This document shows, one piece after another, positions 1 through 64,000 of a DNA stretch of 64,000 bases. Under the pieces are notes generated by a model. That model was given only the letters and a program-made list of their open reading frames with translations. It searched no databases and was not told the DNA's origin. The position numbers were made by a program, and so were the translations under genes. Each line of letters opens with the position of its first letter. Position 1 is the stretch's first letter. Origin of the DNA: Magnolia sinica (lineage: Eukaryota; Streptophyta; Magnoliopsida; Magnoliales; Magnoliaceae); NCBI RefSeq assembly GCF_029962835.1, contig NC_080577.1, positions 23,232,501 to 23,296,500 on the forward strand, in the 5' to 3' direction.

Positions 1-306
1 GTTATACATATATGAAGGGTCTGGGAGAACAAAAGGGTCGCTTGGTAGCATGGATTCAATAGTAATAGCAAAAAGTGAGCATGTTTTGAAATATATTGAT
101 TCATCCCTTTTGAAAGATTTAAGGGTCAATTAAGTCTTTATAAAATTTTAAGTTGTAAATATTTTATACCTAAAAAAATTTTTAAGTGTAAATTATTTAC
201 ATGCCGTCTTGTATAGCTTTTAAGTGGCAACCTATTTGCTGGTAAACAAATACTATATTTGGCTAAGTTGTAAAGTGTTTACAATATATAAAGGCAGTAT
301 TGACAC

Positions 307-448
307 CCGATCCTTAGTCTTGCTCCAGTAGTGGTAGACTCTCAGGAGTTTGAACACCTGATCAAAGGTTTGAGAATCCATAGGTGGTGAAATCCCACTA
401 TAGTATGAATGTGTGGGGGTGTGTGTGAGTGTGTTAAAAAAAAAAGAA
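307..448 (+). mobile_element. tRNA-derived SINE with A-tail and target duplication
   Basis: The body has a pol III box A-like stretch (AGTAGTGGTAGACTCTC) and a box B-like stretch (GGTTTGAGAATCC), then a GT-rich 3' part and an A-run at 436-448. It is flanked by GGCAGTATTGACAC (293-306) and GGCGGTATTGACAC (449-462), a 14-bp target-site duplication with one mismatch. Related copies occur at 8755, 37063, 41150, 41329, 45655 and 56836. It is not a functional tRNA because no cloverleaf can be drawn. Confidence 0.75.
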
Positions 449-462
449 GGCGGTATTGACAC

Positions 463-1079
463 TACATAGAGCTTGGGATGATAAATTTTCCTAAAATTAA
501 TAAATCATATGAAAATGATGATTTTTTATTTTCTTTGTTGGTCCTAGGAGAGCATCAAAGCATACATACATTGCACGGATTTGATGTCTTCCACCCATCA
601 CAATGGCTCCAAATGTAATATAAAAGTGTTACCAGTGGACATTCCATCCTTTCCTCTCATATGGTCCATTCAATGATCAATCAAGCCAGGTTTTTTTTTT
701 TTTTAATTTTAAAGAATTAAATGAGAGCATCAAGGAAAGCGCATGATGGATAAATGGGATGTACATTACACATTACAAGGGACCTTACACATCAAAAGTG
801 TATATAAACTATTGTGTTCTATTACGTATTGTGTTATTTATTTATTTTTACTTCTTACATCTATAAAGATTTGTAACATGATGGTTTTTTTTTTTTAAAA
901 AAAAAAAATTAGATTTCAAATTACATGTAAAAGTTATAATATGTTTGAAGCATATACTAGGCAAATGCAAGTATTCAAACAATCCTACAATTCAGTTACC
1001 TATAATCCCCTTACGGATATTACGGGCCATCCAAACGATCCCTTAAAGAAGGCATGGTTTTAACCCATTTTACCATGGA
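463..1079. other. AT-rich intergenic DNA, no gene seen
   Basis: I see no coding pattern here. The stretch has short A- and T-runs (about 690-705 and 886-910) and scattered fragments of the intergenic repeat vocabulary. Confidence 0.6.
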
Positions 1080-2000
1080 TTACATGTGATGACATCATGC
1101 ATGAAGATAATTTGAATTTGACTTCAAGAATTAGTTGGTCCCACTGTAATATTTAACTGAAATCCACCTCAATCACCAAGTGCCTCACTTCATTTTACTT
1201 GCATGACAAAATAAAAAATTAGGAGGGAGATGCCTGCCCTTATTTTTCAGGGTTGACCATGATAATTATATGAAATCTACTCTAACCATCAGACACCAAA
1301 CTAAAATTTAGGCCTTATGATAAAAAACTCAGGCCATCCGTGGTTCAAGTGAGGTCATACAAAGGAAAACAGTTTGGAGCACGAGTGTTGCTTGTATACT
1401 ATTTCTAATTGTGTGGTCCACTTGAATCACGAATTGGGCTGATTTTTGGCCCCTCTAGATTAAATAGCATGACACACTTAGTAATTGAGGTGGAATTTAT
1501 ATGACCAGCTCGGTGGGCAATGTGTGAGATTTTTTTTATATATATATTTGCGTAACTAGTTCTCACTAATGACTTTTGCATGAAAATCATTCGAATTTGA
1601 CTTCAAGAATCAGTGGGTGACACCCATGATGTTGTGCAAAAAATCAGCTTGTTCATAATTCAGGTGAGCCATATGAAGGGAAATAGTATATGGAGGCAAC
1701 AGTAACCTTCTAAATTGTTTCTCTTCGTGTGGCCCACTTGAATTGCAAATGGGCCTGATTTTCTTTTAGGACCTAAATTTTAGCTTGGCCTCTATTGATT
1801 GGAGTGGATTTCATATAATTGTCATGGTAGGCCATGAAAAAATCAACCATGGTTGTCCATTTTCCAACTATTCTCCTTCATATGACCCACCTAAATAACT
1901 GATTGGACTAATTTTTGGGCTCTGTGGCTAAAATAGAATGACACATTTGGCGATCAGGGTAGATTTCACATAAACATTATAACAAGCCACATGTGAGAAT
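1080..2000. repeat. Cluster of degenerate direct and inverted modules
   Basis: Near-identical phrases recur: 'aatttgacttcaagaat' near 1116 and near 1595, and a 'gtgg(t/c)ccacttgaatt...gggc(t/c)tgattttt' module near 1411, 1731 and, more diverged, 1880. Its reverse complement occurs near 1240-1340. This looks like a decayed fold-back element or a short array of one. No coding potential is visible. Confidence 0.55.
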
Positions 2001-3540
2001 TCTTAGAATTCATTGGATTTCAATTCATACCAAATACAAGTCACCCCTCAAGAAAATTCTCTCACACTCTCGTAATCTCCTTCTAAAGCCCTCTCCTTTT
2101 GTATTTGTGTGTTGTTTCATATCTGGGTTGTAATAATAATGTATCTGTGGTACAAAAATTGTTTTTAGACCAAGTTTGAATTATTCTGAAAGTAGACTTA
2201 TTACAGTACTGGTTTAACTAGTCTGTGACTAGGAGCATTTACCATCTTAAATGCAACACAATCCATGAGTCAGATCACACAGTTGTCTCTTCATGTCTTT
2301 TGTAAAAAATCCCAGACCAATCACCATCGTGCAGGCCGTTGGCCTAACATAAGAGGTTCCTATGGAATCCCTATCCACCACAATTTTAACTTCCAGCATC
2401 GGCGGTCTGATAATCATTGAGTCCTCTTCTTTTCGGACAACACGTACAAAAGGACCCCACATGTAGAAATAATTCATCCTGATTTTTGCCCTGCATGTCT
2501 GTCAATGACAGGTCGATGCTATCGAGTAGACTTCGATCCCATTGAATTCCTGTTGGAAGTCATTTGGAAATTTCGAAATTTGCAATGTTCTTCGCTGGAC
2601 ACGTCGGTGTGCATTGTTTTACTACCTTATTCTATCCGCTTACACCAAAAGCATGCGTGGTTGACTCGCATCAATCCTCAACTAGCATTTTCATACGTAA
2701 GAGTGACGTTATGGACTCCACCCTCAGTATTACGCGCTAATGGCGTATGAGATTAATAAATTTTTGGGGGTCAGAAATTTCAACTATCCTTTCCTTTTCT
2801 GCAAAGTCCGTGCCATTTTAATGTTTGGAGGATTGAGGAGGACGCTGACTAGTCTACCCTCCATTTTCCACTGTTACACTTTAATGAGGGATAGCTACTA
2901 TGGCATTGATGTAAGCCATGGTGTGAAATATTATAAAATGACCCAAATGCACCATTGTTATCATCATCATGACGTATCCATATAGTCACCAAATTTCAGT
3001 GTATAGTTCTGGCTATTTGATCATGGTCCACTCACCGCATCGATCCGGACCATCCAATTGAAGGACCATCTCTTGAATGGGCAGTATGCTAAAAACTAAA
3101 TACGGATGGCTGTAGTTATTACTTGGCTGGAAGGTCCAAATTGAAGGGCTTGGGCATGCTGGTTTACAGTTTTATAGAAAGGCCATTCCTTTTTGGGTTG
3201 GGCCCATATAATAATTTTATGGAATGGAAAATTAGAAAACCCAACTATATAATTGTTATTTTTCTGAAAATGTCAAGATGTCAAGGGTATAACTCTTAGA
3301 TATTTAAAAACTTATATTTCCTACGTTTCTTTTTTTTGTAAAAAATTTTCTTTGATTTTTGAAGAAATTTGAAGAAAAAAAAGAAATTATTTCTCCCTCT
3401 TTTTATGGCTTTTCAAATAGAAAAAATTATAACGAATTTATATTCTTCTCTATGGTTATCTTCAACAAATTAAATGAGAAGTAGTCCCGTATAAGTGGGG
3501 GAATACTAACTTGTAATGTAGGCCAGTCTTTCTCATTAAC
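2001..3540. other. Intergenic DNA, no recognisable gene
   Basis: Short open frames of up to about 81 codons at 2505-2750 and 2740-2985 match no family I recognise and overlap each other. The stretch 2490-2760 is less repetitive than its surroundings and could be low-copy DNA. I assign no function. Confidence 0.5.
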
Positions 3541-3557
3541 TCATTACTTGTGCAAGA

Positions 3558-3561
<4 letters not shown>

Positions 3562-3640
<79 letters not shown>
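3562..3640. repeat. (AT)n microsatellite
   Basis: About 79 bp of uninterrupted AT dinucleotide, directly followed by the inner part of a fold-back element arm. Confidence 0.95.
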
Positions 3641-3642
<2 letters not shown>

Positions 3643-3845
3643 TTTCAATAGTGGGCGTCATTGTCCCCACTGCTTTATGTGCCTTGGTCCACTTGAGGTT
3701 TAGATCTACATCAGTTTTACATTCAAGCCCTAAAATGATATCTCAAGATAGATAGATGGTGTGGATATAACACATATATCATGGAGTACCATATAATTGG
3801 TGACGCAATGCACCTCAAGATTGTATAAGGCCGATTTATCCGGTT
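3641..3845 (+). repeat. Half of a fold-back (hairpin MITE) element
   Basis: It contains the right-arm vocabulary of the window's main repeat: 'agtgggcgtcattgtcccca', 'ggtccacttgaggtttagat', 'aagccctaaaatgatatctc' and a decayed 'catatatcatgg' end. The left half is missing, its place taken by the AT microsatellite. Confidence 0.6.
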
Positions 3846-3948
3846 TTACCATTTTTCTGGGGAGATGCCGTGGTATATTTTGAAAATTTATCATCTAATG
3901 ATTCGAACTAAGACACGACTATGGTACGCTCGACCTTATAGTACCATT

Positions 3949-4033
<85 letters not shown>
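3949..4033. repeat. Compound (TA)n(GA)n microsatellite
   Basis: About 22 bp of TA repeat is followed by about 63 bp of GA repeat. The Arg-Glu run in the overlapping open frame is an artefact of this repeat. Confidence 0.95.
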
Positions 4034-4035
<2 letters not shown>

Positions 4036-4399
4036 TCATGCTCCCCTGCGCACCTATGCATGTGCGCACCTTTGTACATGTGTCATAGGTGTCTAATCTG
4101 AACGGTCCATGTGATGCGGAATCCTATGAAAACTCCTGTAAAAATTTTTTCACCCTAATCTAAAATTCTAATAGGCCATAGCAAAGAGAAATGCAAATTA
4201 AGGGAGGAAACTGTTTTCATTTTTCATGGCCCATCAAAGTTTTATATCAAAGTAAGACTTGGTCCTGGGGAGTTTCACGAGGTGCTTCTTCACATGAACG
4301 GTTCAGATTTTGGATCCACATCACGTATGATGGGTTCTAAAAAGAGTTTGTATGTAGTACGTTCGAAGTGGTTCGCAGGTTAGCGGTTCCGTTTATAGT

Positions 4400-4420
4400 G
4401 GGGGGGGGGGGGGGGGGGGG
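4400..4420. repeat. Poly-G run
   Basis: An uninterrupted G tract of about 21 bases followed by CAGCGGGGGG. Tracts of this kind are error-prone in assemblies, so the length is uncertain. Confidence 0.85.
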
Positions 4421-4437
4421 CAGCGGGGGGTATATTG

Positions 4438-4955
4438 TGAGGTTGACCTCATGGGAACTTCCCATAAGGTCGAGCTACGTGGGCCCCACTATGATGTGTC
4501 TCGAACATCTACAACATCAGTCATATGCACCATTTCATGGTGGGTCATAGGCTTAAAAGTCAAGTCAATCCATGACTTAGATGGGCCACACCACATATAA
4601 TAGTTGAGAGGGGTTACCCTCCCATTAAAACATTCATAATCATTTATCGGGCCCACTGAGATGTGGTTCACAAATCTAGCCCATTCATTGTTTGTGTCCC
4701 ACTTGGGTGAAGTGTCAGATCAAGTTTCAGCCACATGCAAAACTCGAGTGGGCCGCATCAAGTGATATTATATGGTTTAGGCATTTCTTCACATGGTTTT
4801 AGTTGGTATAGCCCACCTGAGTTTGGTGTATGGCTGATTTTTGGAATACCCCATAACCTAAAGGGTACCCATCAAATGTACAGTGTTGATGTTCCACACA
4901 TCACAGTGGGTCCCACACCTCGGCTTCATGGGAAATTCCCATGAGGTCGACATTA
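4438..4955. mobile_element. Fold-back element, second family (GTCGACCTCATGGGAA ends)
   Basis: The left end near 4442 (GTTGACCTCATGGGAA then TTCCCAT) is the reverse complement of the right end at 4928-4951 (ATGGGAAATTCCCATGAGG then TCGAC). The inverted homology continues inward through GTGGGCCCCACTATGATGTG on the left and CACATCACAGTGGGTCCCAC on the right. The terminal block ATGGGAANTTCCCAT is itself palindromic. There is no coding capacity. I could not identify a target duplication because a G-run and a TA repeat abut the ends. Confidence 0.7.
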
Positions 4956-6677
4956 TATATATATATATATATATGTTATTAGTGTTTATATCAATGACAT
5001 GTTTCCAATCTTCTCGTAGAATATTGAGGCAGACATGGCCTTCCAAGTCCATATTAGATTGGTACACCTTTGCCTTGCACTTTACCTCGGATGCCTTGTA
5101 GGAGTTAGATGGGAATGATTTGGAAAATAAACAGCAATATGCCACCTAGATGGTATTTTTCATTGGGCTGATTTCTGACTTTGAAATTCATCATATCGTC
5201 CCTCGCCATTGGTTCTTACGTTAATTGTATGTGAACGATACTTTTCTCCGAAGAGACCTTCACTAATTTTCCTGGTTTTACCAAATCTACGTGGGGAATC
5301 ACAATCAAATTTGTATTTTCCTACTAGCAGATCTTCACGGTGGGTCCTACCATCTTCATGATAGGACATTAATGAAAAGTGGCTTGTTGGCATGAAAAGT
5401 CAGCCCGCACGCCAAATAAGCTTAACCCCTTTAGGTGACTAGTTCACCAATTAAAAAGGTAACCTCTATTTGGACAATTCAATCAAATACTTGTCCACAT
5501 ATGTGAGGGTTTGCATTTGATTTTCGTGTGTGATTAAGAAGCATGGGTGTGCTAGAGTCGCACTCAACTCAATATAAAGTCAATTGTCCTCTAACTCTTG
5601 GTTATAACAACAATCAAACGATTTGTAAAGAGATAAGTGTTAATCTTTTTTGATGAATTTTCTTTTACCTTACCCTAACAATTTTTCTTTCACCAATAAT
5701 AAAGAGCGGTATGAACAGACGACCCAGACTATCTATACTAAAACGAAGTTATGCTAAGATAAATGTAAAGAAGATATATTGTATTTGGCGTGGGTATCAA
5801 TCTCTCAATTTTCTTTTTATAAGTTATTAATGTGGCAAAATCCTTTCCGAGTTTCCTTGATGGTCCATGATCCTTCCCATACAACTTGTAGTCTTTTAAC
5901 ATATATCTGTAAATTTGAAACCTTTTTTAGATCACGACTTTTACTAAAATGTTCCACAAACCTTCAAGAGACTGTTACATTAAGATTGGGCTCGATTAGA
6001 GCCATCTCTACTCTCTCCACCTTTCCTCCTATCGTGCCCTTCAACATTTGCGTATTTGATGGTGGGACTGGATCCACCCGATCTTGCTCCCGCATTCTTT
6101 TGATTTAGGTTTGATTTAGGTATGCTGCCTTGTTTAAATGCCTCACGAATTACAATAATGTCTTTCTACCTTTCCATCTTCTAATTAATGATGAAAGTCG
6201 TATAACTGAAGAAAAGTAAAAGACTACTTGGTATGATGGATTTGTAATCAACGGATCAGATTCATCACTGATGTCACTTACTTACACACATGCAACTCAA
6301 ATGTCGGGTGCAAATGATGCATATGCATGGACCGCATGAATAAAACACTGCATCAATGTGGGCCCCACAGAAGCACTGGATTTCAAAATCCACCAAAAAT
6401 CCCACATGGACCAAATTTCCGTTCTGGCTAATCCGATTCCTTCGCCTCTCCAAACGTCCCATGTAATTTTCCCACTTAAATCTTTCTCATAAGCCGACGT
6501 ACCAAACAGGTCCTAAGTGGGTTTTTCCGTGTAAAACAGGTGTTTTCGAGGATTGTGGTCCTAGATTTAGTATACGGAGATAACTCCTTCCATTCAATAA
6601 TGGTTGGCACAACTTGGCAGGATTCTTATCACTTTTCTCAGGATGGGAATTTTAAAATTGATTGCCCATACCTTATC
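4956..6677. other. Intergenic DNA, no recognisable gene
   Basis: The longest open frame (109 codons at 5779-6108, +) matches nothing I recognise and has no splice or promoter support. The stretch 6290-6420 shows fold-back repeat vocabulary. Nothing else can be called. Confidence 0.5.
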
Positions 6678-7205
6678 CTTATCGGAAATGGATTGGCTAC
6701 TCCCCCTCCCACCGGCCGTCGGTGCACTGTGAGCCCTACCATGATGTATTTATTTCATCCATTCCGTTCATCCATTTTTAAAGATCATTTTAGCACTTGA
6801 TAGAAAAAATTAGAGGTATATAGATCTCATCTGGTCCACACCACATGAAAACAATAGCGATTGGATATCCACCATTAAAATCCTCCTAAGGGTCACTGTA
6901 CTTTTTATTTGATATCCAATATGTTGATTAGGTCATACAGGCCCAGATGAAGGTAAAAAATAAAAATCAGCTTGATCCAAAGCTTTTATGGCCCCCAAAA
7001 TGTTTTTAATGGTAGACACTCATTCAACACTGTTTCCTGTAATGTGGACCACTTGAGATTGAGATATACCTCATTTTTTGTCTCATACTTTAAAATGATC
7101 TATTTTTATAGATAGACAACATGGATGAAACAAATACACCATGGTGGGGTCCACATAGCACCGACCACCAGCCATGGTGTCAGGGGGAGTAGCCGATCCG
7201 TTTCC
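6678..7205. mobile_element. Fold-back MULE-type MITE with 9-bp direct repeat
   Basis: The termini match as inverted repeats: the left begins GGAAATGGATTGGCTACTCC (6684) and the right, reverse-complemented, begins GGAAACGGATCGGCTACTCC, both followed by CCCT. Inside, the two halves are long imperfect inverted repeats around a spacer of about 130 bp. TACCTTATC occurs at 6669-6677 and exactly at 7206-7214. The left copy is offset 6 bp from the inverted repeat, and the 9 bases immediately adjacent (ATCCTTATC) match at 7 of 9. A 9-bp duplication is typical of Mutator-like elements. Confidence 0.75.
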
Positions 7206-7222
7206 TACCTTATCAGGATTCA

Positions 7223-7735
7223 GGACGCGGATTTCCTGCTTAAGCCTTTCGCACAAAGTTCCTTGGCAAGGATGCTGGGTGGGGTCCAACGAGATGTTTT
7301 TGAGAAATCCACCCTGTCCATCCGTTTTGCGAGCTCATTTTAGGATGTTCGACAAAAAAATGAAGTGCATCCAATACTTAAGTGGATCACACGAGAGGAA
7401 ACAATGGGAATTCAGTGAGAACCGTTGAAGCATTCTTATGGCGTAAAGTTTTATATCGGGTTATGTTTTCAGTGTTTTCACTTCATCCCACTGACAATGA
7501 CCTTATAAACGGTTTGGATAGCATATAAACATCCAGGTGGAGCCCAGGAAGGTAACGGTACAAATTTCTTTTACCAATTTTCCATCTCGTGTGAGTTTTG
7601 TATTCATCTCATTTTTGGTGGAACATCCTAAAATGAGCTCCCAAAACGGATGGACGGATTGGATTTCTCAAATACATTGGAGTGGGCCCCACCCAGCGTC
7701 CTTGCGCAGGAACTTGCTGCGAAAGGCTATTTCTC
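7223..7735. mobile_element. Fold-back MITE, GCCTTTCGCA subfamily
   Basis: The left block GCCTTTCGCA (7244-7253) followed by CAAAGTTCCT and GATGCTGGGTGGGG is mirrored on the right by CCCCACCCAGCGTCCTTG and TGCGAAAGGC (7718-7727). The inner arms carry the shared 'tccatccgttttgcgagctc'-type stem. The left flank reads GGACGCGGATT, the family-wide terminus. No clear target duplication was found. Confidence 0.7.
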
Positions 7736-8090
7736 AAAATGGGAATATTAAAATTTATTGGACGCAACGGCACAAACTCGAGGACGCTGATTTCACGGAA
7801 AGTTCAGCGCTGGGAAGTTAGGTCGTTAGGTTGAAGAATTCTTTTCAATTCATCCGTTTTGTAAGCTAACTTTTTTGAGAACACTTGATAAAAAATGAGT
7901 TGTGTCCAAGACTCAAGTGGGCCAAACGAAGAAATAATAAGGATTGGACAACCACCATTCAAATATTCATGTGGCCACAAAAGTTATATATCAAGCTAAG
8001 TTCCACGTGGAAATGACCTTATAAACCGTTTAGATGGTGTATAAATATAAAGGTGGAGCCCAACGGTGAGCATTTCTTTCAGGTAATGGT
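7736..8090 (+). repeat. Truncated fold-back element
   Basis: A left arm and spacer are recognisable ('caagactcaagtgggccaaa', 'ttcatgtggccacaaaagtt', 'accttataaaccgtttagat'), but the right arm is missing. The next fold-back element starts where it ends. Confidence 0.5.
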
Positions 8091-8097
8091 GGGTGGT

Positions 8098-8507
8098 GCC
8101 CTGGCCGTGGGTCCACCTTGATGCATGTGTTATCTATTGATGCTGTCCATCAGTATCCTCAGCTCAATACAGGACATGGTCTAAAAAAAATAAAACAAAT
8201 CCAAATCTCAAGTGGACCATACAACAATAAACGGTGGTCATTCAACACTAGGACCACCTAATGTTTATATACAACATAACGTGAAGTTGATAAATTCACA
8301 CGGACCTGCATGAAGGGAGAACACAAATTCCAAAACTTTTGCAGCTTCAGAGGAGTTTTCAACGTTGGGCATTCAATTCCGACTGTATGTTGGCTTGAGA
8401 TATAGATTTACTTCATTTTTGGATCCATGCTCTAAAATAAGCAGAAAAATCTGACTGACTGCGTAGATATACGACACATACATCAAGGTGGGCCCCATGG
8501 TCAGGGC
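8098..8507. mobile_element. Fold-back MITE, GCCCTGRCC subfamily
   Basis: The left end GCCCTGGCCGTGGGTCCACC is mirrored by the right end ending CCCCATGGTCAGGGC. The stems continue inward through 'ttgatgcatgtgt' and 'acacatacatcaa'. The outermost terminal repeat seen on the right (AGCGGGTAACACCTAATCCG) has only a partial partner on the left. Confidence 0.65.
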
Positions 8508-8754
8508 AACGTTTCAGCGGGTAACACCTAATCCGCTCTCCACGGTGTGTTGCGTATGCCCATCATCCTCTATTGTTTAAAGCCCTTTGGCCGAAATGGC
8601 TAACCATTTCAAAATTTAAAAGTTCATTTAAGATAATCTTAACTTTTGATTATGAAAACCAATCTAATTGTTGGATAATTAAATATTTTAAATTTTTAGC
8701 TTGTGGTACATTAAACTGGTAACCATTATTTTTGGACAGTTTAATTCATTTTTT

Positions 8755-8895
8755 ATTTTACATGTGCACTCATACCCCCACATACCTGCGCACTCACACC
8801 ACAGTGGGATTTCACCACAACTGGTACTCAACCTCTGACCTCGTGTTGAAACTCTTGTATCTCAAGTATGTCGTTTTTAAGCGTCTGTGTATCAT
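8755..8895 (-). mobile_element. tRNA-derived SINE copy, minus strand
   Basis: Read on the minus strand it has box-like blocks, then 'gtggtgaaatcccactgtgg' as in the copy at 307-448, a GT-rich 3' part and an A-rich tail (the T-run near 8740-8760 on the plus strand). It is diverged. Confidence 0.55.
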
Positions 8896-9014
8896 CCATT
8901 CTGCATGAGCATTTAAGGTTTTCTTGTTTGGCAATTCCAAAAGATATAACTTGAGTGGATATTTACAGGAAAACAGGATATTCTGTTGCCCGGATATTTA
9001 GGCATGTCACAAAT

Positions 9015-9469
9015 GGACGCGGTTTGGCGCACCCACCATGATGTATGTGATGTCCATTCATTTGTCAGGTCTTTATAAGGCTTGATTCCAAAAATAGGAG
9101 ATCTCTACACGTCAGGAAAACTAATCGAATGTCCACAGTTAAAAACCTCTTAAGGCCCCTTGTAATGTTTATATAACATCCAACCTGTTAATTAGGTCAT
9201 ACAGGCTTGCATGAAGGGTAAAAACAAATATCAGCTCGAACGAAAACATTTTTGGCCTCTAGAAGTTTTTAACAGTGGGCATGCAATCAATTTCCTGTGA
9301 TGTTATCCACTTGAAATTTGGATCTATCTAATTTTGGGGTCTAAATTTGGATCTATCTATTTTTTGGGCTTATATCATAAAATGATATAAAAAGTGGATG
9401 GACTACGTGGATGAAATACAAATATTATAATGGGGCTCACAGAGTATCGATCAATAGCCATTGGCTACT
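9015..9469. mobile_element. Fold-back MITE
   Basis: The left arm GGACGCGGTTTGGCGCACCC then 'accatgatgtatgtgatgtc' is mirrored on the right by 'attataatggggctcacaga' and 'atagccattggctac'. The internal spacer contains the usual 'taattaggtcatacaggctt'. No clear target duplication was seen. Confidence 0.6.
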
Positions 9470-9516
9470 TGCATTGTCACTAGCAAATGGGGGGCCGGCC
9501 TTTCTCATCCGGTGCG

Positions 9517-9930
9517 GCTACTCCCGGAAATCGGAAAGCCTACAGAGTTACTCAGAATGTTTTTTTTAATCGTATCAAGTAAACTCTGTTGGCCCCACTG
9601 TGAATGTATGTGGTTTATCCACACCGTCCATCTAATTTTAAATGTCATTCTAGCGGTTGAAACCAAAATAAGAGGGTATATGAAGCTGAAGTGGACCACA
9701 CCATGGGAAACAGTGGGAACAATGTTTTCCACCGTTGAAACGTTTCTAGGTCCCACAGTGATGTTATTTGTCATCTAACCTATTTATAAGATTGTACAGA
9801 CATAATAAAGGGAAAACCCATGTACGAGCTTGATCCAAAACTTCCGTGCCCCCAGAATCTTTTCAACAATTCACTGTATCCTATGGTGTGGTCCACTTGA
9901 TCTTTGTAAATGTTTTTTTTTTTCTCTCCT
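9517..9930. repeat. Fold-back element, right end lost
   Basis: The left end resembles the 23999-24536 copy ('gagttactcagaatg', 'agtaaactctgttggcccca'). The right arm stops near 'gtggtccacttgatctttg', where a T/C-rich junction leads into the LTR region. Confidence 0.55.
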
Positions 9931-9984
9931 TTCTCTAACTATAAAATTGTACGGTAAAATCGATTGAGTGTGTTGAACTTTTTT

Positions 9985-10660
9985 TTCTGGCAGTTCCTGA
10001 AAGAGCTCGAGGAAAGCACAAGTGTCATTGTACGGACAGAAATAGCATGCAAAGGGCCTTGAGAGATATTTTGAACGCTTTTAAGAAAATACAGCTGGTA
10101 CTGAGCTCGATGATACACGTCATTTAATTATGAGACACGGCCGAGAAGTTCAAAAAGTGAAAAGTGGTCAAGTAGAAACAAATGGTTAAACTAACATAGA
10201 GACATAAGGATTTAAAAGACTAATGTAGCAATGATTCAACTACCGCAACCATTAAAATAAATAAAGAATTACCTGAAAGGTGCAGAAAAAATTTATAAAT
10301 AGCAAGAAATTTAGCAAAGCAAATAATCTCATGCCAATCAAACAAACCAATTAAATTATCTTTCAATTATCATGCAATTTATCTTTTCTTATCATAACTT
10401 AATTATTTCCTAGGAGTAGTCGTAATTGATTAGCTGTAATTTCAATCTAGGCTCATATGCTAGACTTTTTATCTCAATACAAGTAGTTCTTCATTCAGAA
10501 AGGCTCATTGGAAGGTAAAATTGAATTTATTTTTAGAGAAAGAACCCCACCATTTGAATATCACCTGATTACTCTATAAAACAATTTGCGAGTGGCTCAA
10601 TAGGTGACCAATCTGCACAAATTTTGATTATATATGGTCGTGGTCATTGTATCTGCATAT
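9985..10660 (+). mobile_element. LTR (first of a chain), fossil gag-only retroelement
   Basis: It aligns by eye with the LTR at 12015-12770 through shared blocks: 'gaaatagcatgc', 'cttgagagatattt', 'aataatctcatgcca', 'tatctttcaattatc', 'tagctgtaatttca' and 'gtcattgtatctg'. A primer-binding-like stretch (TTGGCACTTGGGGTC) follows. The extreme 5' end is not clear. The element is an old, decayed copy. Confidence 0.6.
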
Positions 10661-12014
10661 ATTGGCACTTGGGGTCAAGTTGTTCGGTTGGAATCTAGTT
10701 GCACGATCAGTTTTGGCATGCCCGCATGTACACACGTGACTAAAACATCTAAACCGAAAACGTGTTAAACAATTTTTGTCATGCTTAATAGGATAAAATT
10801 ATAAATATTTATTTTGTGCCGGTCATGTAAAATTGAATAATTTTTGACACGCCTAGTGGGACAAAATACTACTTGGCTATTAAAAATATTTACTTTGCAC
10901 TAGCCATACAAAAAAATGAATAATTTTTGGGACGCCCGATGGGACCAAATACTTGTTGTCATAAAAAGCCAATATATTTAGGTATCTTTGTATTGTAAAA
11001 CATGAGTCAAAGAGGTGGTCATTGTATTTCTACAACTCATAAACCTCCCCTAGTTAATGAGGAGTTACAGGCGAAACCAACACCTGAGTTGTTGTCGAAC
11101 CCAATACCTAGTTCTTTAAATTCGAATAGGACATCCTCATCTCGTACTGACCCTTTAGTAATAATTTCTGTCGGGTTATGTGAAACGCGAATGGGCATTC
11201 GACATATTGTTGAACAGTTAACGAGCTCAGGTCGATTAATGTCAAAACCAGGTCAAAACCTTTAGTGGATGGATGGTTATTCAGGTCGAGAGCATGAATA
11301 GGATGATGACCATTATTGTTAAACGAATGTCTGATGTACATCAACAAACTATGCCTTAGCCCATGATACATCAACAAATTGTGCCTTAGTAGACTGTCTC
11401 CAAACCTATTGCTAAAGCAAGTTTTGTCAAAAAGTTGGCACCAGCGCAACCAATACCCGTACCACTTATTTTATGACAGAACACGCCTCCTACTCTAATA
11501 CGAGAGGTGTGGATGATTGCTCCCCTCAAGCATCAGGTACCTGTGGGGCAACCCTTACCCAGAAATCAACCATACAATGAGGAACAATGCCTCGTGGGCC
11601 TAGAGCCACTTCCAATGGCTGAACTTCGTAATTTTGACCACGATCAACCTCGCAATTTGGATTTCAACCAAGTATTACAACTGGTTTAAGAGGTGGTAAG
11701 CCAAGTTCTCGGCCATAATACTACCCTGGTCTACCATAAGCCTTATCTGAAATGGATTGACCAATAATCTCCATTCTTGTGACTGACTTTGATGTTTTTT
11801 GACTACGATGACCAAGTTCGACCAAGATGGCTGAATTTTATGTTTTTTGACCAAGATGGTTGAGTTGGACCAAAATGGCCGACTTTGATATTTTCGACCA
11901 AGATGGTCAAATTCGATGTTTTTACCTGATCGGTCAGTCATATTTATTACACTGTATAAGGAGCCATCATCACTTTAACCTTTTTACCCTAAAGTGAAGC
12001 GATGTGGGGAGCAA
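10661..12014 (+). mobile_element. Internal region of gag-only LTR fossil, copy A
   Basis: It runs from the primer-binding-like site to a purine-rich end (GTGGGGAGCAA) just before the next LTR. It carries a gag-like N-terminal segment from about 11002 (protein start MSQRGGH) and a proline/asparagine-rich segment around 11500-11690 (RNQPYNEEQC). No protease, reverse transcriptase or integrase region is present. It is closely related to copy B at 12771-14037, about 2.08 kb downstream. Ty3-type assignment is by similarity of copy C to Ty3 gag and is moderate. It is broken. Confidence 0.6.
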
Positions 12015-12770
12015 TGTTGTACCCTATTTTTGACAGTTTCTGAAATAACCAATGAAGAAAGCACACATGTTTTTGCATGGGAAAGAAATAGCATGCGGAA
12101 GATCTTCAGAGACATTTGGAGCACTTTTCACAGAAGTACAATTGGCATTGAGGTGGATGATACATGTCATCTGGTGACAATTCACGATCGAAAAGTCCAA
12201 GGGGAGCGGAAAAGAGCAATTAGAGGGACATGAAGAGATAAAAGGATTCGAAAGACTAATGTGACAATGATTCAGCTGCCATAATTGTTGAAATAAAGAA
12301 AGAAACATGTGGAGGGTGCGGAAGAAATTAATAAATAGTAAAAAATTCAGTAAAGTAAATTATCTCATGCCATTCAAACAAACCAATCAAATTATCTTTC
12401 AATTATCCTGCAATTTATCTATTCTTGTCATAGCTTACTTCTTTCCTAGGAGCGGTTATAATTCATTAGCTGTAATTTCAGTCTATGCTTGTACATTGGA
12501 CTTTTATCTTGATATAAGCAATTCTTCATTTAGAAAGGCTTCTCATAGTTATGGCTCGACTGATTGTGAGTATTTCCTTTTCGTTTGATGACAACCAGTT
12601 AATAGGAATGTCCTTTCATGCAGAAGGTAAAACTGAACTCATTTTCGGAGGAAGAACCCTACCCTTGAAATATTGCCTGATTATTCTATAAAAAATTGAG
12701 AGTGGCTAAATAGGCGGCCAATATGCATAAATCTCAGTCATATAAGGTTGCAGTCATTGTATTCGCCTAT
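12015..12770 (+). mobile_element. LTR shared between gag copies A and B
   Basis: It begins TGTTGTACCC directly after the purine-rich GTGGGGAGCAA and ends near 'gtattcgcctata' just before TTGGCGCTTAGGGTC. It is about 756 bp. Its 5' boundary is the best-defined one in the chain. Confidence 0.65.
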
Positions 12771-14037
12771 ATTGGCGCTTAGGGTCAAGTTATTAAGTTG
12801 GGATTGAGATGCATAGTCAGTTCTAGTATGCTTGTACGCACCACATGTGACAAAAACATTCAAACCGAAAAAAATGTGTAGAATAAAGTGGATTAAAAAA
12901 CATAAATTAGAGTAGATCCCACAGAGTTTACTTAGTGGAACAAAATACTACTTGGCTATTAAAAATATTTACTTTGCACTGGCCATGCAAAAAAATGAAT
13001 AATTTTTGAGATGCCTGATGGGACCAAATACTTGGTTTTCATAAAAAGCCAATATATTTAGGTATCTTTGTGTTGTAAAACATGAGTCAAAGAGGTGGTC
13101 ATTGTACTTCTACAAGTCATGAACCTCCCCTGGTTAATGAGGAGTTACAGGTGAAACCAACACCTGAATTGTTGTCGAACCCAATACCTATTTCTTCAAA
13201 TTCGAATAGGACATCCTTATCTCGTACTGACCTTTTAGTAATAATTTCTGTTAGGTTATGTGAAACTCGAATGGGCATTCGACATATTGTTGAACAGTTA
13301 CGAGCTCAGGTCGAGTAATCTCAAAACCAGGTCAAAACCTTTAGCGAATGGATGGTTATTCAGGTCGAGAGCTTGAATAGGATGATGACCATTATTGTTA
13401 AACGAATGCCTAGTATACATCAACAAACTATGCCTTAGCCCATGATACATCAACAAATTGTGCCTCAGCAGACTGTCTCGAAACCTATTGCTAAAGCACG
13501 CCTCCTACTCTAATACTGGAGGTGTGGATGATTGCTCCCCCCATTGAAATCAGATGGTTTGAGTGGAAGAACATGAATTTCAATCTCGAAGTTAAGCATC
13601 AGGTACCTGTGGGGCAACCCTTACCCAGAAATCAACCATATAATGAGGAACAATGCCTCATCGGCCTAGAGCCACTTCCAATGGCCAAACTTCGTCATTT
13701 TGACCACGATCAACCTCGCAATTTGGATTTCGACCAAGTATTACAACTGGTCTAAGAGGTGGCAAGCCAAGTTCTCGGCCATACTACTACCCCGGTCTAC
13801 CATAAGCCTTATCTGGAATAGATTGACCGATAATCTCCATTCCCGTGATTGACTTTGATGTTTTTTGACCAAGATGACGAAGTTCAACCAAGATGGCTGA
13901 ATTATATATTTTTTGACCAGCTCTAAGTTTGGGGTGTCCACTTTGATAGATTCATGTAGGTAGTGGACAAGCTTCGAAAAAGAGAAACCCTTACTACTCG
14001 GCATAGGGATAGGGCGTGCACTCTAATCAGTGAGCAA
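12771..14037 (+). mobile_element. Internal region of gag-only LTR fossil, copy B
   Basis: This is a near copy of region A: the same MSQRGGH start near 13082 and the same RNQPYNEEQC segment near 13628-13660, with internal length differences. It ends in 'gtgagcaa' before another LTR start. It has only gag-like sequence and is broken. Confidence 0.6.
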
Positions 14038-14870
14038 TGTTGTACTCTAATTAGGTGAACGGCCAATCAATAAAGACAAAGTAGAAACGGGACCCTTCCA
14101 ATTTGGTCTTAGGGACCCTACGAGCACTTTTCATAGAAGTACAATTGGCACTTTTTACGAAGTTATAGTTGGCATAAATCCAATACTACACATCATTGGA
14201 TGGTCAACGAGATTTATCTAAAATTTAACGAGTGGAGAGAAAAATAGGGACGAGCAGTCCAAGATATGATAGGCGACCAAGAGACACAGAACCTAACAAA
14301 CAGAAGATGAGTAATCACAAAAAGGAAACATAATAAAAGAAAGATCTAAAGAAACGCTTTTCGACTACAATAACCACTAGAGTAATGATAGAAATATTTA
14401 AAAAAGTAAGCTGTGCAAAATAAATCTATCAATAGGAGAACAAATCTACAGAGTAAACACTCAACAATCATCTACAAATCCAATCCAATATAAAACAAAA
14501 CAAATCTATCTTTTATGTTAGCTTATCCCGGCAATAATCCGGTAGCAGTAATTCTTAGTTATAGTTTTTAGTTGTAATCCAAATGTACGTGTATGTTGGA
14601 TTTGTCTTTTATCTAATATCACATAGTTTTTTCAAAAGACACATTCATGCAATTGCTCTTAGTGACCGATTATGAGTTTTTTCTTTTGTTTGATTGCACT
14701 AGTATTGTAAAAAGTCCTTTCTTGTGAAAGACAAAACGTAACTTACCTTCGAAAGATGAACCTCACCCTCTAATTATCGCTTGATCGTTATAAAATTCTA
14801 CAAGTGGCTGAGTAAACAACCGATTTTCTCAGAATCTAGTCATATATGTTCATATTGGACGTATCTACTT
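14038..14870 (+). mobile_element. LTR, second subfamily
   Basis: It begins TGTTGTACTC and is about 833 bp long. It pairs with the LTR at 16446-17289 through 'gtcaacgagatttatctaaa' versus 'agtcgatttatctaaa', 'aagatatgataggcgacc', and 'gatcgttataaaattcta'. It is followed by 'cagcgcttggggtcaaagtt', the primer-binding-like site. Confidence 0.65.
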
Positions 14871-16445
14871 GTTTCAGCGCTTGGGGTCAAAGTTGATCAG
14901 ATTGGATTGAGTTGCTTTATCGATTTTGGCACACCCACACACATTACACATGAAAGAAAACAAATCAGGCACCAATAATTTTGGCATACCTGATGAGACT
15001 AAAAGCTACTTAGCTATCATCAATATTCATTTTGTATGGGCCGTTCAAAAAGAAGAATTTTGGCATGCTCGGTGGGACTCATTTACGAAGTATACTTACT
15101 GGTGCAGTAATGTCTTGGAATCATGAGCTGAAGGGGTGGTCATAATGCTTCAATAGCCACCACTAATGTTGTTGTAGCCAATGAGCCTCCTACTCAAGAG
15201 GAAGAGTTATAAGTTCAACAGGTGCCTAAGTAAGTAAATCAACCACCTAGTCCAGTGCCTGTTCCACCAAATCCGGATAAACCATCAACATCCCGAGTTG
15301 AACTTTTTAAAATTATGTCAGGCGGAATAGTTAATGTACAAAGGAAAATTCAGTACATTGTAGAATTGTTGCGAGTTCAAGTTAAGCAGTCACGGGCTTA
15401 GATTGGAGCTTTTAATAAGTGGATGGTCGGCCATACCAAGAGCATGAATCAGTTAGTGACTTTATTTTCCGTAAGAGCATATATTGCACATCGTAACAGA
15501 TCGACACTAGTTCTGATGGGAATCTGATACCTATACCAACAGTCCAGTCAGTGCCGCATGCATTTCCTTTACAATGAACTATATCACATGTTCCTGTCCT
15601 TGTTCTAGTGCATGACGTACGAAATTCACCACCACCTGTAAATTTCAGACGTCTTGAATGTGTTCCTGTCCAGGACGTCGGAATTCACCACCTCTATTAG
15701 ATTTCAAGCATGCTTAACATGAGAATAGAAACTTAATCTATGAAACTAGGAATCAAGGAATACTTGGGAGTGCAACCTCTGTCCAGGAATCAACCTTATA
15801 ATGAGGAGCACTATCACCTTAAATTACCTCTAGTTGTTACACAATAATATTAGGATCATAATTAAATTGTTCATGAAGTAGTAGGCCAAGTTCTCAGTTG
15901 AAGTATTACTCCAATTTATTACAAGCCTTATCCTAACTAAATCGACCGGCAATATCCATTGCCAAGGAATTATCAATCATACTTTATTCTATTTACATAT
16001 GATACCGGTCAATTGACCATAGAACATATAGGTCATTTTATTATACAGTGTGATGAATTGGCCAACATTGATAACAATAAATTGCAATTATCCAGCTATT
16101 CTTTACTTAGTAGCCTTTACTTAGTATTGTAATATGTTGTCAAATTCCATACAAACCCGGTAGGAGATGGAAAAAAAATTTCATGCTTAGTTATTCTATA
16201 AAGACATAAATTTTTATGGTTGATCTTGCCTATTTTCAGTAATTTCTAGGAGAATGGGTCGAAAATTATATTGTTTGGTTTAAGCGGCAGAAATATCTTT
16301 TGGTTTAACCTCAGTCAGTTACGATGAATGGGGAGACAATACGTAGACCAATAGTATATTGCATCAATTACGTTGGGCAACAACACAACGTCGTGATTAC
16401 CTTTTTTCTAAAGGTAAAGTGACATGGGGGGGGGGGGGGGGGCAA
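14871..16445 (+). mobile_element. Internal region of gag-only LTR fossil, copy C (Ty3-type gag)
   Basis: The region 15780-16200 reads as a decayed Ty3-type retrotransposon gag: a YKPYP segment, then TIEHIGHFIIQCDELANIDN, which resembles the conserved centre of plant Ty3 gag proteins. An upstream N-terminal segment is related to copies A and B. A purine tract including a long G-run at 16426-16442 precedes the 3' LTR. No pol region exists between the LTRs. The whole element is about 3.25 kb and is broken. Confidence 0.65.
16426..16442. repeat. Poly-G run at polypurine-tract position
   Basis: A G tract of about 17 bases sits immediately before an LTR start, where a polypurine tract is expected. 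It may be an expanded tract or an assembly error. Confidence 0.8.
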
Positions 16446-17289
16446 TGTTCTAATCTATTTCTGGCCATTTTGGTAAAAGTTAATAAGAAGGTGACATTTG
16501 GCACTACACAAAAGATGGGAGATGAAAGAAAAATTCTTCAAGATACTTGAAACACTTTTTACCAAATTATAGCTGGTATAAATCCAATGCTATACGTCAT
16601 TAGATGGTCGATGAATTAACACAGTCGATTTATCTAAAATTTAACGAGCAAACGAAAAAACACGGTCGAACAGTCCAAGATATAGTAGGCGACCGAGAGA
16701 CCAAAAACCTAGCCGACAAAAGAGGAATTGTCACAAAAGGGAAACATAACAAAAGAAAGATATACAGAAAGGCTTTTCGACTACAGTAATCGTTTGGGTA
16801 ATGATGAAAATTTCTAAAAGAATAAGCTGTGCAGCAGAAATCTATAAATAAGAGAGCAAATGTACAGAGCAAATACCCAATAATCATCTACAAATCCAAT
16901 CCAATCCAATATAAAACAAATCTATCTTTTATCTCGGCTTATCATACGAGTACAATAATCTCGTGGCGGTAATTCTTAGATATAGTTTTTAGTTGTAATC
17001 TAAATATGCGTGTTGTGTTTATCTTTTATCTAATATCACGTAGTTCTTTCAAGAGACGCATTCTTGTAGTCGCTTCTAATGATTGATTGTGAATTTTTTC
17101 TTTGTTTGATTGCATTAGGATTTTGAAAAGCCTTTTATTGTGAAAGACAAAATGTAACCCACATTTGGAGAAAGAACTCCGCCTTATGAGTATCACTTGA
17201 TCGTTATAAAATTCTATGAGTGGTTGATTAAGTAACCGATCTTCTTAGAATATGGTCGTATACGTTTATATTAGATGTATCTGCTTATT
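16446..17289 (+). mobile_element. LTR, second subfamily, 3' copy
   Basis: It begins TGTTCTAATC after the G-rich tract and runs about 844 bp to 'gatgtatctgctta', followed by 'gatgcttggggttaaagttt'. It is recognisably the partner of 14038-14870 but visibly diverged, so the insertion is old. Confidence 0.65.
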
Positions 17290-17856
17290 TTGATGCTTGG
17301 GGTTAAAGTTTATCAGTTTGGATCGAGCCACTTTATTGCAATACACACTACATATGAAAGAAAACAAACCAAGCACCAACACATGCATAAGATTTACCTC
17401 GTCAATCAGGTTCACTACTTAATTTTTAGCATTGACTCTCAACATCGCCCAAAATTCAGATGGGCCTCACCAGAAGAAAAGATATAAACACATGCGTAAA
17501 ACCTAATGTGGCACACCCAAGTTTCAGAACAGCTTGATTTAGAAATGTCCATTAATTCTATTAATGCACGTAAGATGAATGAGTCGGATGGGATATATAA
17601 ACCATAGTGCCCTTTTCAACTAATGATGAACGTCTCATCCAACTCTTCCCGACGGTGTGGCCTACTTAATGGTTGAACCAGCTTGATTTTTGAGGTTCAT
17701 GGCTAACATGAGACAAAACACCAGATGGACGATGTGGATCCTGTTAGGTTAGTAGGCACGACCCCTTATGCCTATGTTTCATAGCCATAAAACAAGTGTA
17801 TTTGTCTACACATGCTTTTGAGGCTTTTAATAGGATAAGTTTTCCTAAAGCAGATT
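17290..17856. other. Intergenic DNA, no gene
   Basis: No coding signal. The first part continues retroelement-like sequence after the LTR. The remainder (17500-17850) shows fragments of the intergenic repeat vocabulary. Confidence 0.5.
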
Positions 17857-18255
17857 GCGTACTGAGTAACGTAGTACACGCGTACTGAGTAAACCCTGTG
17901 GGGCCTACCGTCATTCATGCATTTTATTCGGTCCGTCCATCTATTTTACCAGATGATTTAAGGATTTTAGCCCAAAAAAGAAAGATATCCAAAGTTCAAG
18001 TAGACCACACCACGGGAAACATTGTAAATTGAACGTCTACCGTTGAAAATTTATTGGAGGCCACGGAAGCTTTAGATCAAGAAAATATTTGTGTTTTCCC
18101 TTCATCCATGTCTGTATGGTCTTATGAACAGGTTGGATTATGGGCCTTAGGAAGGTTTCAATAGTGGAAATCAATAGTTCCACTGTTTTGTGTGGTATGG
18201 TCCACTTGAGCTTTTGATATGCTTAAATTTTGAGTTCAACCATTAAAATGATCTA
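17857..18255. repeat. Fold-back element cut by an LTR fossil
   Basis: The left terminus 'gcagattgcgtactgagtaa' and both stems are present, but the element stops at 'ttaaaatgatct' (18253), where an inverted LTR fragment begins. It belongs to the same subfamily as 23999-24536, 34138-34597 and 41924-42448. Confidence 0.6.
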
Positions 18256-18261
18256 GTGTGG

Positions 18262-19019
18262 TGCATGCACGCATGCCAAAATTGATTGTACGACTCGATT
18301 TCAACTGAACAATTTGACCCTAACTGACAATATAAGCAAATACGATGACTGCGACGGTATATGACTGTGATATGAGCAGATTGGTCACCTATTCAACCAC
18401 TCACAAATTATTTTAATGAATAATAAGGCGATAGTCGGAAGGTGTGATTCTTCAACTAATCGATTACAACTAAAAGATTACTGCTACCTCTAAGATAGAG
18501 GTAAAGTTTAAAATATTATGCTAAGATAAGATAAGATAAATTTGACTGGGTTTTTTGGATTGGTATGAGACCATTTGTTTGGTGGATTTCCTCTATTATT
18601 TATAGACTTATCTACTACACAAATACTCTATATCTGTTTTTCCTCTTTAATTCAACCATTATGGTAGTTGAATTGTTACTACAACAGTCTTTCAGATCCT
18701 TCTGTCTCTTTGTATTCTTCTAACCGTTCTACTTCTTTTGACCGCTTTTCATCTTTTGGACTCCTCGGCTATGCCCCGATCTAATGTCTCTTTGTATTTT
18801 TCTAACCATTGTACTTCTCTTGACCACTTTCCATCTTTTGGACTTCTCAGCCGCGCCCCATCATCAAATGATGTGTACTGCCAACTCACACTAGTTGTGC
18901 TTTCGTAAAAAGTGTTCTAAATATTTTTAAAGATTTTTTTGCATGCTATATTTTTTATGTGCAGCAACACGTGTTATTCCCGGAATGGTTAATCCAGGAA
19001 TGACCAAAATATGGTACAA
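18262..19019 (-). mobile_element. LTR fragment, minus strand
   Basis: On the minus strand it begins near TTGTACCATATTTTGG and carries the blocks seen in the plus-strand LTRs (agcatgc, the 'acacatcatttgatg' region, 'gagtggttgaataggtgacc'). It then runs through a primer-binding-like 'cagttagggtcaaattgttc'. It contains an internal duplication of about 120 bp ('ctctttgtattcttctaacc' and 'ctctttgtatttttctaacc'). It is a broken fossil. Confidence 0.6.
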
Positions 19020-19292
19020 TGGAAACTAAGTAAGACAAACTACAATCAATAAGAACTAGTGAGACCCACGGTTGATATGCATAGACTTTAGCCATTGGAC
19101 CAGGGATAATCTTTTAAGGATCTAAACCGTTTATATGATGGGTCTCATCTTGGAAGGGGGAGGCTAAAATGTTAAACTCCTATATAAAAGTAATATTTTT
19201 CAATGAACATTTGTTGAATTTTGATGGTTAACGATTTTTCGCTCTGATTGTCCATTAGATGTTCGAAGATTGTTCATTTCTTATCATATAAT

Positions 19293-21938
19293 TGTTGTAC
19301 TCTATTTCTGGAATATCTAATCAGGGAAAGACACATGTCGTTACACAAAGAAGATAAATGATGTAGAAATTTTTTTTAAAATATCTGGAGCACATTTTTC
19401 GAAAGCACAATTGTCACTAAACTGGATAGTACATGTCATCTGATGATGATGAATGATTGAGAAGTTTAAAGGACAAAAAGCAGTTAAGAGAAGAAGAACA
19501 GTTAGAAGAATATAAATTCAACTAACATAACTGTTGAAGTAAAGAATAGAAATAGATAAAAAGTATAAACAGAAAAGCTTATAAATAGAATAGAAAATCG
19601 ACATAACAAATCATATAATTTTATTTTAAGAGTACCAATAATCTTTAGTTGTAATCCAAGTCTACGCTCTTATGTTAGAATATTTTTGTCACGCCCCAAA
19701 ATTCAAGTACAAAGTGTGCACCCTCAGACACGAGTTTTAGTTCGTAACTCATACACACTAATTTAATTCTTTAATCAGTTTAATCAGAGGTGATAATTAC
19801 ATTCAGTATAAGTTCCACCATAATCTCAATCACACATATATAACACTTAGCACTAATCAACTAGGCATATCTAAATCTTAACAACCCTTAAAATAAAATA
19901 AACCTTAAAAACCATTCATTTATTATACCATCATACTATAATTATGTTTATTCCATGCTAATATTGTTTCAATGAAATAAATCTAAATAATTTCTTAAAA
20001 TCCTAAAATCAATACCAATATGCATTATACGTTAATTAAACTATGCTAACAAATAAATCACATAACCAGAAATTGTCTAATGCTGCCACTTTATCTACAG
20101 ATAAGTATGACCACGTTTCACATGGGTCGTGTTCAGGTATGGTGGATCATTCCGGTTCTTACACCACATCATCTGCTAATGGCTCCTCTGTACGATTTTT
20201 CTATAATAAAAAGGTAAGCTGGTCAGGCTTAGTGAAATAACCCAGCATGGTTTATAATCATAGCAATTAAAATAATACAAAAATATATGTACTATGATAT
20301 AGATGCAAATGGTGTATGAATGTATCAGATGGAATGATTGTCCATCTACTTGGGTTGGAGGTCGTCAACTAGCATCCACCCGTTGGGTAGGCTTTCACCT
20401 TTCGGTAGGCTTGGGCATAGCCCGCATCTGGTAATGCTCTACCAAGATCGATATTTCTTCCAAGGAGGGCCTTTAGGATTGACCATACATTATGCAAATG
20501 TAATGAATGATGGATGATATGTAAATGCATATTTTTTATATTTGGTGTAATTATCTAATCAGAATATTCACATATGAATTTAGCATATAATTATCATAAC
20601 AAAATACTCAAATCAGTATATCAATCAATCAAACAATTACAAACGATTTATTTTAATTTTAATGAATTATGAGACAAGTTGGGTTACTCACCTGAGTTTG
20701 ATAGTGTAAAATCCAAAAGGTAATTAGGTTGGTTTGAATTCAGAGATCCTATCAGTTATATCAACAACATTATTATTCATTTAGTTATTTTACATGGTGG
20801 GTCCTACCTTTGATATACATCTTAAGTGGTTAAACTTTACATGATCAAATAATTAAAATTATATGTTTATTAAATTTAATTATTAAAATCTAGATTTTCT
20901 TTTTAAGATCCTAAAATTGAATGTCAAATAATTAATCGGGGTGGCCCACCGGATGATTGGATCATTCAGATTCTTGAGGTCTTGGCATATTTTACCTCTA
21001 CACATTTGATGAATTGTGTGGATCTAACTACATATACATTGATGACCCATCTCAACTTTTTACGCTAAGTGATACTAATCAATTGCGCAGAAATATCAAC
21101 TTTTCTTATTAAACATTTATAAATCTGACTAGTGTGGCCCATCCAATGGTCAGATTGATTTGAAATTCAAGGCACTGTTATCTTTTGGTGCTTAGGATCA
21201 AATGACCCGTTCAGATCTATCTTAACATAATCAAATTGCACCTATTAAATTTATTCCTAAAATTACTGAAGAGATCTGAAATCATAAAGCATCACTTTAT
21301 TAAAATTGTCTCTACACACCCATACAATGATCGTGTGAATGATCCACACCATCCATTGTATAGATCGGGAAGAAATTAACAGCATAATAAAAAATTAAAA
21401 AGATCTAAAGGTTGGAATTTACCTGATGAAGCCCTCTTAGACTCTCCTCTTCCTTTTTCCTTAGGGCTTCCTATCTTTTTTTTTTTTTTTGTTATGCAGA
21501 AACCTCTGCGTATCTCTTTTTAAAGAAACTTCTCATAGGATGGGATGAGCACATCCTCCTTTATCCTGAATTTGAATTTTTTATGACATTTGATAAAAAA
21601 ATTTATATTACTACTTCAAGAATTAATCCATAAACCTCTCTCTCAACTAAGAATGTATCTACCAACTCAATTATTGACTTATTCTTATTTTTTATTTAAA
21701 AATAAAATCTTTAAATATTTAATTTAGTTTTTTTTTAATGCACCAAAATTTAGGGTTGTTACAATTTCAATTATAATACAATACTTTCAGAATGGTATCC
21801 TATAGTTACTTTCAGCGACTGATTGTGAGTATTTCCTTTGTGTTTGACCAATCTTATAGTTTAAAAGTCATTTCATACGAAAGTCAAGATGCAATCCGTC
21901 GTTTCATAATAATCTTCAATCAACGTATCTACCTATAT
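19293..21938 (+). mobile_element. LTR of the gag-only family, split by a solo LTR
   Basis: It begins TGTTGTACTCTATTTCTGG and resumes after 21763 with 'actttcagcgactgattgtg' and 'atgcttggggtcaaagttgc'. The part 19687-21763 belongs to a different element. It is an old, decayed copy. Confidence 0.6.
19687..21763 (-). mobile_element. Solo LTR (about 2.1 kb) inserted in another LTR
   Basis: The plus-strand ends are TGTCACGCCCCAAAATTC and TTTAGGGTTGTTACA, with TG/CA termini. Read on the minus strand it starts TGTAACAACCC and ends GGGGCGTGACA, which is usual for long Ty3-type plant LTRs. It is flanked by ATTTT (19682-19686) and ATTTC (21764-21768), a 5-bp duplication with one mismatch. No internal coding region is present. 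Confidence 0.65.
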
Positions 21939-22439
21939 CAATGCTTGGGGTCAAAGTTGCTTGGTTTAAATCCAGTCGCACAATTAGTTTTGTCACGCCT
22001 ACATATACCACACGTGACAAAAACAAACTGAGAGCCAACAACAACTAGTGGTGAATTTTTTGCCAGGGCCAATCTATATTAGAACCCCTGATTAAGAGGA
22101 TTTAATTATTAGGAGTTACATACAACGTGTATAATTTTGGTGTGTTGTTTGTATTTAGGAGTTCGTGTAGGCCCATGCTTAACAAAGTTACAATAGGAAA
22201 AGATGGTCTACTAAGGAAAATGCTTGCTTACCTACCACCTTTCATCTGTCATGGGAAATTCTCAGGGCCTGTTTGATTTTTCAAATCCGTGTAAGTGCCC
22301 AGTGAATTAGTAATTATTACTTCTCCACTCCGTTTGAAAATGCAATTATTACCATTTCACCCGTTTGAGAGATTGTGTAATTACCTTTGTAAATGGGTAA
22401 TTATTACCATCTTGATATTTAAACTAGTTTTGAAAACCG

Positions 22440-22790
22440 ATTAAAGAATATTAGTTTAAATTTTTGGGCCACACCCTAATATATAAGATATATCTGCGCC
22501 GTCCATCTATTTTTACTTAACATTTTGAGGCATGAGCCAAAAAATGAGGCAGATCCAACACTCAAGTGGCCCACACTAAAGGAAATAGTGACACTGATAA
22601 GTGTTTAACAGTAGATATTCGATTCCCTAAATCCTGTGGTGTGGTCCACTTAAGCTTTGTATCAGCCTTGTTTTTTTGGTCAAGTCATAAATTTAGCTAA
22701 CATAAGAGATGAATGGTGTAGATAAGCCACATACATCAAGGTGGGCTCCAAATATATTTCATAGTGTCCTCAGTTTTTTAGCTCAAAAAT
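22440..22790. repeat. Short-loop fold-back
   Basis: The arms 'agatatatctgcgccgtcca' and 'gaatggtgtagataagccac' face each other around a short loop near 22590-22610. The wide spacer of the longer elements is absent. It is part of the element at 22265-23755, and the same structure recurs at 26060-26350. Confidence 0.6.
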
Positions 22791-22872
22791 AACATTCAAA
22801 TCAAGCACAGTACCAATGTCGCACTTACTGAAAGAAATAATTATTGCTCCACGTTTGCAATGCAATTACAAT

Positions 22873-23404
22873 TAGGGGTGTACGTCGGGCCGAACTAAGT
22901 TGAACTGGACTCAACTCAGCCCGGCCCGGTCACTGGGCCAACATGTCTAACTTGAACTCGATCCAATCAGCAATCGAGCGAGTTCGGGCTAGTTTCAGAC
23001 CTTATAGCAAGTTCATGGAAAAGGCTTTGGCAGGTAATCCGCGTCCCATTACAAGGCTCTCGATCAACGGTTTAGATAGTTGAAATATAAACTCCACAAA
23101 AAATCTAACTAGTCAGGACATTATAATTCCTTTTTGTATTTGGGTGAATTGAAATATGTCAAACTATCTAGGCTATCCAGTCAGTGGCTATCAAATGAAT
23201 GGTTAAAATGTTTCAATCGTTAAACTTAAATGGTTACGACCTTCCAATTTACATGATTTTTGGACTCTGATCCATCTACAAAGGGACCCACGATTTAGAC
23301 GACCTAGATTGCTGTAAATCTATCATTTACACCACTTTTCCTAGCAAGAAAGAGTGAGAAGAAAAGATATTAGAGAGATTGAGAGAGAGAGAGGGGAGAG
23401 AGAT

Positions 23405-23443
<39 letters not shown>

Positions 23444-23507
23444 TTAGGGTTTAGGGTCGAGCGGCGTTCTCACTTCTCTATCTCAAATGGTTAACGTAAG
23501 GATTTAG

Positions 23508-23579
<72 letters not shown>

Positions 23580-23722
23580 CGGCCCTATGAAGCCAATTCG
23601 TGTCTTAGTTAATTCTATAGGTAGGGCTATGGTTGCTAATCTAGACAATTGGTACGGAGAGCGAACTAGGTGGGCCAAGTCGAGCGAGTTAACCGGGCTA
23701 GCCCGGTTCATATACAGCCCTA
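22873..23722. mobile_element. Non-autonomous hAT-like element
   Basis: It begins TAGGGGTGTACGTCGGGCC and ends CAGCCCTA, so the ends read TAGGGG/CTGTA inward. It is flanked by ATTACAAT (22865-22872) and CTTACAAT (23723-23730), an 8-bp duplication with one mismatch. The interior is rich in CTCGACTCG/GAGCCGGG-type words and includes a GA repeat (about 23390-23438) and a TA repeat (23511-23578). No transposase is encoded. Confidence 0.75.
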
Positions 23723-23998
23723 CTTACAATTGATTTAGAAAATCAAATAGGCCCTTAAGTTTTATAAAATCTAAACCGTGCATCAGACAATTTTTAGCCA
23801 CTATCCTAAAATCAGGCTGGTTCAACAATCGAGTGTGACACACAGTAAAATTACACTTAAAACCTCTGAATTCACATGGTATAGCCCACCTTTGTTTTTT
23901 AATACCGTGATTTTTGAGTAATTATTCCATTATAATGAAACACATCAGATAAATGGATTGGATGGCATATAAACACCACAGCGGAGCCTAGTCAAAAC

Positions 23999-24536
23999 GA
24001 AATCGGATTGCGTATTGAGTTATTCAGTACGCTTTTATCATACTGAGTAAACTCAGTTGGGACCACTGTGAATGTATGTGGTTTATCCACACCTTCCATC
24101 TATTTTTCCACATAATTTTAGGCATTGATCCCAAAATTGAAGTAAATCCAAAACTCAAGTGGACCATGCCACAGGAAAGAGTGTGGAATAATGACTTCCA
24201 CCGTTGAAACCTTCTTAGGGCCCACAATAATGTTTATTTTTCATCTAAGCTGTTCATATGATCACAAAGATATAGATGAAGAGAAAACACAAACATCAGC
24301 TTGATCCAAAACTTTTGTGGCCTCCAAGAATTTGTTAATGGTAGAGGTTCAATAAAACCGTTTCATGTAGCGTGTTCTACGTGAGCTTCGGATATAATTA
24401 ACTTTTGGTCTCAAGGCTAAATTTATCCGTTAACATGGATGGACGAAATGGATAAAATAAATAAATAATTGTCAACCCCACAGAATTTACTCCGTACGCT
24501 AAGGGTACTGAGTTACTCGGTACGCAATCCGCTTCC
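23999..24536. mobile_element. Fold-back MULE-type MITE, perfect 9-bp duplication
   Basis: The left end GAAATCGGATTGCGTATTGA and the right end (reverse complement GGAAGCGGATTGCGTACCGA) are inverted repeats. AGTCAAAAC flanks it exactly at 23990-23998 and 24537-24545. The two halves fold on each other through the shared stems, for example 'tccacaccttccatc' on the left and 'gatggacgaaatgga' on the right. It has no coding capacity. Confidence 0.88.
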
Positions 24537-24594
24537 AGTCAAAACTAATTATGGGAGTCCCATACCAACTTTTGCCTAGGCGGTCGTGTATCTG

Positions 24595-36293: not shown

Positions 36294-37062
36294 CTTAAGA
36301 AAATGAGACTGCATGAGCTTTTGTGCACATGCTCAGAAAATTCCTCATAGATCCTAAATTTAGGTAGTCTGCTTTTCGAGAAAGGAAATTATAGAACTAC
36401 CTTCGTAATGTGTATTATTTGTATGACATCCAACCTGTCAAACATTCACACCTAACATAATAATCACAAGGACGAAAAATCTTCCTGATTAAATTACTAG
36501 ATAAGTTGCGCTTGCATTTTGGTGTTTTTGAGTGGTGTTTTCTTTTTATGGTGTAGCTCACTCTTTTAAACATCATGGTGAATTACATCTATTGGATGGT
36601 TTGAATATCCTAAAGATACCAGAAGCACACCATCATTCTCCACTTTATTACTTTCGAAAGAAAAGTTCACATTGGGCATTATGTTAATTCCACTGCAAGC
36701 ACTTCCAGAACATTTCATTTCTTAGGGGCATTATTTGGTAAAATTTTAATTTGTGAGGATTTTTTACAGTAAAACCCTGTATGCAAATGGGTTGGTTGTC
36801 GATGGTTAGCAATCTCGATTGTACCTATTGCTTGACATTGCTCATACCAATATTGTCCATAAACAGAAAGGTTGTATTGGCTCAAAACGGGTTAATACGG
36901 GGCAATATTACCCTCAATCGGAAGTGGACCATATGATATGCCAAAACTGATTTTTAATCTTTGATCTACGGATCAACAAAAATGTAATATTTGGGCTATC
37001 GCCCAAGTTTGATTGGACAGCAAATGGTTTATACACAATATTTCATTTTATCTAATTTTTTT
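36294..37062. other. Intergenic DNA with a 'gatacg' repeat fragment
   Basis: No gene is seen. The part 36820-36985 ('gttgtattggctcaaaacgg', 'aatacggggcaatattaccc') is related to 55890-56020 ('ggctgtattggcctgtagat'), so it is a dispersed repeat of unknown class. Confidence 0.45.
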
Positions 37063-37200
37063 ATTTTTTATTTTACACACCTACCCACCCACCCACACCC
37101 CACTGAGCAAATGGTTTATGAGCAATGGGCACTAGAACACAGGACTTCAGTGTTGAAATGCAGAGCATCTACTACCGAGCCATGCGTCGAGAGACTACCC
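37063..37200 (-). mobile_element. tRNA-derived SINE copy, minus strand
   Basis: On the minus strand it has a box A-like block (GCATGGCTCGGTAGTAGATG), a box B-like block (CTGTGTTCTAGTGCCC), a GT-rich 3' part and an A/T-rich tail. It shares this layout with the copies at 307 and 8755. Confidence 0.6.
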
Positions 37201-37703
37201 AAATTTCATGTATAGTATAGGCTATAGACAGGATTAGACAAGAATAGTTTCATGTATAATATAAGAAGAATTTCATGTTCAAATGCCCTGATTCAACTGC
37301 ATTAGTAACAGATGCTTACTTATTCTGTGTTTTCGCAAGCACTTCCCTCATGAAAATAAGGATGAGTGGCAAAGATATTGTAGTTAGATACTTCAATTAC
37401 CCTGGGCCTGCAGCTAATAGAGGTCGAACTGGAGGGCGCCGTCGATCCCTGAATTTGGGAACAGAAGTGATCACCTACAACTGGTTGTACACAAAAAACA
37501 TATTTTCAATGGAAAATGCCTTGAAAAATGGGCTGTCGTTTAAATTTACCTACAGCCAGTCATTGGTGATGAGTCCACGTTTCGAAACCAATCCATCCAA
37601 ACAGCCTCCAAATCCTTGTGTGGCCCACTGAAAGAACCTCTATACATCAACTAGCTTGAGTTGACTACATGGCCTCTAATCAACACCACCATCACTGTCG
37701 CCG

Positions 37704-39301
37704 TCATCTATCAAAGAGTACAGGCATACAGTTCCGAAACAGATCATGCTTCGACAACCCAGCTATACCTTCCAGAATCTTGTGAATCTCCTCAGCTCTA
37801 GGGTGCGTCTTATCAGCTGAGTAGAACTGGTGAACTTTGTTATCAAACTGCACCCTGGCGTCTTCTGCACTCCCCGTTCCTTCAGCATCTTTTTCACCAT
37901 CCCCACATCATCCCACCTCCCACATTCGCTGTAGATATTTGCCAACATAACAGCATAACCCGCATTGTTTGGGTCAATCTCAAGCAGTTTCCAGACGGAG
38001 AATTCTGCCAACTCCATATTCCCATGGATCTTACTCCCATTAAGCAAAGAACCCCAAACGACCTCATCAGTCTCCATTTTCATCCCCCTTATAACTTCCA
38101 TGGCTTCCTCGAACTGTCCAACTCAACCAAGAAGGTCTATGACACACCCATAATGCTCAATCCGAGGCTCGATTCTATAATCGCGACTCATTGATTTGAA
38201 ATAGCTACAGCCTTCATTGACCAATCCTCCATGGGTACAAGCATTCAACAAACCCACAAAGGTGACCTCATCTGGCTCAACACCCACGTGTTCCGTCTCT
38301 TTAAAAATAGCAATTGCATTCTCACTTTGCCCATGGAGAGCAAGGCAGTTAATCATGGAATTCCATGATGTCAAACTTCTCTCAGGCATTTCATTGAACA
38401 CCCGTTTCGCCTCATTCAAGCTCCCACATTTTCCATATATGTCAAGGAGAGCATTCGCAATGAACGAGCTGGGGCCAATGTTGTTTTTGCAGATATATCC
38501 ATGTATCCATTTGCCAAGATAGAGCATGCCAAGGTGCGCACAAGCAGAGAGAGCGCATACAACGGTTATCTGAATGGGCCTCTCTTCACGGGTACCCACA
38601 AGGAGCATTCTTTGGAACAATGAGATTGCCTCGGAGAAAAGCCCGTTCTGTGCACACCCAGCAATCACAGCATTCCAAGATGGAACGTCCCTCAAAAGCA
38701 AAACAGCATCCCCCACCATACCAACTCTCGCATACCCAGAAACCATAGCTGTCCAGGACACAACATTCCCCTCAGACATTCCATCAAACACCCGGCGAGC
38801 GGTTTCAAGATCTGAATACTTCAAATACGAATCCACCAGTGCGGTCTGTACAACTGCATACCCATCGAAACCCGATTTCAAAATCTGGGTATGTACGGTC
38901 CTGATCTCATTGATAGAAGAACCATCAGAACAAGATTTCAGTACATGGGGGAAGATGAAATGATTGGGCCGAGGACAGTTCAGAGGGAGCATTCTGCTGT
39001 ATAAGAGGAGGGCCGATTGGGAATCGGACTGCGAGGCGTAGTCGGTGATCATGTCGGTGTATAGATAGATATTGGGGGAATCGAGATTATCAAAGATGAG
39101 GCGGGCGTAGCTGAGGTCGATGAGGGAGAGGATGGAGAATCGGACGAGCTTGAATGCGAAGAACTAGGTCTGGCCATGGCCCAGTGTTACAAGGTAGAAT
39201 TGGAGCTGTTTTAGATGGCTGAGATGGGTATATTTCTCAAGCAGAGATAGGATGTGTTGGTTGAGGCTTGGTTTTGATAGGTGTCCGTTGGAGGATGTCA
39301 T
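37704..39301 (-). pseudogene. E-subgroup pentatricopeptide repeat (PPR) gene, disabled
   Basis: The locus reads as one PLS-class PPR protein of about 530 codons, of the kind used for RNA processing or editing in organelles. The chosen start is the ATG at 39301-39299 (MTSSNGHLSKPSLNQHILSL). Degenerate PPR units follow, for example VQTALVDSYLKYSDLETARR, GNVVSWTAMVSGYARVGMVG and RSLTSWNSMINCLALHGQSE, then an E-type C-terminus (AGYAVMLANIYSECGRWDDV). There is no DYW domain. Three lesions are visible. A TAG sits after TLGHGQT at 39166-39164, where a CAG is likely, and a TGA sits after VIDLLG at 38125-38123, where a CGA is likely. Near 37850 the frame shifts after GCSLI and the conserved DNKVHQFYSADKTHPRAEEI continues in another frame, probably after a short deletion. 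From memory it resembles the Arabidopsis At1g33350 type. An assembly error at each site is possible but unlikely. Confidence 0.85.
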
Positions 39302-39397
39302 GGCAGTTAAGGATTTGAACGTCCTCTTTTGCTTTTTCCCGCTCTTTTTAACGGCCACAGGGAATTTGACGCAAACACCCTACCGTCTTACCGGGAC

Positions 39398-40440
39398 GCG
39401 GATTTATGTGAGTCACGGGTAACGTATTAGTGGGTCAGGCCCTGACCGTGGGCGCCATCTATATGTATTTGTTATATATCCACATCATCCATCCGTTTTG
39501 TCAGCTCATTTTAGTGCATGGTCCCAAAAATGAGGCAGATCCAAGACTAAGGTGAACCATATAGTAGGAATTGAATTCCCACCACTAAAAGCTTTCTGAG
39601 GTTAGAAAAGTTTTGGATCAAGCTGCTATTTGTGTGTTCCTTTCATTTACAGGTGTGACCTTATAAACAGGTTAGATAGCTAATAAACATTACTGTGGGC
39701 CCTAATAAGTTTTAAATGGCGGGCCTTCAGTTACTGTTTTGTGTGAAGTGGTCCACGTGAGAATTAGACTTGTTTTTTTTTTTGTTTGGACCATACTCTA
39801 AAATAAGACTGGAAGACGGATGGCCAATGTGGGTATGCAACACATACGTAGGGTGGGCCCTGGTCATCAAACCAGTACCAACTAAGCTGTTATTCTGGAC
39901 TCATCTAATCAGACTCGTATTGGGTCCTAGCCCCGCCCGGCTGGAAAAGGGCAGTAGCTTTGAGTGGCCACTGTGATGTATAGGTCTTATTCACACTGTC
40001 CATCTAATTTTTTTTCCTACGTGTGAACCCTAAAAATGAGGCAGATCCAAGGCTCAAGTGGACTACAAGATGGGGATCAAACTCTTATAGTAGAAAACTT
40101 CTTGGGCCAAGGTAGTTTTGGATTGAGCTGATATTTGTGTTTTCTCTTCATCCATAACTTTGTGAATAGACTGGATGGCAAATAAAAATCACCGTAGCCC
40201 TAGAAAAGGTTCAGAGGTGAGAATCATTATCACCTCTGCTTCCTAATCTACCTCATTTTTGGGCTTATCCCTTAAAATGATATGAAAAAATTAGATAGAT
40301 GGTGTGGATAAGATCTATACATTACGGTGGCCACTCATGGCTGCTGCCCGTTCCCAGCTGGAGACCGGCTGGGGTAGGACGCAATCGGCGTCCCATCTAA
40401 TCGTTTACATTCATCGAGATAGGCCCCACAGTCAGATCCT
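39398..40440. mobile_element. Outer fold-back element hosting another
   Basis: The left 'gtgggtcaggccctgaccgt' mirrors the right 'cacagtcagatcctgaccca'. The interior is complete up to 'ggtgggccctggtcatcaaa', and the right terminal part resumes after 40402. It is split by 39911-40393. The left terminus is the usual GGGACGCGGATT. Confidence 0.6.
39911..40393. mobile_element. Inner fold-back MULE-type MITE, perfect 9-bp duplication
   Basis: CATCTAATC occurs exactly at 39902-39910 and 40394-40402. The right end (reverse complement GGACGCCGATTGCGTCCTAC) mirrors the left AGACTCGTATTGGGTCCTAG. The next blocks (CCGCCCGGCTGGAAAAGGGC on the left, GCCCGTTCCCAGCTGGAGAC on the right) also pair. It is closely related to 24595-25122. 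Confidence 0.87.
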
Positions 40441-40485
40441 GACCCAACAAGCAGTTCGTACTCATCTAGTCCGCGCTCCCTTTTA

Positions 40486-40690
40486 GACTGGGAGCGGGCT
40501 TAGAGGTGAGGCCCCGACCATTGGGCCCACCGTGATGTATGTATTGTATATCCACTCCGTTCATCAGTTTTTCAGCTCATTTCAGTATATGGTCCAAAAA
40601 AAATAAAGCAGATCCAAATCTCAAGTGAACCACACCATAGTAAACAGGGTCATTGACCATTAAAAACTTTACCGTTGGGAATAAACGGTA
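40486..40690 (+). repeat. Left half of a fold-back element
   Basis: GGGAGCGGGCTTAGAGGTGA then 'ccaccgtgatgtatgtattg' and the left stem are present up to 'gaccattaaaaactttaccg'. No right arm follows. Confidence 0.55.
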
Positions 40691-41149
40691 AATAGTCCAA
40701 ATTCAACGAACTAAATAAAATGCTGACCATTGTTAAATGGGTGTGATTTTCATGGCTATGCTTCCTCCCAGCAGGTTCATCATTTTGAACGGTTTGGATT
40801 AATGACTGTGGTGGTTACATCTACCATGGTGAGACACCACTAACCGTCCATGGACATGCATGCGTGTTATGAGCATACATGCACCCCGGTTCAGACCGCC
40901 CAGATTGTGGACCCCAAAATAATTTCGATCCCAAGACACTAATATTCATAGTATAAATAAATACACTTCATCTTAACCGTCCATCTGACGGTTAGGATAT
41001 CCTTTCAATGGGACCCCAGGATAACAAAATTTGGACCCGTGAGCATGGTGGGTCCAACCCAGGTTTTAAAACATTGATTCGTACATGCAGTGTATGAAAC
41101 ACAACCCAAAAACGAGTGTCTCCAGTCGAATCTTTAGCTTATTTTTATT

Positions 41150-41290
41150 TTTATTTTTCTGGTTAGCTTGTTAGTACACAACCACTGTTAGCCACCCCCA
41201 CTAGGGATCCATACCAAATACCTCAAGTGTTGAAACGAGGTATCTCCACTCAGTCTACCAGATGAGCTATGGATCAGGGTATGAAATATC
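41150..41290 (-). mobile_element. tRNA-derived SINE copy, minus strand
   Basis: On the minus strand: 'gctcatctggtagactgagt' as box A region, then 'cgtttcaacacttgagg', 'gggggtggctaacagtggtt' and 'gtgtactaacaagctaacca', ending in an A/T-rich tail. A partial plus-strand copy lies just downstream. Confidence 0.6.
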
Positions 41291-41328
41291 ATATTTCAGT
41301 TTACTATTTTAATATTAAAAGGTACACT

Positions 41329-41425
41329 TGAGGTCTTGGTATCGATCCTAGTGGGGGTGGCTAACATGGAGTGTGTGTACTGACATGGGTGTGTACTAAC
41401 AAGCTAACCCAAAATAATAATAATA
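41329..41425 (+). mobile_element. Partial SINE copy, plus strand
   Basis: It shares 'gtgggggtggctaaca' and 'gtgtactaacaagctaaccc' with the neighbouring minus-strand copy and ends in an AAT-rich tail near 41410-41425. The pol III promoter half is missing. The two copies form an inverted pair. Confidence 0.55.
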
Positions 41426-41923
41426 TTAAAAGGTCTTATAATTTATTTATTTTATTTTAAAAACTTTTCGCAGCCTTTTAGCTAAGATGAAGTGTAACTT
41501 TTGTTCTTATCAGTTTAATATTCAATATATGGGCCATCAATTCACATGATATATTAAATTAATTTCTGGTGAAGTGCCTATTACCATAGCTTTCTCCTTT
41601 GTTTACGAGTATATTAAAAAAGATTATAGTCTGTTTAGCTATCCTTCTTAACATTTGTCTTGTGTTTATGAGTTATTTTTAAAGTTGATTATTGTGAAAT
41701 CATCTAAATATATTTGTAAGATCTTTTAATCCTGTGTTGGTAGATGCATCATGCACCAAACATCTCAACAGGTCTTTAATTGGCATTTTTCATCAATCAT
41801 GTGGCCCACCAGGCTAATGGAGAGATTTTCAAGCGAGGGTTTATTGTTGATGGGATGCCTCAGTGGTCTGGGTTACCAAATGGTGGGCCCCGGCTGTAGG
41901 TACCATGTGCACTGGCTAAGGGG

Positions 41924-42448
41924 GGAAATCGGATTGGGTACTGAGTTACTCAGTCAGCTCCTAACGTACTGAGTAAACTCAGTTGGGCCCACCTTGAATG
42001 TATGTGGTCTATTCTCGACGTCTATCTGTTTTTATATCTAATTTAAGGGGTTGAGCCGAAAATGAAACACATCCAAAGATCAAGTGGATCATACCACTGG
42101 AAACAGTGGGGATAATGATTTCCACTGTTGAAACCCTTCTAGGCCCCATGGTAATGTTTATTTGTCATCCAACCTTTGCATAAAATCATACATGCATGGA
42201 TGAAGGGAAAACACAAATATAAGTTTGATCAAAAACTTATGTGCCCCCAATAATTTTTCAACGGTAGACGTTCAGTTCAACTGTTTCCTATGGTGTGGTC
42301 CATTTGAAAATTGGATATGATTCATTTTTAAGCTCAAGCATAAATTTATCTAGTAAAACGGATTGACAAAGCAGATAAAATACATAAATCATGGTGGACC
42401 TCATAGAGTTTACTCAGTACTAGTGAGTTAGTAGGCAATCCGCATCCC
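41924..42448. mobile_element. Fold-back MITE, GGATTGSGTACTGAG subfamily
   Basis: The left GGAAATCGGATTGGGTACTG and the right end (reverse complement GGGATGCGGATTGCCTACTA) are inverted repeats, and both stems are complete. AAGGGG is present near both ends, but a G-run blurs the register, so I do not claim a clean 9-bp duplication. Confidence 0.7.
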
Positions 42449-42449
42449 A

Positions 42450-42884
42450 AGGGGACGCGGATTGCATACTAACACTATGGTGGCCAGTTGCTAGTAAATA
42501 GTGCAATGTGGGAACCACTGTAATGTATGTGTTTTATCCATGTCATCCATTCATTTTTCCAACTCATTTTAGGGCATGAGCCTAAAATTGAGGCAGATTC
42601 AAATCTCAATGGGACCACATTACAAGAGACAGTGGTGTAAAAACTTCCTGCTAGCCACAAAATTTTGGGATCAAGCTGAAATATGTGTTTTCCGATGTGA
42701 CCTTATCAACATGTGATGGCAAGTAGACGTTACAGTGGGCCATAGGAAGTTTTTAATTGTGAAAGTTAAGTCACCACTGTGTTTTACGTGGTGTGATTCA
42801 TTTGAGATTTGAATATGCCTCGTTTGGGTTCATGTCCTAAAATGAGATGGTAAAATGGATGGACAGCTGGATGTACCATATACC
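42450..42884. mobile_element. Fold-back element abutting the previous one, right end lost
   Basis: It starts GGGGACGCGGATTGCATACT only a few bases after the preceding element. Both stems are present up to 'aaaatggatggacagctgga', where a hAT-like element is inserted at 42885. Confidence 0.6.
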
Positions 42885-43762
42885 TTGGGTTGTACACTAA
42901 CTGGGCTAGCTCGGTTAGCTCGCTCGACTCAGACTCGAAAAAGCTTGATTTGACTCGGTTCAAAGCTGAGTTCGAGCCGAGTCGAGCTGATTTTTTGAAC
43001 TTGAAAATGAGTTCGAGTAGGCCCCAACTCGACTCGACTCGGATCGAATCCAACTTGATCTCTAGATTAACTGCAGCTTCTGCTGTCTTTGGTTGGAAAT
43101 AAAGAGTTACACATCTTTGATATATAAACAACTTTAGTTTGCTTTTCCTAAACCGTGGTATTGTTTCAGTCTTGTTTTGGACACCAGACCAAGGGCCAAT
43201 GGCATGTATTTTATTTCCATTGAACAAGTCTTCTTGTTTATTGGTTTGATGCTCCATTTGTTTTTTGGAAGCGGATTAGCTGGTGTACCTCATTTGAACT
43301 CGGATCGAACCAGTTTGGTGACTCAATTACTTTGCCATTGATGTTGCTCACCAACTGTTTGATAAAATGACTCAACCAAATGTGACCGGTGGCAATGAAG
43401 GTTTGGCCGGTGGTAAGCAAGGTATGTACATTAAACAAGTACCTTTTTTCTCTTTGTTTTATTTGTTTTTTATTTTTTATGTTACCTAAAATGTGTTTGA
43501 TAAAATACCTGTAGAAACATTGCCTTTGTTTGTAAAACAGTGGTGTTTTGAAGTTGCAGTTCAGGTGTTTATAGAAATGCTTCAATGGCAACTCGGATCG
43601 ATCTTGGCTCGAACTTAGCCCAAGCTACTGATGGAACCGAGCCGAGCTGGCCAATCAAGCTTGAGGACCAAGTTGAGCTGAGTTCGAGTTAAGGTCAGCC
43701 AGTGTTCGAACCGAGTCGAGCTAAGGACAACTCGACTCAGTTCGACTTGATGTACACCCCTA
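42885..43762. mobile_element. Non-autonomous hAT-like element, perfect 8-bp duplication
   Basis: CATATACC flanks it exactly at 42877-42884 and 43763-43770. The ends read TTGGGTTGTACAC on the left and, reverse-complemented, TAGGGGTGTACATC on the right. The interior is rich in CGACTCG/GAGTCGAG words, as in the other members. Short ORFs inside match no transposase. Inside it at 43267-43293 lies a stray terminus of the fold-back family. Confidence 0.85.
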
Positions 43763-43789
43763 CATATACCACTCATCTGGATGGTGTGT

Positions 43790-44346
43790 TGACCTCACTA
43801 GGTTCTATAGTCCCATCATGAGGTATGTGTTATATTCAAACTGTCCGTTCATTTCGTAAGCTTGTTATGAGGCTTAAGCTAAAAAATAAGATGATTCAAA
43901 GATTAAGTGGACCACACTGAAAAAAGCAGTGGGGACTAAACGTCTACCATTGAAACCCTTTTGGGTCTCATAGAAATTTTGGATCAATATTATAATTTTT
44001 TTTCCTATTCATCCAGGTATGCATGACATTATGAACAGATTGGAGGGAAATTAAAACGTTACGGCAGGCCTGCGAATGTTTTAACAATGAAAATCATCAT
44101 CTCCTTCTATTTGTGGTGGTCCACTCGGGCTTTTGATATAACTCATTTTTGGGCTCAAGCCCTATAATGATATTGCCAAATGCATGAACAGTTTAGATAT
44201 AATAAATACATCATTGTGGAGCTCATATAACTTTAATCTCCTTTGAACCGTCTGTACAACTTGGAACTCAAGGAGCGCCAGCGCTTGTCTTGGCACGACA
44301 CGTACCCACACCAGGTGGTATGTGGTACACCAGCCAATCCGCTTCC
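43790..44346. repeat. Fold-back element with right terminus
   Basis: The arms 'tatagtcccatcatgaggta' and 'aatacatcattgtggagctc' pair, and the right end is 'gtacaccagccaatccgctt' then CC. A left partner for that terminus is not at its expected place but inside the neighbouring hAT element (43267). Confidence 0.55.
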
Positions 44347-44449
44347 AGATAAAATACATTTACATACAGAAGTGCATAAAATAAAACACACCGTTACTGG
44401 CTATGTCAGTAAGCAATCTTAGTTGGGTCAAAAGACTTCAATATTGGTT

Positions 44450-44930
44450 GATCACATTGAGAAATGTCTAATTATTGATCTAGATCATCCATATTGTGGG
44501 GTCCATCTTTTATTGCACATCTCTTCTAAAAACCACTTTGTTAAAATGTTTCAAACCATCCAATCACCGTCTAGGAAGATGGACGGTCCATATTGATCAG
44601 AAATAAATAAATAAATAAACAACGTTTGTGCCAATGAATCTCACCAGTGGTCATCTTTGATTATCAATCCCTTACAATGTGTCACTTTAGTCGGATAGGC
44701 TACCTAACAAAATGTCTAGGAAAATGGACAACTCATATTAACAACGATAGAAAAAGTCCGACCATTGATTTGCCGGTCGACGGTCTACCAATACCTTTGA
44801 TTGCCCATCCCTTTTAAAAGTCTCTTGGATCAGTTGATCATGACCATTCAATTAATGACTAGGAAAATAGACAGCTCTATATCAATTATAGTAAAGTAAG
44901 TCTAATCTTTGATTTAGATGGTCCATGACA
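44450..44930. repeat. Degenerate tandem repeat, about 144-bp unit, three copies
   Basis: The landmark CTAGGAARATGGAC-like word recurs at 44571, 44716 and 44859, spaced 145 and 143 bp. Neighbouring words (ATTGATTT.GAT, TTTGATTA/TGCCCATCCCTT) recur in the same order. No gene is seen. Confidence 0.65.
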
Positions 44931-45654
44931 TAGGGGCCTGCCTTTAAATGTCACCTTTGAGAAGAGAAGCTGAAAGGGATGTGACCGTGGCTGTAGATGA
45001 GTTGTGGAAGTTGGAGAAGAGAATAGGAAATAGTGGGAAAGGGTGTTGGGGCCGTTTGAACACATCCTCAAAGGGGATTTAAATTTTTGACAGCTTAATG
45101 CTGTCTTGAGCCAAACTCTATATTGTGTTATATGTTTGGATGCACTTTTGTGGGCCTTCTTTGGTACCACAAATCAAAATGAATGGTAAAAAACCCACTC
45201 GCTAAAAATCATTTTCAGCTGGTCAATGGAAATTAATCTCAGTAAGAAAATAAAAAATTAAAAATTAAAAATTAAAATAAAATTAAAAAAAATTTAAAGA
45301 TTTGTAAAAATCCCTTTTGTGGAAGATACGGCCAAACTGGCCGTTAAGAAGAGTTCTAAAATTGTAATTAGAATATATGTTATGAACAACTAATCTTTAC
45401 ATGATGCATTCCATTGTAATTGATTCTCTCCTCAGATGTATTATTCACTGTAAAGTGGCCTAAAAAGATTAAACAAACAGCCACATGCATGAAAAGAATG
45501 CCCCCACACATTTTTCATCCAAAAAGGTTGTGCCTTATGTTGTGGTACCTTCTTCCAAATAAGTAAACTAACCCTGGTGATCCCAGTTTTCTAGTTACCG
45601 AGAAATTAGAAAAGAAAAATGGTCCAAAAAATCAAAATAACCCATCTACCTTGA
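44931..45654. other. Intergenic DNA, no gene
   Basis: I see no coding pattern beyond short chance frames. Near 45240-45300 an A-rich 'aaaattaaaaattaaa' tract occurs. Confidence 0.5.
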
Positions 45655-45752
45655 GTTTGAAAAATACTATGTACAGAAATGTGTACTTGAACCCATGACC
45701 TTAGTCTTGAAAGTCTTGTGAGATTACCACTAAGCCATGAATAAGGACCCTA
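45655..45752 (-). mobile_element. tRNA-derived SINE copy, minus strand
   Basis: On the minus strand the box A-like ATGGCTTAGTGGTAATCTC and the box B-like GGGTTCAAGTAC are clearer than in the other copies. The 3' part is short. Confidence 0.55.
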
Positions 45753-46029
45753 ATGCCATTAGATTAATATTTTACAAAAACGCTACAAAACTTTTTAACA
45801 ATCAGCAATTTTTGTAAGAGTACGGTACCAAATAGTCACTCCTCTCTCATTGGGTGTTTAGATCATAAATTACTTTGGATAAGCTACTTATGCTATAAGT
45901 AGCTTATCTTGGTTTCAACTTAATTAGTCAATACATATATTTGGTAATTAGCATACCTATAATAAAAAAGTAGAAAAGTATGTTTGGTTTCCAACATCAT
46001 AATCAAGTATCCCTCAAGTTTGTTTGGTC

Positions 46030-47545
46030 CCCCTAGCATCTAACATCCATCATATGGGGCCAACCTTTGATGTGACCCATTCATTGTATGAGCCTCACAT
46101 TTGATGTGGGTCGTCCATCATATGTGGCCCACCTTGGATTTGGGCCATTTATTATTATGGCCCAACATTTAATGTGCACCATTCATTATGTGGGGTCCAC
46201 TTTTAATGTTTCCATCCATCAAGTGGGGCCCACCTTCAATATCTACCACCCATCCTATGGAGCCCACCTTTAATGTAGATCATCCATCATGTGGGCCCCA
46301 CCTTTGACGTGAGTCATCCATCATGCAGGGCTAGACTTGGATATGAGCCACTCATTATTAGGGTTGAACTTTGATGTTGATTGTCCATCATATAGGGCTC
46401 GCCTTAATGTGTGTTGTCCATCATGCAGGGCCTGCCTTGGATATGGGTCACTAGGGCTGAAAGTCGGGCAGGTTCGTGCTCAACTCTAACCCAACCCAAG
46501 GTTCTTGTTCCTCAACCCAACCCAACCCAACCCAACCCCAGGTTGGGAATTCTCAACCCAAGCAGGTTCGGTTCGGTTCGGTTGGTCGGGTGGATACATG
46601 CTAATATTTTAATAACTGCATTAATTTATTATATTTTAATACATATCTTATTTTTTATATTTATGATTTTATTAATTATATATGTAGTTATTTATCGTAA
46701 AAAACTTCATTTATTCTAAACAAACAAGCTAAAATATCGGACAACTACTCATTTAAAAGTCGTGTTGTGTAGCACACAATCTATTTGGGAGAGAGAAATC
46801 CAATATTTCTTGTTAGCTTGAGTCATCAAAAATGATGTGGACCAATGAGACTCGACAACATCAGAATTTCCTATGTCTTCAACACATACGATCCACACTA
46901 AATTATAATTTATAAGTAACTTATATATTGAACAGGTTCAGGTTGGGTCGGGCAATCCAAGACCTCAACCCGAACCTGACCCAAGATTTATCGGGTTGGT
47001 GTTTGTATAGCCCATGCCTGAGATCGGACTCGATACATCTTGCCCAATCCCAACCTAATGTCGGGTCGGTCACGGGTTGGTCGGGTTCAACCAGCCCAAC
47101 TTTCAGCCCTATGGGTCACTCATCATTAGGGTTGACCTTTGATGTAGACCTTCCAACGTGTGGGGCCCACCATTATTAATTGTCCATCATGTGGAGCCCA
47201 CCTTTGATGTGGACTATCCATCATGTAGGCCCTACCTTCAATGTGGGTTGCCCATCATGCAGGGCTCGCCTTGGACATGTCATTTAGGGGCCGACCTTAG
47301 GTGTGGACTGTCCATCATGTGGGGCCACCTCAATATGGTCATCCATCAAGTGGGGTCCAACTTTAATGTCCACTACCCATCATGTGGAGCTTGCCTTTGA
47401 TGTGGACCGTCCATCATGTAGGCCCGACCTTTGAAGTGGGTCGTCCATCATACCAGCTCATTTTGGATGTTGCCCAACCTTTGATGTGGACCATCCATAT
47501 GTGGGCCTCCACCACATGAGGCCTCCTTTGATATGGACTGTGAGA
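46030..47545. repeat. Degenerate minisatellite, about 34-bp unit
   Basis: Units of the type CATCATGTGGGGCCCACC then TTTGATGTGGACCATC recur throughout on both sides of the hAT insertion at 46452-47111. Roughly 25 diverged units remain by eye. Short open frames here are repeat artefacts. Confidence 0.85.
46452..47111. mobile_element. Non-autonomous hAT-like element, perfect 8-bp duplication
   Basis: TGGGTCAC flanks it exactly at 46444-46451 and 47112-47119. The termini TAGGGCTGAAAGTCGGGC and (reverse complement) TAGGGCTGAAAGTTGGGC are inverted repeats and resemble the start of maize Ac/Ds ends (CAGGG-TGAAA). The interior is rich in AACCCAACCC and GGGTTGGGTCGG words. No transposase is encoded. 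Confidence 0.88.
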
Positions 47546-48027
47546 CATAAACTCCTTTGACATGTCTCGGAAAGAGAGAAATAGAAGTGTCAAAAAGCTT
47601 TTATATATATATATATCACTTGTTAAGATAGTAGATTTTGGCATATAAGTTATTTTTACATTGATACTTATTAAACTAACTTAAGTAAAAGAAGTTAATT
47701 ACTTAACATAAGTTAAAAGTAACTTATTTGATGGTAACCAAACAGACCTAAAATAAATTACTTTATCTACTTATAGCAGCAGAAGCAGATAAGAAACTTA
47801 TTTGACATGAGTAAGTTTGGTTTAAAAACAATTATGAGCAACTTTTTTACTTAAAAGTATCACTTCAACCTAATAGGTAGAAATCAAGATAAGTTACTTG
47901 AGGCATAAGTAGCTTAAGTAATTTATCATCTAAATGCCTCCCTAAAACAACAGGAGCGTATTCTAATAATGTGGTTTCTGAAGACCACCTTAGATTTTGA
48001 TTTTGGTAACATGAATGGACACTCGAC

Positions 48028-48831
48028 TAGAGGTGGGCATCGAGCTGAGTCGAGTCGAGGTGGTCCAAGCTTGGCTCGGCTTGTCCATGTTGTACTCGAG
48101 TTCGAGCTCGAGCTCAAGCTCGGCCTCGAGCTCAACATTGAAGCTTGGCTTGTTTGCCAAAGCTGTCGAGTCGAGTTCGAATCGAACTAGTGGTTCGAGT
48201 CGAGCTAGTGGTTCAAGTCGAGTCGAGCTTACCTCGAGTCGAGCTCGAGCTTGTTCCCTCGAGTCGGGTTTTGTACGAATGATTTGAAAATGTAGATTGT
48301 GGATTTTGTATGTTTTATATAAAAATGCAGAAAAACAGAGTGTTCCGCAAATGTATGTGAAAAATGCTTAGGGTGCGATGGGTTCTTCACAAATGGTTGA
48401 AAAAGGCAGAGATAGAATAAATGGCTGAAAAATGCAAAGCGTGATATGAGTTTTGTATGAATGGTTGAAAAATGCTGAACAAGATGTTGATTTTCTTATG
48501 CATTGTTAGAAAATACAAAATCATATTTGAGTTTCTGGACTCAAAAATAGGGGCATGCATATCGCGGGATCTACATTCCAATGGCCCGAAAGTAGGAAGA
48601 GTAGATTCGCATTCTCTTTTTCTTTTTCTTTTTCAAAAGAAAATGCAGCCAAATCAAAGGGCCTTTTGACTTTCAGCTCAAAAAGTACATATTTCAGACC
48701 ACTCAACTGCAAAAATCAAAGACCGGGAATCTAACCCACATGCCAGAAAATCCAAGACTTGGTAAAAAAAGGGAGGCTAGGGTTGGATCGAGTTGCTGTT
48801 TTGTTTTGTTTTTTTGTTATATAAAAAAAAA

Positions 48832-48872
<41 letters not shown>

Positions 48873-49090
48873 TATTAATATACTTATTAATTGAGCCGAG
48901 TCGAGCTCGAGTTCGATCTAGTCGAGTTGGGTTGAAATGCCCCATGTTCAAACTCAGCTTGAACTCAACTCAAGCTTCCAAAAATTAGCTTGACTCGGCC
49001 CAAATCGGCCATTCAAGCCTAGTCAATCCGAGCTGACTCGAGTCGAGTCAAGTGAGTTTTTCGAGCTGACTCGACTTGTGAACAGCCCTA
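48028..49090. mobile_element. hAT-like element absent from the duplicate copy
   Basis: It begins TAGAGGTGGGCATCGAGC and ends GTGAACAGCCCTA, flanked by CACTCGAC (48020-48027) and CGCTTGAC (49091-49098), an 8-bp duplication with two mismatches. In copy 2 of the segmental duplication the site is empty ('gaatggatgctcgacttgtt', near 52547-52566). The interior has GAGCTCGAG-type words and an AT repeat (about 48835-48866). No transposase is seen. Confidence 0.82.
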
Positions 49091-50268
49091 CGCTTGACTC
49101 GTTGCAGTGGACTAATGCTTGCCAATAAACACCATATGGCAAAATTAGTTCAGGAAATGTTTGTGTTTAACTGGTTTTGATCTTTTAGATGGTAAAAGCT
49201 CAGGAATGGAAATGACAAAAATTTTGCTGATTCTCACATAACTCGATCTATTCCTACTTTATTTATTTATCATTATTATTTTTTATTTTTTCCATTCTAC
49301 TTAATTGATGCAATGGGGGTGACAGTCAATTTCTAATTTCTAAAAATCACTTCAATATTTCTTCTTAGTCTTCTTCATCTTTTCCTAAAGAAAAAGGCAT
49401 TTATTTCAATTCGTCCAAAAAATGATTGTTTTGTGTATCTTCTCAAGAATGCAGTGTTGGACGTTTAATCAATTATATGAATTATATTTTTTAATATGGA
49501 GCTTAAGACGTAGTTTTGCCACTACATTCACCCCTGACTCGGGGGAGCTGTGACTCAACTGAGACTAGAACGAGTCATTGAGTCTGAAAACCATGTTTGG
49601 TGGTAGGCCGCCTTCCGCTGTCAGATTCAACCCTCCCCCTCTTTTCCAATGCTTTGCTTATAAAGAAATATTTTGATACTCTGGCCCAGTGTGATGGATG
49701 ATAGGCACTCACTTAGGAATTACTGAAAGATTATATACATAGCATATCTTATTTCAAATTAAGCCGTCCAAATTATATGTGCCAGTTTATATCTATCATG
49801 GACCAAAAGCTATGCGTATTTGATTATTTGACTGTCAAAGTAACATGCACTTAATGGACGGTTAAAATGAAAAATATTCTATGGTCTTATTTCAATAAAC
49901 AAATGTGCACAAATCAAAGGTCAGGATTATTCACCCAATCTAATTTTTGGATTGTAACTTAAAAAAACTATAGGTTCCACTGTGTATCCGGTTTTAACTT
50001 GAAATTAATATTTGCAACATTTATTATTTCTAAGCGCTGGTGCATCAAGCCTCATAGTCAGCCAGAGTGTCAAATAGCTCCCCTTGCTTTTTAAAAAGAT
50101 TTATAGAAGGTGAGGAAAATTCGCCTCAGTTTCATTTCCCACTAAAAAGTTGATATCACGGGCATGTGGGCCATAATGGTCAGTCAAACCTTGGAAAGTG
50201 GCACCTTTTGGTCAATCCTCTTTCGTATTAGTGATGATGGGACCCATCTTGCATCCTAGGTTAGAAGC

Positions 50269-50748
50269 GGGAGCGGATGGCCTGTGACCTCGAGCACATA
50301 GATATCTCTGTGCCCGGAACTGCATGGGGCCTATAGAAATATACATTACCAATCCACTCTGCTCATCTGTTTTGAAAGACAGGATTCTAGAGATTAGGTT
50401 GATTGAAAGCTCATATGGGCTATACCACAAGAAGCAGTGGGGATTGGACGCTGGCACAGAAAGTTTTGTACCAGGATGATATTTGTTTCTACAATTTATC
50501 AGAGTGGTAGTAATTCTATAAACGGTTTGATGGCATATAAACTCCGGGAAGGTTTCAGTTGTAGGTGTTGTTGTTCTCACTGTTTCGTTGGCTTGGCCCA
50601 CGTTAGTTTTGAGTCTGCCTTATGTTTAGAATCCTGTCCTATCATGATCTTGCAAAACAGATGGACGGAGTGGATTTCTCATGGACATGTTTGTGGACCC
50701 CACATAGCCCCGAGCATAGAGATCTATGTGCCCGGGCAATCCGCTCCC
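50269..50748. mobile_element. Fold-back MITE inside duplication copy 1
   Basis: The left GGGAGCGGATGGCC then GAGCACATAGATATCTCTG mirrors the right CATAGAGATCTATGTGCC then GGCAATCCGCTCCC. Both stems are present. Its duplicate lies at 53728-54241, so it was inserted before the segment duplicated. Confidence 0.72.
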
Positions 50749-50764
50749 TTAGCCTCACCCAAGA

Positions 50765-51450
50765 TGGTGTGGCCACTACCATGGGACCCACCTTGATGTA
50801 TGTATTTATATCACATTGACCTTTAATTTTTTTCAAATTATTTTAGGTCATTATCTCATAAATAAAATAGATCTAATTGCCGGGTGAACTATACAATATG
50901 AAAGAGTGATGATTGAAGGACCTTAATGTTTTTTTATGGTAAGGTTCACCTAATAATTGGATTTAGTTATTTTTTAGATTATAGCTTAAAATGATCTGAA
51001 AAAACAGATGGACAGTGTAATACAAAATACATACATTAAGGTAAGCTTCTTAGTAAGGGTTGCACCATCTTAGGTAAAGCCCTGCCCATGATCTCTCCTT
51101 GATGTACCTATTGTCTAATCAAGTTGTCCAACCATTTTGACAGCTCATTCTATGGCAAAAATCTTGAAAATAGAGCAACCCAACTCTCAAGTGGACCACA
51201 CCATAGGAAACAACGATGATTGAATGCCCGCCATAAAATAAACAATTTTAAAGCTCATCGTAATGCTTACTGCAATGTTTATTTTCCAACTGACCTTTTG
51301 ATAAGGTCACATGGTCAGGATCAAGGTAAAAAACAAATATCAGTTTAATTCAAAACTATTTTAGCTCATAATAAGTTTTTAATGGTCAATCACAACTGCC
51401 TTTTGTGGTCTTATTCACTTAAGATTTAAATATACTTATTATGAGTGCAC
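50765..51450. repeat. Two decayed fold-back copies in duplication copy 1
   Basis: A copy opening 'gggacccaccttgatgtatg' (about 50785) and closing near 51065, and a second opening 'cttgatgtacctattgtcta' (about 51099), carry recognisable arms. Both recur in copy 2 (54275-54600 and 54600-54960). Confidence 0.55.
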
Positions 51451-52053
51451 TAATTTGTATACATTATTTGTCAATCATGCCAGTAAATGCATCATGCAAT
51501 CAATTAAGCCTTTAAAAGTTGAAGACCAAAAACACAAAATTACAAATAGCATCGAATACCAAAAAACATGTAAATAAAGTGTTATAGTAATCCTAACTTT
51601 TGAGTTCTCTAAATGATCTTTGCCTCATTAGAAAAACCTTACGGGATATTCCTTACCCTTGTGAGCCTTATTAAACCCTGATAATACAGGTTATAGAAAT
51701 CACAAGCAGTTGAAAATCAAACCGTCTACAGCATGAGAAAAGAATGCAGCAACAGAAAAGGCCATGTATTAGACAGCCAGGATCTTTCAAACTATAAGAT
51801 TTTTTGGACATCCACCATCAACAGTGGGCCTATCAATTCAACAGTTAGATCCCCAAACTATAGGCCCCACCAGCACCAACTGGGCGCATTGCTCAGATGT
51901 CTCACACAACTTGCCAGATGTTTAGCACGTGTGGTGCGTGTGGGGTCGATCATTAGGGAAGCCTCTTTCGCAGCAATGGACAATGGTGAAAAAGAAAATG
52001 CCTTTGTTGACCAGAGTAAACGGGGGCCATTTAAATCTATGTACGGTCATCCT

Positions 52054-52178
52054 CTTGCCTTTGGTCCACGTCACCACTCACTAAAAAAATAAAAATAATA
52101 AAAAACAGCTTCGGACGCCAAACCATTAGGGTATCAGGAATTCTCTGTTGACCTAATAACAGAGGATCCAGACTCTTT

Positions 52179-52230
<52 letters not shown>
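52054..52230. repeat. Junction between duplication copies with (AT)n
   Basis: About 125 bp of unshared sequence ends in an AT repeat (about 52180-52230). Copy 1 is also preceded by a shorter AT repeat (about 47602-47616), so the breakpoint may lie in the microsatellite. Confidence 0.7.
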
Positions 52231-52233
<3 letters not shown>

Positions 52234-55200
52234 TTATTAAGATAAGTAGATTTTAGCATGTAAGATATTTTTACATTAATACTTAGTAAACTAACTTAAG
52301 TAAAAGAAGTTAATTACTTATAATAACTTATTTGACATAGCTAAGTTTGGTTTAAAAACAATTATGAGCAACTTTTTTATTTAAAAGTATCACTTCAACT
52401 TAATAGGTTGAAACCAAGATAAGCTACTTGAGGCATAAGTAACTTATCTTAAGTAATTTACTATCTAAATGCCCCCTTAAACAACAGGAGCTTATTCTAA
52501 TAATGTGGTTTCTGATGACCACCTTAGATTTTGATTTTGGTAACATGAATGGATGCTCGACTTGTTGCAATGGACTCATGCTTGCTAATAAACAGCATAT
52601 GGCAAAATTAGTTCAGGAAATGTTTGTGTTTAACTAGTTTTGATCTTTTAGATGGTAAAAGCTTAGGAATAGAAATGACAAAAATTTTGCTGATGCTCAC
52701 ATAACCCGATCTATTCCTACTTTATTTATTTATCATTATTATTTTTTATTTTTTACATTCTACTTAATTGATGCAATGGGGGTGACAGTCAATTTCTAAT
52801 TTCTAAAAATCACTTCAATATTTTTTCTTAGTCTTCTTCTTCTATTCCAAAAGAAAAGGCATTTATTTCAATTTGTCCCAAAAAAAGAAAAAATTTGTTT
52901 TGTGTATCTTCTCAAGAATGCAGTGTTGGACGCTTAATCAATTATATGAAATATATTTTTTAATATGGAGCTTAAGACGGAGTTTTGCTACTACATTCAC
53001 CCCCCGACTCAGGGGAGTTGTGACTCAACTGGGAATAGAACGAATCATGGTCTCAAAACCATGTTGTAATAGGCCGCCTTCCGCTGTTAGATTCAACCCA
53101 ACCCTTTTTTTCAACTCTTTGCTAATAAAGAAATATTTTGATACTCCGGCCCAGTGTGATGGATGATAGGCACTCACTTAGGAATTACTTAAAGATTATA
53201 TACATGGCACATCTTATTTCAAATTAAGTCGACCAAATTATATGTGCCAGTTTATATATATCACGGACCAAAAATTATGCTTATTTGATTATTTGACTGT
53301 AAAATTAACATGCACTTAATGGACGGTTAAAATGAAAAATATTCTGTGGTCTTATTTCAAGAAACAAATGTGCACAAATCAAAGGTCAGGATTGTTCACC
53401 CAATCTAATTTTTGGACTGTAACTTAAAAAAATATAGGTTCCACGATGTATCCGGTTTTAACTTGAAATTAATATTTGCAACATTGATCATTTCTAAGCG
53501 CTGGTGCATCAAGCCTCATAGTCAGTCAGAGTGTCAAATAGCTCCCCTTGCTTTTTAAAAAGATGAAGCTGAGGAAAATTCGCCTCAGTTTCATTCCCCA
53601 CCAAAACGTAGATATCACGGGCATGTGGGCCATAGTGGTCAGTCAAACCTTGGAAAGTGGCGCCTTTTGGTCAATCCTCTTTCATATTAGTGATGATGGG
53701 ACCCATCATGCATCCAAGGTTAGAAGGGGGAGCGGACTGCCTGTGACCCCGAGCACATAGATATCTTTGTGCCCGGAGTTGCATGGGGCCTATAGAGATA
53801 TACATAACAAATCCACTCCGCTCATCTGTTTTGAAAGACTAGGATAAGACAGGATTCTAGAGATTAGGTTGATCGAAAACTCATGTGGGCTATACCACAA
53901 GAAACACTTGGGATTGAACGCTGGCAGTGACAGAAAGTTTTGTATCAGGATGATATTTGTTTCTACAATTTATCTGAGTGGCAGTAATTCTATAAATGGT
54001 TTGATGGCATATAAACAGCATGGTCAGCTCCAGGAAGGTTTCGATTGTAGGTGTTGTTGTTCTTACTGTTTCGTTGGCATGGCCAACATCAGTTTTGAGT
54101 CTGCTTTATGTTTAGAATCCTGTCCCATTATGATCTTGCAAAAGAGATGGACAGAGTGGATTCGTCACGGACATCTTTGTGGACCGCACGCAGCCCTGAA
54201 CATAGAGATCTATGTGCCCCGGTCGGAGGCAATCCGCTCCCCTAGCCTCACCCAAGATGGTGTGGCCACTACCATGGGACCCACCTTGATGTATGTATTT
54301 ATATCACATTGACCATTAATTTTTTCAAATTATTTTAGGTCATTATCCTATAAATAAAATGGATCTAATTGTCAGGTGAACTATACCATATGAAATAGTG
54401 ATGGTTGAATGACCTACCATTAAAATTTTCTTATGACACACCTTAATGCTTTTTTATGGTAAGGTTCACCTAATAATTGGGTTTACTTATTTTTTAGATA
54501 ATAGCTTAAAATGATCTGAAAAAGTAGATGGACAGCGTGGTTATAAAATACATACATTAAGGTAGGCCCTACGGTGAGGGTTGCACCATCTTAGGTGAAG
54601 CCCTGCCCATGACCTCACCTTGATGTACCTATTGTCTATTCAAGTTGTCCAACCATTTTGACAGCTCATTCTATGGCAAAAATCTTGAAAATGGAGCAAC
54701 CCAACTCTCAAGTGGACCACACCATAGGAAACAAGGATGATTGAATGCCCGCCATAAAAAAAACAATTTTAAAGCCCATCATAATGCTTACTGCACTGTT
54801 TATTTTCTATCTAACCTGTTGATAAGGTCACATGGTCCAAGTTCAAGGTAAAAAACAAATATCAGTTTAATTCAAAACTATTTTAGCTCATGATAAGCTT
54901 TTAATGGTCAATCACAACTGCTTTTTGTGATGCTATCCTCTCAAGATATAAATATACTTATTGTTAGTGCACTAATTTGTATACATTATTTGTCAATCAT
55001 GTCAGTAAATGCATCGTGCAATTAATTAAGCCTTTAAAAGTTAAAGACTAAAAACACAAAATTACATATAGCATCGAATACCAAAAAAACATGTAAATAA
55101 AGTGTCTTAATAATCCTAACTTTGAGTTCTGTAAATGATCTTTGCCTCATTAGAAAAACCTTACGTGATATTCCTTAGCCTTGTGAGCCTTATTAAACCC

Positions 55201-55575
55201 TGATAATCCAGGTTATAGAAATCACAAGCAGTTGAAAATCAAACCGTCTACAGCATGAGAAAAGAATGCAGCAACAAAAAAGCCCATGTATTAGACAGCC
55301 AGGATCTTTCAAACTAAAAGATTTTGTGGGCATCCACCATCAACAGTGGCCCTATCAATTCAACAGTTAGATCCCCAAACTATAGGCCCCACCAGAACCA
55401 ACTGGGCGCATTGCTCAGATGTCTCACACAACTTGCCAGATGTTTAGCACGTGTGGTGCGTGTGGGGTCGATTATTAGGGAAGCCCCTTTCGCAGCAATG
55501 GACAATGGTGAAAAAGAAAATGCCTTTGTTGACCAGAGTAAACGGGGGCCATTTAAATCTATGTACGGTCATCCT
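52231..55575. repeat. Segmental duplication, copy 2
   Basis: It matches 47617-52053 in direct orientation. It lacks the hAT element and about 85 bp near 52320 (between two 'aacttatttga' words), and keeps about 30 bp near 54410 that copy 1 has lost. By eye the copies agree at roughly nine bases in ten or better. No gene is recognised. Confidence 0.9.
53728..54241. mobile_element. Fold-back MITE inside duplication copy 2
   Basis: Paralogue of 50269-50748 with the same GGGAGCGGA...TCCGCTCCC ends and stems. It retains extra spacer bases ('cagcatggtcagctccagga') that copy 1 lacks. Confidence 0.72.
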
Positions 55576-56835
55576 TTTCGGTCAAAGTCTAGAAGGGTAT
55601 CTAGCAATTTTCTTCTTTTCACACCTTGGATTTTTGTTTTGGTCAAGTCCACAACCCTTCCCATGCACGCCTGTGGATGCGTACGTTGGGGTGGGGACCA
55701 CTGGCACTTTGTAAAGTGGCCCACCTGATCACTTCACTAACCTCATTCATGGGTCAGTCAGGCAGGTCCACCCCATATGCCGTACTTCCAATTCCACGTG
55801 TAATATTCAGGACTCGGATTGTACGGCAGCAATGTCAGTCAATGCAATTGAGAATATTTTAATTTGGATGAAGTTTTGAAGCATTGCCTGAAACTGGTGC
55901 GTATGTGTACTGATATCGTCCACAAACAATATGGCTGTATTGGCCTGTAGATATTGGGCGATATGTGACCGTATCGGTGGTGAATGATACGATGCTGTGA
56001 TACTCAATGCACTGATTTTAAACCTTAAGATCCAAAATTGACCCACGATCATGGCGCTTTAGGTCGATATGGATGCCTTTCCCTGGGCATGACCAGGTTG
56101 AAGCGTCATATGGGTCCCCATGGTGGAAACCAAGACGACAACGATGACGACTAGTCATCAAGGTGATTCAGCTAAATGGCTCATATAATGACACTTAAAG
56201 TAAATGGTAATAATTCAAAGAAAAGAGCTAATAGATGCAAGGGTTGAAATATTCCACTTTGACAATTTTATTTATTTATTTGTTACTGTCTTCCACCTAC
56301 AGTGAGGCCCATCATATAAACCGTTTGAATTGTTCAAAAATGAACTCAGATCCAATGACCTTACTTTCAATGTATCCTCCTTTAATAGGCTGGAATGTAT
56401 TATATTAAATCTACCTAAAGAAATTTTTTTTTTTTTTCAACTTCTATTTTCTGCCTCCTCTTGATGACCACTTACTTTCTCTTTCCACAAGCTGCCAAAT
56501 CTAATAACGTGTCCCTATCTAATGTGATATCTGCCTATGGATATTATATGATCCAATGGATGTCTGACATAATGTCCAATTATTTGGGACAGAAGCACCT
56601 AACCAAACCATAACTAGCCATTTTTTTGGCTATCAAGAAGATGGGTTTGGTGGAGATAAGCTGTAAATGCCCGTGTCCAAAATATTCAACTTGTCACTGT
56701 CTAAAAAATATTTGAGCAACATGCCTGTTCGTGTGGCCACCATCTATGGTTGCTCCGCCGTTTCAGGGGTGAGTCAGGAAGGAGATCCTCCTGTATAATT
56801 GTTGCATTTTAGGATATTGGGTGCTGACCCATGGC
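55576..56835. other. Intergenic DNA, no gene
   Basis: The stretch 55890-56020 carries the 'gatacg'-type repeat also seen at 36820. A T-run lies near 56426. No coding pattern is seen. Confidence 0.5.
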
Positions 56836-56960
56836 TCATTGGTAGACTGAGTAAGGTCATGAGTTCGAGTGCCCATATGGTGTTGGTGTGTTTGCGAGAA
56901 ACTTGCACCAGACTTGGCACGTTGGGTTTGTGGTATAAATAGCTACTTTACATGTTTGTC
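56836..56960 (+). mobile_element. tRNA-derived SINE copy, plus strand
   Basis: ATGGCTCATTGGTAGACTGA is a good box A region and GAGTTCGAGTGCC a good box B. The downstream GT-rich part and 'gtggtataaatagc' follow. No A-tail or target duplication was resolved. Confidence 0.6.
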
Positions 56961-59732
56961 AGCCTTGGATTTGAAGGCAAACGAAATAGGAGGAATTTGA
57001 TCTCTGCACTGTTGTTGTTGGCTTCTTCTTTTTTTCCGAAATCTCAGCAACAAAAGTGTCTCTAGGTCACAAATCTACTGGACATATGGCACATTGATGA
57101 TACTTCAAAACAATTCAATTATTAACACTAAAATTACATTAATAGGATGGTCTAAACCATCCAAACATTGGACATCTAAATGGACAATAAACAAAAACAT
57201 CAATGAGCTGTCTGTTTGTGATCCTTGCATTTGTGGCCCACCTAAGGCTCAAAAATTCTTTTTTTTTTTTTTCTTTTTCCATAATTACGTATTTTAATGG
57301 GCTTATCACAATCATTCAATCATATATGACATGTATATACTGATTTGGGATATAAAAGCTGATTTAGTCAATCAAATCTCTAAGTCCTGTGAATATGTGA
57401 ATATATCAAAGAATTTCAATGCCTTCCAAAGACAAGCTCTCAGGCAAAAGATTTGGATTCCGGTGCATTTCAACTAAACACAAAAAAGGATTTAGAATCA
57501 CCTTAGATTCCAATTTAATTGTGATTTGGATTCCAATGCACTTCATAACCAAGCTCCCAAACGGGCCCTAATAATACTTCTCCAACTGAGGTGAGGATTA
57601 CCTTTTTTGAGATGACTCCCCATCCAAGCTTCACCTATGTTCCAAACCGTCCATTAAGTGGCACGCAGAAATCAATGGAGAAGATTGTCCATTAAAGATA
57701 GGTCCAGTCATGGATGTTTAGGATCATATGATTACTGTGGTTGCTGCACACTAATGACTTTTTAGAAAAAAAAAATTTTGAGGTGGAATGAAAGATGATT
57801 AATTTAGATCTAATGGACGAACTAGATAGGGGATGGGAATGATGAAAGGTCCAGATGCAACTATGTCCATGGCAAGGATCCGCTTCCGTGATACTAGGGA
57901 TTTTGATTGCCTGGGCTGATGAATTGGGCTTGAACGATGGGGGCACACTTACTAATGAGCAGCCCAGATCTTGCACAACAGTGGGTGGCTGGGCATAGGC
58001 CCGGGCTGTACATAACTATCACAGACCAAGATCGGGCCTGTTCAGATGAATTTTCATCCCTTGAAGAGTTTATTAAAATTAGCGTTTCAGTCATAAAATT
58101 AGAATTATTTTGCAGTGGACTGCTGAACTTTTTATTTATTTATTTTTGCCCATTAACTAGTGTATATTTATAATCACATTTTGTATTTATAAACCATGTC
58201 ATCAGTTTTTATCTTTTTATGAGGCTTGCTGGCCCCACAAGCACCCCTCTACACGCACCTCTATAAATCCAAGTTGGATTGCAGGTGGGACCCACAATGT
58301 GGATTATCATTGTAAAAGATCAAGCCGTTCAATTATCAGGAAGGTCACGGGGTGGGAGGGCGCTGGTGGACCATATCTTCTTGTCATACATGTGTGGCCC
58401 AAGGCCTGAAATGATCTCGCAAAATGGATGAATGGTATGGATATAACACATTTGTCATGGTGGCACATCATGCAATACATCACCGAAATTCTCTTCCAAC
58501 GTCTGTTGCTGGGTATGGCTGTAGATATTGCAAATCCAAAATAAATATAGCACATCCTTCCTCAATCCTCAAGGCCTTGGCATGGTTTCCAAAGCTTCAA
58601 ATTGTCACAGGCGAACTACCTGACCAAACCCAAGCTTCAAAACCTGGGATTAGAAAGTCTATCCCATCTAATTCGTCCTGATAAGATGCACCAAACACCC
58701 CCTAAGTAGCACACAAATGGACTAGATCATTCATCAAACCACTCACACCTGATTGCTCTGATTTTCACAGTGGTGGATTAAGAGTGGGCTCTGACCTAAT
58801 GGATGGCTCCAATTAGTTCAGATATGGCTTAGATGATGATGATTTATTGCTAATTATTGCATTATATTTTTCTTTAATTTTAATTTTGGTGCTTTTTTCT
58901 TCACCCTAAGCCACTTCAGCTCTAGCAAATAATGTCTTCTACACTTTCATTACATCCCCTAAAAGAGTTTTGACAATGAAGATTTTCAGATTTGTTTCTC
59001 ATCTGAAAGCAGAGTCAACTTGAGTTGGACAATGCCAGCCCAAATTGAATTTGGGTCAGCAAATTGGGGTCAGGTTGGGAATTATAACATGTACCCAGCC
59101 ATGTTGGGTTGAGTGTAGAGAACTGTGGATTGGGTTCAAGTTGGACCCCTCAGGTTAGAATTCTGGTCGGCTCAGGTTGCAGGTTGGGTCCTCAGGTCAG
59201 GTTGACCCACCATCCACAATGATATAGGATGATCATGCTCAACGACTCTCATTGAATTCGATGCAAAAATAACTACTACATCTTCATGATTCAACATGAT
59301 GGGATGGCTTTGATCAACATAACATGTTGGCACTGCTCGATGCCAAACTTTCTGGTTTTCAACCTAGACAAGCTCTACTCAAATCAACTGCACTCAAAAT
59401 CACGAGGCAGGTCATGGAGTGACTGCAAAGTTTCACGGGGTAAACATTTGACGGTCCTTTCCAGATCCTTCTTTCTCAACTTAATCCAAAGATAATTAGG
59501 AAAATAGAAAATGAACTAATTGCATATGTACTACAACTTCAAGACGAGAAGCACGACGTGTTCATTTCAAAATGCTGGGAAAGATAAAACCAAGGAGTTC
59601 GAACATTGAAATACCCATTATCTACTGCTTATAGAGCAAACCACTTCGGAAATGTTGAGACTGCCGCCCCTATCAAAACGAGGAGAAAGAGGCGAACAAG
59701 CTTAATACGGAGTAAAGGGCAATTAGATCACC
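56961..59732. other. Intergenic DNA downstream of GSNOR
   Basis: No gene is supported. The stretch 58990-59220 has TTGGGTC/GACCC-rich words like a decayed hAT-like element. About 59480-59732 should hold the GSNOR 3' untranslated region (minus strand), but I cannot point to a firm poly(A) signal. Confidence 0.5.
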
Positions 59733-60370
<638 letters not shown>

Positions 60371-60512
60371 TTATCACGTAAAACTTAATGAGATCTTTGA
60401 ACAAAGAAACAAACATTAATTCGACAATAAATATGTAGTAATAAATATTTACTACATATCTTTTGAACTGAAAATAATAGATCAGAGGACCCAAAATCCC
60501 GTTGATAAATGG

Positions 60513-60890
60513 TTTTTCTTTTTCTTTAATGACAATTTCACTAAAAACAGAGGACAAAGAAAGATGGAAAACAGCAGTGGAAAGTGACACTATTGTCACT
60601 CCCCTGCAAATCAAAACTACAAAGTAATAAACAACAAAATGCGATAGCACACCAGAAACAACCAGACCCCAGCACAGGACTGATCACACAAAACTAGCAT
60701 CATGTTACTTGTCATGGAAGTAAAAGAGGTCCCTCAGAATTCAGGGAGGACAAGAGCCCGTCCTAGAACCAAAGATTCAATAAAGCAGGAAAGGGGTTTA
60801 ATAGATAAAGACTCGTCTTCAACAATTCCTGCATTCCTCCCTATCCAAATCCCCCAAATAATAGCATAGGGGAACATTGCTCAGATGCAG
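60513..60890 (-). mobile_element. LINE ORF2 C-terminus and 3' end
   Basis: On the minus strand a frame reads MFPYAIIWGIWIGRN then AGIVEDES...FIESLVLGRALVLPEF and a stop near 60742. The W-G-I-W-x-x-R-N core is typical of the extreme C-terminus of plant L1-type ORF2 (after the zf-RVT region). About 230 bp of 3' untranslated sequence ends in an A-rich tail (TTAAAGAAAAAGAAAAA, minus strand) at 60513-60531. An in-frame TGA lies just upstream of the MFPYA segment. It is truncated at its 5' side. Confidence 0.65.
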
Positions 60891-61039
60891 CCGACACACT
60901 TTGAAAATCGACAAGAACTCGAGTGAACTATTAATGTCCACCTGTCAGACCATAACAAGAAGTTTGGATTGCACTGAAAATGGAAAGGGAAAAAAAAAAC
61001 CATTAGAGGTTTTCAAGCAATTTTTCTGAGAGAGGAGAA

Positions 61040-64000
61040 AGAGAGAGAGACAGTCTCGAGAGACATCATTATCAGGATTGAGGCCGACAGCGGGAAAGGA
61101 TGCAGGGCCATTTGAGAGGACCAAGAAGGCTACCGTCAAGAGAAGGCAACCAGAGCAGATCACAGAAACCGGAAATCTCTCATCGGAGGAGGGACGGATA
61201 CAAGAGATGGAAAGGGGAAAGAGGTTGCTGGCTCGAGTCAGCAAGGAGATGCACAGCCAGGGGAAACCATTGAAGAAGGGGAGTGGGTGCAAGTGGAGAA
61301 GAAAGGAAATATGAAAGAATGGAAGGATGCAGCGATATCGGGCCTTCTGCCTAAACTCCCAACCCTATTCCTGGAGAGTTTCCTAGAGGGGTGGACAGAG
61401 GTAAACTTCTGGAGGGTTTTCGGCAACGTGGCGCCGATTAGGGTGTTCATACTGAAAAGGAAAGACACTGGAGATATGAGAGGCTTCGCCTTCACATGCT
61501 TGGTAAGGAGAGGACATGTCCACAATGGTCAGAGCTCTGAATGGGAGGTTCCACCATGGTCTGAAGCTCACTGTTAAGAAAGCAAGATTTGGCCACCATC
61601 TGTGAATCATCAGGTAGCTAGAAAGAGTGAAAAGAAGGGGGAGAAAAAAGCAAAGAGGAAAGAAACGGGACTGGGTAAGGGACATCAGGGAGGGTAGTGA
61701 ATGTGGGTGGAGAGGAGAGATGGGGTGGTGAGGGAGGCTAGGACAGGTGTCTCTTTACAGAGATGCAGTTGCTTCCGGGGGTAAGGAAAAGGGTAAAGGG
61801 GTTAGGTTAGAGGACGGAGGAAGGGGAGGGCAAATTCATCGGGAAACAGGGGAGGGGGAATAAGGAGGGAAGCTTACCGGGAAACAGGGGAGGAGAAATG
61901 GCTATGGAAGGAATCTCCAGCTGGGTTGGTGTTGAGAGCACATCCAGCAATGGTGGAGAATGCCTGGAAAAATCTAAGTTGGGAGTTTGATACAAAGGTT
62001 GGGATGAGTGCTTCAATCGCAAAGGTTCAGGACTAGATGCCGGAGAGCGGAGGGGTGGAGGAATGCAAGTTCAAGCTCAAAACCTTATCACTGTCGGAGG
62101 TGAGGATCTCCCTCCAGCCAGATGTGGAGATCGATAAGGTTCTGTTCAAAGGGGCATTTTACAAAGGTGGTCCAATTATCAAGTTGAGCAGATGGGCAGA
62201 GATATCGTCGTTCAGCCATGAAGAAGGGTGGTACAAATTAGGGGGTTTTCTGGTCGAACTCTGGTTTGCAGAGGCTTTCTGATGCAGGGATGAACGTGAT
62301 GAGGTCGATCATCGTCTTCCTCAAGGATAACTACTCCGAATCCACGGAGCTTCTTTGGACTCCTCAGAGAGACTTCTCGAATCCACGAGGAAAAGGCAAG
62401 AAAATAGAAATAGTATTCATGAAAATTCGTAAATTGATTGATTGATAGGTGAAATAAATGAGCCTACAACCCTTTAAATAGGGATACCAAGACTTGGAAT
62501 AAGTTTAGGAATTAAACTATAACTAAAACTCCCTAAAATTCGCAACTTACTATAAATAGTAAATTTCCTATTTGTAGTAAGTGTCCTATGTAGCTTAACC
62601 ACGTTATTCTCCTAATTTTTCTAAACACTTTTCATGTTGGACACAACTCCTAAAGCCCAACAGATGAAGAGTTATAATCAAACTAAAACTTACTAAAAAT
62701 TGTAAAAACAGAAATAAACATGGAATTTGACTATTGATCTGATGGAATCTCGCAAATTTGGCATGGGCAACCCGGCATTGCCGGGTTGGTTGGCGAAATT
62801 AGCTCGCCCTACCCCAAAACCATATGGTACGTCGAGTAACTTATTCCGGTTTGCGAGATATGCCCGTTTTAAGGTTCTGACAGTCTTGATGACTTCTGCC
62901 TCTAATTGAGTCTTCTCTGATCCATCTTGGACATGAAAGTGTCCGTGACCCGCTCTACATCACTTTCATAATGATGGGTTGTGTGTCGAGGAGGTAACAA
63001 CAATAGACCAAGCAACGGAAACTGGTTTGGAGGTCAGGTGGGCAAAGATGTGCCTGAGACAAAAGACATGGATCCCTGTCCCAGAGTCAGTTTTCAACGG
63101 AGTTGGGGAGGCCCTAGTGAAGGTTCGCATAGAGAGGGAGTGGCCAAAGATAGTGGAGAAGGATCTCAAAAATGGTGGAATCCCAGCCAGAAACATTGGT
63201 GTCGGGGGAAGATGGAGTATGTGTCTTGTACTCCAGCAGAGCACCAAAAGTAGGAGACGATACATGTCAACCTTCTATGGCACCATTCGGCGAATAAAGT
63301 CTTCTGGCATCAAAGTGTGGCACCATTTATGAGGAAGTAGTTGAAGGTAATGTTTCGTCTGACAAGGATGACATCAACAAGACGTGTAACGAGATGAGAG
63401 AATAAAGTGGCAGCAAGGCTGGGACACATGGCTCCAATCAAGCAACCTCTGCTGCAGAGGAGGTGCTCGAGGTGGTGGCTTAGATGCCCGATCTAGAGGC
63501 ATGGAAGCTATGTGTTGGCTCGGATCCGAACCTAACTCAGCCAAACTTCTACGTCCGAACTTGTTGGGGATACGTGGTGTGAGGAGATTTTTGAAGAGGC
63601 AGCTTTAATCGATTTCAGAGCTCATGATGGGAGACTCTTGCATTGGGTTCACATGCTACTGACATGCGAGTTCTTCTTTTAAGGCACATGTGTTGCCACT
63701 TACGTCACACGTGGGATGGATCTTACTTAGGTAGCGATATTGATCTCTCCTGTTATTTCCTGAGCTTTTGAGATAGAAAGCTTAGATATCGTCAGAGGCC
63801 TTCTCCAATGCTTCTGCTCTACGTCTGACGGATGTTGTTGTTATAGAAGTCAAAGAGGACGCTGCTCTAGGGGACTAATGATCTCAGCGATGTGGTGAAA
63901 AAGTTGATTCCAATGGAGCTACTAGATGACCCAAATGTGCACAGGGAGGGTGGTGGTGGCAGGGAGGAGGGGTCAGAGGTCACTCGTTTGCAAGTCGCAA
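61040..64000 (+). mobile_element. LINE ORF1 region (RRM and DUF4283-like), decayed, runs off the edge
   Basis: The segment 61290-61510 reads as an RNA-recognition motif: RNP2-like TLFLESF and RNP1-like MRGFAFTCL around VFGNVAPIRVFILKR. A basic, purine-rich linker follows (61600-62030). Then 62037-62282 (SLSEVRISLQPDVEIDKVLF, then GGFLVELWFAEAF) and 62979-63100 (VTTIDQATETGLEVRWAKM) match the DUF4283-like part of plant LINE ORF1. That domain is split by a solo LTR (62280-62962). Beyond 63330 the frame is broken by shifts and stops (for example TAG at 63481-63483). ORF2 is not reached. A captured RRM host gene is a less likely alternative. Confidence 0.65.
62280..62962 (-). mobile_element. Solo LTR with perfect 5-bp duplication inside the LINE
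   Basis: It begins TGATGCAGGGATG and ends CTCTACATCA (TG/CA termini with a TGATG/CATCA inverted repeat), 683 bp. CTTTC lies exactly at 62275-62279 and 62963-62967. The minus orientation is suggested by TATTTAAAGGGTTGTAGG as a core-promoter-like block, followed on that strand by an R-U5-like stretch. No internal region or second LTR is present, so it is a solo LTR. The superfamily is not certain (Ty3 or Ty1). Confidence 0.82.

Follow-up and report, generated by a model that had tools for sequence, protein, structure and literature searches.

A foldback MITE family of probable Mutator type, with arms probably re-matched as subfamilies arose

The DNA analyzed here is one stretch of 64 kb (the window), a small and clustered sample in which 45 segments belong to a single family of foldback elements. 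We delimited the family with an nhmmer profile that was seeded on 23999–24536, iterated, and searched over the whole window. The 99 strand-wise matches merge into the 45 segments, which lie on both strands and cover 14,739 bases (23%), including 12,154 of the 47,564 bases between 6678 and 54241; the first-pass annotation, which had the family dominating the window, therefore overstated its extent. The control, the same window reversed and uncomplemented, gave no family match. The hairpins listed in that annotation were recovered by self-BLAST and arm alignment, and its figure of more than fifteen copies holds: we aligned 18 long copies (433–548 bp), two of which (50269–50748 and 53728–54241) are a single insertion copied by a 3-kb tandem segmental duplication. 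The main copies are as follows (TSD, target-site duplication).

6684–7205, plus strand: B1, foldback MITE; TSD TACCTTATC, 9/9 if the left 6-bp tandem CTTATC (6678–6683) is ignored, otherwise 7/9
7223–7735, minus strand: B2; both arms carry, as mirror images, a sub-terminal type particular to this copy (score 44); terminus on the right unrecognizable, no TSD
8079–8545, plus strand: E8; near full length
9526–9976, plus strand: E9; core arms cluster with the E1 subfamily
17844–18276, minus strand: D17; E1 subfamily, one end unrecognizable
22441–22793, no strand given: variant copy without the loop region of the model (about model positions 181–320)
23761–23998, minus strand: left piece of the degraded host copy of E1 and E2; other pieces at 24546–24593 and from 25131
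23999–24536, plus strand: E1; TSD AGTCAAAAC, 9/9
24594–25121, plus strand: E2; TSD CGTGTATCT, 9/9, inside a 13-bp perfect repeat
26034–26388, no strand given: second copy of the loop-less variant
33244–33714, plus strand: F33; the left end is the longer of the two; no TSD listed
33716–33779, plus strand: left piece of the host copy of G33, interrupted in the loop; right piece from 34652
33780–34642, plus strand: G33, carrying nested G34; TSD TTATTTGCC, 9/9; empty site fits the family consensus
34138–34597, minus strand: G34, E1 subfamily, within G33; TSD ACTAGTCAC/ACTAGCCAC, 8/9
35738–36284, plus strand: I35; TSD CATTCTCAG/CATTCTCAT, 8/9 (offset 1)
39390–39875, minus strand: J39o; near full length; TSD looked for and not found
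39911–40393, minus strand: J39, E2 subfamily; TSD CATCTAATC, 9/9
41925–42447, plus strand: K41, E1 subfamily; TSD 7/9 at offset 1
42453–42938, minus strand: K42, adjoining K41; one end unrecognizable
43783–44252, minus strand: L43, core copy with a GGAAGCGGATT(A/G)G terminus on either side (43267, 44346); no TSD
50269–50748, minus strand: M50, duplicate of N53 through the 3-kb duplication; no TSD
53728–54241, minus strand: N53; no TSD

In the consensus of the long copies, the element is about 520 bp long and almost fully palindromic, with arms of about 220 bp around a loop of about 73 bp. The consensus arms (3–219 and 293–519) are 79% alike and together account for about 444 of 521 bp, forming long terminal inverted repeats (TIRs); in the alignment of long copies, the two halves of the element are 70–81% alike. 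The family has a common 13-bp terminus, GGAAGCGGATTG followed by C or G, and GCGGATTGC occurs exactly 6 times, compared with 0.03 expected from 30 dinucleotide shuffles. The elements are short (too short to encode a transposase), multi-copy, inverted at their ends, and associated with target duplications, as MITEs are; most of their length is arm sequence, and they are predicted to fold as hairpins (z −21 for the RNA fold of E2, the one copy folded), as in foldback MITEs of Mutator-like elements (MULEs). Any transcribed copies might thus yield 21–24 nt small RNAs, as proposed in the first-pass annotation.

We set the ends of 11 elements by the terminus and compared the abutting 9-mers; the flanks had been inspected before these ends were fixed, and the resulting count is 9/9 in four elements, 8/9 in two, 7/9 in two, and no duplication in three (43267–44346, 50269–50748, and 53728–54241). 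In 200,000 random pairs, the rate was 1.2 × 10^-4 for 9/9 and 1.7 × 10^-3 for 8/9 or better, against the observed 4/11 and 6/11. The four perfect duplications reported from the first reading are all correct, as are the two near-perfect ones at 34138–34597 and 35737–36284 (both 8 of 9). An element placed there at 24595–25122 keeps its perfect duplication but not its boundary, which is ambiguous within the 13-bp repeat and is moved by the terminus to 24594–25121. Duplications at 6684–7205 (9/9 or 7/9) and 41925–42447 (7/9 at offset 1) are additional to those reported.

MULEs can have TIRs longer than 300 bp and TSDs of 7–12 bp (PMC10741241), and 8 of the 11 elements here have a 9-bp duplication at 7/9 or better. 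Since 9-bp duplications at terminus-set ends and long inverted repeats are both usual for MULEs, they support Mutator-type foldback MITEs. The MULE affinity claimed from the first reading is supported on these two counts, and the search for a MULE transposase sharing the GGAAGCGGATTGC terminus yielded none among the 30 ORFs scanned; MULE domains were absent from these ORFs (10 of the 34 of at least 110 aa and 20 of the 91 listed ORFs of 75–109 aa in the window). We consider it very unlikely that elements moved by another superfamily, such as hAT (target duplications of 8 bp) or Merlin (8–9 bp, and not known from plants), reached the same shape independently. At exact abutment, 9-mers match fully in E1, E2, G33, and J39, whereas 8-mers and 10-mers do not; all 11 elements show 2–8 mismatches of 8 for an 8-bp duplication, and with one base of slack a full 8-mer match appears only in the four elements with a full 9-mer. 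What such a reading has in its favor is that no transposase was seen among the 30 ORFs and that the superfamily cannot be read from a foldback shape, as Galileo, with its P-type transposase, illustrates (PMC3169594, PMC4079207).

Three elements (E1, E2, and G33) are insertions within older copies of the family, and once their flanks are joined, similarity to the family runs on through the junction. After removal of G33, the profile match spans the join by 64 and 109 bases on either side; the corresponding figures are 237 and 32 bases for E1, and 286 and 61 bases when E1 and E2 are both removed, with the score rising from 79 to 85. In 20 random joins used as a control, matches never extended more than 10 bases beyond the junction on their short side. 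The stretch 33780–34642, which had been annotated as one hairpin, is rather an element (G33) with G34 (34138–34597) nested in it, and it lies itself inside a further copy. Closure of the flanks of three elements, together with flanks that vary between copies and carry site-particular duplications (8/11 at 7/9 or better), makes it hardly credible that the copies are a satellite-like or segmental duplication series instead of mobile elements, even though they are clustered (8/24 gaps are shorter than 100 bp, against 1.1 expected) and one element was copied by the 3-kb tandem duplication.

As a repeat family, this one is ordinary, though large. The family itself is new, but its kind, the foldback MULE MITE, is already known from MuTAnT and FARE, and a remark in the first-pass annotation that no standard description of such hairpins was known to it does not hold, MuTAnT having been described in Medicago (PMC4486113). 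MuTAnT is a short, high-copy, non-autonomous element of Medicago truncatula that is classed as a MULE and whose inverted repeats fold into a hairpin, the type element being 292 bp long with almost identical 144-bp TIRs (PMC4486113). Set against that description, our family has halves that are only 70–81% alike and several sub-terminal types sharing one core and loop, and it lacks the TA-microsatellite insertion sites of MuTAnT (PMC4486113): the 15 bp flanking each of the 11 elements do not consist of TA repeats. FARE1 of Arabidopsis is cited there as alike to MuTAnT; FARE (Windsor and Waddell 2000) has foldback arms and is assigned to MULEs, and a transposase with a MULE domain is reported for it, in contrast to the 30 ORFs scanned here (PMC4486113, PMC3169594). 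Tm1, a Mutator/foldback element of root-knot nematodes, is likewise described as having foldback-like inverted repeats, mostly 9-bp duplications, and MITE-like members; it differs in TIRs built largely of variable-number 13–15 bp units, averaging 93% identity between the two TIRs of one element, and in having a known transposase-bearing member (PMC3169594). A survey of 207 plant genomes places 41.5% of MITEs in Mutator (PMC12550479). No description of this hairpin family was found among the literature matches listed, and its sequence strings were absent from the papers searched, a weak test because such sequences sit in supplements.

What is new is how the arms evolve, which bears on how the two inverted ends of foldback elements stay alike and change together. 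This family could settle the question because the loop marks orientation, so that left and right arms can be distinguished in copies that keep it; the loop scores higher in the assigned orientation in 17/17 elements (weakly in A4, 34 versus 24). Across these 17 elements, the two arms of one element have an average identity of 0.671, compared with 0.600 for all cross pairs, a value reached by 0 of 20,000 permutations, and in a 12-element run the figures are 0.786 and 0.72–0.74. AU tests reject monophyly of left and of right arms (p = 0.0006 and 0.0003), and still do so when orientations are chosen in favor of that monophyly (p = 0.002). In the arm tree, for which the model was picked by the analyst and in which many supports are below 70, the arms are sisters in B1, B2, F33, I35, N53, A4, and L43 and are not sisters in K42, E8, and J39o. 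In no more than 6/17 elements does either arm find its closest match in its own partner.

Inside both multi-copy subfamilies (E1 and E2), arms sort by side: those of the E1 subfamily cluster with supports of 70 (left) and 78 (right), and the right arms of E2 and J39 cluster with a support of 91. Between subfamilies, an element's two arms are on average each other's closest relatives. The residual same-side signal across the family is small (0.011, reached by 7 of 5,000). The 13-bp terminus, core, and loop are retained across subfamilies, and the sub-terminal DNA differs, mostly in both arms; of the eight sub-terminal types distinguished, six recur as mirror images in the two arms. Over sub-terminal positions 14–58, the mirror score is 33.7 for own arms and 13.8 for cross pairs (0 of 50,000 permutations), with F33 (20), G33 (18), and G34 (17) under the 99% chance level of 22.

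We infer that arm homogenization recurred at the birth of subfamilies. Very probably, these are non-autonomous Mutator-type foldback MITEs whose arms were occasionally re-matched while the elements were mobile, with the re-matched copy founding a subfamily. A MULE transposase encoded elsewhere would bind both ends of the element, cut it out, and insert it with a 9-bp stagger; now and then the two arms would be made alike again, possibly through gene conversion within a cruciform, or through fill-in synthesis in a hairpin with one arm serving as template for the other. Ordinary transposition would then spread the re-matched copy as a new subfamily. A more specific version, which we hold tentatively and rate somewhat short of probable, is re-palindromization: an arm that has gained new sub-terminal DNA serves as the template for its partner, the non-palindromic loop keeping its place and orientation, and subfamilies are thereby created. 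The hairpin would then transpose as an ordinary two-ended MITE while its arms drift apart. If this is true, hairpin repair lets foldback MITEs replace the sub-terminal DNA of both arms in a single step.

Gene conversion acting after insertion, copy by copy, rather than at subfamily birth, would also give the seven pairs of sister arms, and we regard it as unlikely. In the five E1-subfamily copies, own arms are 0.65–0.68 alike, whereas the same-side partners among the three best matches are 0.68–0.80 alike, so later conversion was weak there; the clustering of the E2 and J39 right arms also speaks against it. Short, saturated, unevenly evolving arms and their alignment could in principle generate the pattern as an artifact, a concern raised by arms of 123–173 bp, own-arm identities ranging from 0.52 to 0.83, and mixed supports. 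We judge this explanation quite unlikely, as the permutation result is unchanged by the removal of 3 or 7 elements and the sub-terminal mirror test draws on bases other than the core alignment. Re-matching of arms has a parallel in Tetris of Drosophila virilis, where repeats of the same element cluster in two of three complete elements, a pattern read as possible homogenization, with gene conversion and unequal crossing over as the mechanisms considered; Tetris differs in being an animal element with internal repeats of about 220 bp in its TIRs (PMC4079207).

Beyond the window, a search of plasmids with one 1161-base query gave no match. The 16-base core pattern of the family occurs in nine stretches of viral contigs; the four weak profile matches there (E = 0.0014–0.0037) lie around the pattern itself and were taken as chance. 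C-to-T changes are in excess in all contexts (CG 0.198, CHG 0.137, and CHH 0.145, versus 0.068 for T-to-C), figures that are biased by the majority consensus and from which we conclude nothing about methylation. The duplications of the eight elements that have one match at 66 of 72 sites, a pairwise difference of about 8% that is biased in that these elements were picked for having a match, and the closest pair not derived from the 3-kb duplication is 80.5% alike; much of the divergence would therefore predate insertion.

The hairpins reported by the first-pass annotation were recovered at their coordinates by inverted-repeat search, self-BLAST, and arm alignment, which confirms that observation. 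A family profile seeded with 23999-24536 and iterated for four rounds gave 99 strand-wise matches, merging into 45 segments that cover 14,739 of the 64,000 bases of the window. Both strands were matched along the whole length of full-length copies, as a palindrome demands, and the reversed window gave 0 profile matches. The copies named here are as follows.

B1, 6684-7205
B2, 7223-7735
E8, 8079-8545
E9, 9526-9976
D17, 17844-18276
E1, 23999-24536
E2, 24594-25121
F33, 33244-33714
G33, 33780-34642
G34, 34138-34597
I35, 35738-36284
J39o, 39390-39875
J39, 39911-40393
K41, 41925-42447
K42, 42453-42938
L43, core copy at 43783-44252 (L43out, termini at 43267 and 44346)
M50, 50269-50748
N53, 53728-54241
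A4, a further element with both arms

The consensus, built from 18 long, oriented copies, is 521 bp long, with arms at 3-219 and 293-519 that are 79% alike and a loop of ~73 bp between them. Individual copies share 68-84% identity with it, and the halves of one copy are 70-81% alike. The terminus reads GGAAGCGGATTG[C/G] (22 termini from 11 elements), and at positions 1-13 the commonest base is present in 12 to 21 of the 22. Match to the consensus across 14 copies was 0.81-0.83 for termini, 0.82 for the loop, and 0.75-0.82 for the arms; the sub-terminal stretches had a value of 0.69. The RNA fold of E2 has an energy of -252 kcal/mol (z -21), equalled by 0 of 100 shuffles. Two copies without the loop region, 22441-22793 and 26034-26388, are related (73% alike) and possibly represent a loop-less subfamily. 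At 18791-19516, a long imperfect hairpin (63% over a 363-column alignment) lies next to, and partly overlaps, tandem units of 82 bp; the family profile did not match it.

Empty sites are shown at three insertions: E1, E2, and G33. The host of G33 is the loop of another copy of the family; its flanks, joined with one TTATTTGCC, align unbroken to the consensus, and on its removal a profile match extends 64 and 109 bases to either side of the junction. E1 and E2 are inserted in one and the same degraded copy, the left piece of which alone has a profile score of 69.5. Removal of E1 gave a match that extended 237 and 32 bases to either side of the join, and removal of both elements lengthened these to 286 and 61 bases and raised the score from 79 to 85; in 20 random joins, the short side of the junction was never passed by more than 10 bases. 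No junction-crossing profile match was found for the joined flanks of G34 (located inside G33), B1, I35, J39, or E2 alone. The copies are clustered: among 25 listed spans, 8 of 24 gaps are <100 bp versus 1.1 expected (0 of 20,000), with one gap counted twice owing to a segmental duplication. This 3-kb tandem duplication (49092-52056 and 52555-55578, 90.7% identity) carries one MITE along; other direct duplications lie at 9971-13919 and 14149-17379 (74-93% identity).

For target duplications, we let the register of the 13-bp terminus define each element's ends before comparing flanks, with a slack of one base per side (used by I35 and K41); because the flanks were known beforehand, this is a rule and not a blind test. 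Among 11 elements, duplications matched at 9/9 in four, 8/9 in two, and 7/9 in two, and none was found at the terminus-set ends of L43out, M50, and N53. Since M50 and N53 are a single insertion within the 3-kb duplication, there are 10 independent cases. In 200,000 random pairs, 9/9 arose at 1.2e-4 and at least 8/9 at 1.7e-3 (binomial P for the observed counts, 7e-14 and 1e-14, respectively). In the four perfect cases, 8-mers and 10-mers fail to match at exact abutment; B1 gives 9/9 with TACCTTATC once a left 6-bp tandem is set aside. A MULE criterion stated in PMC3903597 tolerates up to two mismatches in nine, and 8 of the 11 elements lie within it.

The long inverted ends and nine-base duplications agree with MULEs and make the Mutator-like origin proposed earlier likely; a thin test, scanning 30 window ORFs (10 of 34 long, 20 of 91 shorter), found no MULE domain. 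The design had been presented as novel, which was an overstatement: the foldback MULE MITEs MuTAnT and FARE, in the accounts consulted, have a similar hairpin form, and the family may already be in repeat libraries. Foldback form alone does not settle the superfamily.

We compared core arms in the 17 elements yielding both. Mean identity was 0.671 for an element's own left and right arms, a value reached in 0 of 20,000 permutations, versus 0.594 for cross left-right pairs and 0.611 (left) and 0.600 (right) for same-side pairs. The residual family-wide left/right signal was small (0.011, reached by 7 of 5000), and loop scores favored the assigned orientation in 17 of 17 elements, weakly in A4. 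A single arm split at the family root would place left with left across subfamilies, but in the arm tree (TPM3+G4, our choice of model) clear side grouping occurs only within subfamilies: the five E1-type copies (E1, K41, G34, D17, and E9) group by side (support left 70, right 78), and the arms of E2 and J39 share one clade (95), in which the right arms pair (91). The two arms are sisters in B1, B2, F33, I35, N53, A4, and L43 (supports 65-98, B1 without a printed value) but not in K42, E8, or J39o. An all-left versus all-right split was rejected (AU p = 0.0006, 0.0003; p = 0.002 with orientations picked to favor it). The arms thus appear to have been made alike after the subfamilies parted, in several lineages, and before spread in the two multi-copy subfamilies; this pattern is the part of the result worth a genome-wide test.

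Sub-terminal positions 14-58 fall into 8 types among 11 elements at a link threshold of 34, which we chose. Their own left-right scores averaged 33.7 versus 13.8 for cross pairs (0 of 50,000). Scores exceeded the chance level of 22 (the 99% point of random 45-mers) in 8 of 11 elements, belonging to 6 of the 8 types, and the own scores of F33, G33, and G34 did not. Because most types are mirrored in an element's own arms, sub-terminal change usually affects both arms together, with terminus, core, and loop retained. This is consistent with one arm having been copied onto the other, presumably by gene conversion in a cruciform or by hairpin fill-in.

The DNA of the window is plant-like and carries these other features.

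28829-29239 (-), copia-type gag-like fragment, under the Pfam cut-off
30907-32586, ammonium transporter ORF (Pfam PF00909, E 1.3e-133)
37763-39163 (-), PPR gene with E motif, as two contiguous same-frame ORFs with a stop between the PPR part and the E motif
41462-41589, U2 spliceosomal RNA match (Rfam score 49.8, gathering 46; 128 bases against a 192-position model)
46044-46325 and 47135-47439, arrays of ~34-bp units (CATCCATCATGTGGGGCCCACC-like), mutually similar in sequence

The stop in the PPR gene reflects either a pseudogene or a sequence error, and the U2 match may be a pseudogene.
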